From positions 75,554 through 139,553 of the forward strand of contig BCGQ01000002.1 in the NCBI GenBank assembly GCA_001599355.1: DNA of 64,000 bases, written 5' to 3'. Source of the DNA: Nakazawaea peltata. Taxonomy: Eukaryota > Ascomycota > Pichiomycetes > Alaninales > Pachysolenaceae. Below are positions 1-64,000 of the stretch, in pieces (the first letter of the stretch is position 1; every line of letters begins with the position of its first letter). The notes beneath the pieces were generated by a model that had not been told where the DNA came from, did no database searches, and was given only the letters and a program-made list of their open reading frames with translations. A program made the translations under genes and the position numbers.

Positions 1-2402
1 TGTCTCTTTTGTGAAGCTTCCTTTACTAACTGAGTAACTTTCTGTAACAACTCAGCGTCACTTTTAGCTTCAAATTCTAACTGTGCTTGCTTTTTCAGTC
101 TCATAAATGCTGATTTGTCATCCAATGTACTCTGTAATTGAGTCAAATTCGTCTTTAGCAGTTGACTTATCGTATTTAATTCCTCAATTTGTACAACCGT
201 TTGATTCTCTATAAGCTCGAATGAACCTTGGATATTATTACCAATCGAATGGTACGAATCTTGCACTTTACTATTTACATCTGTTATCGTCTTCAAATTG
301 TCCAGTAAAAGAGACGATAAAGAATTCTTCAATTCTGAGGTGAGACAAGTCAAGTTATTAGAAGCATCTTCACGTGTCAGTTCAAAAGAATTCCTAATGG
401 ACAATTCCATATGCTGAATTGAGTTCTTTAACTCCAAAATCTGCTTCTCTGTATTTCCAGAAAGGTCAGAATCGATATTTTCAATATCTACAATCCTGCT
501 GCTAATTTTAGTCTGATAGTCCTCAATGACTCTACCAAAACTTTGGGACAATTTACTCAAAAGCTGGTCATGTTGGGTCTTCAAAGAATCAATTCCATTC
601 TCAAGAGTCTCAGAAATCAGTTTGGATATCGATATCTTTTGGCCAGCCAAAGCCTTTTCATTCTCTTGAAAAATAACAGCAGACTCTTGTAATGATTTAG
701 ATATACTGTCTCTGGTTCCAGTAAGATCGTCTACAACACTAACTAAATGACTATATAAAGACAGAGATTTGGTGAACAAATTTTCGAGTTCTTGTCTTAA
801 CGCAAATTCTTCTGAGTATTTGTTTTCAAATTCAATAGCCCGTCTACTCAGCGATTCCAAAAGGGTATTTGTTTCCTTTAACTGGGCTTTCAATTGCTCC
901 GACTCCCTCTTGGAGTTTTCATATTCTTGAGCATTCTTTTCTTGTAATTCCAGATACCTCTTGTTCTGCTCTTCTAGAAGATTGATTCTCAAATTCTGTT
1001 CATCGATCAAAATCTTTCTACTTTCACTTTCTTCTACAAGTTTATGATGACTCTCAGTACTCATATATACACCACCACTTTGCTGTCTCATTGCGTCCAA
1101 ATCTTTATGCAATGACTCGATCTCTTGAATATACTCTGCGACGAGCATCTGTTTACTCATAGTTTGGTTCACTTGAGGCTTATTTTTGATATTTTTCAGC
1201 CTACTGGCATATTCCAAAGTACTTAAGGTCTCTTCAATGGAGATTTTTGCAGGTGAAACTGTAGCAAGAATAGAAGTTTTAGTTTGGCCTCCTAAAGAAT
1301 CCTGTAATAACCGCGTTAACTTTGATTCACGGTATGGAATATGAGCTGTGCGATCCACTAAACAATTTATAACTCTACCTAAAGTCAAAAGAGATTGATT
1401 GATCATTCCCAGTTCTCTGGCCCTTTTGTTCTCGGCTCCTGACCTATTTATATTCTCGGATCCAGCTAAATCTACTAAATTTAATTTGCCTACTTTTACA
1501 TAATCTTCACCTGAGAGTGGGTTGGTCTTCTTCATATGAACAGTGATGGTGAAAACAGTATGAGACCTAGAGGAGAGATCATTACATTGGGTCAGAGCCA
1601 CTTGACGTTTATAGGAACCATCTGCTAATAACTTCAATCCCTCTTGAGCATTATGAATAAACACTTCTTGCATACCTTGTACTTTTATCGATTTCTTCTC
1701 GAGATCATCGTAAATGCGGACTTTCTTCTCAGTATAGTCAGCCAGAAGTAAATCTTTCAATTCTTCGTTATAAAGCTCAATGAATGAAATCCTGACTGAC
1801 GAGTCAGACGATTTATCTTCCTGTAACGATTTGAAAAGCAGAACCAAAGATCTTGGTATTATTCCAGCATGTGGACTGAGGACACCATTATTATTTTTAG
1901 CAGTTGAAAAATCACCTGACATCGAATATGTCTTACCAGTACCCGTTTGTCCATAAGCAAATATGGTACAATTGTATCCTTGAAGCATTTCTTCCAATGC
2001 ATTTTTGGCAACACCTTCAAAAACAGTCTCTTGATCACTCTCGGCACCAAACACCCTATCAAACTTATAGGTTTTATTTGTGGAGTTACTTTGGTTTGTT
2101 TGTACTATGACTTCTTTACCGTTTGGACCGAGAGTAGAGACAACGACACCACTATTTTCTGAGATTTCACGATCATTACGAGATCTACATCTAACATAAA
2201 CGCCAATATTGGATTCTTGAACCAGACTGCCGACTTTAGGGGTCTTTGGCTTACCAGCTAAAGATGGCGCCCCTGTTGATCCCCCCAAAGATGAGGAAGA
2301 GGGGGCAGTTAATTGATGTTTTTTCACTGGGGTAATTTGTGAGCCCGATCTGAAGGAATTGGCTCCTCTTGCTGATGCAAGTCGTTTAGTTGGAGCTGAC
2401 AT
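1..2402 (-). CDS. Kinesin-5 (BimC/Eg5 family) mitotic motor, 3' end cut by window
   Basis: Plus-end-directed motor that cross-links and slides spindle microtubules. The ATG is at 2402 and the frame stays open to base 1, giving about 800 residues without a stop, so the C-terminus is missing. Seen: a Ser/Lys-rich head of about 60 residues, then the motor core with P-loop GQTGTGKTYSMSG, switch I NDLSSRSHTVF and switch II LVDLAGSEN, the neck region after LEYASRLKNI, and a long coiled coil. The N-terminal motor followed by a long coil fits the kinesin-5 family (S. cerevisiae Kip1 and Cin8); which of the two cannot be decided here. It is divergent from PRX1 with a 349-base shared promoter region. 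Confidence 0.93.
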   Translation of the reverse strand, partial: MSAPTKRLASARGANSFRSGSQITPVKKHQLTAPSSSSLGGSTGAPSLAGKPKTPKVGSLVQESNIGVYVRCRSRNDREISENSGVVVSTLGPNGKEVIVQTNQSNSTNKTYKFDRVFGAESDQETVFEGVAKNALEEMLQGYNCTIFAYGQTGTGKTYSMSGDFSTAKNNNGVLSPHAGIIPRSLVLLFKSLQEDKSSDSSVRISFIELYNEELKDLLLADYTEKKVRIYDDLEKKSIKVQGMQEVFIHNAQEGLKLLADGSYKRQVALTQCNDLSSRSHTVFTITVHMKKTNPLSGEDYVKVGKLNLVDLAGSENINRSGAENKRARELGMINQSLLTLGRVINCLVDRTAHIPYRESKLTRLLQDSLGGQTKTSILATVSPAKISIEETLSTLEYASRLKNIKNKPQVNQTMSKQMLVAEYIQEIESLHKDLDAMRQQSGGVYMSTESHHKLVEESESRKILIDEQNLRINLLEEQNKRYLELQEKNAQEYENSKRESEQLKAQLKETNTLLESLSRRAIEFENKYSEEFALRQELENLFTKSLSLYSHLVSVVDDLTGTRDSISKSLQESAVIFQENEKALAGQKISISKLISETLENGIDSLKTQHDQLLSKLSQSFGRVIEDYQTKISSRIVDIENIDSDLSGNTEKQILELKNSIQHMELSIRNSFELTREDASNNLTCLTSELKNSLSSLLLDNLKTITDVNSKVQDSYHSIGNNIQGSFELIENQTVVQIEELNTISQLLKTNLTQLQSTLDDKSAFMRLKKQAQLEFEAKSDAELLQKVTQLVKEASQKR

Positions 2403-2751
2403 TGGGCTTGCTATACCGTTCTATCTCTTTTAACTACCACCGTTAAACCCCCAATTTATTCAGTTGAGGTAAACAAAGGGACGCGAGATCGTGTTGAATT
2501 CCTATTTAAGTAGTCCGCCTATTACGGTAAGTTACACAAAGATCCATATAACTTCTTATTACGGAAATACTACAGAAGGAAATTATCTCCACGTTTCTCA
2601 ATACTCACGTGACTTCACACAATAATGATCGATTATTTTTCACCACAGTTTAGGAGCATCTTGGAAAATTCGATGGGAATTCTGTGGAAGTACTTATATT
2701 ATAAATCAATTACTTTTTAATAAGATCAATTAAACAGTAATCAGTTAAAAG
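2403..2751. promoter_or_regulatory. Divergent promoter region, kinesin-5 / PRX1
   Basis: No gene is seen. It holds a perfect E-box palindrome TCACGTGA at 2605-2612, the core recognised by Cbf1-type bHLH factors in yeasts. An AT-rich, TATA-like stretch near 2693-2703 lies about 50 bases before the PRX1 start. Which gene the E-box serves is not clear from sequence. Confidence 0.5.
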
Positions 2752-3489
2752 ATGTTCACCAAGCAATTCGCTAGAGTCCCAGTTCAATTCAGAACCTCCT
2801 TGGTCAGAGGTTTGAAGACCTTCAACCAAGCCGAGCAACCAAGAATCAGAATCAACTCTGTTGCTCCAAACTTCACCGCCCCAACCACCCACGGTGATAT
2901 TACTTTCCACGACTACATCAAGGACTCTTGGACTGTTTTGTTCTCCCACCCAGCTGACTTCACTCCAGTTTGTACCACTGAATTGGGTGCTTTCTCTGCT
3001 TTGAAGCCAGAGTTTGACAAGAGAAACGTCAAGTTGATTGGTTTGTCTGCTGAGGGTGTCGAGTCTCACAAGGCCTGGATCAAGGACATTGAAGAGACTT
3101 CCACCGGTGGTAAGGCTTTCGAGTACCCAATTATTGCTGATGAGTCCAGAGAGGTTGCCTTCTTGTACGACATGGTTGACGAGGAAGGTTTCAAGAACTT
3201 GAACGGTGGTATTGTCCAAACCATTAGATCTGTCTACGTCATTGACCCATCTAAGAAGGTTAGAATCATCATCACTTACCCACCATCTGTCGGTAGAAAC
3301 TCTGCTGAAGTCTTGAGAGTTATTGATGCTTTGCAAACTGGTGACAAGAACGGTGTTGTTACTCCAATTGACTGGATTCCAGGTAAGGATGTTATCATTC
3401 CACCATCAGTTTCCGATGAGGCTGCTAAGGAGAAGTTCGGTGAGTTCACTAAGATCAAGCCATACTTGCGTTTCACCAAGGTTGATTAA
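2752..3489 (+). CDS. PRX1: Mitochondrial 1-Cys peroxiredoxin
   Basis: Thiol peroxidase that reduces hydroperoxides in the mitochondrial matrix. The protein has 245 residues. The first 25 or so are rich in Arg/Lys with no acidic residue (MFTKQFARVPVQFRTSLVRG), as in a matrix-targeting presequence. The catalytic motif PVCTTE gives peroxidatic Cys74, with the Prx6-type C-terminal part (YPPSVGRN, DWIPGKDVIIPP). No CTG codons and strongly biased codon use point to high expression. S. cerevisiae Prx1 is of similar length and architecture. An antisense reading frame over most of the gene is a by-product of the codon bias. Confidence 0.95.
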   Translation: MFTKQFARVPVQFRTSLVRGLKTFNQAEQPRIRINSVAPNFTAPTTHGDITFHDYIKDSWTVLFSHPADFTPVCTTELGAFSALKPEFDKRNVKLIGLSAEGVESHKAWIKDIEETSTGGKAFEYPIIADESREVAFLYDMVDEEGFKNLNGGIVQTIRSVYVIDPSKKVRIIITYPPSVGRNSAEVLRVIDALQTGDKNGVVTPIDWIPGKDVIIPPSVSDEAAKEKFGEFTKIKPYLRFTKVD

Positions 3490-4867
3490 GTATTGAAGTA
3501 ATGAATAATATTTTGAATCAGAAATTGTAGAATAATAGGAAAGGGTAGTGTGTGATGTGGTTCCATGTAGGACTTGCATTCGCCTCGTCGTGATCTGGTC
3601 TCGTTCTTTTCTCGATCTCGTCATGGTCTGGTCTTGATCTGGTCTTAATCTCCAGCCCATCTCCACTCAGCAGTTCGATCTTGATTAGAGGGGTGTCCCG
3701 CACCTCTCTTTTCAGGACACGGATAATATACACCCCTCGCCCTCAAATTAAATCAAATTAAAGTCCGGGGTTGGCCAATAAGAATTTTATCGATGCTAGG
3801 GAAAAGGGTTAGGAGGAGATGGGAAGAAAAGCTTGACCAGAGACAGTGTAATCTGGGGTAATTTATAGTAAATAGGAAATTGTAACTCTTGTTGTACCGA
3901 TGAGATTTTGTTCATTATGGTGAGGAATCGTAGGAAAAACTCCCCCCTAAACTCCCCTAGACTTTCCCTAGACTTTCCCCCTAAGCTGTTAAGCTGTTCC
4001 TTAACTCCTTCTCTAGTTAATGCCCTCTGATAAACTGGGGCTGCACACTTCACACTGCAGCTGCATACAATTGGAAATTTAAAAAGGAAAGGATTTTTTT
4101 TATTGTACGCTCATTGGTCGAGCACAGCCAAATTCTGTCGGGATCCTACAAAATCAGTGAGGGCAGAGATGGAAGGATTTTCTGGACTAGGGGCTAAATA
4201 GCGACTGGTTGCAAGAATGTACCGATCAGCAAGGTCCGAGGTCGTATCGGCAAATGCGCAAATTGTTTTTTCCGTGAATCATGGAAAGATTCTTAACGTT
4301 TCTTCTTTAGGTTCGAGTTTATTGGTACAAAATGAGGAAGTTAATTGTTCCTATACAAATAAAGGTACATAATGAAAGAAATATTAGGCCAAGAAAGGGC
4401 ATAGTTGGGTATTGAGACATAGGGCTGCCACAGAGCTTCTCAACATCTATTCCTTTCTCATTCTTATTCTCATCCTCATCCCATCCTCATCCCATCCTCA
4501 TCCCATCCTCATCCCATTCTCATCCTCATTCTACATCCTTCATGCTCCCTACCTCTCTCCCTCCCACCCCCCTTCACTTCTTCCTCTTCCCGCGTCTTCT
4601 GCCCTCCAACTGCATATTTTTCTCCCTACTAAAATTCCTTCCTCTGCGTAAACTCCTTCAATAAGAAAAAATTTAACAAAAAAAATCTTGAAAAGATCAG
4701 TTGCAATTTATAAATTGAATTCAAACATCACCTCAAAGGTACATTTGAACAAGTTTGTTGAGATTTAACGCGAGTCATTACCCGGCGGTTAGAACAGACA
4801 CACGAAATCTTTCAGAAAAATCCCCCCAACTTCAAGTTCAAGTTCACTCCCACCAAGTCTTTATTTG
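3490..4867. other. Intergenic, PRX1 to SEF1-like gene; no gene seen
   Basis: About 1.4 kb of 3' flank of PRX1 plus the long upstream region of the zinc-cluster gene. It contains CT-rich DNA (4435-4640) with a short tandem repeat, listed separately. No RNA gene or protein with recognisable motifs was found on either strand. Confidence 0.6.
4471..4530. repeat. 11-bp tandem repeat, CATCCCATCCT unit
   Basis: About four direct copies of CATCCCATCCT, flanked by degenerate CATCCTCATTC copies, in the pyrimidine-rich upstream region of the SEF1-like gene. Confidence 0.85.
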
Positions 4868-4939
4868 ATGGCCATATCGAACTCAACTTTTACCACCCTT
4901 CTCGATAAGCAGACCATACCTAATCAGATGGACTTCTAG
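4868..4939 (+). promoter_or_regulatory. Upstream ORF in the leader of the SEF1-like gene
   Basis: A 23-codon reading frame starts at ATG 4868 and ends with TAG at 4937-4939, 32 bases before the main ATG at 4972. A second in-frame ATG lies at 4928. If transcription starts upstream of 4868, as the position of an AT-rich TATAAA-like element near 4706 suggests, scanning ribosomes meet this frame first and main-frame translation would depend on leaky scanning or reinitiation. Function is inferred only. Confidence 0.45.
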
Positions 4940-4971
4940 ACAAACATCTAGTTCAGCTTTTTTTTTAGAAA

Positions 4972-7875
4972 ATGGACCACCAATCCACCACCATGAGTTA
5001 CGAATCACATAAAAATGGGGCTCAGTTATTACCCACCGACACACAACAATTTGGATCGGATAATACCCGAATGTTAATGTCACAGATGAACTCTAAATCT
5101 CCACAGTTTATTCTGCCAGCGCCTTTACAGTCTCTGAGCCAACAGAGTATCTCAGATGACCAACATCTGAGTCCTCTTGCTAATGGAGTGAAAAGAAAGT
5201 CCTCGGTTGTTAATACAAAACCGCAGCAACCTCGGAAGAAATCTTTCAAACCGACTGCTAGCGCAAAAGACGGCAATAACAAACTGAGTTCGGGACATCG
5301 TCCAGTTACCTCTTGTACTCATTGCAGACAACATAAAATCAAATGTAACGCTTCTGAGAGGTTCCCAAACCCTTGTGCAAGATGTGATAAAATGTCTTTA
5401 ACATGTGAAATAGACCCCCAATTTAGACCAAAGAAAGGTTCTCAAATCCAATGTTTGAAAAATGATGTGGAAGAGTTGAGATCCAAGATCGAGTTCTTGA
5501 CAAGAAATGAGCATTTACTTGTCCAACTGTTACAACAACAAGGAGGATCTATACCTGCTAACGTTGTTGTCTCCGGTGGTACACCAAACAGTGTTCCAAT
5601 GAGTAAAGCTCTGACCGAGTCCCCTCCAACTGTAGCCAAGACATACTTACAAAAAGATCCATACCTCCTACAAGATTCTAGACATTCAAATGCAGGTACT
5701 CCGGAATTATTGAACGACTCACTGGTGAGTGGGGCAGAATTACCTCCAATTTTCGAGCAGCACCCAATGAGAAGAATCAACTCCGAGTCCTCATCCACTT
5801 TGTTCAATAGAAACTCCTTTTCTGTTAAGGATTTCAGCAATAGTCCTAACAAATCCTCACGGAATTCTCCTCTTTCTAATGGTGTGAATGGATCTTCTGG
5901 CGCTCAAGCTACTGGTTCTAACTCGGCCAACCGTTCCCCAAGCCCTGCTATCATCACCGAGTTTGTCTTGGGTGATGTCAAGCTTAGTTTTGAGAAAGCC
6001 ACAGAATTACATACAAGATTCGTCAAAGATTACTTACCATTCTTACCTATAGTTTCTTCAGAAAGTGCTATTGAGTTGTATCAACAATCTCAGTTGTTAT
6101 TCTGGGTCGTCATGTTGACAGCTTGTCTTTCAGACCCTGAACCAACTTTATATACATCATTGGCTTCGTTGATTAAACAGTTAGCTATAGAAACTTGTTG
6201 GATTAGAACTCCAAGATCCACTCATATCGTCCAACTGCTCTTAATTTTGGGTACTTGGCCGTTGCCTAACCAAAAGATCTTGGATGACTGTTCTTATAGA
6301 TTCATTGGATTGCTGAAGAGCCTCTCTTTGCAGTTGGGTTTGCATAGAGGTAAGTTCATCAGTGAGTTCTCTAGAACGCAGGTGCTGTTGCCTAATGCTG
6401 AAAAATGGAGAACCAGAACTTGGTTAGCCGTCTTCCTTGGAGAGCAATTTTGGTCTTCCACTTTGGGATTACCTTCATCCATGAATACCGATTTCCTCTT
6501 AGAGAGTGCCAGAGTGGATACGACTTTACCTAAGAACTTCCGTTGTCTTATCAGTTTATCTATTTTCCAATCCAAGTTGGTTAACACTTTAGGAAGTTCA
6601 GTTTCCAGTCCTGACGGGTTAATGGACTCAAAGAATAGAATCGCTGCTCTTTCTATCTTGGAAAGAGAGTTGGAGAGATTGAGTTTCAAGTTGCAAATCG
6701 ATGATTTATCAGTAGAGATCTATTATTTGTACGTGAAGTTGATGCTTTGTTGTTTTGCCTTCTTACCAGGTACTCCAATCGAAGACCAAACTCCTTATAT
6801 CGTCAATGCCTACACGATATCCACGAGAATAGTCACTATCATTTCCAAGTTGATTGAAAAACGTCAATTGATCGAGTATCCTATCTACGTGAGACAGTCG
6901 GTAACATTAGCTGTATTTTTGTTGTTCAGATTACATTTATCTCCATACTTATTGAACAAGTACGTCGACTCTGCAAGACAGAGTATCGTCACCGTTCATA
7001 GATTATTCAGAAACATGTTATCGTCATGGAAAGATATCGAGAATGATATCTCCAGAACAGCTACAGTATTGGAGAAGTTGAACTTTGTCATCATCACTCA
7101 TCCGGAATTATTCACCAAGAGTGAAGGTATCATTGTAAGAATGAGATCACATTTAACAGCATCCTTATTCTATGACTTGGTCTGGTGTGTACATGAGGCA
7201 AGAAGAAGAGTATTAGCAAATGAAAAGGCCGGTCAACCAACTACTATAGTATCTAAGGAAGGTAGACCGTTACCTTTACCATTCTACAATCAAATCACCA
7301 AAGATGATTTCAATGCCATCACCACCACGACACCAAACGGTACTACTGTTACTACGTTGGTTCCAACCGACCGTGCAATGAACACCGCTACGGCTAATGC
7401 TACTCTGAATGGTCTTAGTGGCCCTACCGAGATCAATGGTATTCCAATCTCGATGCTTGATGCCACCGGAAGTACCAGAAAGGAAAACGATGTCGACAAC
7501 TACGCCATTCAGGTCGCGCAGCAGCAGGTGATCCAGAGAGATCCTCGACTGATGCAATCTTCTGATTTGGGTCAACTTGATGCGCAGATGACCCCAGGTG
7601 GGATCAAAAAGGAAAATCTGGTAGATTCTCTTGATAATTTATCTCTGTTCTTTAGTAGCCAGGGAAATAATAATAATAATGTGCCAAATAATGACAGATT
7701 GGTCAAGGCCAGGAATGCAGCTGCTGTCAATGGATCCACAAGTGGGGTTAACGATGACAAAAACTCCGATCAACAATTTATCGACACCATCTTCCAACAA
7801 CAAGGAGCAAATTGGATGGAAGGAGGAGATGATTTCCTCGGTTGGTTCGATATCAACATGGCACCTTCGTTTTAA
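4972..7875 (+). CDS. SEF1: Zn2Cys6 transcription factor, Sef1-like
   Basis: Zinc-cluster DNA-binding regulator of 967 residues. A low-complexity head leads to HRPVTSCTHCRQHKIKC, with the six cluster cysteines at 115, 118, 125, 135, 138 and 145. The linker FRPKKGSQIQ and a short coiled coil (about 156-180) follow. This cluster plus linker is the Sef1 signature as recalled from S. cerevisiae and Candida. In Candida albicans Sef1 activates iron-uptake genes; the same role here is inference. The middle (about 325-740) is a fungal transcription-factor homology region, and the tail is Asn/Gln/Thr-rich and acidic, likely an activation domain. The start is the first ATG after a leader bearing a uORF. 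Leu3/War1-type relatives are the alternatives. Confidence 0.8.
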   Translation: MDHQSTTMSYESHKNGAQLLPTDTQQFGSDNTRMLMSQMNSKSPQFILPAPLQSLSQQSISDDQHLSPLANGVKRKSSVVNTKPQQPRKKSFKPTASAKDGNNKLSSGHRPVTSCTHCRQHKIKCNASERFPNPCARCDKMSLTCEIDPQFRPKKGSQIQCLKNDVEELRSKIEFLTRNEHLLVQLLQQQGGSIPANVVVSGGTPNSVPMSKALTESPPTVAKTYLQKDPYLLQDSRHSNAGTPELLNDSLVSGAELPPIFEQHPMRRINSESSSTLFNRNSFSVKDFSNSPNKSSRNSPLSNGVNGSSGAQATGSNSANRSPSPAIITEFVLGDVKLSFEKATELHTRFVKDYLPFLPIVSSESAIELYQQSQLLFWVVMLTACLSDPEPTLYTSLASLIKQLAIETCWIRTPRSTHIVQLLLILGTWPLPNQKILDDCSYRFIGLLKSLSLQLGLHRGKFISEFSRTQVLLPNAEKWRTRTWLAVFLGEQFWSSTLGLPSSMNTDFLLESARVDTTLPKNFRCLISLSIFQSKLVNTLGSSVSSPDGLMDSKNRIAALSILERELERLSFKLQIDDLSVEIYYLYVKLMLCCFAFLPGTPIEDQTPYIVNAYTISTRIVTIISKLIEKRQLIEYPIYVRQSVTLAVFLLFRLHLSPYLLNKYVDSARQSIVTVHRLFRNMLSSWKDIENDISRTATVLEKLNFVIITHPELFTKSEGIIVRMRSHLTASLFYDLVWCVHEARRRVLANEKAGQPTTIVSKEGRPLPLPFYNQITKDDFNAITTTTPNGTTVTTLVPTDRAMNTATANATLNGLSGPTEINGIPISMLDATGSTRKENDVDNYAIQVAQQQVIQRDPRLMQSSDLGQLDAQMTPGGIKKENLVDSLDNLSLFFSSQGNNNNNVPNNDRLVKARNAAAVNGSTSGVNDDKNSDQQFIDTIFQQQGANWMEGGDDFLGWFDINMAPSF

Positions 7876-8320
7876 TGTTTTTTTTTGTGTGTACTACAAA
7901 CTAGTGATGACCAATATGAGCTTGTGTTTTTTTTCTTTCAGTATCTCTTTGTAGCTTATAAAGTAAGATCAGGGTCATTTGTTCCCCACCGCCCCTTTTA
8001 CCCGTCACCGAATGGGGTAAAGAGGGGCTAGGACTTGAGGCTGACAAATTTAGCTTTTCGCTTTGTCATCCCGCGCAGGGTAGCCAATCAAATGCGCGTA
8101 TTTTGTAATAAACGTCTGGTATTATGCACACGACCCTCGAAGAACATCGTACGTGAATGCTCTGGACCTGTGTTGCATGTGTAATACGGGTGTCTGGTAC
8201 TGAGGGGGTTAGCAGATTTCAGGATAAGCGCGCCAAAATGGGGTAATTATATAAAAGGCTGATAAATCTCGTTAAAGTTTTGTGCTGCTTAAAAGTATAA
8301 ACTAAGTTGTTCTAGAAAAT
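7876..8320. promoter_or_regulatory. CCP1 upstream region with TATA box
   Basis: A 445-base gap after the SEF1-like gene. A TATA box, TATATAAAAG, lies at 8248-8257, about 65 bases before the CCP1 start. No gene is seen in the rest. Confidence 0.65.
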
Positions 8321-9409
8321 ATGTCAAGCGTCAATTATCTGCTTGGGTCTCTTAGAGCCAGTTCCAAATACCTTTTACGTGCTTCTGTTGGTGTTACCGC
8401 TTCATTGGTGCTGTACCAAGCCTATAATAACAGAGAGCTTATAAATGCTAAGAAGACTACCCCACCACCAGGTAAGAAGTTCACTGCTCCACCAGCTGTA
8501 GCTTTGGCCTTATTTACTGCTTCTCAAGAGAAGAACAGTAAGCTTGATTACCAAAAGGTTTACAATGACATTGCCAAGAAGTTGCAAGAGGAGGACGATC
8601 ACGACGATGGATCCTATGGTCCTGTCTTGGTCAGATTAGCTTGGCATCAATCGGGTACTTATAGAAAGAACCCGAAACTGCTGGCTGGATGTCCATACTC
8701 TGATTCTGTCGGAGGTAGTTTCGGTGGAACCATGAGATTCCCATTCGAGGCAGCCGAACCAGGAAATGCTGGTTTGGATATTGCCAGAGATTTCTTGGAG
8801 GAATTCAAGACTAAGTATCCAGATTTGAGTTACGGTGATTTATACACTTTGGCCGGTGTAGTTCTGGTTCAAGAATTGGGTGGTCCAGTTGTCGAGTGGA
8901 GAAGTGGTAGAAAGGACTTGGATGAGAAGTTCCAAGCTCCTCATGGAAGATTACCAGATGCTAGTCAAGGTGCTCTGCATATTAGAGAACTTTTCGGAGA
9001 AGATCTGATGGGTTTCAATGATCAAGAAATTGTAGCCTTGATCGGAGCTCATTGTTTGGGTAGATGTCATACTACTGCCTCTGGTTTTGACGGTCCATGG
9101 ACTTTCAGTCCAACTATGTTCACCAACCTGTTCTACGAATTGTTGTTGAATGAGAAATGGCACATCAGAAAGTGGGATGGTCCAAAACAATACCAAGACG
9201 ACGCCAGTAACTCTTTGATGATGTTGCCAGGTGACTGGGCTTTACGTGAAGATCCAAAGTTCAAGAAATACGCCGAACTTTACGCTAAGGATTCCGACTT
9301 GTTCTTCAAAGATTTCAGCAACGCTTTCGCCAAGTTGTTAGAATTGGGTATCGAATTTCCTAAATCCGCCAAAATTTACAAATTCAAGACTTTAGACGAT
9401 CAAGAATAG
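8321..9409 (+). CDS. CCP1: Cytochrome c peroxidase, mitochondrial intermembrane space
   Basis: Haem peroxidase that reduces H2O2 with electrons from cytochrome c. It has 362 residues. A basic presequence with a hydrophobic stretch (about 20-35) fits sorting to the intermembrane space. Distal haem residues Arg105, Trp108 and His109 lie in [10 protein letters not shown], the proximal ligand is His244 (GAH), and Trp260 corresponds to the radical-forming Trp191 of yeast CCP (the 16-residue spacing is kept). After SGTYRK there is an extra stretch of about 8 residues, relative to S. cerevisiae, containing two CTG codons. The CTG at 8864-8866 sits where the family has Ala, before VQELGGP. It is convergent with PAM17, 90 bases apart. 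Confidence 0.96.
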
Positions 9410-9499
9410 ACATTTCGACTATTTATTTATTTAATAAAAGAATATCATTGATTAAAACGTTTCACATGAATAGTATAAGTTATTTACACGGTAGCCCCT

Positions 9500-10081
9500 T
9501 CATAAGAACTCTTGCAGCTTCTTTCTGTAAGCATTACAATCTCTCAACCAAGTTCTATATTCTTGTAAAGAGCCAATTTTTTCTCCATAATAATCAGGGA
9601 CAGGATTTTGGAAAGAATTTCTTGATGGATCAGCTCTATTCTTGATGATATGATTCAAGAAAATCTTTTGTTTCGAGTAATATTGGTTCAAGATAGCTTT
9701 ATTCTTCAAGTTGAACACACCGCCTCCCACTAATGGACCGAACAGGTATCCTAACAGAGTAGACAGCAACATACCACCAACCATAACGGCAAATGGGTCG
9801 ATACCAAAGATCATCTGAGTAGGGTCGATTTCGATTTGAGAAATGTAACCCCATGAAATCGATGATCCTAAAAGAGCAGTGAAGATAGACGAACCAAAAT
9901 TGATTCTTCTCTCCTGCTTTCTTAACTTCAAAAACTGCTCCCAGTTCAAGCTGGACTCGGCGGTTGGGTCAGTGGCGGTGGTTTTGTTCAAACAAACAAC
10001 ACCACTGCGGAAAGTTCTCATCTGAGATCTCAATCCTTGAGATAATTTAACATTCGTTCCGTTACAGATGGTTCTAATCAT
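9500..10081 (-). CDS. PAM17: Presequence translocase-associated motor subunit Pam17
   Basis: Inner-membrane protein of the TIM23 import motor, which organises the Pam16-Pam18 module. It has 193 residues: a presequence of about 45, then SSLNWEQFLKLRKQERRINFGSS-type family sequence, two predicted membrane spans (about 65-85 and 97-120), and the highly conserved end NPVPDYYGEKIGS and W-L-R-D-C. Length and motif order match yeast Pam17. The start is the only upstream ATG and gives the presequence. Confidence 0.95.
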   Translation of the reverse strand: MIRTICNGTNVKLSQGLRSQMRTFRSGVVCLNKTTATDPTAESSLNWEQFLKLRKQERRINFGSSIFTALLGSSISWGYISQIEIDPTQMIFGIDPFAVMVGGMLLSTLLGYLFGPLVGGGVFNLKNKAILNQYYSKQKIFLNHIIKNRADPSRNSFQNPVPDYYGEKIGSLQEYRTWLRDCNAYRKKLQEFL

Positions 10082-10424
10082 TGTATCGTCTTATCCTCCT
10101 TTTGACTCCTTTACGATTTAAATCACGTTAAAATTTCTCCTTTTCGCTAAAGGAGTGTTGGGCATTATTTGGAGTTCGTGCACGACCAAAGAGGGGAGAT
10201 TTTTCAGTGATGCGAGCGCTCTTCTGTAAAGGGGCAGAGTGGTGGATCGTGAAGGGGGAGAATAAACGAAGAGATCCAAAACTGCTTCAGACGAACTTTT
10301 TCTAGGCAGTGACTACATCTGGATGAATCTATATATATCAATCATTAAATTCAAATGAAATCAAAAATGACAAATTTTAAAAGAATGTATAAATAACAAT
10401 GGTCTAGAAATGTGGGGGACAAGA
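10082..10424. other. Intergenic, PAM17 promoter side / GPD 3' side
   Basis: 343 bases between the PAM17 start and the GPD stop codon. AT-rich with short purine runs; no gene or clear motif is seen. Confidence 0.5.
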
Positions 10425-11648
10425 TTACTCGTCATCTTCAATTAACTCAGGCAACTTAGTCATGTCTTGAGTACCGTATACGATTTGGTAGGTGGCCTCG
10501 AACAATGGGAAGTCGGCAACACAACCTTTGTTGACCAACAATTCATGGACCTCCTTGGCGGTGATGACACCTTGAGCACTTTGACCATTCAACAATTCCT
10601 TTTCGGCTTCCAGGGCTGAAGATCCAGTCTTAGCCATGTGAATGGCGACTCTGACGTTTCTACCACCAGAGCAAGTGGTGATCAAGTCGGCAACACCGGC
10701 ACTCTCGGCATAGAAAGTGGATGGGTTGGATTCTGGGAAGAATCTTTCGGCAAATTTGACAATCTCACTCAATCCAACTCTCATAACAGCACTCTTGGCA
10801 TTGTCACCCCATCCCATACCTTCGACGAAACCGGCAGCCAAGGCAACGATGTTTTTCAAAGCACCGGCAAGAGAAACACCGGCAATATCTTCGACAACTC
10901 TGACGTGGAAGTAAGGTCTGTGGAACAAGTGCTTCAAAGTCTTTTGATCAATGTCAGCGCCGGAACCTCTGAAGTCCTTTGGCAATTTGTAACCAATAGT
11001 GGTCTCGGACCATTTTTCCTTGGCAACCTCTGGGGCCAAGTTAGCACCGGACAAAGAACCACAGTATACACCCAAGACATCGGTGATATAGGTACTTAAT
11101 AATTTACATCCTTCTGGAGTGACGTCCAAACCTTTCAAACATGAAATGGCTCTGGCACCTTCTTTGACATTACCCTTCAATTGAGAACAAACCTTTGGCA
11201 AAAATTGATGAGGAATATTGAACACCAATAAATCGGCATCCTTAGCAGCTTCAACAATATCTGGGACAGCAACTAAGTTATGTGGTAATTTAATGCCTGG
11301 TAAGTACTTGACATTTTCATGCTCATTGTTGATGATATCAGTAATGAGCTTCTCACCAATCTTCTCTTGGTAAACCCACATCTTAACCTCTGGGTAGAAT
11401 TCATCAGTCTTGCTACCGGTGTTTTCGGCAACAACCTTAGCAACAGTGGTACCCCAGTTACCAGAACCAATTACGGCCACTCTGAACTTGGAAGAAACAG
11501 CAGCACCTGTGCTGAAATAGTTCGAAACTTGTTGCAATCTGCTATTGGCGTTACTAGACATCTTGTAAAACTGTAAATGATTATGAATTAGAGTATTATT
11601 GCGAGTGAATCCAGATACAAACAGTCTTCTTCTCAACAAACTTATCAT
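10425..11648 (-). CDS. GPD1: NAD-dependent glycerol-3-phosphate dehydrogenase, with possible alternative starts
   Basis: Reduces dihydroxyacetone phosphate to glycerol-3-phosphate for glycerol synthesis and NADH re-oxidation. It has 407 residues from ATG 11648, or 378 from the in-frame ATG at 11561. Seen: Rossmann motif GSGNWGTT, catalytic Lys in GALKNIVALAAGF, and the C-terminal ELLNGQSAQG region. The first 29 residues (MISLLRRRLFVSGFTRNNTL...) are basic and acid-free, like a mitochondrial presequence. The second ATG begins a form like cytosolic Gpd1. A TATA-like TATATAAAT lies at 11691-11699, and TTTTATATATG overlaps the first ATG itself, so short transcripts may skip it. S. cerevisiae Gpd2 is known to have a mitochondrial N-terminus. 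Confidence 0.95.
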   Translation of the reverse strand: MISLLRRRLFVSGFTRNNTLIHNHLQFYKMSSNANSRLQQVSNYFSTGAAVSSKFRVAVIGSGNWGTTVAKVVAENTGSKTDEFYPEVKMWVYQEKIGEKLITDIINNEHENVKYLPGIKLPHNLVAVPDIVEAAKDADLLVFNIPHQFLPKVCSQLKGNVKEGARAISCLKGLDVTPEGCKLLSTYITDVLGVYCGSLSGANLAPEVAKEKWSETTIGYKLPKDFRGSGADIDQKTLKHLFHRPYFHVRVVEDIAGVSLAGALKNIVALAAGFVEGMGWGDNAKSAVMRVGLSEIVKFAERFFPESNPSTFYAESAGVADLITTCSGGRNVRVAIHMAKTGSSALEAEKELLNGQSAQGVITAKEVHELLVNKGCVADFPLFEATYQIVYGTQDMTKLPELIEDDE

Positions 11649-13695
11649 ATATAAAATGCTTCCTATTCAAATCCCGGGAATTCACTTGATATTTATATAT
11701 CTCCACCAATTGATAAACCCAAGAAAAAAATCCAACAATCTTTATCCTGATACCCGACCCGATGATTCAAAAGACTAATCATCGAATTTTTTGGCCTGCG
11801 GGAACGACTAAAAAGAAAAGAAAGGCGAAAATTTTTATTAGGGTGCCCTCTTTGCCCCTCTTTTTTCTTTTGTTACGGCGAGATTGACTACTGAAAAGGG
11901 GAAAAAGGCCTACATTTTGGTGGCAGATTTTAAGGGGGCTCGGATTAACTCGGTGGCTCTTGTATTGTGTTATTGTTCCTTGAGGTGTAGTTATATCATG
12001 GCTACGTCATATCTGTCTTCAGATACTCTGGGATGTTCTGGAATGTGAGTGAATTTGATGGAATTTCCAATTGGTTAATTCTTTTTTTTTTTGCTCGCTC
12101 CCTGCTCTTGAAAGACTACAATCACATGTTAAAGTCATCTCGGCTATAAATTTAATTGCTTGGATCTCAATTCCGATTCGGTATTACAAATTAAATTTAG
12201 CTCTACAAAGTTCCTTGGACTGTCTATATTCAAACTAACCTAAGCTGACATGAACTTATTTCTCGATGTAAAGGGCACATTCATATTGTCAAAAGAAACG
12301 TAAATAAAAACTATGATGTAATGATACCTATACGCAAAAATAGTACAAATTCTAAGCCGGTACTATTGTGTAAATAAGGATTAGCAGATAGTTTTTCCGT
12401 GGATATTCCGTAGGGATTCTGGATTCTGGAACAAATAACGGATTTCCATAATAAGATCAAACGTGTAGTTCTGGGATTGAATTGAGTACTGTGATAATCA
12501 GTATGATGGAATATTCAAAGGGGACTTCAATAGTAATAGTATCACTATTGAGGATTTACGGTCAGTTCCATCTTTCCCCTCGCTACTATTCTGCAAGGTT
12601 CAGTAGCTGTTTGGAAGCTAGACCTCCTATTAGTGCTTAACCTTCGTGATACTCCACCAACCTTTATTCTACTACTACCCTTCTCAGCTTATTACCCCCT
12701 GGTACAAACAAACCAGGATATCTACATGGAAAGTGTAAATAAAGTGTAATCCACAATTTTCAATACGAAGTATTCCTTGAGACTCTTCAGACATTCCTCA
12801 AAATTCATCTTGGGCCACTTCGTCAGAAGACGTCCCATCACCCCCTTTCTGTCTATTCCCTTCTGTGTATTGCCTCTTTGGGTATTGCCTATCTAGGCAC
12901 TCTTCTTCAAATCGAAATAGTCGTTCACAAATGCTAAATTTCTTCTTCCAACATTTAATTATTCGCTACATGCGAAGCTTCAAACATTTTCACTAGTTCG
13001 TTGTGATTTTTGCATTCGGCTATATTTCAGGCGTATTGTTTGCGCAAAACAGCAATTCTTGTCAAACTTAAAGAGCAACACTGGTGTCTTCTAGAACCAT
13101 TCACTCTTTCAGGAATATTGCCACCTATGGTAACATTGATTCTCAATCCCGAATGTATTGCTCACTTCTAATCCTTACAAAACATCTAGCACATCATCCG
13201 GCTATGCAGCTTAGTTAGTCGCATAAGTTAGTTCTTGATTCGGCTATTTTCCACCCCCCTGCGCTCCCTCAAAGCCGTAAACTCCTAAACAAGATTTCAT
13301 ACACCGTAAACTCCTAACGTACACCAATCAATGTGAGAATCTTCCAACGCTGATACTCAAATCCATTAACTCCTGATTGACAGCATCTCAATGCCGCAAA
13401 CTCCTGTAGATGATGGCCCTTTCCATCCGTTCTATGCGTACTAAGCCTTACGGGACTTAAATTCCTAAAAAAAAGAAATTTAAAATTGCCGAGCTACGAT
13501 GCTCTTCTACCGTACTGGAAAATTCACGGTCTTACAAGAAACTTCCCGTGTAAATTTAGTGAATTTATCCCTTAAAATTAGTAATCTGAATTAATTGAAA
13601 TAATATTTAAATCACTGTTGCTCCGCTCTATAAACCGTCCACACTCAACTTTGAGACTCAATTGTCAATTACCCCCAAAATATAATCGTTAAAAA
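11649..13695. other. 2-kb divergent intergenic region, GPD / GRE2-like gene
   Basis: No protein or RNA gene was recognised on either strand. The GPD-proximal part holds the TATA elements described with that gene. The GRE2-proximal end holds a degenerate repeat of about 30 bp (13275-13468) and a TATA-like TATAAA at 13629-13634, about 62 bases before the ATG. The length suggests elaborate regulation of two stress- and redox-related genes. Confidence 0.55.
13275..13468. repeat. Degenerate tandem repeat, period about 30 bp, core CCGTAAACTCCTAA
   Basis: Cores begin at 13275 and 13304 (identical CCGTAAACTCCTAA), 13363 (CCATTAACTCCTGA), 13394 (CCGCAAACTCCTGT) and 13455 (ACTTAAATTCCTAA). The offsets are 29, 59, 31 and 61, so they fall on a lattice of about 30 bp, with a weak copy at 13334. 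The sequence between cores is mostly diverged, though two units end in TCAATG. It is either a worn minisatellite or an array of factor sites about three helical turns apart. Confidence 0.7.
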
Positions 13696-14739
13696 ATGTC
13701 CACTGCTGAAACTGTATTCATTTCTGGAGCCACCGGCTTCATTGCTTTGCACACCATCGACTACTTGTTGAAGAACAAATACAGAGTCATTGGAACTGTC
13801 AGATCCACTTCTAAGGGCGACGACTTGGTTTCAAAGTTCAAGAAACTTTACCCAGAGCTGGATCTCTCTTATGAAATTGTTGAAAACATCACTGCTGATG
13901 GTGCCTTTGATGAGGCTTTGAAGAAGCACTCTGAGATCAAGTACGTTTTGCATACTGCTTCTCCATTCTCTTTCGGTTTGGGTACCGATATGGAGGAGGT
14001 TTACTTAAAGCCAGCTGTTCAAGGTACTCTTAACATGTTGAAGGGTATCAAGGCTTACGCTCCTCAAGTCACCAATGTCGTTGTTACCTCATCTTATGCT
14101 TCAATTATGAAGATGATCAACGATGACAAGAGTCATGTCTTCACTGAGAAGGACTGGAACCCAATCACTTATGAAGAAGCCAAAATGAACGAGGTCTTCG
14201 GATACTGTGGTTCCAAGAAACTTGCCGAAGAAGCCGCTTGGAACTTTGTCAAGACTGAGAAGCCAAACTTTGCCTTGTCCACCGTTTGTCCACCATATGT
14301 CTTGGGTCCTCAATTGTTTGAGGACTCCTTAGTTAACTCTACCTTGAACACCAGTGCTGAGCTTCTCAACGCCGTCTTGAAGAGTAAGCCAGGAGAGCCA
14401 TATGGAGAGACCGTTGGTTTGGCTATCGATGTAAGAGACGTTGCCAAGTTGCACTGCTTGCCATTGAAGAACTCTCAATTGGAGGGTCAAAGATTGTTCA
14501 TTACTTCAGACAAGTTCAGTTCCGCCAAGTTGGTCAGCATTGTTAACAAGAACTTCCCAGAACTCAATGGTAAAATTGCTTCTGTTGACGATGCCACCGT
14601 CAATGAGCTCGAGGCCAAGTGTGACAACTACGACTGTTCCACCACTTTAAAGCTTGCTGGTATTGAATTGATCCCATTAGAGACCACCGTTGTCGAATCC
14701 ACTAAGCAAATCCTTCACTTCAACCTGGAGAAGAAATAA
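13696..14739 (+). CDS. GRE2: GRE2-like NADPH-dependent aldehyde/ketone reductase (extended SDR)
   Basis: Likely NADPH-dependent reductase of methylglyoxal and other carbonyls, in the cytosol. It has 347 residues. Nucleotide-binding motif SGATGFIALH is at the N-terminus, followed by GTVRS (the NADPH-type Arg after strand 2) and catalytic Tyr and Lys in GYCGSKKLAE near 175, with the upstream Ser in VTSSYAS. C-terminal substrate-domain features (PPYVLGPQL, IDVRDVAKLH) match the Gre2 group. Yeasts usually carry several Gre2 paralogues, so exact orthology is not certain. The ATG follows TATA at a normal distance. Confidence 0.9.
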   Translation: MSTAETVFISGATGFIALHTIDYLLKNKYRVIGTVRSTSKGDDLVSKFKKLYPELDLSYEIVENITADGAFDEALKKHSEIKYVLHTASPFSFGLGTDMEEVYLKPAVQGTLNMLKGIKAYAPQVTNVVVTSSYASIMKMINDDKSHVFTEKDWNPITYEEAKMNEVFGYCGSKKLAEEAAWNFVKTEKPNFALSTVCPPYVLGPQLFEDSLVNSTLNTSAELLNAVLKSKPGEPYGETVGLAIDVRDVAKLHCLPLKNSQLEGQRLFITSDKFSSAKLVSIVNKNFPELNGKIASVDDATVNELEAKCDNYDCSTTLKLAGIELIPLETTVVESTKQILHFNLEKK

Positions 14740-14976
14740 GCTGTATAACATCCAATAATCAAGATCAAATCGTTTGTCATAGACTAAAAGTAGATCAGCT
14801 TCAGAAAGCTGTAAAACCATTTCCATTAACTACAAGAACATCAGTTTCTGAAAGCTGAATCAAATTAAACTATAAATGATAATGAACCCAATTTAAGGGT
14901 CAGTTACAATATAAAATATCAAATGTAAAGTCAATATAACACCTTAATAGAAGTTTGAACTTCTATTCCTTGAAAA
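14740..14976. other. Convergent 3' region with two similar stem-forming 18-mers
   Basis: Between the convergent GRE2-like and Myb-like genes. It contains ATCAGCTTCAGAAAGCTG and, about 33 bases later, ATCAGTTTCTGAAAGCTG. The first can form a short stem (CAGCTT with AAGCTG). This could be 3'-end signal context; function unknown. Confidence 0.4.
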
Positions 14977-17286
14977 CTATTCCTGATCTTGTGAATGGAT
15001 TAATTTCTCCTTCGCATCTTCGATCTTTCCATCTAACTTCTCACGTAATTCCTCTATGTCGTTTCCCAAATCGACGGTGTTCTCTTTGGACTTCTCAAGC
15101 ATATGTTTCTCTTCCACCTCTGGAAGACTTTTCTCTGTGATCTCTTTCTCTATCTGTTGGTTTCTCAGTCGCAACTCCGCGATAACCATATTAATATTCT
15201 CGTTCATTCCTGATTGATACTTGGATATCCGTTCAAACAGGTCATACAAGCCATCCTTCATTTGAGAGTCCAATTGTTTGATTGTGGTCTTTAAATCAGA
15301 TAAACTGGTGTCGATGTTGTCCATCCTTCTGTTAAGTTTGTCCAACAGTTTCGTCATAGAAGATGAACCAATTTCAGAAGAATGAGAAGATCCGTGGAGT
15401 TTTTGACCTCTTTTCAATCGTTCTTGATCAATTGAATCAGCAGCCACTGGTTCTTCACTTTCTTCATCGTCTTCCTCATAATCGTCAGATTCCAAGTCCT
15501 TCAGATACGCATCTACACTGTCTTTGTTTGCAGAGCCACCGACCTTTTTGCTCTTATGACGAAGAGAAGTACTATCATCATTCTCGTTCTCGCCGTTACT
15601 TTCTCCTTGACTAGCAGAGCTACTGGTACTGACTAAACTACTATTACTCGATTCATCAACATTGGTTTTAATTCCAATCGATGATTTATCATCTCCGGTA
15701 CCGCTAGCTCCACCAGCGTTGGCATCCGATAAGCTGTATTTGGACTTGGACTTCTTGTTCTTTAAGAAAGTTCCTGGCTTTTTGGATGTTCCATCCCCTC
15801 TGTACGATACATTGGATGATGATAATGAGGAATAAGATTTACTGTCTTGTCTCATGATTGGAGGAGTAGCGACAAGTTCATCGGTGTTCAGAGAAGTACT
15901 ATTTCTAGCTTGGTCTGATTCCATGAGATTACTTCCAAGTTTCATATTCTCTGCCCCACTTCCACTTGCACTACCTGAAGATGTGACATCATACTTGGCT
16001 CTCTTAACAGAGTCATTGGCTCCTGGTTGATGTTTAGGGAACAGAGGCAGATAACCATCGTCCAATCTACTGTTACTACTGAAGTTCTGCGCAGATCCTT
16101 CTCCACGATTCAAGAAGCTAAGAGGAGTGATTTTGTGCTTGGAAGCCAGTACATTATTGATCACTTTATCCTTACTATCACTTGATTTGGAAGATCCCAG
16201 TGAGAGAGTATCATCTTCTTCATTAGAACTTCTCTTCCTTTTGGTACTTTCATCTTGAACTTCTGAAGGATGTTGAGTAGATACCGCTACAGAACGCTCG
16301 AAGTCATCGACCGCTCTCTGATCTTCATAGAATTTATTATTCACCACCAATCTGAAACCATCTTCTAAACTCAATAATTCCAAGGTCTTGATGAATAACT
16401 CCTCTAATTCGGTGAAAGATAATCCTTGGTTGGCCCTTCTTGGTTCTGTAGATGGATCCACACCAAGTTGTTCGGCAAATTTCATCAGTTTATTGTAAAG
16501 AATATAAAATCTTTCTCTACACTGTCTGTGAGTTCTAGAAACCTTGGCATTCACCAGATGATGTTTGATCATATCCAGGATCAATTCCCAAAATTTCTTG
16601 AGGGGTTTATTTTGTAACTCACGCAAAATTCTGTGATTTGATAACACCGTCTTTAGAAGAAGTCTGTCTTCATAGTCTGACCAGTTATATCTTAAAGTAG
16701 CTCTACTGTTATGCTTGGAACCAGAGCTTGATTTCATATGAGAAGAAGCATTATCATGATCTCCATCATGTGTTCTGTTCAGGTATTCGTTTGAATTTGT
16801 AAATTCATTGGACATTCCTGTCGCTACAACTTTAGCATTAGACATGGTATCGGAAACAGTTCCATCTGAATTTACAGCCGAATAGCTCTGCGGCTTATAA
16901 GGCATCAGAGCCAGTTGTTGAGTAGCTGACACATTTGGACTTGGTAAAAGTGTGAACAAATGGTTAGAGCTTGAATTGGCTACTAATGGGAAAGATGAAT
17001 TCGAGTGCGCATATTGAGGTCTAGTGGCCGGTTTCAGGCCCAGATGCAGGGACAGGCCCAGACCAAGAGACGGTTCAGTGGCTGCAGTAGACAGACTCCG
17101 TTTTCCAGTTCCATCACTATTCAGCCATGAATCATTACTTCCAATTGTGCTTGAAAATGGACTATTGTAATTATTGTCTGTGAGTTGGGAGATCTTTTTC
17201 ACTCCAGAGCCCTCGGACTGTGCACGGGACTCTCCTAAGGAACTTTTTCGTTGATCCTCTAAATTACTATCAGTATTTTGTGTCAT
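14977..17286 (-). CDS. Myb/SANT-like (trihelix-type) nuclear protein with C-terminal coiled coil
   Basis: Not recognised as an ortholog of a named yeast protein. It has 769 residues. A Ser/Asn-rich head is followed by a Myb/SANT-like block at about 199-280 (RYNWSDYEDRLLL... then W in KKFWELILDMIKHH and CRERFYILYNKL), which looks like an enlarged three-helix DNA-binding domain. Next is a long low-complexity middle with Ser-rich and acidic runs (DDYEEDDEESEE) and Lys patches. The last 130 or so residues form a heptad-like coiled coil (MTKLLDKLNRRMDNIDTSLS onwards). DNA binding and oligomerisation are inferred from these parts. The ATG at 17286 is the first in frame. Confidence 0.8.
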   Translation of the reverse strand: MTQNTDSNLEDQRKSSLGESRAQSEGSGVKKISQLTDNNYNSPFSSTIGSNDSWLNSDGTGKRSLSTAATEPSLGLGLSLHLGLKPATRPQYAHSNSSFPLVANSSSNHLFTLLPSPNVSATQQLALMPYKPQSYSAVNSDGTVSDTMSNAKVVATGMSNEFTNSNEYLNRTHDGDHDNASSHMKSSSGSKHNSRATLRYNWSDYEDRLLLKTVLSNHRILRELQNKPLKKFWELILDMIKHHLVNAKVSRTHRQCRERFYILYNKLMKFAEQLGVDPSTEPRRANQGLSFTELEELFIKTLELLSLEDGFRLVVNNKFYEDQRAVDDFERSVAVSTQHPSEVQDESTKRKRSSNEEDDTLSLGSSKSSDSKDKVINNVLASKHKITPLSFLNRGEGSAQNFSSNSRLDDGYLPLFPKHQPGANDSVKRAKYDVTSSGSASGSGAENMKLGSNLMESDQARNSTSLNTDELVATPPIMRQDSKSYSSLSSSNVSYRGDGTSKKPGTFLKNKKSKSKYSLSDANAGGASGTGDDKSSIGIKTNVDESSNSSLVSTSSSASQGESNGENENDDSTSLRHKSKKVGGSANKDSVDAYLKDLESDDYEEDDEESEEPVAADSIDQERLKRGQKLHGSSHSSEIGSSSMTKLLDKLNRRMDNIDTSLSDLKTTIKQLDSQMKDGLYDLFERISKYQSGMNENINMVIAELRLRNQQIEKEITEKSLPEVEEKHMLEKSKENTVDLGNDIEELREKLDGKIEDAKEKLIHSQDQE

Positions 17287-18911
17287 TTATCACAATTTTC
17301 TGTGTGAATTTTGTTGGTAATCGGTTGGATTTCTTAGTTAAGAATTTGAATCATAAATTGGGGATAATTAATATTGGGGTAAATTCCATACCAGTTAAAA
17401 TTTTAGCCTGGGAATAAATGTGATGATCTGTGATACAGTGATAATATGATGATTTGAAACTGGCACTGTGGTACTCTGATATTTTGATATTATAATCTGG
17501 TACTCTGATCCTCAGACTCAGCGCTTATAAATTATTAAGTATCTGCGTTCCGCTGACTAAGTTTATACGATTAGTAAACTCAAAAATAGGTTTATGCTTG
17601 TCAAACAACGCTCCTATAGCTTTGCTACTAATCTTTATGGTATATATGTTAATTTGTTCTCTAATACCAGTTCAAAATCTTGGGGGTATATTGTTTGTAT
17701 CAAATGGCAAGAATTGTATGGGCGGTTAACTTTAAAACTCTTGCTGAACCTTCCAATGATCCCAATAACGATAATAAGCTGATGTTGATAGATATGCGAT
17801 CTCACGGCCTAGGGTAGAATAAACTGTGATTAATATCCAACTATTTTAAGATAACTCAGTTTGAGATATAAAAAGAGATTATTTTTGGACTCAAGGCTAC
17901 TTTTAAAGAAAAATGGCAAAAAGAAAGAAAAAGAAAAATTATCACCAGGTTTAATTAGCGAAAAGTATGGAAAATGAGTAGCAAAAGTAATATCGGGCAA
18001 ACGTAGAGGGAGGAATGGGAGAAGCAATATTTGCTTTGTTCTTGGACTACAATGAGGTCGGTTAAAAAGGCAAGTGGTCCTGCACCGATACATCACAGGT
18101 GTACCTCTGAGTCTGACGGTTTTTGTTGCTGCCAGGGTGCCGATCTCCCAGATATGTCTTAATTGTCTATATTTGTTTATGGAAAATTAGCTTCGGTTTG
18201 CTCTACCGCAAACATAAACAAAGGAGCGAAAGGAGGATTAGGAAGCGCAAGGGAAAAAGTGGTTGGCTCACTATTTTTTTTTCTTGAGGAAAAAGCTGAT
18301 TAATTGGGTCAGTGTGCTGCTTTGAGATCGCGGGGATGAAGGTGATGAATTGGGTAATTAGTAGGGGAATTAATTGGGTGTAATTAATTGGGTGAATTGT
18401 AAGCTGGGATGTGGTGACCCGAATCTACTGTAAGGGGTGAATATTAAATTCTTTTCGTTATAGGTGGGGTGTCAACTGTTCTCAATTACCTACTCCTCGA
18501 CCCCTCCTCTGCCCTCCAATACTGTTTCCTGCACCGTTACCTGTGGTGTCTCCTATTACGTCACGATGATTGCGTATCTTCTTTATTTGTATCCTGCTAT
18601 TGAATCTTTCGATCGGCTTCTATGTAACGGAAGAGCAATCTACCTTGTTTCCGTTCATAAATTGCTCTTACGTAATTTTTGTACAACTTTGATATATTAT
18701 ACACGACTCTTCTTGTGCTCGCCTAAATTTGCATACAGCGCACACCCCCTTTCTCTCCATAAAATTAATGTCCATCCCCATTGACAAATCAGAGGGGAAA
18801 AATTTTTTTTTCATTTTCCAAAGGAAAATATAAAGGGGAAACCATTTCAAGTATAAAATAACACCTGTTATTGAACTCACTAAGTTTAACAAACAACGTA
18901 AATCAGTAAAA
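17287..18911. other. Divergent intergenic region, Myb-like gene / YNK1; no gene seen
   Basis: 1.6 kb. It contains the 12-mer GACTCAGCGCTT at 17515-17526, also found upstream of RPL10, and short repeats of TTAATTGGGT near 18350-18395. The YNK1 TATA box TATAAAATA is at 18852-18860, about 52 bases before the start codon. No tRNA or long reading frame is present. Confidence 0.55.
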
Positions 18912-19367
18912 ATGTCTGACGAAAGAACCTTCATTATGATCAAGCCAGATGGTGTCCAAAGAGGATTGATCTCCTCTATCTTGGGCAGATTCGAGAACAG
19001 AGGTTTCAAGTTGGTTGGTATCAAGTTATACTCTCCAACTGAAGCTTTGTTGAGAAACCACTACGAGGACTTGCAAGAGAAGCCATTCTTCCCATCTTTG
19101 TTGAAGTACATGTTGTCTGGTCCAGTCTTGGCCACCGTTTGGGAAGGTAAGGACGTTGTCAAGCAAGGTAGAATTATCTTGGGTGCCACCAACCCATTGC
19201 AATCTGCTCCAGGTACCATCAGAGGTGACTTTGCCATTGACATGGGTAGAAACGTTTGTCACGGTTCCGACTCTGTTGAGAGTGCTAAGAAGGAGATTGA
19301 CTTGTGGTTCAAGAAGGAGGAATTGGTTGACTACAAGCCAGCTATGTTCGGATGGATCTACGAGTAA
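18912..19367 (+). CDS. YNK1: Nucleoside diphosphate kinase
   Basis: Transfers the gamma phosphate from ATP to nucleoside diphosphates through a phosphohistidine. It has 151 residues, typical of the family. The active-site signature NVCHGSDS gives His117, and [11 protein letters not shown] near the N-terminus is the conserved nucleotide-site strand. It has no CTG codon and strong codon bias. TATA box 52 bases upstream. Confidence 0.97.
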
Positions 19368-19848
19368 GATGTATAATTAAGGTCTATTAGTTATTATAAT
19401 TCGAAGATATAATATTCGTTCGATTGAATGTAGGAATATGAGGTTGATTGAGGGAAAGAGTAGAATTAGGGAAATTTAGTGGGGCATAATGTAGAAAACA
19501 ACGTAGAGAACAACGTAGAAAATAATCAGACAAAACTTGGGTGATCTCAATTAATCTCAATGGACTGTATACAGATCATTGGCAGCGCCACCAGTACACT
19601 ACCACTTGTATACTACCACCAGTATCACCACTACCGACCATTCACCTTCTCCACGCCCAGCACATCTCTTCCCCCGGCGCACTGTTTGGTAGTGAACAAA
19701 GAGAAAATTTTTCGGTCTTCGCTCATTTGGGCGGAGCGTCCTTCATTTTTTCCACTCGCATTTTCTTCCCTTGTCCTTGTTAAATTCTCGTGGTTCAAAA
19801 CACACTTCATTTGGGAGAGTCATCAATAAAGTTCTATTCTGTTCAAGG
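19368..19848. other. Intergenic, YNK1 to eIF2A
   Basis: 481 bases. A CACC/CCAC-rich stretch (19585-19650) is the only visible peculiarity. Several short frames are present but none has the features of a gene. The eIF2A promoter must lie here. Confidence 0.5.
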
Positions 19849-21784
19849 ATGTCGCCTTCTACACAATTTTTCTGTAAGTGAACCTTCAAATCTTCCCACA
19901 TGGATCTCTACTAACACCGGAATTTCAGGTCGCCAGCCAAAATCATTGGAATTAATATCGGGGGCTCCAGAATTGGAATCTTTAGCCGGGTTCGAGAAAC
20001 CACAAACCGATTGTAAAAATGCCATATATTCAGGAGACGGTAAATTCCTCCTGTATACTCAACCAAAGAAGGTTTGCATTGTAAACACCGCCACAGGTGA
20101 AAGCATCGGACAGATCGAGAAAGAAGACGTGTTTGATTTACATTTCAGTCCTCGTGGAAAATACATCTGTCTCTGGGCCAAACCTATTTTGATGGACAAA
20201 GAAAGTGGAATTTGGAATGAGAACGTGTCCATTTACGATATCACTGTGGGAGGAGAAGTCAAGTTATTGGGTTCATTTAGCAATAAAAATCAAAGCGGTT
20301 GGAAGCCTCAATTCACTGCCGATGAAACTTTGATGGCCAAACCTCATTCAAATCAATTGGAGATTCAGTTCTTCAAGTTGTCAGAACTGATCGATTTCAA
20401 GAAAGACAAACCATTTGCCCACTTGAATACCAAAGAATTCGGTAGATTCTCAACTTTCAGCATCTCTCCAGGTAAAAACCCTTCGATGGCGGTTTTCATC
20501 CCTGAGAGTAAAGGTCGTCCAGCATTTATCAAAATCTACAACATCCCAAATTTCAACCAAGCCGTGTCTCAAAAGCAATTTTTCAAGCTGGAGAAATGTC
20601 ATTTCAAATGGAATTCATTGGGTACTTCTGTCTTGGCTCTTGTCAGTACCGATGTTGACTCTTCTAACAAGTCTTATTATGGTGAAACTACTTTGTATTT
20701 GTTAGGTATTGTCGGATCATTTGATCAAAGAATCAATTTGGATAAAGAAGGACCAATTCATGATATTTCATGGTCTCCTTCTTCCAGAGAATTTGGTGTT
20801 ATTTACGGATACATGCCAGCTCAAACTACATTCTTTGATTCTAGAGGTAATTCTATCTATTCTTTGCCTCCATTACCAAGAAACACCATCATGTTCTCAC
20901 CTCATCTGAAGTATGTACTAGTGGCTGGTTTTGGTAATTTGCAAGGTACTGTAGATGTTTATGACAGACAAGACAAATTCTCTAAATTTGCTTCTTTTGA
21001 GCTGTCTAACACTTCTGTATGTTCATGGTCTCCATGTGGTCGTTATATTTTGACTCTGACTACTTCTCCTCGTTTAAGAGTTGATAATTGTGTTAAACTT
21101 TGGCATCTGTCTGGTAAATTGCTCTTCATCAAGGAATTCCCTGAGTTACTTGGTGTCCAATGGCGTCCGCAAGAGTTGAGTGATTTCCCTCCTTTAAAGA
21201 AATTAGAGCCTTCGCCTGAGCCACATCAAAGTGCCATTGATTACTTGGCCAAGAAACTGCTGAAGAAAAGTGCATCTGACGCAGCCAAGAGACCAAGTCT
21301 GGGTGGAGCTTATAGACCACCTCATGCAAGAAACTCTGCACTGGCATCGACCTCCTTGTACCAAAGAGAGTTACAACAAGGTTTGACTGCTACTCAATCA
21401 GCTGCTGTTCCTGGTGCTCCTGCCGCTTCTACTCCTTTCCGTCCTTCCGGTTCTAGAACTATTCCAGGTGCTCCAGTTCCTGGTGCTGTCGAATCTAAGG
21501 CCGCTGCTAAAAATAGAAAGAAGAGAGCTAATAAGAAGGATACCAAAGACGATACTCCGGAACCTCAAGCACCTCTGCAATCAAGTACCGATTCTCTCGT
21601 CATTGGAGGTGTTCTGTCTTTAGAGGATAAGAAAATCAGATCTTTATTGAAGAAGTTGAGAGCTATCGAGTTGTTGAAGGAAAAGAAACTGAACGGTGGA
21701 TCTTTAGAAGAGACACAAATATTGAAAATCGAAACCGAAGGTAAAGTTAAGGCTGAGTTACTGAGTTTGGGTTATCAAAGTTAG
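19849..21784 (+). CDS. Translation initiation factor eIF2A (WD40), two exons
   Basis: Non-canonical initiator-tRNA factor, ortholog of S. cerevisiae YGR054W. The uninterrupted frame lacks an ATG at its head: it opens after a stop at 19781 and the first in-frame Met is near residue 135. The solution is an intron. Exon 1 is 19849-19873 and exon 2 is 19929-21784. The 55-base intron has GTAAGT, TACTAAC and CAG. The spliced start reads MSPSTQFFCRQPKSLELISG, which lines up with the yeast start MSSQFFLKTSQDIELFQ, and the product has 626 residues. The beta-propeller motifs SYYGETTLYLL, GFGNLQG and TSPRLRVDN are conserved. CTG codons at 20588 and 21056 fall on family alanines. The C-terminal third is Ala/Pro-rich, then basic and helical. 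Confidence 0.93.
19874..19928 (+). other. Intron of eIF2A, 55 bp
   Basis: GTAAGT at the 5' end, branch point TACTAAC near 19910-19916, and AATTTCAG at the 3' end. It interrupts codon 9 after the first base (phase 1). The product starts correctly only after splicing. Confidence 0.88.
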
Positions 21785-22159
21785 ATTATATACACTATTA
21801 ATATAGTACTGTGTGTATTAGTGATGAAGTGTAGGACGTGGGTCATGAAGTATATTAGTAAATGTAGTTACTATGTCTATGTAGGTAGTGTTGCCAACAT
21901 TAGATGATACGTTATTCTCTACGCCAATGTCATGTTACCATGGATACACTGAAAAACTATTCGTCTGGACAACCGGAACAGATCCTGACAGCTATTCGGA
22001 AGTAGAGTCATTCACTTTGAACTTCGAGTTCACTTCGCAAACAACCCCGCATTCGCTATTCGGCAATATGAACGATATAAAAGGGGCTAAATCCCATTGG
22101 CTCAAAATATCTTATCAGCGATACAGGATTGTTCTTTTGTATTGAACTGTGTGCATGGA
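21785..22159. other. Convergent 3' region, eIF2A / OTU1
   Basis: 375 bases between two stop codons; no supported gene. A short plus-strand frame here has no recognisable motif and is AT-poor by chance. Confidence 0.5.
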
Positions 22160-23194
22160 TTACTTGTACTCCTGGAAATTGTAGTGACCCGTTTCAGTTG
22201 CATGCTCAGTAGCGTCTTTCTCACCAACTAACAGTTTATTACAATCCCCACATCTCAATTTAAACTTATTCGTATTGGTGAAATATCCCATAATATTGAG
22301 TAAATTCACAAGACTTGGATAATTCTCTTTCAGCTCCACACCAAGTAAATCGTCTTTATAGAATTTACCCACCTGTGTTAGCAGTTGCTTCAATGACAAG
22401 TCCTTCGATTTTTGATACATTATCGAATCGTAATGAATCCCACTATACAGCAAGATTATGAAACTTTCCAGATCTTCATTGAATTTATAATCATGTTTGG
22501 ATTCTATATCTATAGTGATGATTTCAATGTTTAAGAACTTCAGTAGGATATTGATTTCGATTTCTCCTCCCCACAGTTGTGGGTTTAATATCCACTCGGA
22601 GTATTCGTCGATTGAACGACCTAAAATCAGGGCATTATAAATGCCTTCCAGGTTTTCTTTGATAGTGTTGGAGACAATGGCTCTTAGATCATCGACACTG
22701 ACCATATCTTGGGATGCTGTGGAGGTTATTATGCTGTGGAATAGACAACTGTTATCGTCAGGCACTTTATGTATGAGCAATACACCAGTTTCTGTGTCGA
22801 TATATGGGATGTTATTTGGGTTGTTGAGGATTTCTGGGGCCTCAGCTGGAGCCTTAGCCAGTGTTGGGGTCTGAGTAGGAGCCTCAGCAGGGGTTTTGGT
22901 CTGACCCAGCTCCAGAACAGTCTCCTTCTTAGTATTTTCCTTCGCTAATGAATACCCCACAATCACTACTTCTCCATTCTTGATTCCAAGCACCTCCAAA
23001 TTGCTCAATTCATTGTCATCTATCACCACTGGCTTTGGTGGAAACCCAATCTTAAGTGACATATCAGAATTTGGATCGAAATTTGACAGATTTTCATTGA
23101 TAAGAGTCATCAATTCGATCAAAGTCAGATCACTATCGATTTTAACCACCTCCTGTTTATCAGAATATCTCAATCTAAGTCTAATTTCTCCCAT
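22160..23194 (-). CDS. OTU1: OTU-family deubiquitinase Otu1 (YOD1 ortholog)
   Basis: Ubiquitin-specific cysteine protease that works with Cdc48. It has 344 residues from ATG 23194; the frame runs five codons further but with no ATG. An N-terminal UBX-like ubiquitin fold (about 1-85) is followed by a TPA/APT-rich linker, the OTU domain with catalytic Cys150 in PDDNSCLFHS and His in SGIHYDS, and a C-terminal C2H2 finger (CGDCNKLL to H-x4-H-Y). This is the Otu1/YOD1 domain order. It is divergent from the AMSH gene, a second deubiquitinase, with 269 bases between their ATGs. Confidence 0.95.
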   Translation of the reverse strand: MGEIRLRLRYSDKQEVVKIDSDLTLIELMTLINENLSNFDPNSDMSLKIGFPPKPVVIDDNELSNLEVLGIKNGEVVIVGYSLAKENTKKETVLELGQTKTPAEAPTQTPTLAKAPAEAPEILNNPNNIPYIDTETGVLLIHKVPDDNSCLFHSIITSTASQDMVSVDDLRAIVSNTIKENLEGIYNALILGRSIDEYSEWILNPQLWGGEIEINILLKFLNIEIITIDIESKHDYKFNEDLESFIILLYSGIHYDSIMYQKSKDLSLKQLLTQVGKFYKDDLLGVELKENYPSLVNLLNIMGYFTNTNKFKLRCGDCNKLLVGEKDATEHATETGHYNFQEYK

Positions 23195-23280
23195 TCTCTT
23201 GTATTCCAACTCTTATCGCCTCTCCTTGACACCTTTAAACGCCATCAAAATCTGCTAATGTGCCAAGGCGCAAACCAGCC

Positions 23281-23376
23281 AATTTAGACGGACGATGCGC
23301 GGGCCCTACAAGGAACTTAGGCGGGCAATGCGCAGGATCCTTGGGGAACTTAGGCGGAGAAACTGAGAAATTTAGG
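23281..23376. repeat. 33-bp tandem repeat in the OTU1/AMSH bidirectional promoter
   Basis: Units begin at 23281 (AATTTAGACGGACGATGCGC...), 23314 (AACTTAGGCGGGCAATGCGC...) and 23347 (AACTTAGGCGGAGAAAC...). The first two are both 33 bp long; the third is partial. A weaker piece (AAGGCGCAAACC) precedes them. The tract is GC-rich compared with nearby intergenic DNA. Confidence 0.75.
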
Positions 23377-23463
23377 GCAACTTCGAAGGCAACAAATCAG
23401 TACATTGGCAAGGTGATAAGTGATAAGTGCGAAGTGATACGGTGATAAGGCAATCATTCCATC

Positions 23464-24861
23464 ATGACTGACCGCTTAAAACCATTCTCGGCAAAACAAC
23501 TAGCCGATCAACTGAAACAATACAATTACTCCAATAACATCCCATTAAAGCTTTGGGTTCGCACCTTAAGTCTTCTATTGGCTAACTCCAACAGTTATAT
23601 GAAACAAGGTTACTATGATGAATCGTATAAATTGTTAATTAGATTCTGTGAGATCATGTTGAATCGTCTAAGTTATCATCCTCAAGTCAAACTGTTCAAG
23701 TCGTCAACCCAGCAATCCCAGCAAGACATCTATAAAGAGTATTATACTTTGTATAAGATGGTGCCCAATATATTTGGGGAGATTGATAAATTGAAGGAGA
23801 TGATAGATGAGAATTATCTGCTGTATATTAAGAAGGAGCTGGAGATTGAGAAGGTCCGTAAATTACAGGAACAGAAGTATTTACAGCAACAGAAACTATA
23901 CTCATCACCACCAAAGAAGGAGGTTCAATTGAGTAGTGTAGGAAGGAATGATGATGATGATCTGTTTTTCAGACAACTTAGGGAACTGAAGACAAGTAAT
24001 TCAAGTGGTAGTGGTGTTGGAGCCTCGGTTATCGATACTCCTTCTTATCCTTCATTACCTATATTAGATAATATCAAGGGAAATGATCCTGTTCAATTTA
24101 AATATGATTTCCCTCCTTCATTACCGTCGAAAGTTGCAACAACATCGCTTTCAGGATTGCCATCGACTCTGTCTCCTTTGTCTGCACCACCCTCGGCTCC
24201 ACTTCCACCAAAAATTCCTCTCCCGGAACTCCAAGATGGAGTAGAACATAAAACCGTCAATTTCACAGAAGGTGGTCTCCCATTAAGATCAATCTTCGTC
24301 TCCCCACAATTAAAATCAGAATTCTTAAAGATAGCCCTGAAAAATACCGAGAAGAAACTAGAGACATGTGGAATCTTGCTGGGTAAACTCTCAAGGAATG
24401 CATTTTTCATCACTCATTTATTAATCCCAGAACAAATATCTACTGCTAATACTTGTGAAACGTTAAATGAGGAAGATTTATTCTTTACTGTCGATAAATT
24501 AGACTTATTTATCCTTGGCTGGATCCATACTCATCCAACCCAATCATGTTTCTTATCTTCTGTGGACTTGCATACTCAAAATTCCTACCAAATAATGCTC
24601 AATGAAGCTATTCTGATTGTCCTCTCACCAGATGAGAGATTCCTGAATCAAGATTTCGGCTGTTTCAGACTCACCGACCCTCCAGGTTTACCAACGATCT
24701 CCAAATGTAGCAAAACTGGATTCCATCCCCATGATGAAGCTAATTTATACGTCACTTGTAATAGAGTTGGAGGAGACGTTAAAATGGGTCACGTGATCTT
24801 CAAAGATCATCTCCCATTTGAGACTATTGATCTACGTAAGAAGAGGAAGAAGAGCGTATAA
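23464..24861 (+). CDS. AMSH/STAMBP-type JAMM deubiquitinase (S. pombe sst2-like)
   Basis: Zinc metalloprotease expected to cut Lys63-linked ubiquitin chains on endosomal cargo. It has 465 residues. The N-terminal helical region (about 1-130) is of the USP8-dimer/MIT-like type, then a charged helix, a Ser/Pro-rich linker, and the JAMM domain from about 275. The active site is complete: Glu300 in LETCGILLG, His355 and His357 in WIHTHP, and Asp368 in FLSSVD. The second, AMSH-specific zinc site is also present (Cys415, His421, His423 in CSKTGFHPH). S. cerevisiae has no AMSH; its Rfu1 sits in the matching genomic position next to BUD20 and RPL10. Confidence 0.94.
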   Translation: MTDRLKPFSAKQLADQLKQYNYSNNIPLKLWVRTLSLLLANSNSYMKQGYYDESYKLLIRFCEIMLNRLSYHPQVKLFKSSTQQSQQDIYKEYYTLYKMVPNIFGEIDKLKEMIDENYLLYIKKELEIEKVRKLQEQKYLQQQKLYSSPPKKEVQLSSVGRNDDDDLFFRQLRELKTSNSSGSGVGASVIDTPSYPSLPILDNIKGNDPVQFKYDFPPSLPSKVATTSLSGLPSTLSPLSAPPSAPLPPKIPLPELQDGVEHKTVNFTEGGLPLRSIFVSPQLKSEFLKIALKNTEKKLETCGILLGKLSRNAFFITHLLIPEQISTANTCETLNEEDLFFTVDKLDLFILGWIHTHPTQSCFLSSVDLHTQNSYQIMLNEAILIVLSPDERFLNQDFGCFRLTDPPGLPTISKCSKTGFHPHDEANLYVTCNRVGGDVKMGHVIFKDHLPFETIDLRKKRKKSV

Positions 24862-24869
24862 TAAATAAT

Positions 24870-25478
24870 TCATGTCATTAATCTAACGTAGGCGAGAACA
24901 AGGGCAAATGTACCTGTACATACACCGATAAGCCATTGCATGACTTGAGTCTTAACACTATCAATTTGAGATTTCATATTGGAGATTTCTTGGTCGATTT
25001 TGGTGTCGGTTTCTTTGATTTTCAAGTCGTGGATAGCACTTTCTTCTCTGATACGGGCTCTTTCCAAGTTTAAGTCTAACCTCACCGACAGTAATGACTT
25101 GTTAATCTCTTCTTTCAACTTGATACGGACCTTATCTAAGTCATTCTTTAAGAATTCATGTTCATTTTTAATCCTATTGAAATCTGATTTGTCGATACTT
25201 TGTAATTCTCCACGTAATTTAGCAAAATCCACTTTCTGTTGGTATGACAATTTCGATAACTCTTCACGAGTGATCAATTTCGATCCAAATATATCATAAG
25301 ATTGGTTAATCGATGAGAGTATCACCTTCAAGGCAGTCTCAGATTGCTGTTGGTTGAACCCGTTCTCTGATAATTTCTGTACAAATTGTTGAGTATCGAA
25401 GTTTGCGTTTGCAAGTCTGAAGGGTGATGTTATGAAGGTTCTTTTGAAGGGGTGAATTCCGATTTTATTGCGTAACAT
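24870..25478 (-). CDS. FMP32: Mitochondrial coiled-coil membrane protein Fmp32 (MCUR1/CCDC90 family)
   Basis: Member of the DUF1640 family, inner-membrane proteins linked to respiratory assembly. It has 202 residues: a basic presequence (MLRNKIGIHPFKRTFITSPF), then QFVQKLSENGFNQQQSE (the family's conserved N-terminal helix), a long coiled coil (about 60-175) and one C-terminal membrane span (WLIGVCTGTFALVLAYV). This order is diagnostic. It ends 8 bases from the AMSH stop codon, convergent. Confidence 0.92.
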   Translation of the reverse strand: MLRNKIGIHPFKRTFITSPFRLANANFDTQQFVQKLSENGFNQQQSETALKVILSSINQSYDIFGSKLITREELSKLSYQQKVDFAKLRGELQSIDKSDFNRIKNEHEFLKNDLDKVRIKLKEEINKSLLSVRLDLNLERARIREESAIHDLKIKETDTKIDQEISNMKSQIDSVKTQVMQWLIGVCTGTFALVLAYVRLMT

Positions 25479-25599
25479 TGTGGATGATATTCAGTGGGTG
25501 GGTCAAGATTTACTTAGAGGCAAGGAAATTAATATAGTAAGGAAGGAAAGGAAAAAGTGTGGAATAGTGGTGGGAATTAGTATGGGAAAATAGGGGGAA

Positions 25600-25668
25600 T
25601 ACTATGAGAGGTAGGGGATACTATGAGAGGCAGGGGAGAGTACTATGAGAGGTAGGGGATACTATGGG
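25600..25668. repeat. Minisatellite, TACTATGAGAGGTAGGGGA unit
   Basis: Units at 25600, 25619 (with AGG to AGGC changes) and 25641, plus a partial unit near 25660; period about 19-22 bp. Confidence 0.85.
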
Positions 25669-25687
25669 AACTGAATATCGGAACCAC

Positions 25688-25722
25688 TGTCGAGTCGATG
25701 TCGAGTCACTTTCGAGTCACTG
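25688..25722. repeat. Short tandem repeat, TGTCGAGTCACT unit
   Basis: Three near-identical 11-12 bp units built on TCGAGTC, immediately downstream of the previous repeat. Confidence 0.75.
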
Positions 25723-25770
25723 TTGTAATAAAACAAAATACGGCATGTAAGCAAGAGATAAAGTATGGGA

Positions 25771-25932
25771 GATTACTAAGGGAGACTAACTATGGAAATT
25801 AACTATAAGGAAAACTAACTATTGAAATTAACTATGGAAAATTAACTATGGAGAATCAAGTAGCGAAAATTAAGTAGTGAAAATTAAGTAAGGAAATTAA
25901 GTAGGGAAAATTAAGTAAGGAAAATTACTATG
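25771..25932. repeat. Minisatellite, GAAAATTAACTATG / GAAAATTAAGTAGG unit
   Basis: About eleven degenerate units of 14-16 bp. The left half uses the AACTATGG version and the right half the AAGTAGTG version, so the variant drifts along the array, as expected from local unit duplication. Confidence 0.85.
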
Positions 25933-26061
25933 AGATACTGTGGATGAATTACTACGCTTACTAACTGATCCCCATAGAATCATAACCTACACTCTATTAA
26001 AAATAAAGAATTATTTTATTTTGTTTTATGAGATACCAAAAGAACCTAATCAAAAGTTAAC

Positions 26062-26724
26062 TTAAGCTTGGTATTGGTAGTTTGGGAAAGCCTTCAAGTT
26101 CTCTTCCAAAGGACCCTTTCTAGACAAGAACTTAACGAAAGCACCGTCATCCTTGACCTCACCGTTGTTTCTCTTGGCAACGTACTCATCTCTGTCCAAG
26201 TTGGTGAAACCCCACTTCTTGGAGATAATGATTCTTTGTTGACCTGGGAACTTGTAACGAGCTCTTCTCAAACCTTCGATACAAACGTCCTTGTTAGAGT
26301 CCTTGGTTCTGACAGAAGCCAAAATTTGACCAATTTGGACACGAGCAGCCAAACCGTGTGGCTTACCCCAAGCACCTCTCATACCTTGTTGCAATCTATC
26401 GGCACCAGCACACGACAACATCTTGTTGATACGCAAGACGTGGAATGGGTGGACTCTGATTCTCAAGTGGAAAGAATCTCTACCGGAAACCTTGGTGATA
26501 TATTTGTTGGCACAGATACGAGCAGCCTCCAAAGCCTCGGAAGACAATTGCTCAATTTCGTTGGAAACCAAGTGAATACACAATGGGAATTCGTCAACAG
26601 TGGCCTTCTTTCTACCTAAGTCATAGATTCTAATCTTGGCATCTGGGACACCACGGTTGTATCTGGACTTTGGGAAAGGCTTGTTCTTACAGTATCTGTA
26701 ACATCTAGCTGGTCTTCTAGCCAT
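26062..26724 (-). CDS. RPL10: 60S ribosomal protein uL16 (Rpl10)
   Basis: Large-subunit protein near the peptidyl-transferase centre and tRNA sites, added late in subunit maturation. It has 220 residues, full length. The start [20 protein letters not shown], the loop region [20 protein letters not shown] and IISKKWGFT are conserved. No CTG codon and very strong codon bias. Six bases before the ATG on the minus strand there is TACTAAC followed 9 bases later by CAG, but no good 5' splice site, so I leave the gene unspliced. Confidence 0.98.
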
Positions 26725-27487
26725 TTTGTCTGATTATGAGAGTTAGTATGATTGTTTCTAAGGTTTCTTGGGATGATATTTATATTAATTCTCGCCACCT
26801 CCCAAATCTTATTACTAATTAATAATCTGTGGTGTAAAGGTGATATCTAGGTGAAGTTTAACGATCTAATGCCTTTGTTTGTTGATGGTTCTCTTGATGA
26901 TCCGATCTCTGACTCAGCGCTTCAATATAATATATCTACGGTTCCACTTTTATATCTCTACCTACCTATTGATAGTCGATATGTTCGATGTTCTAACAAA
27001 TAACTTAATTAAAATATGTAGAAATATTTATAAAAATCAAAATTTTCCTTCCAGGATGAAAAAACAGAGAAAAAATTTTCCCCTCTATTAACCGCCACTA
27101 TAATTACTAAGCTTTCGCAGTTAATTTTCCTAATAATAATCGTTTTGGGAACGAGAAAGAATTAGTTTCGTGTACACTACTGTTCTGTGGCTTTTTTTCG
27201 AATACTTTCCTAATTGGGAATGTTTATTTGAGTGACTGTGTTTTTCTGTATTCATAAATCTTGGTAAAAAATAAACGACTAAATCTTGGAGGTTCGGTTT
27301 CGTGATCACGTGGTTTTCCGAGGGTGGGGATCAAACTCCGAGGGTCGACCCCATCATTTTCCATATTCTGCTAAGTGATGAGCCAAAAAGAAATTTAACT
27401 ATGAGAAAAAAATTTTTAGATAGAGTTAAAAATTTTCTACATAGTAAGAGAGAGATATCTGATAGATCAGGTATATAGGTTTACAAG
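26725..27487. other. Divergent promoter region, RPL10 / BUD20
   Basis: 763 bases with no gene. Seen: GACTCAGCGCTT at 26911-26922 (shared with the Myb-like gene promoter), a minus-strand TATA-like element near 26948-26955, TCACGTG near 27306-27312, and GTGATGA near 27375. The E-box and the AGCGCT motif are the best regulatory candidates. Confidence 0.5.
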
Positions 27488-27991
27488 ATGGGTAGATATT
27501 CTGTCAAGAGATATAAGACTAAGAGAAGAACACGGGATTTAGATTTGATCTTCGATGATTTGGCCTCTCTGGAATCTGTACAGAAGTTGAAGCATCAAGC
27601 TTTAGATGAGACCAAGCCAGGTTTAGGACAGTACTATTGCATTCACTGTGCCAAATACTTTGAAACAAGGGCGCTGTTGCTGACTCACTTGAAAGGAAAG
27701 ATTCATAAGAGAAGAGTTAAAGATTTGAAGCAAAGACCATATACACAGCTTGAGAGTGATCTGCTGCTGGGTACTAATTTGGAGAAATTTATGCAAAGAG
27801 TTGAACATTATAAGGTGAAGGATGTTGAGAGATTAGAATTGGAGAAACAGATGTTGGGAGAGACACAATTGGCAGAATTGAAACTGAAGGATGATCTGAA
27901 TGAGCTGAGATTCAACGGAGAGACTGAGTCAACTGTTGATCTGCTGCTGCTGCTGCTGTCACTGACTGAAGAAGTCCAAATGCAAGTGTAA
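27488..27991 (+). CDS. BUD20: Pre-60S shuttling factor Bud20 (C2H2 zinc finger)
   Basis: Export factor for pre-60S particles. It has 167 residues. MGRYSVKRYKTKRRTRDLDL and KPGLGQYYCIHCAKYF are near-identical to yeast Bud20, and the C2H2 finger closes with H-x5-H in THLKGKIHKRR. After PYTQLESD come three CTG codons (27761-27769) where yeast Bud20 has Ala-Ala-Ala. The tail has six more consecutive CTG codons (27943-27960), then TCA, then CTG, which under a CUG-Ala code form an Ala-rich tail like that of the yeast protein. Read as Leu these would be an implausible poly-Leu run. Confidence 0.96.
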   Translation: MGRYSVKRYKTKRRTRDLDLIFDDLASLESVQKLKHQALDETKPGLGQYYCIHCAKYFETRALLLTHLKGKIHKRRVKDLKQRPYTQLESDLLLGTNLEKFMQRVEHYKVKDVERLELEKQMLGETQLAELKLKDDLNELRFNGETESTVDLLLLLLSLTEEVQMQV

Positions 27992-28095
27992 TGACGATGA
28001 TGTATAATAGCTCAGAATAGAAATATTAGTTACTTTAAAAACTATGGCATTGATATATATTAGAGTATTGTAGCGATTATATTAATAAGTCTAAC

Positions 28096-28851
28096 TTACA
28101 AGTTGAAGGTCTCCTTCAAGATCTTCATGGTGTCAGCTGGAGAGTTAACGGCATGACCAATGGTTCTTGGGTCCTCGTAGATCTCGTAATCATTACCACC
28201 CTTGTAGGACTTGTCACCGAAGAAGTGGATGTTCTTGAAACCTTCGTCAGCAACGTGTTGCAAACAGTAGGTCTTGTCCCAACCAGTTGGGAAGACATCG
28301 AAGGAGATTTGACCACCAATGGAGTAAGTCAAAGCAAGGTCTGGGAAAGCAGCCTTCAAAGCCTCAACCATCTTTGGTCTGATGTTGTGGATCTTGTCGT
28401 ACAGCTCAAAGTCGTTTCTCTCTTGAGTAGAAGCATTTCTACCAACTGGGGAAACGTTGATCATACCGTTTCTGAACTCGATGAAAGTACCACGTCTAAC
28501 TGGCAAATCCAAGTCGGCCAAGTACTTCAAGATGAAGATAACCAACTCGTTGTACTTCTTTTGACCAATCCATTCGATGAAAGATTGAGAAGCCAATTCC
28601 TTACCCAACTTGTAAGCGGTCAAACCGTTCTCGGAGAAACAGTAGTCAAAGTCCTCCAAAACGGTAGCACCCAATTGCTCAACTTGCTTGGACAAGTCGG
28701 AACCACCAACAAATCCAATGACACACTTCTTTCTCAAAGCCTTCAAAGTGTCTCTCATCTCGTCGGAGATGACCAATCTGGCTGGAGTCAAAGTTCCGTC
28801 AACGTCGAACAAACACAAGGTGTCTGGCAATTCTTTGTGAGCAAAAGACAT
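28096..28851 (-). CDS. SEC53: Phosphomannomutase
   Basis: Converts mannose-6-phosphate to mannose-1-phosphate for GDP-mannose, needed for glycosylation and GPI anchors; cytosolic. It has 251 residues. The haloacid-dehalogenase motif [12 protein letters not shown] carries the nucleophilic Asp. [25 protein letters not shown] and [15 protein letters not shown] are all conserved. Strong codon bias creates a long antisense frame that is not a gene. Confidence 0.97.
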
Positions 28852-30027
28852 GGTGTAAATAGATCTAGTATTTAATTATTCACTTTTAAAAAAAGTCAAA
28901 GAGCGCTTAACGGGAAAAATATTAGGACTCTCGCTCCTATATATAATAGTCCTCGCTATGTATATGAAATTTTTCGCGTTTCTTTTTTGGGTGATGTTGT
29001 GAACAGCACAGCATTAAAGAGCCTATGAAAAGCATGCAGCACCAGAGGGACTGAGGGAGAAATATATGCAGGACAATAGGGAAAAATTAATATGGGAGAG
29101 GGAGGTAAGTAGTGGGAGAAGGGGAAAAAGTTAGTACCAGCCATTAGGTACGTGCATAAGGCCAGGTGGAGTAGGGGTAGTTGGTAGTATGGAAGTATGG
29201 TAGTAGTGTTGTAGTAGCATGGAGGGAGGCTAGTGTTTGGGGTATTTTGGTTTCAATTTGTTTTGATTGTGAGACCATGTCTGATTATCATGACAATCTA
29301 ATGGCCCTAAAGGAACACACAATTTAAGCGAGACACGAGGAAGTAAATTTTCCTCAGTGTGAACCTCAATATGTAAATATGTGAAAATATGTAGTAGGGG
29401 GTATCATGGGAATAGTGATGATTAGGGGCAGTAATTTAGGTTACACTGATGGTATACTGATGGTATACTGATGGTGTATTGGCATTGATCTGATTGAACT
29501 ACGATAATCTACTCTCACATTTATTCTTGATCCCCTTTTCAACTTCATCTATCGTACTAATTAACTACGTCTTTATTGTTTCATTTGTTGATCCTAAGAT
29601 CTTTACGCCGTATATATTAAATATATGCAGTAAACAGATCTTGAGACTGATTTTTATGTAGTAAATTTGGAGTGGTATTTACTAGGTTAGTACGTACTTA
29701 TCATTTCCGGCCTCTCATTACCCTTACTTTCACATCAATGCATCGCCTACCGTTAGCTCTCTCTCTCTCAACCTAAACTTTATCTGCACTCAAATTCTTA
29801 TCCGTCTGCCTTTCTCTTCTCCTTTCCCATATTTTTCTCTTCTCCCTTCGCTCCTTTCCCTCTTTTTCTCTTTTTTCCTTTCTCTCATTTCTCTCCTTAC
29901 CCCTTCTGCTCATCCTCAGCAATTTACGAATTAGACATTTCTAGAATATAAACCGAAAATTTTTAAAATCGTTAAGCGCTGATACAAATCCTTTTATTAA
30001 GTCACTTGTCTAGCTCGCCTGATCAGG
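28852..30027. other. Divergent region, SEC53 / FMP25, with pyrimidine tract and repeats
   Basis: 1.2 kb. GCGCTTAACG occurs at 28903-28912 and, inverted, at 29970-29979, close to the SEC53 and FMP25 starts respectively. TATA-like sequence lies near 28940 for SEC53. A CT-rich tract spans about 29757-29915 ahead of FMP25. A triple 11-bp repeat is listed separately. No gene is seen. Confidence 0.55.
29445..29477. repeat. 11-bp tandem repeat ACTGATGGTAT, three copies
   Basis: Copies at 29445, 29456 and 29467; the third ends in GT instead of AT. Confidence 0.9.
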
Positions 30028-31929
30028 ATGCTTTCTCTTGGATTATTGAGATTGGGAGCCGCTAGAAGGCTGGTCTCTCCTCAAGGAATGACCAAGGTTC
30101 GAACCTTCACGTCGATCTCCACCCGTCTTCAGCAACACAAATTGTTCGAAAATGAAAAGGAGTATGACATCAAACATAAGCAGATTGCTAAAGATGGCAA
30201 TGATCTGCTGCTGCATTTACTGGAAAGAGAATCTGATTATCTGGTCCAGAAGAGAATCGAACGTGTAGAGAAAATCAAGGCCACTGTTTGGGGGTTATTA
30301 CTGTTTGGTGCTGTCTTAGTGGCATTCGAATTGTATCAGAAGAGATCTCAAGTCAGATATTATCTTTTCAAAGAATATGATCTCTCTGGGTTCGATGATT
30401 CCATCAAGAAGGTTAAAGCTCCTAAAAAACTGAAAGAGCCAGTCACTTTTGTCCCTACTAATCCTAACAATTCTAAGGTTCCAGGATTATATGTTGTTGG
30501 AGACAACAGTAACAAGCAATTATCTAATGAAGACACTGCAGTAATAACTCATTTCAAGAGAAATTCATGGTTCGACGATAAGATTTTGAAGAGTGTACGC
30601 ATTTCGACTTCGTCATCTTTACTGATCGATGAAAAGGGAAATTTAATTCAATGGGGTAACGGATACCAGGCTAATAGTGATCCAGAAGTGTCTGTCAAGG
30701 GATACAATCTTGTCAGTCTGGAGTTCAGTAATGGAATGATCTATTGTTTGACTAAAAATGGTGATATTGTTTATTTGCCTGAGAACAAGGAAGAACAACA
30801 AGAGTTCAAAAAGAGTATCCAGAAATCATATTTAAGTTTTTCCAAGCCTTCTGTCAAGCAATTGACAAGCAGCTCTGAATCCAAATTGAAATTCAAAGAT
30901 ATGAAGGCTGGAGCCGAGCATTTGCTTCTGTTATCTAAAGATCTGAGAGTATTTGTAACCCCAACTGGTTCTAAAGATTTGACTTCTTCCAAGGGTCAAT
31001 TGGGTTTACCTCAATATTCCCAATTTGATAAACCTCCTAAATCAAATGATTTACTTGAGTTGACTAATTTGAACTATTTCGCTGATCTGAAGACTTCCGG
31101 TGTTAAGAAGAGATCTATAGTCTCTATCGCTTGTGGTGACTACCATAACTTGGCTGTAGATGAGTTGGGATCCATTTGGGCTTGGGGTGTTAACACTTAT
31201 GGCTCCCTGGGTCAAGTCATCAACTATAACACTGAGGTCATTCCTATCCCTAAAAAAGTGGAGATCCCAAGATCATATTTCAAGAGAAATGAAATTCCTC
31301 AATGTACTTCTGTCCATGCCGGTGGATTTTCTTCCTTTGGTTCCTTCAAATCTTCCAATATTTATAACATGTTCGAAGAATACGTAAAGAACAATGATGG
31401 AGATGTTTCAGATATGGACATTTCAGCTGAAAGTAGCGTAATGCATCTCGGATGGGGTAAATGTTTGAGTGGACAACTAGGAATTGGTCATTATGTCCAT
31501 TGTGTGAACGATCCAACTAAATTGAAAAGTTTACAAGATTTGAAGTTTTTCAATGAACAAGCAAATAAAATTGAAAATATCGGAATCAAAGATTGGTCTA
31601 TTGGGTCCAAGCACAGTATTGTCACCTTGTCTAACAATGATGTATTGACCTTTGGTGATAATGAATGGTGTCAATTAGGAAACGGAAAGAAGGTGAAGAG
31701 TCCTGTTCCTGCAAATGTTCCAAAATTAGTTGAACCAAAACAAGTCGATGAACCTCTGCAAGTTGGATCAAAATTGAAGGGAAGTTTGAAGAAACTCAAC
31801 GACAGATTACAATTACAAGACTCTGGATTTGAATCTTCCAAGGGTAAAAAATTGAAACAGAACTTGGAGCAAAAGATCTACGCCGGTGAAAGTGCCACAG
31901 CAATCTTCTACACTCCACAAAACTTGTAA
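30028..31929 (+). CDS. FMP25: Mitochondrial RCC1-repeat protein Fmp25
   Basis: Inner-membrane protein needed for cytochrome bc1 assembly in yeast. It has 633 residues: a basic presequence (about 1-38), one membrane span near 89-104 (TVWGLLLFGAVLVAFELY), then RCC1-like propeller repeats, including IACGDYHNLAVDELGSIWAW, LGWGKCLSGQLGIGH and LTFGDNEWCQLGNG. Length and layout match S. cerevisiae YLR077W. It is convergent with BOS1, as is its S. cerevisiae counterpart. Confidence 0.94.
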   Translation: MLSLGLLRLGAARRLVSPQGMTKVRTFTSISTRLQQHKLFENEKEYDIKHKQIAKDGNDLLLHLLERESDYLVQKRIERVEKIKATVWGLLLFGAVLVAFELYQKRSQVRYYLFKEYDLSGFDDSIKKVKAPKKLKEPVTFVPTNPNNSKVPGLYVVGDNSNKQLSNEDTAVITHFKRNSWFDDKILKSVRISTSSSLLIDEKGNLIQWGNGYQANSDPEVSVKGYNLVSLEFSNGMIYCLTKNGDIVYLPENKEEQQEFKKSIQKSYLSFSKPSVKQLTSSSESKLKFKDMKAGAEHLLLLSKDLRVFVTPTGSKDLTSSKGQLGLPQYSQFDKPPKSNDLLELTNLNYFADLKTSGVKKRSIVSIACGDYHNLAVDELGSIWAWGVNTYGSLGQVINYNTEVIPIPKKVEIPRSYFKRNEIPQCTSVHAGGFSSFGSFKSSNIYNMFEEYVKNNDGDVSDMDISAESSVMHLGWGKCLSGQLGIGHYVHCVNDPTKLKSLQDLKFFNEQANKIENIGIKDWSIGSKHSIVTLSNNDVLTFGDNEWCQLGNGKKVKSPVPANVPKLVEPKQVDEPLQVGSKLKGSLKKLNDRLQLQDSGFESSKGKKLKQNLEQKIYAGESATAIFYTPQNL

Positions 31930-31962
31930 ATATCTATCTATTATTATAAATTAATCCATTAT

Positions 31963-32661
31963 TTATCCAAACAATTTCAATATGAGGTAGAAACAAAAGA
32001 AGACGAACAGACACCCCCCGTAGAAGAATAACTTGTCTTGTCTCATCCTGGTCTCGATCTTCGATAATGTCAATCCCGATAATTTTAAGTTCACCAGTGT
32101 ATTTTGTAATCTTGTCGACATGGAGGCAAGGAACTCGTTCTGTGATACCAAGTTTTCATATGACAGTGACAGCATTTCTAAGATATGGTCCAACTGTTCA
32201 TTATTGGATCTCAAGCGTCCGTTCTCTCTGAGCATTCCATCTTCGTACAGGATTCTCTTCAGTTCCTCCTCTTCATCTTCTTCCAAGGGTGTATGTCCAT
32301 TCCCGTAAGGGTTATCTGATACGACTTTCCTTTCAAAAAGCTGCTGCCTTGTCTGTGTTTCTAAAGACTCATCACGCTGGTTTTTGAAGGTTTGGAAAGA
32401 AGTCTTGAATTCTTTCAATTGGTTTTGTAAAGTGGTCAACTTATTGAGGTTCTTTTCCTTTTTTAAACTATCCTTGTCGTTGATGAACTGCTTGTTGATC
32501 GACTCCTCATAGTCACTTACTGTCTTGGAGAGCTGTGACAAAGTTGCCGAGAGGGACCCGATCAACGATAATGGCAGTGTGGAGATGCTATTTTCGAATG
32601 TTTCGAGATCCTTACGGAGTGTTGTTGATTGCTTGATCGCGTGGTTGTATATCGAGTTCAT
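31963..32661 (-). CDS. BOS1: ER-Golgi v-SNARE Bos1
   Basis: Qb-type SNARE for ER-to-Golgi vesicle fusion. It has 232 residues from ATG 32661; the codon before it is GTG, not a start. MNSIYNHAIKQSTTLRKDLE matches the family N-terminus. The SNARE helix (about 145-205) is followed by a single C-terminal membrane anchor (FFYGGCLFVFFCFYLILKLF). S. cerevisiae BOS1 has an intron just after the start; this gene is continuous. Confidence 0.94.
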   Translation of the reverse strand: MNSIYNHAIKQSTTLRKDLETFENSISTLPLSLIGSLSATLSQLSKTVSDYEESINKQFINDKDSLKKEKNLNKLTTLQNQLKEFKTSFQTFKNQRDESLETQTRQQLFERKVVSDNPYGNGHTPLEEDEEEELKRILYEDGMLRENGRLRSNNEQLDHILEMLSLSYENLVSQNEFLASMSTRLQNTLVNLKLSGLTLSKIETRMRQDKLFFYGGCLFVFFCFYLILKLFG

Positions 32662-33017
32662 CACACCCTGGTATTATCTCACTGAATTGTACTGTTCCTT
32701 CTACTTGTTGATGATTTGGTGTTCTTTTCTGTAAGATGGGTCGTGAAATATGTGTCAAACATCCAGATTAGGAATTTCGTAATGCGCTCGGAATGCTCTC
32801 AAGTTTCGCGTCCCTCTCTCCATCCTTAAAATATGCGCGACCCAAGGAGCGAAAAAAGGGGGTTACTCCTTATTACCTAATTGGGATATCTACCTGTAAA
32901 TTTAATGTATGTATAGAAAAATGTATTTTGATATATGGAACAACCCCTTAGAGAAGGGGGGTTAGGAAAAGCTGTAAAAAATGTGCATGTCTAATATATG
33001 AGGTATTGTCATTTAAT
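32662..33017. other. Intergenic, BOS1 promoter / GH17 gene 3' side
   Basis: 356 bases; no gene or distinct motif is seen. Confidence 0.5.
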
Positions 33018-34121
33018 TTACTCTGGAGAGTCACCGAAGATACCCCAGTTTTGCTCAACACCGTAAGATCCGGGAGACTTCCAGTAGTCATTGTACATAG
33101 TGAAGATCAAAACTTGGTCACCGACAGTCTCGACAATGGAGGATACGGCGGTGTATTGGTTGGCCTCACTTGGGACGGCAACACCGTAGGTGTCACCCTT
33201 GTTTGGCCATCCGGTTTCAGTGATCAAGACATCCTTGTCACCACCACAAGTAGACTTGATGTTAGAGATTTGTGTCTTCAACCAAGAACCAGAGTCGGCA
33301 GCCTCCACGGAACCATCCCAGTATGGGTGAGAGTTAACAGCAATGTAGTCAGAAACAGAACACAAGGCGGTGTTGTCTTGGACAGCAACCAAAGTGTCAA
33401 CGGAAACAACGTAACCAGAGTAACCAGCAGATTCTAAAGTAGTTCTACTAGAAGAAACGGCAGAAGAAACTTGGGCAACGGTGTATTCACCAGAGTTAAC
33501 CCATTCGTTTCCGACAGAAACGGTGTAGATATCATCCCAAGAACCGTATTCCTTAACAGCATTGGACAAAGTCTCAATGTCAGTAGTCAAAGAGTCCATG
33601 TAGTACAAACCAGCAAAGATCTTTTGGGAAGAAGTCTTGGCTTGTAAAATGTTCTCAATACAAGAACAATCTGGAGCGTAAACTCTGATAATGTCAAAGT
33701 CAGACAATTTGGCGACATCAGATTGGATTTCGTCACCAGTCTTACAAGAACCAGAGTCAGTGTATGGAGAGTAAGTGATACCCTTGGCACCAACGGCAGC
33801 GGCGGCATTACCACTGAGGTCAGCAGAAGAACTAGCCTTCAGAGTGCTAGAAGAAGCACTGGAAGAAACACCACTGACAATAGAAGTAGCCAAAGTAGAG
33901 GCACCAGAAGTTGGAATTGGCAGCTCGGTGGCAGTAGTTTCAGAGAAAGTGGTCAGAGAAGCCGAAGTAGAAGTGGTGTCAGCACCATTAGCACCAACAA
34001 CAACGGTCGTGTAAAGAGTAACAACTTCTCTCTTCTCATGGGCATGGTGAACATGTTCAATTGGAGAAGCATTAACCAAGGAGACGGCCAGCGCCAGCAA
34101 AATAACGTTGGAGAACTTCAT
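33018..34121 (-). CDS. Cell-wall GH17 glucanase (Scw4/Scw10/Mp65-like)
   Basis: Secreted, wall-bound beta-1,3-glucan-modifying enzyme. It has 367 residues: a signal peptide (MKFSNVILLALAVSLVNASP), a dibasic Kex2-type site (HEKR, about residue 31), a Ser/Thr/Ala-rich O-glycosylated stretch, then a GH17 barrel from about 114. The acid/base Glu is in VSVGNEWVNSGEYT and the nucleophile Glu in ITETGWPNKG. Strong codon bias indicates high expression. A minus-strand TATATATC element lies about 60 bases upstream. The Scw4/Scw10 group is the best match; the paralogue cannot be fixed. Confidence 0.93.
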   Translation of the reverse strand: MKFSNVILLALAVSLVNASPIEHVHHAHEKREVVTLYTTVVVGANGADTTSTSASLTTFSETTATELPIPTSGASTLATSIVSGVSSSASSSTLKASSSADLSGNAAAAVGAKGITYSPYTDSGSCKTGDEIQSDVAKLSDFDIIRVYAPDCSCIENILQAKTSSQKIFAGLYYMDSLTTDIETLSNAVKEYGSWDDIYTVSVGNEWVNSGEYTVAQVSSAVSSSRTTLESAGYSGYVVSVDTLVAVQDNTALCSVSDYIAVNSHPYWDGSVEAADSGSWLKTQISNIKSTCGGDKDVLITETGWPNKGDTYGVAVPSEANQYTAVSSIVETVGDQVLIFTMYNDYWKSPGSYGVEQNWGIFGDSPE

Positions 34122-36959
34122 CGTGATCCAAAATGAGTGTCGTTAATCAAATATAAAAATGAAAGCGATCTATCGAGTCTGATATATATCTGTAGTAATA
34201 GAAAATCTTCTTGTACAAGGGGGAAAAAAACGCGAAAGGGGTGGTGCTTTTTTTTCTTTTCTTGTCAAAAAATTAAGGGAGTGAATAATACTGTGCGGAT
34301 CTGAAGTGAAGATGAAACCAACAGTTGACAGGTATTAAAAAAAGATATAAATCAAAGGAATGAATAATCTGGCGTGGTATGAGAGAAAGGTGGGAAAGGG
34401 TGGGATCGAAAACATTTTTATATTATATGAGGGCGAAGGAGTACTTTTTGAAACATACAATAGCGAAGCACCCAGACCTTAAGGAGACCTAGCGACAGCT
34501 CTTGACGACTAAGCTCGCTTGCATTTCGGAATGCCCGTTTAATTGAATAGGCCTTTTTTGAGGTGATCTGACCAATTTTTGGCTTATGGTAGAGTGCAAA
34601 AGGGCAAGAATTTCGTGATAAGCAGGAGCGGGACTCCTTCGCTTCAGAACAAAAAAAATTCCAGACCGCCCTCACTTCGTGGCCTATTCATATACGTTCT
34701 CAATTTTCGGCTTTCTGTTTTGGGAAACTTCTCCTCCTTGACACATAGTGAAGAGATCAATTCTGACATCATTTTTACAGACTTCTCTTGTCTTCAAAAC
34801 ATCTAGACCGTTTAGCCTTGAAATAAAAATGGGGCTACCAAGAAATTCTCTAATGATTCAAAGTTTAGATACGATCTGAGCACGGTTATTTGAGAGTGTT
34901 TACTATTTGATCATCGGTAGCCTTATGATTCCGATATCCCGACTCTACTACAACTACGATACCTTAGCTCCTCAAAATGGTCGGGTCCAAATCTAGACCA
35001 CCACTAGGGCGAACAATTTATCGAAGCCCCTAATTGCGCTACACAAGCAAGGAGAATTTTTCAAGCTAAGCGCATAATAACTCATTTTTTAACACACACA
35101 CAAAGTTCTCCTTAGAAAATACACCATGGCTATGCTCTTGAAACATTAGTAAAAGGGGCTTTTCGGTCAGTGAATCTAAGGCTCCTTCGAGGTGTATACT
35201 TTTTTCCACATAAATGAAAAGGTAAATATTTACAAGTCGCCAGGACGTGAGTCTAAGCACAAAGAGGTCTACATCTTTTGAAGCCACTTTATTGGACCGA
35301 GGACCAGACCTCTCCTAGTGCAAAAGAGGACAAGGATAAATGGTATGAGAGACGAGTTGTAATTTCAGCTCCAGTTTTATAGTGTAGATGCTGCTGATCT
35401 ATCCACGATTATTGTCGTGAAAGTTAAGATATGCTTCGGAAAATTGAAAAAAAAGTTAACCTGATTAGGATATATTTTTATTTATTGTTAATTTCTGCCC
35501 TTTCTTCTTTAGCATCTGCCCTCGTTCTGAATGTTTTTTGTAAGAACGAAAAAAGGAGGTTTTCATTTACTATGGTGATGATGCAAGATTAACCTACACA
35601 ATCGGCAAAGTGAAAGCGATCTCAGCAAAAGGAGGTAAGGAGTAAGGGTGGGAGCAGATCTGGATGGGCGTCTCGATGGTGATATACCCCTGAATTTTTG
35701 TCCAAAAGAGATATCAAGTTCATATGAATTTGAAAAGTTCAGAATCAAATGAGATCAAAAGTCTAGACACCTTCTGGATCAAAAGAAACGATAGATCAAT
35801 GAAATCATAAGTTAGGTCTTGGGTTCGGATATGTGTGTTCCCAGGAGTCGGAAAGAGCATATAAGAGGAAATTAGTTTATTTGAATAGAGGAAACTATTA
35901 TACAGACAAGAGCTCAGTTGTTTCTTTTTAAGTTATGGTGCGATGTAAGTTGGGCTAAATTTCAAAGGATGAATAAACGCTACGATCCAATAGAATAGAT
36001 ATAATTGTGATCGTGCCTATAGCGAGAATGATAGAGTAGTGATCAAGGAGATGTGGTATTCAGAAATTGTTCGACTTCTACTATGAACCATTTGGCTATG
36101 CACATAACCCCCCCCTACGAAAACGCCTCAATGTCTCCCTGGATACGCTCATGTCGGCAACTAGCGACCTCAATAGACTTGACTGCATCATGAGCATATA
36201 TTGGTGAGCCACTACCTCATTTCTGCATGTGGACTGGGGGTAATTTCTTTTTCCTCAATTGTTCAAGCGAAACTTTTTTTTTCACAGCGGAAGAAGATGC
36301 AGACACTAATGGTCCCACTCAACAGGTATGATTATGAGCTAAGGCCAACTGTAAAATTGCTATTCCTTCATTTCATGTTCCAACTTCACCCCAGGTACGA
36401 TGTTCTAGGTACTCGCTGTCTTGTTCGACGTCTTCCCTGTAGCGCCAATCCCTTCTTTGTTAGGGGCCATGAAAATAATATTTTTTAGAGAGCACTAACA
36501 AAAGCGAGAGAAAAAAGAAACAAGCAGGCAGTTAAAGCAGATAATTAACACTATGTTTTCCAGATCTGGTAAAGAAATTGGATGAAGAGTAAAGTTTAAT
36601 TTAGAGGATAGCTTAGATGCCGTGTACTCGCATATATCGTCGTATATCGGAAAGCGGTAAATAAAGTCCCGCACTTGAGAAGAGCTTCCACAAAGATGTT
36701 CATCCAAATCATGAGCTCATATATTCCCTCTTACTCTCTTTCTTCCTTCTCTCCAAGCATCTCGAAACCAAGATCATTATTCGTAAATTGCTGATGATCC
36801 ATGTTTCTAATTTACCATAATCGGATATTCGTATAATTTACACTACCTTAATAATTACGCGTAATTTTTCTTCACCTATTTCCTTAAAGGGATAAATGAT
36901 TATATAAATCAAGATTCATTAACCACCAAGAGTACTACACATCAGTGGATACTTCGATT
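34122..36959. other. 2.8-kb stretch without a recognisable gene, GH17 / SMC1
   Basis: The longest gap in the window. The two ends are the promoters of the flanking divergent genes. The interior (about 34430-36700) looks less AT-rich by eye than other gaps, yet its longest frame is only 95 codons and resembles nothing I know. No tRNA, snRNA, rRNA, terminal repeats or primer-binding site was found. It could be worn-out coding DNA, an unrecognised long noncoding RNA, or a chromosomal site such as an origin. Confidence 0.4.
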
Positions 36960-39900
36960 ATGGGACGTATTGTCGGTTTAGAACTCCATAATTTCAAATC
37001 TTATAAAGGGAAGACCTCTATTGGGTTGGGAACCAGCTGTTTCACCTCCATTATAGGCCCTAACGGGTCAGGTAAATCCAATATGATGGATGCGATATCA
37101 TTTGTACTTGGAGTAAGGTCAAGTCATTTGAGATCAAGTCATTTGAGTGACTTGATTTACCGTGGTCGTATAATGTTGGATTCCAACGATAAATCTGATA
37201 TGGAAGATGATGACGCCGATGATGACGATATTGATATCGATAATATTCAAACTAATCCACAAGATCCCACAAAGGCGTATGTGACGTGTATATATGAGCG
37301 CTCTAATGGAGAGGTGCTTAAATTGAAGAGAACCATCACAAAACGCGGTAACAGTCAATATCGAGTCGATGATAAAGTGGTATCACTGGCTGAGTACACC
37401 AATTTATTGAAATCTGAAAATATTTTAATCAAGGCTAGAAATTTCTTAGTGTTTCAAGGTGATGTGGAACAAATCGCATCACAGTCACCTCAAGATTTGA
37501 CTAAATTGATAGAAACAATCAGTGGATCAATAGAATTCAAGAAAGAATATGACCAGCTTAAAGAAGAACAAGAATTGGCTAATGAACAAACGAAATCTCT
37601 CTTCTCCACAAGGCGTACTTTAAATGGGGAATTGAGACAATACAAAGAGCAGTGTCAAGAACTGGAATTATTTGAGAAAAAACTTTCAGAGAAATCTTCT
37701 TTGATTAGAACATCCAAATTGTACTCCCTTTACCATACGGATGAAGAGATTGAACAATTGAAATCTCAACTCGTCCAATACCATAAACAAGTCAAGACTT
37801 TAAAACAAGCATTAAGAGATGAGGAAGCTCAATTTAAGGAGATTTCTTCGGAACACGCTAAATACGAGTTGGACTGCGCGAAATATCTGAAAAAGATCGG
37901 AACAAAAAGTCGTGAACTTGAGCACAAAAAACGTGACCTGATCCCCTTGGAAACTGAAAAGTCTTTGATCAGTTCGAGATCAGATGAATACAAACAAAGA
38001 ATTTTGGAATTGAAGAGGGATATTTCAAGGCAGTCTGATACCATCGATGAGATCACTAAGCAATTGTATCTGGTGAAGGAGTCTAGGGATAATTTTGAGC
38101 TTCGTTTACTGCAAGAGACTGCGATCCAGTTATCTCCAGAGGCCATCTCCCAATATCAGTTATTGAGGAACCAATTCATGGCTAGAGGAGGAGCAGAATT
38201 CGAAAATCATTTGAATGAATTGGTCCAAGCGAACGATTTACTGCAATCTAAGGTCAATAATTTGGAATCTACTAGAGATGCTACTAAAGATGTACTTAAA
38301 GAGTTGACATATCAAGTGTCGGATTTACAGAGTAAATTAACGGTTCTTACAGGGAATTTGAATGATAAATTGAGTCAACTTCAAACCAAGACCGATCAAC
38401 TCACTTCAATGAAAGATCTGAAACGTAAATATGTAGATGAAGAATTCAAATTGAACTCCAAATTGAAAGAAGTGTTAGTTGAATTGAACGATCTCACTCT
38501 GAATCAACGTGAATCCAACAGAGAACGTAAATTACGCGAAAATGTGATCACTTTGAAGAGGTTATATCCAGGAGTAAGAGGTTTGGTGTCTGATCTTTGC
38601 AGACCGAAACAAAAGAAGTTCGAGGTAGCAGTTGCTACAATTTTAGGAAAGAATTTCGATGCTATAGTTGTAGATAATTTAGCAGTGGCATCTAAATGTA
38701 TCGAATATCTTAAAGACCAAAGAGCTGGTGTTGCTACTTTCATTCCATTAGATTCTGTGACTTCCAAAGCACCTATGACATCTCTTAGACAAATCCATGA
38801 ACAAGCGCAACCATCTATCGATTGCATTGATTATGATCCGTCTCTTGAAAGACTGATTCAATATTGCTGTGGCAATTCCATGATCTGTGATACTATGGAG
38901 ATTGCCAAATATATCCGTTGGGAACGTAAAGTTGAGGTGAAGGTTGTTACTCTTGAAGGTTCCTTGATTCATAAAGCTGGATTGATGACCGGTGGTACTA
39001 CTAATAATAGTACTAGAAAGTTCAGTAAAAACGAATTGAACGGGTTACAAGATTTGAAGATTGATTTAATGAGACAAATCGATGAATTGAAGGCAAGTTT
39101 ACCTAATGAAGCTCTGGAATCTAAGGTGAGCTCTGAGATCTCTGCTTTGGAGGAAGAGTTAGTCCAAATCCGTAGAAATAGAGTCTTATTACAAAGAGAA
39201 CTCGATGATAAAGAAAGTCATGTTAAAATTCAAAGCGAAAACCTCAGTAACACTGAGTCTAAATTGGAAGATGCTCGATCTCAAGTGTCTTCCAGTCAAC
39301 AAGAGATCCAGGAATATAAAAATCAAATGAGTGTATTACAAAATGAGATCTATGCAGAGTTTTGCCAAGCAAATGATTTGGAAGATATTAATGAATATGA
39401 GAATTCGTTGAATAATTCTTCCAAAATGAAGCAAAGGACTCAATTCTTAAAGCATATCAGTGTATTGGAGAACAAGTTAAGTTTCGAGAAAGAGAGATTG
39501 GAAGATTCTAATGAAAGATTGGAGAGATTGATCGGTGAAGAAAAACGACTCGACTCAAATTTACTGGAGATTAATGTACAAATAGAAGCAAAGATGGAAT
39601 CAATTGATATATTGGAGAGTGAATTGGAGCTTCTCAATGAAGAATTGACGGCTTTAAAATCTGCTAATGAATCCAACACAAAGAAAACTACTCATTCTGG
39701 ATCTTCTTTAGAAGAGCATAAATCTGAATTAGCCGTCAAAAGAGCCAAAGTTGATGAGATTAATGAGAGTTTATTACAACTGTTGAACAGGAAATTACAA
39801 ATATTGAAGACTTGTAAAGTTGAGAACATCGAGATTCCAATTATTGACGGTTCCATTCATGATGTCCCTATTGATATTGTAGCTGAGGATGAAGATGAAG

Positions 39901-40676
39901 AAGAAAAGTTATTGAGATTTGCAGAGGATACAAGTATTGATTTCTCGGGGCTTAAGAATGAGTACAGACAAAAATCTGATGAAATTTCAAAGGAATTTGA
40001 TCTGAAAATTGAAGCTTTGCAAACAGAATTGGAATCATTGACTCCTAATGTCAAAGCAATCGAGAGATTAAGAGATGTCGAGAAGAAGTTGAATGAAATT
40101 GAACATGAATTCAAGAAACAAAGACAAGAAGAGCAAGAAATCGTCAACAAATTCAATGAATTGAAACAACAACGTCATGCCAAATTCACCGAACTGTTCG
40201 AGCATATCTCACTGAATATCAATAACATTTACAGAGAGCTCACTAGAGCACCGGCTTCTCCATTAGGAGGATCTCTGTACTTGACATTGGAAGACGAAGA
40301 TGAGCCATATAATTCAGGTATCAAGTACCATGCTATGCCTCCAATGAAAAGATTCAGAGATATGGATCTTTTGTCGGGAGGAGAGAAATCTATAGCAGCT
40401 TTAGCATTGCTCTTTGCTATTCATTCTTATCATCCGTCACCATTCTTTGTATTGGACGAAGTTGATGCGGCTTTGGATAATTCCAACGTCAACAGGTTGG
40501 CTAATTATATCAAGAATAATTGTAGTGCTGATTTCCAGTTCATTGTGATTAGTTTGAAGAATTCGTTATTCGAGAAGAGTGACTCGTTGATTGGGATTTA
40601 CAAGAATCAAGGGGAGAATAGTAGTAGGATAGTTAGTCTTGATTTGAGGGAATATCCTGAGTCGGTTAGAGCGTGA
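36960..40676 (+). CDS. SMC1: Cohesin ATPase subunit Smc1
   Basis: Core ring subunit of cohesin, holding sister chromatids. The frame opens at 36945 with GTG, but the true start is ATG 36960 (MGRIVGLELHNFKSYKGKT), which matches the family N-terminus; 1238 residues. Walker A GPNGSGKSN is at 33-41, followed by coiled coil, hinge (about 510-680, PGVRGLVSDLC to LMTGGTTN), coiled coil, then signature LLSGGEKSIAALALLFA and Walker B FFVLDEVDAALD. An acidic Asp-rich insert (about 80-105) is notable. The CTG at 40275 sits where fungal Smc1 has Ala (GG-x-A-Y-L). Confidence 0.97.
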   Translation: MGRIVGLELHNFKSYKGKTSIGLGTSCFTSIIGPNGSGKSNMMDAISFVLGVRSSHLRSSHLSDLIYRGRIMLDSNDKSDMEDDDADDDDIDIDNIQTNPQDPTKAYVTCIYERSNGEVLKLKRTITKRGNSQYRVDDKVVSLAEYTNLLKSENILIKARNFLVFQGDVEQIASQSPQDLTKLIETISGSIEFKKEYDQLKEEQELANEQTKSLFSTRRTLNGELRQYKEQCQELELFEKKLSEKSSLIRTSKLYSLYHTDEEIEQLKSQLVQYHKQVKTLKQALRDEEAQFKEISSEHAKYELDCAKYLKKIGTKSRELEHKKRDLIPLETEKSLISSRSDEYKQRILELKRDISRQSDTIDEITKQLYLVKESRDNFELRLLQETAIQLSPEAISQYQLLRNQFMARGGAEFENHLNELVQANDLLQSKVNNLESTRDATKDVLKELTYQVSDLQSKLTVLTGNLNDKLSQLQTKTDQLTSMKDLKRKYVDEEFKLNSKLKEVLVELNDLTLNQRESNRERKLRENVITLKRLYPGVRGLVSDLCRPKQKKFEVAVATILGKNFDAIVVDNLAVASKCIEYLKDQRAGVATFIPLDSVTSKAPMTSLRQIHEQAQPSIDCIDYDPSLERLIQYCCGNSMICDTMEIAKYIRWERKVEVKVVTLEGSLIHKAGLMTGGTTNNSTRKFSKNELNGLQDLKIDLMRQIDELKASLPNEALESKVSSEISALEEELVQIRRNRVLLQRELDDKESHVKIQSENLSNTESKLEDARSQVSSSQQEIQEYKNQMSVLQNEIYAEFCQANDLEDINEYENSLNNSSKMKQRTQFLKHISVLENKLSFEKERLEDSNERLERLIGEEKRLDSNLLEINVQIEAKMESIDILESELELLNEELTALKSANESNTKKTTHSGSSLEEHKSELAVKRAKVDEINESLLQLLNRKLQILKTCKVENIEIPIIDGSIHDVPIDIVAEDEDEEEKLLRFAEDTSIDFSGLKNEYRQKSDEISKEFDLKIEALQTELESLTPNVKAIERLRDVEKKLNEIEHEFKKQRQEEQEIVNKFNELKQQRHAKFTELFEHISLNINNIYRELTRAPASPLGGSLYLTLEDEDEPYNSGIKYHAMPPMKRFRDMDLLSGGEKSIAALALLFAIHSYHPSPFFVLDEVDAALDNSNVNRLANYIKNNCSADFQFIVISLKNSLFEKSDSLIGIYKNQGENSSRIVSLDLREYPESVRA

Positions 40677-40785
40677 TCATACTCGATTAGAGCATGGTTA
40701 GAGCATATAATGTGTAATGAATAATTTATTAATATACAATGTAGTTGTCGTAAGTCCTGATAGATCGTATAGTGGTGTAGCGATG

Positions 40786-40816
40786 GTGCTAGGAAGTGCT
40801 AGGTAGTGCTAGGTAT
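40786..40816. repeat. 10-bp tandem repeat GTGCTAGGWA, three copies
   Basis: GTGCTAGGAA, GTGCTAGGTA, GTGCTAGGTA in the short convergent region between SMC1 and LST7. Confidence 0.8.
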
Positions 40817-40821
40817 CACCA

Positions 40822-41607
40822 TTATGAACTAATATTCCTCAAAAGACTACTTCCCCACAAATGAACCTTCAAAAAAAACTTATCATCCCCCAATAATTCC
40901 GTCAAACTCTTAGGTTTAGGCAACGTCCTCCTATAAAATCTCTCATTATTATTGGTGTCATGAAGTTGTTTCAGTTCCATCTCTGTAATCTTAGTCTTGA
41001 CTAACTTGACAAAGCTACTCAAATATGTGTTGATGGTAGCCCAGTGCTTCATAAGCTCAGACTCGTTCTCCAGTAAAACGATCAAAGCGTATTTCCGTTC
41101 CGAACCACGAGCTGTATTATCCTTGATTTTGAATGACATCAGAACGGCGAATCCGAGGGATGAATCTCCGAACATAATTGGCTTGAAATCGTCAAAAGTC
41201 GTCTCGACGCTGAGACATCTCATCACTACTTGCCTTAGTACTCTGTATCGAGTCTGTGCTGTTGGATATTGTTGTGATATGAAAATAGAGCCGTCATTGT
41301 CGTCGACTGTTCGTATCGTTTGATGGTCTTGTTCGGTTTCTTCACCCTCGGAAAACTCATGATCGGGGAGAACTAGTTGACATGACAGGCAGGTGTTATT
41401 GGACAGCAGAACCAGACCTTGAAGAGATGATAATAAGGAGTCTTTACTGGACTCTTTATTGGACTCATGATTGGAATCATGACTGGAATCGATATCCGAA
41501 TCGAGATTGGGGTTTACGGTTTGCTTGTCAAATCTCTCTGTTGATAGCACTGAGGTTGGGCCATGAACCTCACAAAAATGTGAAAGACACACAATGAACG
41601 AGGGCAT
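40822..41607 (-). CDS. LST7: Lst7, folliculin-type subunit of the Rag GTPase GAP
   Basis: Partner of Lst4; the complex is a GAP for Gtr2 and signals amino-acid status to TORC1 at the vacuole. It has 261 residues. The N-terminal CLSHFCEVHGPTSVL is the folliculin/Lst7 Longin-domain start, followed by a short acidic insert (SDIDSSHDSN...), CLSCQLVLPD, and strand-helix blocks SIFISQQYPTAQ and YRVLRQVVMRCLS. As in yeast Lst7, it ends after the Longin domain and lacks the C-terminal DENN part of animal folliculin. A single exon. Confidence 0.88.
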   Translation of the reverse strand: MPSFIVCLSHFCEVHGPTSVLSTERFDKQTVNPNLDSDIDSSHDSNHESNKESSKDSLLSSLQGLVLLSNNTCLSCQLVLPDHEFSEGEETEQDHQTIRTVDDNDGSIFISQQYPTAQTRYRVLRQVVMRCLSVETTFDDFKPIMFGDSSLGFAVLMSFKIKDNTARGSERKYALIVLLENESELMKHWATINTYLSSFVKLVKTKITEMELKQLHDTNNNERFYRRTLPKPKSLTELLGDDKFFLKVHLWGSSLLRNISS

Positions 41608-42192
41608 ATTTAGGTGTGTGATGTCAATTCAATGTACTGATATCACTCCACTATCACTTTGTTACTCCGCTATCAGTCACTATAACTAACATTCAGTTCC
41701 ATTCACCAAATGCACTAACAGATCCTGAGCCCTACGAAAATTAACTATGTGCTTACTATTACTGCGCGTTATATAAGCACTGTGTGAAGTGCGCTGTGTG
41801 AATTGCACTGTGTGGGCATACCAGAAGAAAAATTGATAAACTGCTACGGATACTCTAAAGTCTTATCAGGCAGCAGTTGAAACTCTAGTGGCAGTGTTTT
41901 ACTGCAAGTTTGTCTGTATTCCTCTCCTTGCTACTTCTACTAGAAACAGCCACTCAATTCTCATAGTATTAACTCCTCTCTTCCTACTACTTGTTGTTTA
42001 CTGTGTATTAGCTATATACTCTTAACTATGCACCCTTACTATGTACTTTTAACTATGTGCTAACTATTCATCTTTTTCTTAGCTGTGTGTATTTCTTAAC
42101 TATGTATCCACTGTGTATGCGCACTTAAATCTCCTAAACTCACTCAATACTTGAAGCCATCAACAAGAAGCAGAACACGATCGCACTAGAAT
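41608..42192. other. Divergent promoter region, LST7 / VPS38
   Basis: 585 bases. Several loosely repeated TTAACTATG(T/C) and TACTATGTA pieces between 41985 and 42110 precede VPS38. No gene is seen. Confidence 0.5.
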
Positions 42193-43955
42193 ATGCTATC
42201 GAGGTCAACGCCGTCATCTCCGTTTGCAGATGAAGGCAGCTTCCACCTTTCTGTGGATCGAAAAGACCCTGCTAATTCCAATCTTTTGAAGCCAGCCCAA
42301 GTAAGTTTACTACCGCCTAAGGGCTGTCAACGTCTTCAGATCCACGGTGATACTAACCAATTCAGAGAAAACTACGGCATTTGAGGAACTTCCATTTGTT
42401 CAATTTGAAAATGGATACAAGATCCATGCCTAAATTGAAGAGGAAAGAGAGCTCGGCGGCAGCCGCTGCTGCTGCTGGAAGAAGGACAGGTAGAGCTGAC
42501 GATTTGAACACTAATATGGCCATCAACAGAACTCGTAGTTTGACTAACTTGAATAATACTATGTCAAATTTGGATATATCATCAACAAATGATTCTAGAA
42601 TCACCCCTGCCACTGGTGACTGGCAGTCTACATTGAATAGACAAGCTGAATATCACAAATCTTTATATGGAAGTCGATTTTTAGACACTTTCTTCACACT
42701 TTCCACGGGTACTGCAGATAATTCCGACCTTTTATACGTCTCTGAAGTAAAACACAAGCAAATGAACCCATATTTCACCGAATTTGACTTAAGCAGTTTA
42801 AGATATCATAATATTTCAAAAGTGCGATTTGATTTGTGGGGTAGGAAATGTACTGATGACGAAAACTGGGTCCATTGTATCAGTGTAGGATTATTATTAG
42901 ATCTGTTGGTTTTTATTGGTGAGAGTTTGAATAAGCGGATCTTTAAAGAGGATAATATTGTGGTAGTGGAGTTGACAGACGGGTTCTACATGCTCCCTAA
43001 TCAATTCTCACCTAAATATCGGAATCTGGATACTCCTCCTCATATCTCCACCAAAAGATTTTCATCTACATTTGATCAGTTGATGAAATTAAATAATCTC
43101 CAGCTGTGTTTAACAGACAGTGAGCGGAACAAACATGTTATCGCAAGTAAAGTATCGCTGTCTTTAGATTTACAAGATAAATACAAACTAGAGAACAATA
43201 GTCGATTATTGAAATTGAAAATAGAACAAATCAGAGTGCAAAATGAACAGACCCTGTTGAAAATTCATAAAAAGAGACTGATATTGCATAAAAAGAAGAC
43301 CGACATGCAGAATCAGATCATGGAAATCTCAGAATTAAAAGAAAACTGTGAAGAACTGAAGGATAAGTTTGGATCTATATTGAGTAAATTGAAATCTGTG
43401 GAGGATCGATTGAATAACGAGAAGATGAAGTTGGTGAATATGATCAAGCAAGTGTTTCCTATTGATCCATTGAATGAGAATTCGATGGAATTCACGATTC
43501 TTAATCATTATCGTCTCCCGTTGTCGATAAAGAAGACCAATCTCAGTAAACCCAAACTGTTGGAAATTGCTTTTGTGTTGAATTTGATAGGTCAGATTAT
43601 CAGTTTAGTTGCATATTATTTAGAGATCCCATTACGATTCCCAATCGAGCTATTCGGGAGTAACTCGTATATCAATGACAAAATTTCACAGTTATCGGTC
43701 TCAATGTTCCCTCTTTGGGTAAATAATCTCCATAACTTTGAGAAATTCGAGTATGGGCTTTTATTGTTGAATAAGAATATTGAGCAGTTACTTGAGTCTA
43801 TTGGGATGAGAGTTATTGATCAGCGGAACATTTTGGGGAATTTGAAGATTCTTTTGATATGTCTTTCATCTGATGATGACCTTGAATATAGTAGGGTTGA
43901 TAAAGAGGTGCTTAAGAAGAGGATGGAGATGGTGAGGTCTAAGAGACGGAGGTGA
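42193..43955 (+). CDS. VPS38: Vps38 (UVRAG-type) subunit of PI3-kinase complex II, two exons
   Basis: Subunit of the Vps34 complex II that makes PI3P on endosomes. Exon 1 is 42193-42300 and exon 2 is 42366-43955, giving 565 residues. The second frame has no ATG at its head. The splice joins LLKPAQ to RKLRHLRNFHLFNLK, restoring the R-x-LRHL motif typical of UVRAG/Atg14 relatives. Seen: an Ala tract plus Arg patch, a C2-like region, a coiled coil (about 265-375), and the C-terminal BARA-like block (LIGQIISLVAYYLEIPLRFPI, YGLLLLNKNIEQLLES). Vps38 is favoured over Atg14 by the RxLRHL and C2-like parts and the absence of N-terminal Cys pairs. Confidence 0.87.
42301..42365 (+). other. Intron of VPS38, 65 bp
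   Basis: GTAAGT at 42301, branch point TACTAAC near 42350-42356, and TTCAG ending at 42365. Phase 0. Retention leads to early termination. Confidence 0.9.
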
Positions 43956-44436
43956 AAAAAGAAGGAGGTAGAGGAGTGGGGGAAAGTCAATGCGTTGGGA
44001 CGGTGTATTAGTGTGTAGTCCGAGGTGGAGAGAGCATAGTGGATAGTGTATGAATAGTGTAGCATAAGCATAATGAATAATGAAGTTTAGTAGATGTAGC
44101 TTTGGGATGGTGGGGAAGTGGAGAAGTGGGGAAGTGGAGAGTCGGTGGGACAGAGAGGTAATAGGATAGATGGTAGCTTGTAGAGAGAGTTGCCGGGCAC
44201 AGAGTATTGCCGGGCACGGGGTGTTCTGGGCACGAGCAGAGGAAAAGGGGTGTTTCCAGGCTCAAGCAGAGGAAGTGTTGCCGGGCAGTATATGATTGGT
44301 CGTGCACCCCCAATTTCCCAATCGGGAAATCTAAAAATTTTCAACGACATCCAAAAATTACTCATTTTCAACCCTTTACCGCTCATTAAAAGGGGCTACT
44401 CATTGAATAAAGGACCAGTCCAAAGCACCAAGCGCC
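43956..44436. other. Intergenic, VPS38 to FRS1, with GCCGGGCA repeats
   Basis: 481 bases. Purine-rich GGGGAAGTGGAGAAGT repeats occur near 44108-44140. Further on, GCCGGGCA occurs near 44191, 44209 and 44280, and AAGCAGAGGAA (or GAGCAGAGGAA) twice. The latter half is the FRS1 promoter. No gene is seen. Confidence 0.55.
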
Positions 44437-46200
44437 ATGCCTACTATTGCCGTTGACAAACAAGACTTATTCGACTTGTTAGGTAAGACCTATACCACCG
44501 AAGAATTCGACGAATTATGTTTCGAATTCGGTATCGAGCTCGATGAAGATACCACCGACGAATGTACCGGTGACGAGAGACCTCAGTTGAAGATCGAGAT
44601 CGGCGCTAACAGATATGATATGTTGTGTATTGAAGGTATTGCGCAACTGTTGAACGAATTTTTGTCGCGCAAGGAACAACCAAAGTTCACATACTTAAAG
44701 GATCCTACCGTCACCTTAACTATTAAGGAGTCGACCGCCGATATTCGTCCATACGCTGCCGGTGCCATCTTGAGAAACATCAAGTTCACCCAAAGAAACT
44801 ATGAATCTTTCATTGCTTTGCAAGACAAATTACACACCAATTTGTGTCGTAACAGAACTTTAGTCGCCATGGGTACCCATGACTTGGACACTTTAAAACC
44901 ACCATTCACTTTCGAGCTGTTACCACCAACAGAGTTCAGTTTCGTTCCTTTAAATCAAACCAAGAAGATGAACGGTGCTGAAATGATGGAATTCTACGAA
45001 AACGATAAGAATTTAGGTAAATATTTACACATTATTAAGGACTTACCTCGTTATCCTCTTATTTTGGACAGTGAGAGAACTGTCGGTTCTATGCCTCCTA
45101 TCATCAACTCTGATCACTCCAAGATCACTTTGGATACCCGTAATGTCTTCATCGATGTCACTGGTACCGACAGAACTAAGTTGGAGATTGTTGTTAACCA
45201 ATTGGTTGCCATGTTCTCTGTATACTGTGATGAACCATTCACCGTTGAGCCTGTTCAAGTCATCAGTGAGCATAACAACGAGACCAGAGTCGTTCCTGAC
45301 TTGAAACCAAGAATTATGTCATGCTCTAAAGAATATATCAACTCTTTGTTGGGAACAGAATTGAGCACCGAAGAGATTTCCAAATTATTGGTCAAGATGT
45401 CATTAAAGGTCGTTGGATCTGAAGGTGATGATTTGTCTGTTGAAATCCCGATCACCAGACCTGATGTTTTGCATCCATGTGATATCGTAGAAGACGCTGC
45501 CATTGCTTATGGTTACAATAAGTTGCCAGCCAACAAGAACAAGATGACCTCGTTGGTTGCGCAGCCTTTGCCTATCAACAAGATCAGTGATATTTTGAGA
45601 ATTGCTTCTGCTCAAGCCGGTTGGGCTGAAGTTATGCCTTTGACATTGTGTTCTCATGACGAGAACTTCAAGTTCTTGAGACAGGAGGATGATAACACCG
45701 CTCTGGTTAAATTATCCAACCCAAAGACCGTAGAATATCAAGTTGTTAGAACAACGTTGTTACCAGGTATCTTGAAGACTGTAAGAGAGAACAGAAAGCA
45801 CTCGTTACCTATCAAGATTTTCGAGGCCGGTGATATCGTATTGAAGGATGACTCTTTGGAGAGAGGTGCCTTCAACCAAAGAAACTGGGCTGCCATTTAT
45901 GTTGGTAAGACCTCTGGTTTCGAAGTCATTCAAGGTTTATTGACCAAGATCATGCAAACCATGAGATATCCGTGGTTACAAGATCAATCTTCTACCAAGA
46001 AGGGATTTTTCGTTAAGCAAGATGACTCTAACAGCACTTTCTTCCCTCAAAGAGGAGCCAAGGTTTACTTGAGACTGAAGGATGGTGAGGAATTAAAGGA
46101 AGTTGGTATTATTGGTGTATTACACCCTGAGGTAATGACCAATTTCGAGGTTCCATATGCCGGTTCTTACGTTGAGATCAATGCTCAAGTCTTCTTGTAA
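44437..46200 (+). CDS. FRS1: Cytosolic phenylalanyl-tRNA synthetase beta subunit
   Basis: Beta chain of the alpha2-beta2 enzyme that charges tRNA-Phe. It has 587 residues. [16 protein letters not shown] is the conserved start, with B1/B3-type domains ([16 protein letters not shown]), B5 ([37 protein letters not shown]), then a class-II-like core without catalytic motifs ([35 protein letters not shown]). CTG at 44917 in FE-x-LPP replaces the family Ala. In S. cerevisiae FRS1 is next to RPL22A. Confidence 0.96.
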
Positions 46201-46272
46201 TAGCTGTTCATCATGATATGTATTTTTTTAGTTTATATAGACATAAATTGAATGAGTTCTATTCTAAATGCA

Positions 46273-49200
46273 TTAGGCGAAATCCATTTTGATGTCGAGA
46301 CCAGTATGATTGAATTCTTCGTCATCATCGTAGATGAAATGTTTAGGAGGGGATTGGTCTTGGGTTGGATTTGTTGTCGTAGATGGGTCTGTGGTCGTAG
46401 ATGGGTCTGTTGTCAGGGCTGGGTCCGTTGTCAGGTCCGCTACCGGTGCCTGCTCCTCCTGTCCTTCCTCCTCTATCTGATCTCCCTCTGTTAGCGTCAC
46501 GCTCTGTAAAAGAACACCTGATGATTTACGTACATCATTCCCTCTCTTTGGATGTTGAGGACTCTTGAATGGACGAGGTTTGAAATCCTCTATAGGTGTA
46601 GATTCTGTGGAGCGGGTCTTAAATGACCGAGGCTTAAATTTCTCCTCAGTCATTTTAGGTGTAGTTGGAGGCAGTTCTTTGCTCAAATCGACTTCGCCAG
46701 AAGCTATTTGATTCTCAATAGCGGCCACTTCTTGAGCAATGGCATCAATATTGAATAAAATCTCACTTCCTGGAGTAGCTTTAGATGGAAATTCATCTTC
46801 TGTGTCATTTACAGTCAGATCATTGTCCTGGTCTTGCTCTGCCAGTTTCTTGGCTTCCAACTCTTTCCTTCCCTCTTCATACACCTCCCACCATTCTTTC
46901 CTTTGAGGTTTAAACCACTTCCTGAATATCGATTTACGTTTACCTGACTTCTTATCCATGTTTTTCTTGACATTCTCAAACTCGTCTATCAATTCACGTT
47001 GTCTTTCCAAATCTCCTGGCTCATCAATCTCTACAAATTCCTCATTCAAAACCTCCCAATCAAGTTTCTTCAATAATTTAGGCATCTGCTTTCTGTATTC
47101 CATGTGCCCACTAACAAATTCGGTACAATCGAAGTTTTCTAACCCTTCTACTCCATCAATAGCTGTTAATCCTGCTACTGTTCCTAACCCACCGCTTGTG
47201 GCCCTGAAAAGATACCCTAAGATCCAGTCTTTCTTACTATATCCATTAACAAATCTACCTGAAATGACTGACCTACAGAGAGAAAGCTCATCTTGCTTAT
47301 AAACGAATGGAGCCCCGAACATGACAACGTCTTGAACTAATCCATAAGCACCTCTACGACTTAACTCTAACAAACATGAGTAAATCAATCTGGCTCCTAA
47401 GGAAAACCCTACTAATGTTACTGGTCTTACACCGAGATTACGCTGGATTAAAGTGTCTGCTAAGATAATCCCGGCCTCCCAAGCTCTATCAAGAGAGACA
47501 TTCCAAGGATTATCCAACAAATATCCCAACTTTGAGAGCATCATCGGTAATTGGACAGATGCCATGAATGCAATTAACACAGTGGATCCTAAAATTTGTT
47601 GAATCGACTGAGTTAATACTTCAGTAGCAAGAATACCGATGGTCTGACCAGTACTGGTCAACATATCTGGCTCCCAAAGCAAAGACACAATATCACCAAT
47701 GACCGGATCAACTGTAGAAAACGGAAGACGAACATCATCTTCACTACTATTCATCCAACCACTGACGGTAATTACGAGATTTACTCTTTTATTGTTGTGA
47801 ATTGGTCTGAATTCAAACGTTTTCACACTTCCAACTCTTTTCAGCATACCTTTAGAACCTATCCTGGCTCCAGAGAGAACTCCTACTGATGTTACAATGG
47901 AAGTACCTCCGATACCCGCAAGGAAACCAGAAGTACCCCCAATTCCTACGGTTGATAATCCTGCAGCTATACCAGCACCGATCATAGGAGCTAATAAACC
48001 AGCACTTAACCCAATAACAAGACCACCTCCAATAGTGGCCAATCCCACATAAACTAATTTCTTCTTCTTATTAGATTTCAGTCTGGTGTCCAAGATCTCA
48101 CGTTCGTTCCAGATTTGCTCTGAACTTTCTTCGATCTCGAGTAAATCAGTGATTCTTCTTTCGAACTGAGAGATTTCCAACACCGACACACCTAAATACT
48201 TTGCAAATTTAACTAAAAGAACTCTTGATCTAGCATCATAGACGGCATCGAAGATCAAATTCAAAAAAAGATCACATATAAGTGTCCATTTGACGTCCAC
48301 TTTAAGTACTTCTTCTTTCAAATCATCATCCTCACCGTCTTGTTGAAGAAATTCTTTGTCTTCTCTATTAAGTAAGGGATTAGCTACGTCTTCTACTGTC
48401 GTTAAAGATGGGATTAAGTCACCAGCTTCTACACCGTGAGTACTCAAATTCTCGATCATTTGTCTCTCACGTTCGTTCAACTCCATATGGTCATAAATAC
48501 GGTCCATCATACGAATCGACCACATCTGGAAACTCAAATGGGCCGTAGAAAGTCTTTTACTGAGTTTAATGGATTTAGGGTTCACTTTCACCTGAGATAA
48601 CAGAACTGCCATATCCACAATGACCAACTTCACCAACCCAGCATAAGCGATTTTTTGGGGGTCTTTTAACATTTCTTTAGTGGAATTTAATTGGGATAAA
48701 GCGTTCAAATCTTCACGGTCATGAGCTCCACCTTCTAAATCTTCACGAGATCCATGATTTTGAGTATCATGCATGTTGAAATATACTTTATGGTCGGTCT
48801 CGAGTCTTCCCTCTTGATTATGCATTTGTGAGCTTGTAGCAGCGTTTTTAGAGCTCGACTCTCCAAAGAGGAACTCGAAATCTTGGTTGATTTTGTTAAA
48901 TTTCAGCAGTTGTTCTTCCAGCAGAATACGAGTGTACCCCTGTTTCAGTCCATCATCGAGTTGGTCCACTTTATCTTGCCAGAAGATATCTCCTTCACCT
49001 ACAATCAATTCACCTTTTTCATTATACATATCGATTTCCAACTCGGTGTTCATTTGACGCCAGTCGTCATCATCTTCTGAGTCGTCTTCATCTTCTGAAA
49101 GAATGATATCCTCTGGAGCAATGTCGTCTTTTGGTCCGGTCTTCGTCTCCAGCTCCGGTTCCCCCACTCTGACGTTCGATGTTGGTGTTATGATGTTATC

Positions 49201-49605
49201 AGATTTGGATCCACCTTTTTTACCAGCCGACGACACCACATCCAAACTAGATGACGTCCTATTTCCTTTACCGTATTTGACTATTTCAGCAGAAGGATTA
49301 GTCTTCAAGTTCTTTGAAGCAATTGCATCGTTGCCGCCTAAATTAAATTCCACATATTCTTCCTCATCCATTTCTTGTCTAACTTCATCATCTGATTGCT
49401 CTGGTTCTTCTTTGGGTCCCAACTTCACCGATTCGGCCAAAAATAACGGCATTGGCTGAGAAACGAGCGAGCTTTTGCTCTCCTTCGGCGACATCACCGT
49501 CGCTGCTCTTGAAGGCAACGATATGTTACTTCCATTTCCGGCAAGATCCTGAAGAGATGCCGCCAGAATGGGAGATGGCGACTGATCTGGAGCTTCTGAA
49601 GACAT
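46273..49605 (-). CDS. MIL1: Mil1-like DUF726 (TMCO4 family) membrane-associated hydrolase-fold protein
   Basis: Ortholog of S. cerevisiae YFL034W, a clathrin-adaptor (AP-1/AP-1R) interacting protein. It has 1110 residues from ATG 49605; the frame extends further upstream only through a TTG. Seen: a Ser-rich, acidic head with DDSEDDDDW-type runs, a helical middle, hydrophobic Gly-rich spans (about 525-590), then an alpha/beta-hydrolase segment with lipase-like VTLVGFSLGARL (candidate nucleophile Ser in G-F-S-L-G) and VVMFGAPF. The C-terminus carries repeated TTDPS-type pentapeptides. It is adjacent to RPL22, as in S. cerevisiae. Confidence 0.88.
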   Translation of the reverse strand: MSSEAPDQSPSPILAASLQDLAGNGSNISLPSRAATVMSPKESKSSLVSQPMPLFLAESVKLGPKEEPEQSDDEVRQEMDEEEYVEFNLGGNDAIASKNLKTNPSAEIVKYGKGNRTSSSLDVVSSAGKKGGSKSDNIITPTSNVRVGEPELETKTGPKDDIAPEDIILSEDEDDSEDDDDWRQMNTELEIDMYNEKGELIVGEGDIFWQDKVDQLDDGLKQGYTRILLEEQLLKFNKINQDFEFLFGESSSKNAATSSQMHNQEGRLETDHKVYFNMHDTQNHGSREDLEGGAHDREDLNALSQLNSTKEMLKDPQKIAYAGLVKLVIVDMAVLLSQVKVNPKSIKLSKRLSTAHLSFQMWSIRMMDRIYDHMELNERERQMIENLSTHGVEAGDLIPSLTTVEDVANPLLNREDKEFLQQDGEDDDLKEEVLKVDVKWTLICDLFLNLIFDAVYDARSRVLLVKFAKYLGVSVLEISQFERRITDLLEIEESSEQIWNEREILDTRLKSNKKKKLVYVGLATIGGGLVIGLSAGLLAPMIGAGIAAGLSTVGIGGTSGFLAGIGGTSIVTSVGVLSGARIGSKGMLKRVGSVKTFEFRPIHNNKRVNLVITVSGWMNSSEDDVRLPFSTVDPVIGDIVSLLWEPDMLTSTGQTIGILATEVLTQSIQQILGSTVLIAFMASVQLPMMLSKLGYLLDNPWNVSLDRAWEAGIILADTLIQRNLGVRPVTLVGFSLGARLIYSCLLELSRRGAYGLVQDVVMFGAPFVYKQDELSLCRSVISGRFVNGYSKKDWILGYLFRATSGGLGTVAGLTAIDGVEGLENFDCTEFVSGHMEYRKQMPKLLKKLDWEVLNEEFVEIDEPGDLERQRELIDEFENVKKNMDKKSGKRKSIFRKWFKPQRKEWWEVYEEGRKELEAKKLAEQDQDNDLTVNDTEDEFPSKATPGSEILFNIDAIAQEVAAIENQIASGEVDLSKELPPTTPKMTEEKFKPRSFKTRSTESTPIEDFKPRPFKSPQHPKRGNDVRKSSGVLLQSVTLTEGDQIEEEGQEEQAPVADLTTDPALTTDPSTTTDPSTTTNPTQDQSPPKHFIYDDDEEFNHTGLDIKMDFA
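46376..46445. repeat. Coding minisatellite in MIL1 (T-T-D-P-x repeats)
   Basis: Direct repeats of about 15-24 bp, such as GTCGTAGATGGGTCTGTGGTC, encode successive Thr-Thr-Asp-Pro-Ser/Ala units near the C-terminus. In-frame length variation between strains is likely. Confidence 0.75.
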
Positions 49606-50119
49606 TTTCTCGGGGTTTTTTCGATTTATGTCCAAATACTCGTAACTAAACCAATTATGACCGATAATTTAATCTGAAAGACGCCTCTATGGTACCCTAC
49701 CGGTCTAGTCAAGTTCCATAAACCATCTTGCTGGTCTTTTGTCGTGGTTTGTTAGGATATTACCGGATTGGGCGAAGTATGTGGAGCATATTACGAATTT
49801 TAAAGTTAGCGGTACTTATTAAAGGGGTTAGCGAGGGATGCCGGGGGATACTGGGAGTACTATAAGTGCCAGCGATCAGCCATGGATATACCATGAATAA
49901 ATCACGGAGAAACCAAAGTTTCACCAATTCTTAACTCTACCTACAATACTACAAAGAAGTAAAAAATTCATTCCACCTCTCCATCGACTTTATAACTTTG
50001 ATAGTGGGTATATTAAATCTATATACACATTATATCCTAAAAACCCTTAAAGCAAATAGCAGATGACCTAGACCAGAAATGAATAAAAAAAGAGAAACGA
50101 TAAACTAAAGTTTAATAAT
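49606..50119. other. Intergenic, MIL1 promoter / RPL22 3' side
   Basis: 514 bases; no gene or strong motif is seen. Confidence 0.5.
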
Positions 50120-50778
50120 TTACTCTTCGTCCTCCTCTTCGTCAGCAGCGACGGAGTAGAAGGTCAATTGGTACTCGTTCTTCTTAACAGAGATGAATCT
50201 GATCCAGTCTCTGATTTGGTTCTTCTTCAAGTACTTCTTGGACAAGTACTTCAAGTACTTACCAGAGAACTTGGCGGTGGAAACGATAACAATCTTGTTA
50301 CCTTCCTCCTCGATCTTGATGTCGTCACCCAAGTTACCGGTTCTACCCTCAACCTTGATGTGGTCGATCAAGTACTTGGCGTAAGCGGAAGAGTCGAAAA
50401 CACCGTTCTCGACTGGAGCGGAAGTGTCAACGACAAACTTCTTAGCGACCTTTTGGGACTTTCTTTGCTAATAGGGAGTTAGTTTCATAATTGACTAGAA
50501 CGAGAGAATGAATAGAGAGAATAATTACGAGATAGATAAGGTCTTTTACGAGGTAAAATACAACAATTTAGATGACAGTCGTCGACTCTCCAATATGATT
50601 TCTCATCATATCAGCGTCCTTGACATGTACATATAAATAGTTAAATTTGACTCTCGTGGTGTGCAAACACCAAAGACATCACTATAACATAATTTATATT
50701 CGTACAAAGAGGATATTCCTCTAGGTCTAGATACTTCATTCAGTTAATAAACTCGAAAATACTTACAGCTGGAGCCAT
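50120..50778 (-). CDS. RPL22: 60S ribosomal protein eL22 (Rpl22), two exons
   Basis: Large-subunit protein near the exit-tunnel surface. Exon 1 (50767-50778) encodes only MAPA; exon 2 is 50120-50467, starting [14 protein letters not shown]. The product has 119 residues, close to the 121 of S. cerevisiae. Conserved [32 protein letters not shown] and [10 protein letters not shown], with an acidic tail. Splicing joins at phase 0. In S. cerevisiae excess Rpl22 represses splicing of RPL22B by binding its intron; the hairpin-rich intron here would allow the same control (inference). Confidence 0.96.
50468..50766 (-). other. Intron of RPL22, 299 bp, with three hairpins
   Basis: Read on the minus strand: GTAAGT at 50766-50761, branch point AACTAAC (one mismatch to TACTAAC) near 50475-50485, and CTATTAG ending at 50468. 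Stem-loops are seen at 50593-50611 (7 bp, ATATGAT/ATCATAT), 50657-50672 (6 bp, TGGTGT/ACACCA) and 50708-50722 (6 bp, AGAGGA/TCCTCT). Confidence 0.9.
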
Positions 50779-52062
50779 CTTGAATAATACTTGTTAATTA
50801 ATAACTTGTTAGAGATTAAATGAAAAATTTTATAGGGAACAATTTCCTTTCTATTTATACTGTGCGAGGTGAAGTGAAAAATTTTTCACTTTCCACCTAA
50901 AACGGATTTAAGTAGTTTTTTGCGTCTTTGTGTTTGGTCGTGCAAATTAATGCAATAAAAGCAGCAGTCTACAAATTATCGTTACGAGCAAATTTTAGAG
51001 AGGGGAAGATGACGATTTAAAGCTCATCAAAACTTCAGATCACGATACATACAAATCAAAAATAAACGGTTTTGACCACTTAAAAATGTCAACAAATGGT
51101 CCCCTCTGTTATCAAATTTTATGTCTCCCTTGAGGCGAAGTGTTTTTCTCCCTCTTGTGTTTTGGATTTGGCATATACGCAATTGTCACGTGCAAAAACA
51201 TAGAGAGGAGAAAAAAACGGCTGGACAGCACTAAGATCTAAATTTTCATCTCTCTCCTCATCTTGTTTCCCTTTTTTCTTTTTTAGCCTTGCTAGTGTTT
51301 TATCTGAAGAAAAGAGAAAATATAGACTGACTTTGCGGCTCCGCTTTCTTACGAAAAATCGTGCTCGGTAAAGCTACATCACTTTCCTTTAGCAAAATAT
51401 TTGCTATTGGATATCTCAAATCCCACCGGCAGGAAGGGATAGCAGCAGAGACTAAAAGAACGATAGAACCGAAATGATGAGATTCCAAACTCCGATTGTC
51501 GCCATTACAATTTGGACCTTCTTGTATACTTACCCCACTCTTGAGCCACCCCCTTCTCCTCTTCTCCTCTTCCCCCGAAATCCCCACCACATGCACTTTA
51601 AAAAAAAGGTGGGTTAACTCTTCCCGCTTATTAACCCCTCAGCTGTCCAAACAGAAAAAAAAAATCCTGTGATTTTTTAAGCCTACGAGTTTCTCCGAAA
51701 AGAGGGGATTTGATTTCCCTAAGCAAAACAAGCGGGCAAACAAAAATCACTCCACTCAGTGCCTAACTAAAAAAAAAAAAAGCACCCCTCATCTTGTTTT
51801 GCAATAGGTTTTTCCATACAGTCTGCTGATTTTTTTTTCTTTTGACGGATGAGACCACTACCATTCTGCATGAAGAAATTCCAAACACCACAACTGTGTC
51901 GGTTATAGTAGTCATACATTTGATCGGTTGGACTTATTTCAAACTCCTTGCATTGCGTCTTTCCACCCGGTTCAGATGCACCTTTTATATAAATAGTTTT
52001 CCGTATCTCTATTAAACACTTTCTATGTATAATTTATCATACATAATATAGATAACAAAAAG
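50779..52062. other. Divergent intergenic region, RPL22 / Ran1-type kinase
   Basis: 1.3 kb. TCACGTG lies near 51186-51192, and long A or T runs are present (51650-51665, 51768-51780, 51830-51840), typical of nucleosome-free promoter DNA. TATATAAATA is at about 51988, 70 bases before the kinase start. No gene is seen. Confidence 0.55.
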
Positions 52063-53397
52063 ATGTCTGATAAAAACGCTACTATTTTGTCAGGGATAAT
52101 CATAAGCAATAAGTACCAGATCATCAAGAAGATCGGATCTGGTTCATACGGAATCGTGTATTTAACAAGGCATTTACATTCACATAAGCTTTATCTGTTA
52201 AAGCTGATCCTCAAAAGACAGCTGAATCATCATGAGGCTTCCTCTAATGACAGTGATCACAATAAGAAGCTGTTATTGGAGTTAGAGTCTCTGTTATACA
52301 AGCAGGCTAGGGCTTCAGTGCCAATTGGTGTTCAAAATAATTTGCTCAGTTTAGATTTAATAGAGAAATATGGCATGAACTGCAAGATCTTGAGAGAGAT
52401 TTCTTTGCAATTGAAAATTCACACACATCCAAACATTTTAAGCATTCACAAAGTTTATGACAACCCATTATGTTTATTTGTTGTTATGGATTATTACCCT
52501 GAAGGAGATTTATTCCAAAGCATTGTCGATAAGAAGTTGTACCAAAATAATCCAAACCTTATCAAATCGGTATTCCTCCAATTGGTGGATCTGCTCAGTT
52601 ATTGTCATGCTCATTCAGTTTATCATTGTGATTTGAAGCCAGAAAATGTTTTGGTGGCTGATAACGGCCGTAAATTGGTGATTGCCGATTTTGGTTTGTC
52701 ATTACAAGAAGAGTACGTTTCAAGTGCTGTATCTTGTGGCTCATCATATTACATGGCTCCAGAGCGTGTAGATTACCAACCAGCCAGCGATCAAATTCCA
52801 ACTAGTTCAGGGGATGTATGGTCTTTGCTGATTATTTTAGTTAATTTGATCAGTATCAGAAATCCATGGTTAAAACTGTCCTCAAAAGACCACACTTTCC
52901 ATGCATTTATGAAGGACTCAACTGTTTTGACCAAGATTTTACCCCTCTCTGAAGAGATTTATGAGTTACTTGCATACAAATATCTTGTGATAAATCCATT
53001 TGAAAGACATTCTTTGATGGAATTTAGACTGGATATCGTTAATGTGCGCAAATTCTCCTCAGTTGGACCTCTTTCAGTCGATTGTCAAGACGACTTCTTA
53101 CACGACAAATGCCTTATGCCTTATGACCACGTTACGAACAATAATTCCAGAGAGCTTGTTTCTGCTCCTGTCCATCTTCCACCTCATCATCCAGATATTA
53201 CCAGCCTTCTCAATCCACTTCCAAACTCTGAAGAGAGTTCCAGCGAAGACGAGATGGATGAAGATATATTAGAGACCCCTCCAACGACATACCCATCATC
53301 TCCTGTGCTCGTTTCCGTTTTGGAAAATCCTCACAAGAGAATTAACTTGACAAAGATGCTTGACCATATTAATTCTCGCATCTCTGTTGAGAATTAG
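52063..53397 (+). CDS. Ser/Thr protein kinase, Ran1/Sks1/Vhs1 family
   Basis: Probable nutrient or cell-cycle kinase. It has 444 residues. Gly loop IGSGSYG (24-30), Lys47, catalytic loop HCDLKPEN (188-195), DFG at 209-211 and APE at 232-234. The catalytic loop has Cys in place of the Arg of HRD, so it is a non-RD kinase that should not need activation-loop phosphorylation. An acidic Ser-rich tail (about 390-420) follows the domain. Insertions around 52-110 are characteristic of the S. cerevisiae Sks1/Vhs1 and S. pombe Ran1 group, which act in glucose response or meiosis control. The exact ortholog is not decided. Confidence 0.85.
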   Translation: MSDKNATILSGIIISNKYQIIKKIGSGSYGIVYLTRHLHSHKLYLLKLILKRQLNHHEASSNDSDHNKKLLLELESLLYKQARASVPIGVQNNLLSLDLIEKYGMNCKILREISLQLKIHTHPNILSIHKVYDNPLCLFVVMDYYPEGDLFQSIVDKKLYQNNPNLIKSVFLQLVDLLSYCHAHSVYHCDLKPENVLVADNGRKLVIADFGLSLQEEYVSSAVSCGSSYYMAPERVDYQPASDQIPTSSGDVWSLLIILVNLISIRNPWLKLSSKDHTFHAFMKDSTVLTKILPLSEEIYELLAYKYLVINPFERHSLMEFRLDIVNVRKFSSVGPLSVDCQDDFLHDKCLMPYDHVTNNNSRELVSAPVHLPPHHPDITSLLNPLPNSEESSSEDEMDEDILETPPTTYPSSPVLVSVLENPHKRINLTKMLDHINSRISVEN

Positions 53398-53557
53398 ATA
53401 CGATATAATGATTTAAAGACGTTAGAAATGATTAGTATGTTCTGTATACTTCCCCCTCTATTCATCCCTCGGTAACCCCTCTGGCACCCCCTTCTAAAAC
53501 TTGTTATTGACACGTATATTTCCTTATACTTTTCTACTCAGATTTCTCTTCCTCAAA

Positions 53558-53656
53558 ATGACAGATTCTCATTTACAATACAGAAATATTAAGAGGAAAA
53601 ATTTTGGTCATCTCAAGCAAAAGAAGTCAGAAGAAGGCCCATATAGATACACTTGA
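53558..53656 (+). promoter_or_regulatory. 32-codon upstream ORF before the Prp39/Prp42-like gene
   Basis: ATG 53558 to TGA 53654-53656, encoding a basic peptide (MTDSHLQYRNIKRKNFGHLK, then KQKKSEEGPYRYT). It stops 9 bases before the ATG of the next gene. The spacing suits a regulatory uORF with reinitiation or leaky scanning; a tiny real gene is possible but I recognise no family. Confidence 0.4.
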
Positions 53657-53665
53657 AGGGTAAAA

Positions 53666-55243
53666 ATGACAAATCTGATGGAATTCTCGGACTTGGATGA
53701 GACTTGGGTTGAGAAATCCAAATCCTTAGTCCAAGATTCGTCCAATTTCACCAAATGGATGGACCTACTCTCTTATACTGATAACTTGAATGGGGGTGTG
53801 TCAAAGTTCAGTTCAAAGCGGGATAAGTTTTTGTTAGTATTGACCTATGAGAACCTATTGACAGAATTCCCCAATTTGGAGAAGTTATGGTGTGATTTGG
53901 CTCAATGGCATTTCAAATTGGGAGATACAGACAAATGTTATGACACCTATAAACTCGCGTTAACCAAGGTACTACCTAAATCATTGATCATCTGGGAGTC
54001 ATATTTAAAGTTCATTCAGTTTTATAAGAGTCATGACTTACAATGGCAGATTCTGGAGTTTGAGCGCTGTAGGCTTGCTATCGGTTTACATTACTATAGT
54101 GATAAATTTTACGATATGTACCTTGGTATATTGAAAGTGAACAAACTTTGGAGTAATTATTATGCATTACTTAGAAGAATATTGGAAATTCCATTATATA
54201 GTTACGCCAAATACTTCTCGGAGTGGTTTAAAGCCATAGAGAGTTGTTCATACGATCAAATCAAGTACATTATCCCAGAAAAGGACTTGCAGGCAAGATA
54301 CCAATATAAATACACAGATTTCAAGCTGGAAAATCCCAAGATATTACAAGATTTGAAAGTGAAATTGAAGAAATTGTTCATTGATTTGTATATCACTACT
54401 CAGTATAACTCATATCAATGTTACCAATATGAGAAAAGGATATTACATCATAATTATAACCCTCTGCATGAGACTCCAACTGAAGAGCTTCAAGCTTGGA
54501 GCGACTATTTGGTTTACTATGAAACCTTGTTACTCGACTGTTCCAAGTCAAAGGATAAAACTGCATACAGCATCCAATTATATTATACCACTGGACTTTA
54601 TGAAAGATGTCTTTTGGTCAATTGTAAGTCCCTGAAATTCTGGTCCAAGTACATCAACTTTTTGTTATCGCTAGGTTCAAGAGATGAAGAACTGATCGAT
54701 GTTGCCATACGACTGATTCTGCATCTCCCTTCTAATCTTTCACTTCATATGAAACTTATAGATTTGTTGTTGGAAGCAGGGGAGTACAATGATGCCCTTG
54801 ACAGGATCAAATCATTGTATAGTTTAGACAAAGACAATTTGAGTATTTATTCTAAATTGTTACTGATTGAGAATTTATTGCATAAGGATTCTCCTGATCA
54901 TTTAATTGATCTCGTGAGACTGAGGCTCGAGTCCGAACCCGCTGATCAAATCAACTACTTATTTTTAGAGCTCCAGGATTATAAAATCATTCCAAGAAGT
55001 GCTCTCTTCGATTTTATCAAATCTTATGAGCAATCTCGGGGCAAGACTTCTTCTATTTATTGGAAAATATTCATTAGATTTACTTCAATGAACTTTTTCT
55101 CCAAGTTGGATGAAGTGAAGAAGGACTGCAAAGCCATTTATCTGAATTATGAAACAGATTTGGAGTTGAGAAAGCTTTCGGAGTTTGAAGACACAAAGGA
55201 CACTGAGAGTGGGGAATCAAATCAATGGCTTGATCAATTTTGA
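53666..55243 (+). CDS. U1 snRNP HAT-repeat protein, Prp39/Prp42 type
   Basis: Scaffold protein of U1 snRNP in 5' splice-site recognition. It has 525 residues. HAT repeats run through the protein, for example FPNLEKLWCDLAQWHFKLG, SLIIWESYLKFIQFYKSH, AIGLHYYSDKFYDMYLGIL and LLRRILEIPLYSYAKYFSEW. The block LRRILEIPL with a following W is shared by Prp39 and Prp42. Length (525) is closer to Prp42 (about 544 in S. cerevisiae) than Prp39 (about 629); the assignment stays open. A yeast that has several GTAAGT/TACTAAC introns fits the presence of a full U1 snRNP. Confidence 0.82.
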   Translation: MTNLMEFSDLDETWVEKSKSLVQDSSNFTKWMDLLSYTDNLNGGVSKFSSKRDKFLLVLTYENLLTEFPNLEKLWCDLAQWHFKLGDTDKCYDTYKLALTKVLPKSLIIWESYLKFIQFYKSHDLQWQILEFERCRLAIGLHYYSDKFYDMYLGILKVNKLWSNYYALLRRILEIPLYSYAKYFSEWFKAIESCSYDQIKYIIPEKDLQARYQYKYTDFKLENPKILQDLKVKLKKLFIDLYITTQYNSYQCYQYEKRILHHNYNPLHETPTEELQAWSDYLVYYETLLLDCSKSKDKTAYSIQLYYTTGLYERCLLVNCKSLKFWSKYINFLLSLGSRDEELIDVAIRLILHLPSNLSLHMKLIDLLLEAGEYNDALDRIKSLYSLDKDNLSIYSKLLLIENLLHKDSPDHLIDLVRLRLESEPADQINYLFLELQDYKIIPRSALFDFIKSYEQSRGKTSSIYWKIFIRFTSMNFFSKLDEVKKDCKAIYLNYETDLELRKLSEFEDTKDTESGESNQWLDQF

Positions 55244-55412
55244 TCGGTCATTAAGTCATACATATCATTTCATCTTTGTATAATTAAGGTATTTCCACCA
55301 TCTTACTGAAATGTAGCTCTGCAGTAACCCAGAAAGATCTTTCAAAGAGTTACTATGCTATCTAAAGCGTTCACTATATGATTCCCAAAGATGAAAACAC
55401 TGACAAGAAAAA

Positions 55413-55483
55413 GCGCAAATGGTTTAGTGGTAAAATCCAACGTTGCCATCGTTGGGCCCCCGGTTCGATTCCGGGTTTGCGCA
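55413..55483 (+). tRNA. tRNA-Gly (anticodon GCC)
   Basis: 71 nt. Acceptor GCGCAAA pairs with TTTGCGC and the discriminator is A. The D-arm is GTTTAGTGGTAAAATC, the anticodon stem CAACG/CGTTG has loop TTGCCAT (anticodon GCC), and the T-arm is CCCGG TTCGATT CCGGG. The last bases are followed directly by a run of nine T, a Pol III terminator. Internal A box (TGGTTTAGTGG) and B box (GGTTCGATTCC) are present. No intron. It is almost identical to yeast tRNA-Gly(GCC). Confidence 0.98.
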
Positions 55484-55492
55484 TTTTTTTTT
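55484..55492 (+). terminator. RNA polymerase III terminator of tRNA-Gly
   Basis: Nine consecutive T residues immediately after the tRNA 3' end. Confidence 0.9.
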
Positions 55493-55584
55493 GATTTTTC
55501 TTTCTTATTTTTCCTTCTTGATTTACAATGCTTTGCAGGGGCTACAAATTGGGGGTTTCATCAATCTTAAAAAATTAATTATAA

Positions 55585-57156
55585 CTAACTTTCCATCTTA
55601 ACAGGTAACTTTACGTTCATATTGTCAAATACACGTTTTGGAACATCAATCCAGGCACACAATTGAGGGTATCTTTGTTGCATAATTGTTTGAAGCTTTT
55701 GGAACTCCAATTTGATTAAGAATTGAGGAAGGATCTCCAAATTGAACAGACTGATAAACATCAAGTAATGAGCTAAGACGATCAAAGCAGAAACGTTTCT
55801 TTGCCTTACAAGTTCTGCAAATGAACCTTCAACTATCATTGGGAAGACAAATAAGATTGGAAGTGGGTCCAATTCGGCAGCTGCAAATACCTTATCGAAC
55901 TCTCCAAGTAAAGCATCGATTGTGGGTCTTAACACAAACTCGTTTCCTGATCCTAACCCACCCGGATTATCTGATAATCCATATAAGTACGTAGGCCTAT
56001 ACATGAAACAAACCACGTTGCACAGGTTCAACTTTTTGTTCACCTCAGCCAAGTAGTAGTTGATCAACGATTCATTCGAGGCCCCAGAAGCCTTTGCATT
56101 TCTACCGGCCTGATCCATGACGATCAATTGCTGGGCGATTTCTCTAGAAATACGCCAAAATTCCGAATCTAAAATGCTTTTCGTAGGACTGAGGAAATAT
56201 TGTAAACCATGTGTGACATTCGAAACCAAATATGCAAAGGAAGGTTTGTTCCTCTGACTCCTGTTCACTTTTCCCGATGCGATTTTTTGACTGGACAGGG
56301 CAAAAAGACGTTGGAATTTCTGGAAATGCAACTCCGAATAATGGAGATATTCATCCAAAGATCCCAAATCTAAGTATTCTTCAGTCTCCGTACCCAGAGC
56401 GACACATTTGTTGTATAAATGTAAAAATAAGTCACTGACGATTATATGAAAAATGTAATCGAACTCTACGATTAACCACTGGACTTCCTTCCATTTGTCT
56501 CTCATCTCAGGTAAATTGGATAACATAGGCACATAATGGAACCTGAAGTATGCCATTAATTTATTGTTCAATTTGGCCAGATCCATATAAGGCCTAGAGC
56601 CGGGAACCTGGAAAGGTTTATCCATATTGGAGCCCAAAATAAGCTGCAGAATTGAAGAGTTATCCAAAGCCAGATTAATATTTGGATTACTAAGGATATT
56701 AACATCGATATTAGGTTTCCCATTGAAACTGAAACCTTTGCTCATAAGTTCTTGGAAGAGATTGGCCGGATTAGCCATCGTGGGAATGGTGGCACTGCTA
56801 TTATGGCCACTAGGTGTACGGCTACTACCCATACTAGAACTCAGTGGGGTTGGAGCAACCAGATCATGACCATAAAAATTATCGGTTTGCACTCCAATGG
56901 ACCTCATCAGAGCCTTTTTAGGTCTGCTCCTTGTGATCTTGGCAGGCGCCATGTACACACAATGTTCATTCCGTTGCACACAATTGGTACAGGACGGCTT
57001 TAACTCATCGCACTTGACCCTCCGGTCTTTGCACATCATACACCCATTTCTAGACTTCTTATGTACTTTGGCGCGTTTCAGGTAGTGCTCACTGCCCTCT
57101 GATCCATCATCATCTGAAGGCATCCCCGACATCCTGCTCTGATCAAATACGTTCAT
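55585..57156 (-). CDS. Zn2Cys6 transcription factor, Upc2/Ecm22-like (copy 1)
   Basis: 523 residues. Cluster KKSRNGCMMCKDRRVKC has its six cysteines at 39, 42, 49, 56, 59 and 66. A linker of about 90 residues rich in Ser/Pro/Asn follows, then an all-helical C-terminal domain ending RNVSALIVLAHYLMFISLFN and a final W-x4-P-x-R-V. KSRNGC in the cluster and the ALIxLAHxLM block near the end are features of the Upc2/Ecm22 sterol-response family. Sterol sensing is inference. First of three tandem relatives, all on the minus strand. Confidence 0.85.
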   Translation of the reverse strand: MNVFDQSRMSGMPSDDDGSEGSEHYLKRAKVHKKSRNGCMMCKDRRVKCDELKPSCTNCVQRNEHCVYMAPAKITRSRPKKALMRSIGVQTDNFYGHDLVAPTPLSSSMGSSRTPSGHNSSATIPTMANPANLFQELMSKGFSFNGKPNIDVNILSNPNINLALDNSSILQLILGSNMDKPFQVPGSRPYMDLAKLNNKLMAYFRFHYVPMLSNLPEMRDKWKEVQWLIVEFDYIFHIIVSDLFLHLYNKCVALGTETEEYLDLGSLDEYLHYSELHFQKFQRLFALSSQKIASGKVNRSQRNKPSFAYLVSNVTHGLQYFLSPTKSILDSEFWRISREIAQQLIVMDQAGRNAKASGASNESLINYYLAEVNKKLNLCNVVCFMYRPTYLYGLSDNPGGLGSGNEFVLRPTIDALLGEFDKVFAAAELDPLPILFVFPMIVEGSFAELVRQRNVSALIVLAHYLMFISLFNLEILPQFLIKLEFQKLQTIMQQRYPQLCAWIDVPKRVFDNMNVKLPVKMES

Positions 57157-57466
57157 CTCCTCTTATTAAACTTTAAAGTTGAAATTGTATTTCTCAATAT
57201 GCTGTGAACTGGGGCGGTTGCAAACTTAAACTTTAATAATACCAATTCGCCTGTCTCGGCATTCATAAGTTATTACTGGATGCTTCATACATTAACTTTA
57301 TTTTCTTAAACAGATCCCGCCGTCCAAACAAACTTAGGGGAAGAGAAGGGTGTCAAACACTTTGCAGGCGCCAAACGAGTCTTCACCTGTTTGAAAAAAG
57401 CGAGAAAAGCGAAGAAGAGAAAAATCACGGATAAATTTGGTTAGCAAATTATTAAATAGTTAAATA
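57157..57466. other. Intergenic between zinc-cluster copies 1 and 2
   Basis: 310 bases between the start of copy 1 and the stop of copy 2; promoter of copy 1. No further gene is seen. Confidence 0.5.
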
Positions 57467-59056
57467 TTAAGATTCGATGACCCTGATTGGGACATCAAGC
57501 CAAGGTTTCCATTTGTCATCTAAGATATTGTAGAGATTATTCAATTCTAGACGAATTGCAGGTTTGCTGAAAAGAGTGTTGAACTCCAAAGAGCTAATAA
57601 GCATCAAGAAATGAGCCATTATGATCAAGCAACGAGGGTCGTGCTCGAGAAGCAAATCTATAAAGACAGTTGGGAGAGTAAGAGGGAACCTCACAAAGAC
57701 TCGCACATGGTCTCTTTCTTTATATTTTTCATTGTAAACCAAATTAAATTCGGATTTCAAAGCATGGACAGTGTCGAGGATGATGGAGGCCTCTTCCAAG
57801 CTTGCTTCATAATGGTTAAGATGTCCTTCATCGTCTGTCTTACTGAATGGTCTGCTAACTTTGAACTCGGCTAGACTAAATAGATACTCGGGGAAGAAAA
57901 GATCAATTTGGTGAGTGACATTATCAGGCACAGATGCAGGAGAATAGTAAGCCAAATCACGGACTGAACTCAGGCCCATCTTTGCAAACTCAACTTCCCT
58001 ATCAGTAGTAGCTGTAAATACTTGTCCGATGTGGCTGATTTGCTCGAAAAATCCAGAATCAAAGACCGACATCGCAGGAGAGTTCACATAGTAGATCAAA
58101 TGTAATATTCCTGATGATAAATACAGTAAAACATCGATTTTTTGTGGAGGTCCGCGTATGATTTCACCATGGTGTGGTAATAATCGAGTGAATTCTCTAT
58201 AATTAGATTGAGAAAGCCTCAAGAAATCATCTGGATAATCCAAAGATGGGATTTCCTCGTCTAACGTACCCTCTAACTTTGCATAATATCTGTCTAATAA
58301 TATGTCCAGCATTAAAATATAAAAGACATACTCCCTCAAGTACCCCAACATTACCATGCTTTGCCATCCAGGGGCATAACCTTCATTCACGGGGCAAATC
58401 TTACGATAATATATACAAGTATGATATTTGCCTAGTATCATATTTATCTCTGTCAGAGACATATATTGTTTGTCTTGTGGTGTAGTGACGGTAATGGACA
58501 GTTGGTTTTCATTCTTTTCGTATTGGAATGAGATCGAGCTTGGTACTGTAGTAGTCAATGCCAATGATTTCTCTTCACTTTTAGATTCAGATTGACCGTT
58601 TGTCAGCGTAGCTCCTGATACGGAAGCAGAGTTGTTCAAAAGATCGCCAAATAAATCTTGACCTCCAAGGCTATTGAACTCATTCAAGCTTATATCAAGG
58701 AAATTGAAATTGTCGTCATCCACAGCCTGATTAAACCCATCAGCGATCCTCTGTAGAAGCTTTTCGGAGATCTGAGGCTTGGCTGAGGGCACTCCATCTC
58801 CAAATACAACAGTATTTGGTCTCAGCACACTGTCATCATTCATGTACACACAGACACGGTTTCTAGTCGAACAATTTATGCAGCGAGGCCTGCTCTCATC
58901 ACACTGTTCATCGTTAGTAAGCGGCTTAATTCTGGTGGCGTAGTTAAAGAACAAACTTACCTTCACTTTGCGCTGTTTACAAGTGACACAACCATTTCTG
59001 GATTTCTTGTGAGGACGCTTGAGTCTCTTACAATCCCTATTATCTTCCGTACTCAT
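57467..59056 (-). CDS. Zn2Cys6 transcription factor, Upc2/Ecm22-like (copy 2), two exons
   Basis: Exon 1 is 58961-59056 and exon 2 is 57467-58903, giving 510 residues. The open frame runs on upstream but only from a TTG; ATG 59056 starts MSTEDNRDCKRLKRPHKKSR. After splicing the cluster reads CVTCKQRKVKCDESRPRC, with cysteines at 23, 26, 33, 40, 43 and 50. The unspliced frame is also open and would insert 19 residues between the second and third cysteine. The C-terminal block FPLTLP...DPRCLIIMAHFLMLIS is shared with copies 1 and 3. Role in sterol or nutrient response is inferred from family only. Confidence 0.87.
   Translation of the reverse strand: MSTEDNRDCKRLKRPHKKSRNGCVTCKQRKVKVSLFFNYATRIKPLTNDEQCDESRPRCINCSTRNRVCVYMNDDSVLRPNTVVFGDGVPSAKPQISEKLLQRIADGFNQAVDDDNFNFLDISLNEFNSLGGQDLFGDLLNNSASVSGATLTNGQSESKSEEKSLALTTTVPSSISFQYEKNENQLSITVTTPQDKQYMSLTEINMILGKYHTCIYYRKICPVNEGYAPGWQSMVMLGYLREYVFYILMLDILLDRYYAKLEGTLDEEIPSLDYPDDFLRLSQSNYREFTRLLPHHGEIIRGPPQKIDVLLYLSSGILHLIYYVNSPAMSVFDSGFFEQISHIGQVFTATTDREVEFAKMGLSSVRDLAYYSPASVPDNVTHQIDLFFPEYLFSLAEFKVSRPFSKTDDEGHLNHYEASLEEASIILDTVHALKSEFNLVYNEKYKERDHVRVFVRFPLTLPTVFIDLLLEHDPRCLIIMAHFLMLISSLEFNTLFSKPAIRLELNNLYNILDDKWKPWLDVPIRVIES
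58904..58960 (-). other. 57-bp stop-free intron inside a zinc-cluster domain
   Basis: Minus strand: GTAAGT at 58960-58955, TACTAAC at 58919-58913, GAACAG ending at 58904. Length is 19 codons, phase 0, with no in-frame stop. Confidence 0.93.
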
Positions 59057-59296
59057 AGCCCTACTTGACCCTTCATCCAATATCTTTATCGCCGTTCTGT
59101 CTAGTGTTATAAATCCGCTTAGCAAGCCGTGCGCGTTTTTTCATTTACCGCTCGGTGATGCCTGCGCCTCCCTAAAGTGTCGTTAAACGAGAAAATAGTC
59201 GGAGAAAGCGGAAAATGCTAAACTGAGAAAACGAGCAAAAAGGGGTGATATTTTTTATATAAAAAGCAAATGGCATAAAAAATTATATGGCAAAAA

Positions 59297-60991
59297 TTAT
59301 TTAGCATGTGGATTATTCAGTGGGCAGAGGATATCTCTTGGCATTTTAATCCAGACTACCCATTCCTTGCGAAGTCTGGCAACAAGCAGGAGCATCTCAT
59401 CGCGCAATTTGTGAACAGGCAATAATTGGTCAAAATCAAGCGACAGTAACAACATCACGAAATGAGCTAAAACGATGATGGCACGTTGGTTATTTTTAAC
59501 TAAGGCCTCTTGGAATTCCTTGCTCACCAAAGAGGGCCAACGAGATATGACCCTAATTGAATCTGTTTCAGGTTCTTGGGTATTATACACGAGATTATAT
59601 TCACGACGTAAAAGGTCGATGGTCTTCTTCAACAACTGAGGATCGAGCTCACTTTGTTCCTTATCAAACTCTTCAGATGTTTCAAATGGCATTTGATCTT
59701 TTAATTGATAAAGATATCTTGGGAAAAATAACCATGCACTTTGCGCAATAATTGGAATTGAGTGAGAACTGTAATAGTTCAAATCGAGACAGGTCTTCTC
59801 CCCTTTATAGATGACAGCTTTAACATGTTCATTTTCTTTGGCAGAGAATAAACCTGTCTTGATCAATTCACTTGGGCTTTGGAATGGATTTGTAAGTTGG
59901 GTATCATCATCTTCAATGATGAAAGGCATCAGTTCGGAGTATAAGATTGAGATGGTTCTTGAAATAGAAAAGAAGAATGGGTCTGAAATACTGGTTCCTG
60001 GAGCAATGGCATGATAAAGCACATGTAAAGTCGTGCATGACATGTATGAGAACAATTCCATTACAGTTTTTGATCTTTGCAGCTTATAAATGTCAAATAA
60101 ACTCAAAAATTTTCTGTAGTGGAAAAGAGACAAGTCCTTATACACCCTCAACTCTGTTGTGAGAGGTGCATCATGGAATTCCTGAGATGCAACCGTGTCT
60201 TGAAATATTGCAGACAGAGAGATACACATAATCATATGGTAAACATATGGATACATGTGAGAAACCCCCACCAAATTCTCCCACAGTCTTGCAACCAATT
60301 TATTTGCGGATATTCTCCTATAGTATGAAGTTTGGAAAAAGAGAAATAACTTGGAGTTGATTTCCGTATGGAAAGAATAACTCATCTCCAGAATGGCATC
60401 GCCTGCTGATGCTGCAGTTATTTCATCTGGGGCCGCTGAGCATGATGGTGTTAAAATACACTCGATCGCCTTATCAACTTTACCTTTTGACAGATCGAGT
60501 GACTCTACCTCTGACAGCGAAGATCTATGTGTAGCAGGGAAGGAAAGTGTTGTAGAAGGACTAGTCTGATCAGAAGTAGACCCTGGTGTGATAGCAAAAT
60601 TTGGACCGTTTGAAAAGTATGGGTCAAATGTCAGGAAGATGTTCAGAGGTGAACCACCGGCCGGTGAACCAGCAGAATGGCCCAAATCAAACCCTAAAAG
60701 GTTGTCGTGCTTGATTAAAAGAGAATTCTTTGGAGAGTCTGTAGGAGGATCAGTTGGAATAGTTGAAACAGTTGACAGAGCCAGCTCTGAAACATTCTTC
60801 TTTCTTCTTGTCTTGAAAATCGGTCCTGGCAGTACATACTGACATTCGTCTCCTCTTCTCTTACAATTTGAACACATCGGGTGCAGCTCATCGCACTTGA
60901 CTCGTCTCAGCTTGCAAGCAGCGCATCCGAGACGAGATTTGAGATGAGACCTTTTGCTCACGCTCCTAGTAGAGCTCTTTAAAACAGTCAT
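59297..60991 (-). CDS. Zn2Cys6 transcription factor, Upc2/Ecm22-like (copy 3)
   Basis: 564 residues. The cluster SRLGCAACKLRRVKCDELHP has cysteines at 23, 26, 33, 40, 43 and 50, the same positions as in copy 2, but here there is no intron. A Pro/Ser/Thr-rich linker to about 210 is followed by the helical C-terminal domain, including WPSLVSKEFQEALVKNNQRA and IIVLAHFVMLLLSLDF, and a final W-x2-W-I-K-M-P-R. Family and likely role are as for the two neighbours; the three have diverged strongly outside the cluster and the C-terminal block. Confidence 0.85.
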   Translation of the reverse strand: MTVLKSSTRSVSKRSHLKSRLGCAACKLRRVKCDELHPMCSNCKRRGDECQYVLPGPIFKTRRKKNVSELALSTVSTIPTDPPTDSPKNSLLIKHDNLLGFDLGHSAGSPAGGSPLNIFLTFDPYFSNGPNFAITPGSTSDQTSPSTTLSFPATHRSSLSEVESLDLSKGKVDKAIECILTPSCSAAPDEITAASAGDAILEMSYSFHTEINSKLFLFFQTSYYRRISANKLVARLWENLVGVSHMYPYVYHMIMCISLSAIFQDTVASQEFHDAPLTTELRVYKDLSLFHYRKFLSLFDIYKLQRSKTVMELFSYMSCTTLHVLYHAIAPGTSISDPFFFSISRTISILYSELMPFIIEDDDTQLTNPFQSPSELIKTGLFSAKENEHVKAVIYKGEKTCLDLNYYSSHSIPIIAQSAWLFFPRYLYQLKDQMPFETSEEFDKEQSELDPQLLKKTIDLLRREYNLVYNTQEPETDSIRVISRWPSLVSKEFQEALVKNNQRAIIVLAHFVMLLLSLDFDQLLPVHKLRDEMLLLVARLRKEWVVWIKMPRDILCPLNNPHAK

Positions 60992-62546
60992 CCTCGTAGG
61001 TAATCCTTATAGACTAAAAATATTCACCTTTCAACTCAAAAGATGGGAAATATATCTCGGATCATAAGGCAAATCTCGCTTTATATATAAAATTTCATTT
61101 CTTAAGAAAATCTCGCATTTTTGTCTTGCTGAATAATACGAGCTTCCTAATTAGGAATTTAGCCCAATATATTTCTCCCAGCGCATATAAAGGAGATTGC
61201 AAAAATGAATATTTTGCTTAGACCCTGGAGGCAAATAAAACGAGCTGAAAGCCGTACATTGCATGATTATTAATAATCCAAGAGATTATTAGTTAAATTA
61301 ACATTAGTTAGTGCGGCTCTAATATAAAGGATAGATATACGGGGCTTTACTGGCTCTACCTTAGTTCGACTTTTGATCTTTCTACAGCTATTGGAACGCT
61401 TGTCATCTATCCTGCTGCCTTATATCAACCCTCAAACTTGTTCCTCTTAACTTGTTCCCCTTAACTTGTTCACCGGCCGTAGTGCATAACAAGAGCCTTG
61501 CATCCTATTTCTCTGCAGGGCTTGACAGCCTTATTGTATAAGTCGTGTCCCAGAATATCAAATTATCAAATCGAGAAATTTTCATATTCTGCTGTATTAA
61601 TATGTGGGGTAGAACTGCGGCACATCAAATAAGCAATAAAGTCTAGAGCCAAGCCTTTTCAGGGGCTTGGTCCTAGCATTAGAGGAGTAGAAAATTCTCG
61701 GCATCTGGATAGTGCTTGACAGAGATTTCGGGTGGTCAAAGTAATATATTATAACCAATTCTAGTAGAAGTCCACCTCCCACCAGCAGTTGGGGTTAAGC
61801 GGGAACTAGAGGGTACCCAGAGCACTGGATATCCGGCGAATTAGATCACGACAATAACCCCACCAATCGCTATTCTGTTCCCTGGTTTATTTTAATAGTC
61901 TCATATACGTTGCACCGCAATTGGGATGAATATAATTTTCAGCGATCGCTTCCCTGTCATATTCCGGACAAAAGGTGGGGAAATCTGACGAGTTCTCATA
62001 AGAAGGGAAAAAAAAAAGGGTAAAGAGTAAACTTTTGATATCATGTCAGTCGGACGATAGGAACTACATCTCAAACCCGCGATATTTTATTCGGCTGCCA
62101 AATTTTTGTATCCGATCAGTAGCCCGAAATCTCTTAATATACTCATTAAGGCTAATTGGATGGTATCTCTTTCTGTGACCCCTCTGCAGCGATCTCCTCC
62201 CCACCCCTCTCTGTACATCTCAACTCCTCCTACTGCAGCTTTTTCCCTCACACAACAATATAGCAAGCTATCAGTCCATTGTTCCTACATATCACAAATA
62301 CATCAGACTATGTGTCTGTTAAAGTTCATATAAATTTCTTTTGTTGCATATCCTCTGATCATTCCTTTTCGGTGGACCAGTAGTCATGCGGCGATTCCAG
62401 ATAACAGAGTAATTTTACCCTTTTAGTCGATTAGTCCGGATACTTGAAGATATTCGCCTTGGGTTGACTCGAGGCGGGATCATATATAAATACAAGGTGC
62501 TTTGTAAATTTTCTCTTATTCAGTAAACTATTCAACAGATACCAAT
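60992..62546. other. Divergent intergenic region, zinc-cluster copy 3 / JEN-type permease
   Basis: 1.56 kb with no gene. A TATA box, TATATAAATA, at 62483-62492 is about 55 bases before the permease ATG. Three TTAACTTGTTC-type or similar repeats near 61437-61470 (AACTTGTTCCTCTTAACTTG) are seen. Carbon-source control of the permease would act from here; no textbook carbon-source element was identified with confidence. Confidence 0.55.
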
Positions 62547-64000
62547 ATGAGTAATCCTGAGGAGACTTTAGAACACGAGGCCATACTGCCTGTTGGTATG
62601 GGTCCTCCAGTCTTTACTAAGAAGGCTATTGCTCGTTATTTCAAAACTAGATTTACCACATTGTTTCCTACTAGACAACAATTACGCTCTAAGAAGCATT
62701 TAGTGAACCCTTTCAAGCCTTTAAGACATATGACCAAATCTCAATGGAATTTTTATTTTATAGGTTTTTGGTGTTGGACAATGGATCTGTTTGATTATTT
62801 CATGGTTTCTCTCAATGTTTCCACTATGGCTGAGGATTTCGGTGTGACTGTTAAAGATATCAGTTGGGGTATCACTTTAGTGCTCATGTTAAGAACTGTC
62901 GGTCTGGTTATTTTCGGTATTCTTGGTGACAAATATGGTAGAAAATGGCCATTGGTCTCTAACATGATCCTTCTTTCTATCTTGCAAATTGGAACTGGTT
63001 TTGTGAAAACTTACAAACAGTTTTTAGGGGTAAGACTGCTTTTCGGTATTGCTATGGGGGGTGTTTTCGGTAATGTTGCAAGTACGGCATTGGAGGATGC
63101 TCCTGCTGAAGCTAGGGGAATTTTGTCTGGTTTTTTGCAACAAGGTTATGCTTTTGGTTACCTTTTAGTCGTCATTTTCCAAAGACTGATCACAGATACC
63201 ACAGCCAAAGGTTGGAGATCTCTCTTCTGGTTTAGTGCCGGTGTTTCTATGATTTTTGTTGTTTGGAGAATTTCAGCTCCTGAAACTAACGGATGGAAAG
63301 CTCAAAAATCTATGGAAAGAGCTTCTCTGGTGACTTCTTTCAGAAACCAAGCTAGAGGTGCTATTAAGACCTACTGGCTTGTGTGTGTGTACCTTATTTT
63401 CCTTATGTCTGGATTCAACTTTAGTTCTCATGGATCTCAAGACTTGTATCCAACTCTTTTAACGAAACAATTGGGTTTTGGTGAAAATAGATCCACAGTT
63501 ACCAATAGTGTTGCTAATTTGGGAGCTCTTCTGGGTGGTGTCACCATGGGACATTTGTCTGATTTCTTGGGTAGAAGATTGACTGTGGCAATTTGCTGTA
63601 TTTTGGGTGGCTGCATGATTTATCCATGGGCCTATTCAAGAGACTCAGGTATTAATGCAGGTGTGTTTTTCTTGCAATTCTTTGTCCAAGGTGGATGGGG
63701 TGTTGTGCCAATTCATCTTTCTGAGTTATCCCCTGCTCATTTTAGGTCCTTTGTCCTGGGTACCAGTTATCAGTTAGGTAACTTAGTCTCTTCTGCTTCT
63801 TCCACTATTGAAGCAACTATTGGTGAAAGATTCCCTATTTATGATGAGAATGGAAACAAGCTCGATGAAGTTTATGATTACTCCAAGGTGATGTCTATCT
63901 TCATGGGATGCGTATTTCTGTATTTGCTCATTGTGGTTATTTTGGGTCCAGAGAACCACGGAGGTTCTCTTATTGCTTCTAACGTCGATAATGCATATCT
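62547..64000 (+). CDS. JEN1: JEN-type monocarboxylate/H+ symporter (MFS), 3' end cut by window
   Basis: Plasma-membrane permease for lactate, pyruvate or dicarboxylates. The ATG is at 62547 and the frame stays open to 64000 (484 codons), so only the C-terminal tail is missing. Cytosolic N-terminus, then spans starting at FYFIGFWCWTMDLFDYFMV. The MFS motif GDKYGRKWP is present, as is the JEN signature NFSSHGSQDLYPT (N-x2-S/T-H-x-S/T-QD-x3-T) needed for substrate binding. Also VR-x-LFGIAMGG, LQQGYAFGY and TSYQLGNL. CTG at 62787, 62904 and 63036 align with Ala (or Ala/Ser) of the family. Whether JEN1 or JEN2 subgroup is not settled. Confidence 0.93.
   Translation, partial: MSNPEETLEHEAILPVGMGPPVFTKKAIARYFKTRFTTLFPTRQQLRSKKHLVNPFKPLRHMTKSQWNFYFIGFWCWTMDLFDYFMVSLNVSTMAEDFGVTVKDISWGITLVLMLRTVGLVIFGILGDKYGRKWPLVSNMILLSILQIGTGFVKTYKQFLGVRLLFGIAMGGVFGNVASTALEDAPAEARGILSGFLQQGYAFGYLLVVIFQRLITDTTAKGWRSLFWFSAGVSMIFVVWRISAPETNGWKAQKSMERASLVTSFRNQARGAIKTYWLVCVYLIFLMSGFNFSSHGSQDLYPTLLTKQLGFGENRSTVTNSVANLGALLGGVTMGHLSDFLGRRLTVAICCILGGCMIYPWAYSRDSGINAGVFFLQFFVQGGWGVVPIHLSELSPAHFRSFVLGTSYQLGNLVSSASSTIEATIGERFPIYDENGNKLDEVYDYSKVMSIFMGCVFLYLLIVVILGPENHGGSLIASNVDNAY

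What the first reader, a model, noticed from the sequence alone, without database searches (positions are those of the whole stretch)
20588..63038. CTG codons decode as alanine: a CUG-Ala yeast
Seen: CTG falls on positions that the named family keeps as Ala. Examples: eIF2A 21056 (ILT-CTG-TTSPRLRV) and 20588 (FFK-CTG-EK; yeast and human have FxKAD); CCP1 8864 (GVV-CTG-VQELGGP); BUD20 27761-27769 (SD then CTG x3 then G; S. cerevisiae SDAAAG); FRS1 44917 (FE-CTG-LPP); JEN 63036 (VR-CTG-LFGIAMGG), 62904 and 62787; SMC1 40275 (GGS-CTG-YL). Strongly biased genes (RPL10, YNK1, PRX1) lack CTG. Ser would not fit as well, and Leu fits poorly. Known: Pachysolen, Nakazawaea and Peterozyma read CUG as Ala. 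Consequence: all conceptual translations of this window need recoding.
Basis: partly seen in the sequence, partly recalled or inferred. Interest (0 to 1): 0.85.

Follow-up and report, generated by a model that had tools for sequence, protein, structure and literature searches.

The report
Yeast reading CUG as alanine
This stretch of yeast DNA comes from a yeast that reads the codon CUG as alanine instead of leucine, a genetic-code change already described in 2016 for a small group of budding yeasts, so it is real but not new.

Summary
All 11 CTG codons placed by coordinate are in frame where stated. In nine genes I masked one codon at a time and aligned to solved homologues; the method recovered 58 of 60 control codons and assigned CTG to alanine, 31 bits ahead of serine and 92 ahead of leucine over 68 sites. 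Alanine was best in 1994 of 2000 bootstraps, after dropping any one gene or SMC1 segment, and without the 8 alignable reader-named sites. Over 26 Pfam domains alanine beats leucine by 94 bits and serine by 43; it has the best sum of ten residues tried on a five-domain concatenate. This is the known CUG-Ala code (NCBI table 26) of Pachysolen, Nakazawaea and Peterozyma. The tRNA(CAG) gene could not be tested: the only tRNA found in the window is Gly(GCC) and no whole genome is held. The species is not identified, and low-level serine or leucine incorporation is not excluded. Interest is low because the code is known; this window should be translated with table 26.

The parts
20588..20590 (+). 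CTG, eIF2A residue 267 of the frame (FFK-CTG-EK); Ala in S. pombe and human chains
21056..21058 (+). CTG, eIF2A residue 423 of the frame (ILT-CTG-TTSPRLRV); Ala in S. pombe and human chains
8864..8866 (+). CTG, CCP1 residue 182 (GVV-CTG-VQELGGP); Ala in S. cerevisiae
27761..27769 (+). three CTG codons, BUD20 residues 92-94; S. cerevisiae has Ala-Ala-Ala, chain 8pv1 Ala-Ala-Ile
40275..40277 (+). CTG, SMC1 residue 1106 (GGS-CTG-YLTLEDEDEP); Ala in the three homologues compared
44917..44919 (+). CTG, FRS1 residue 161 (FE-CTG-LPP); Ala in human and chain 8s8b, Phe in 7by6 and 7dpi
62547..63998 (+).
   Evidence: the name JEN was not tested
3..2402 (-). kinesin-5-like gene (cut at window start), 14 CTG; CTG falls on residues 270 and 402, Ala in both S. 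pombe cut7 and human KIF11, on 331 (Thr in cut7, Ala in KIF11) and on 188 (Gln in both)
36960..40673 (+). SMC1 gene, 17 CTG
19790..21781 (+). eIF2A gene (5' end not resolved), 15 CTG in the frame
22163..23194 (-). OTU1 gene, 14 CTG
27488..27988 (+). BUD20 gene, 16 CTG in 167 codons, with an in-frame run of six CTG at codons 152-157
52063..53394 (+). protein kinase gene, 9 CTG; largest gain of Ala over Leu among the 26 domains: 162.0 (Ala) / 155.8 (Ser) / 146.8 (Leu) bits
55413..55483 (+). only tRNA gene found in the window, tRNA-Gly(GCC)

Best explanation
The window is nuclear DNA of a budding yeast of the CUG-Ala clade (Alaninales: Pachysolen, Nakazawaea, Peterozyma), in which CUG is translated as alanine (NCBI table 26). 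Shown here: CTG codons behave like alanine codons in conserved positions. Inferred from the literature: a tRNA-Ala gene whose anticodon mutated to CAG reads CUG. Recalled, not tested: alanyl-tRNA synthetase does not read the anticodon, so such a tRNA stays charged with alanine. CTG would then be a common alanine codon, 267 of 979 alanine codons in 30 genes (27%), absent or rare in the strongly codon-biased genes. Membership of the clade is inferred from the code alone.
For: Site-level inference: 58 of 60 control codons recovered; CTG assigned to Ala by 31.3 bits over Ser and 91.7 over Leu at 68 sites, and by 39.6 and 84.7 at the 44 best-aligned sites, where 56 of 60 controls are right. Homologue is Ala at 30% of CTG sites (44% filtered) against 37% (48%) for GCN codons; Leu at 4% (4.5%) against 48% (58%) for the other Leu codons. 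Bootstrap 1994 of 2000. Jackknife over ten segments of nine genes (SMC1 in two segments, dropped one at a time) and removal of the 8 alignable reader-named sites all give Ala. Of 16 CTG sites where at least two homologues agree, 12 are Ala and none Leu. Pfam: 26 domains, A minus L 93.8 bits, A minus S 43.3 bits, Wilcoxon p 7e-5 and 0.006. Ten-residue test: Ala 724.6 bits summed over five families; each of the other nine at least about 12 bits lower. Composition: with CTG as Ala, Ala is 6.7%; as Leu, Leu would be 11.5%; as Ser, Ser 11.3% (that the first is the more usual picture is recalled).
Against: In 9 of 26 Pfam domains Ser or Leu scores highest, seven of them by less than 1 bit and the others by 1.3 and 1.5. 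SMC_N over the whole SMC1 protein scored 34 bits higher with Leu (194.8 against 160.5); with the two head segments taken alone the gap is 0.4 and 1.5 bits, so I read it as an effect of the coiled coil on the domain envelope, which is an inference. The RCC1 repeat model (PF00415) favours Leu, 77.2 against 73.2, while the overlapping WD40_RLD model favours Ala. For the protein kinase alone Gly beats Ala, 137.9 against 134.4 bits. Several aligned CTG sites meet other residues, for example Asp and Glu in CCP1, Ser and Pro in OTU1, Gln in the kinesin, Glu in SMC1. The mixture estimate is 0.91 Ala with bootstrap interval 0.62-1.0, so up to about a third Ser-like sites is not excluded. GCN density near CTG (5.2%) lies between that near GCN (7.1%) and near Leu codons (4.4%), which decides nothing. 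No tRNA evidence.
Confidence: 0.97

Rival explanations
1. CUG is read as serine (Ser1 or Ser2 clade, NCBI table 12).
For: Serine is the second-best residue in the site test. One of 16 unanimous sites is Ser (OTU1 218). Five of 26 Pfam domains score best with Ser. An earlier analysis placed Pachysolen with the alternative (Ser) code (PMC4986446, passages), so Ala and Ser can be confused.
Against: 31 bits behind Ala, 43 bits behind over Pfam domains, 14 bits behind even without the alignable reader-named sites. The Ser share at CTG sites (10%) is close to that at GCN codons (7%) and far from that at Ser codons (27%).
Confidence: 0.02
2. The standard code holds and CUG is leucine, the Ala positions being chance substitutions.
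For: The whole-protein SMC_N score and the RCC1 repeat model favour Leu, as do 4 of 26 domains.
Against: 92 bits behind Ala; no unanimous-Leu site among 16, against 84 of 105 unanimous sites for the other Leu codons; V-SNARE_C drops from 37.2 to 24.9 bits, below its cut-off of 27.1, when CTG is Leu.
Confidence: 0.005
3. Mixed decoding: mostly Ala, with a real minority of Ser or Leu, from competing or ambiguously charged tRNAs.
For: The mixture interval allows 0-0.37 Ser and 0-0.15 Leu. Four of five Ser2-clade yeasts keep two competing CAG tRNA genes (PMC5951914).
Against: Best estimate is 0.91 Ala, and ordinary Ala codons also show scattered non-Ala homologues. In the parts of PMC5951914 that I read the Ala clade is said to use a novel tRNA with anticodon CAG made from a tRNA-Ala gene.
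Confidence: 0.05

Closest known systems
CUG-Ala genetic code (NCBI translation table 26, Pachysolen tannophilus nuclear code)
   Same: CUG read as Ala; the other codons look standard (58 of 60 recovered, the two misses having 8 and 3 sites).
   Different: Nothing found that differs; the tRNA itself was not seen.
CUG-Ser1 and CUG-Ser2 codes (NCBI table 12)
   Same: The same codon left leucine in related budding yeasts (PMC5951914).
   Different: Serine fits 31 bits worse than alanine here.

Membership tests
CUG-Ala code (NCBI table 26) | CUG occupies conserved alanine positions and fits Ala better than Leu or Ser | tested here: met
CUG-Ala code (NCBI table 26) | Remaining sense codons standard | tested here: met
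   58 of 60 codons recovered; misses CTA (8 sites) and CGA (3 sites) have few sites
CUG-Ala code (NCBI table 26) | tRNA with anticodon CAG and Ala identity; no tRNA-Leu(CAG) | not testable with these tools
   only tRNA-Gly(GCC) found in the window; no whole genome held
CUG-Ala code (NCBI table 26) | Alanine at CUG positions in peptide spectra | not testable with these tools
   no proteomic data
Clade Alaninales / Pachysolenaceae | Phylogenetic placement with Pachysolen, Nakazawaea or Peterozyma | not tested
   no fungal genome collection among the tools; clade and its three genera seen in the taxonomy only
CUG-Ser code (NCBI table 12) | CUG fits Ser better than Ala | tested here: not met
Standard code (CUG Leu) | CUG fits Leu; CTG found at conserved Leu positions | tested here: not met

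The most novel reading that the evidence does not exclude
The yeast could lie outside the known CUG-Ala clade, a second independent Leu-to-Ala reassignment, or could still decode CUG ambiguously, with Ala dominant and a genuine Ser minority. Neither is excluded, because the genome, its tRNAs and its position in the tree could not be examined.
Probability: 0.05. Interest if true: 0.65.

Novelty: already known. Interest (0 to 1): 0.2.

Why it matters
It fixes how the proteins in this window must be read: 267 CTG codons in 30 genes change from Leu to Ala. Domain searches gain measurably (for example V-SNARE_C from 24.9 to 37.2 bits). Biologically it is one more sighting of a published code change, useful as a control case showing that a 64 kb window can be enough to infer a sense-codon reassignment against 60 control codons.

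Tried and rejected
Looked for tRNA(CAG): ARAGORN and Rfam each found only tRNA-Gly(GCC). Asked for the whole genome: none held.

Considered the SMC_N score that favours Leu by 34 bits as counter-evidence; scoring the two SMC1 head segments alone removes nearly all of it, so I set it aside as an envelope effect. The VPS38 model came and went between codes (listed with Ala and Ser but not Leu; with Ala only when trimmed); I left it out of the sums because no score is given where it is missing. Also left out of the 26-domain sum: the RCC1 repeat model, which overlaps WD40_RLD and favours Leu (73.2 Ala, 69.0 Ser, 77.2 Leu); Sec20, which overlaps V-SNARE_C and favours Ser (21.4 Ala, 25.1 Ser, not listed with Leu); whole-protein SMC_N, replaced by the two head segments; other overlapping secondary models (for example Microtub_bd, PK_Tyr_Ser-Thr, MFS_1, the TPR and AAA models); and models with no CTG inside or run under Ala only (for example Zn_clus, NAD_Gly3P_dh, CCDC90-like).

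Ten residues, not twenty, were tried in the Pfam concatenate. In one search the two SMC1 segments overlap by 10 codons, so control codons there are counted twice; no CTG lies in the overlap (positions). GCN density next to CTG was computed and is uninformative.

Looked up the 2016 Genome Research paper on this code by a recalled DOI: not held; I cite the discovery through PMC5951914. Species identification was not attempted, since no fungal genome collection is among the tools.

Full report
The window is 64,000 bases of yeast nuclear DNA at 39.6% GC; I worked with 30 protein genes. Those recognised by Pfam include a kinesin, a peroxidase (CCP1), Pam17, eIF2A, OTU1, an SMC protein, PheRS beta and ribosomal L16/L10e. 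The only RNA gene found is tRNA-Gly(GCC) at 55413-55483. No whole genome is held for it.

Observation.

Main test. For nine genes (SMC1 taken in two segments) I translated the window with CTG as X, searched the sequences of solved structures, and copied printed homologues (19 homologue rows). These nine genes hold 108 of the 267 CTG codons counted in 30 genes, of which 68 sites could be aligned. For each of the 61 sense codons in turn, the codon was masked (CTG always masked), the protein realigned, and the homologue residues tallied with each site given weight one. The probability of a homologue residue given an amino acid was learned from the other codons, CTG excluded, with BLOSUM62 pseudocounts. 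The method recovered the standard meaning of 58 of 60 control codons; the two misses (CTA, 8 sites; CGA, 3 sites) have few sites. For CTG, Ala ranks first of 20, with Ser 31.3, Thr 45.2 and Leu 91.7 bits behind. At the 44 best-aligned sites 56 of 60 controls are right, and Ser is 39.6 and Leu 84.7 bits behind. Homologues have Ala at 30% of CTG sites, near the 37% for GCN codons; they have Leu at 4%, against 48% for the other Leu codons.

Robustness. Resampling sites gives Ala in 1994 of 2000 bootstraps (1997 of 2000 filtered). A three-way mixture gives 0.91 Ala (0.62-1.0), 0.08 Ser (0-0.37) and 0.01 Leu (0-0.15), intervals from 200 resamplings; pooled Ala, Leu and Ser codons are each recovered as pure, though these were also the codons that trained the model. 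Leaving out any one gene or SMC1 segment keeps Ala ahead of Ser by at least 19.7 bits. Leaving out the eight reader-named sites that could be aligned still gives Ala by 14.4 bits over Ser and 68.0 over Leu. Of 16 CTG sites at which two or more homologues agree, 12 are Ala, one each Ser, Pro, Glu and Gln, and none Leu.

Pfam. Proteins were scanned with tables 26, 12 and 1. Over 26 domain scores Ala exceeds Leu by 93.8 bits and Ser by 43.3, and is the best of the three in 17, Ser in 5, Leu in 4. Left out of the sum are whole-protein SMC_N, which favoured Leu by 34 bits but is nearly level when the two head segments are scored alone; the overlapping RCC1 repeat model (favours Leu) and Sec20 model (favours Ser); VPS38 (missing under some codes); other overlapping secondary models; and models without CTG or run under Ala only. 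On a concatenate of five domains with 25 CTG, Ala sums to 724.6 bits; the next are Gly (below about 712, since its OTU score was not listed) and Ser (710.2). For the kinase domain alone Gly is better than Ala.

Composition and usage. In 30 genes (14,565 codons) there are 267 CTG. Reading them as Ala gives 6.7% Ala; as Leu, Leu would be 11.5%; as Ser, Ser 11.3%. CTG use falls as codon bias rises (Spearman -0.52 with the TTG share of Leu, -0.59 with the GCT+GCC share of Ala); PRX1, YNK1 and RPL10 have none. BUD20 holds 16 CTG in 167 codons, with an in-frame run of six.

What is known. PMC5951914 (I read parts 1 and 2 of 5, and passages) reports that CUG moved to Ala once and to Ser twice in budding yeasts. 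[quoted passage not shown] An earlier paper (PMC4986446, passages) counted Pachysolen among yeasts with the alternative Ser code, a reminder that Ala and Ser are the pair to separate. NCBI taxonomy has the order Alaninales with one family, Pachysolenaceae, and three genera. The Codetta screen (PMC8629427, one passage) carries CUG-Ala as an expected category. Nothing found here departs from that code.

Limits. I could not see the tRNA, the proteome or the species, and the species may be one of those already sequenced. Ambiguous decoding at a low level, or an origin outside the known clade, cannot be excluded.

Noticed in passing
window 57467-59056, minus strand: Gene like a Zn2Cys6 factor whose zinc cluster is split in the ORF by a likely in-frame intron (GTAAGT ... 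TACTAAC ... CAG, seen) between KQRKVK and CDESRPRC, which would explain why no Zn_clus match was found.
   Followed up: partly
window 19790-20192: The eIF2A reading frame has no ATG before 20192, yet homology starts about residue 46 of the frame, so the true start probably lies in an upstream exon.
   Followed up: no
window 27488-27988: BUD20 is very CTG-rich (16 of 167 codons) with an in-frame run of six CTG near the C-terminus, which would encode poly-alanine.
   Followed up: partly
window 55588-60991, minus strand: Three adjacent genes on one strand that look like Zn2Cys6 transcription factors (55588-57156, 57470-59056, 59300-60991), possibly a tandem expansion; Pfam Zn_clus matched the first and third only.
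   Followed up: no
window 34122-36959 and 49606-52062: Two stretches of about 2.8 and 2.5 kb without a long ORF (longest stop-to-stop frames 101 and 131 codons); content not examined.
   Followed up: no
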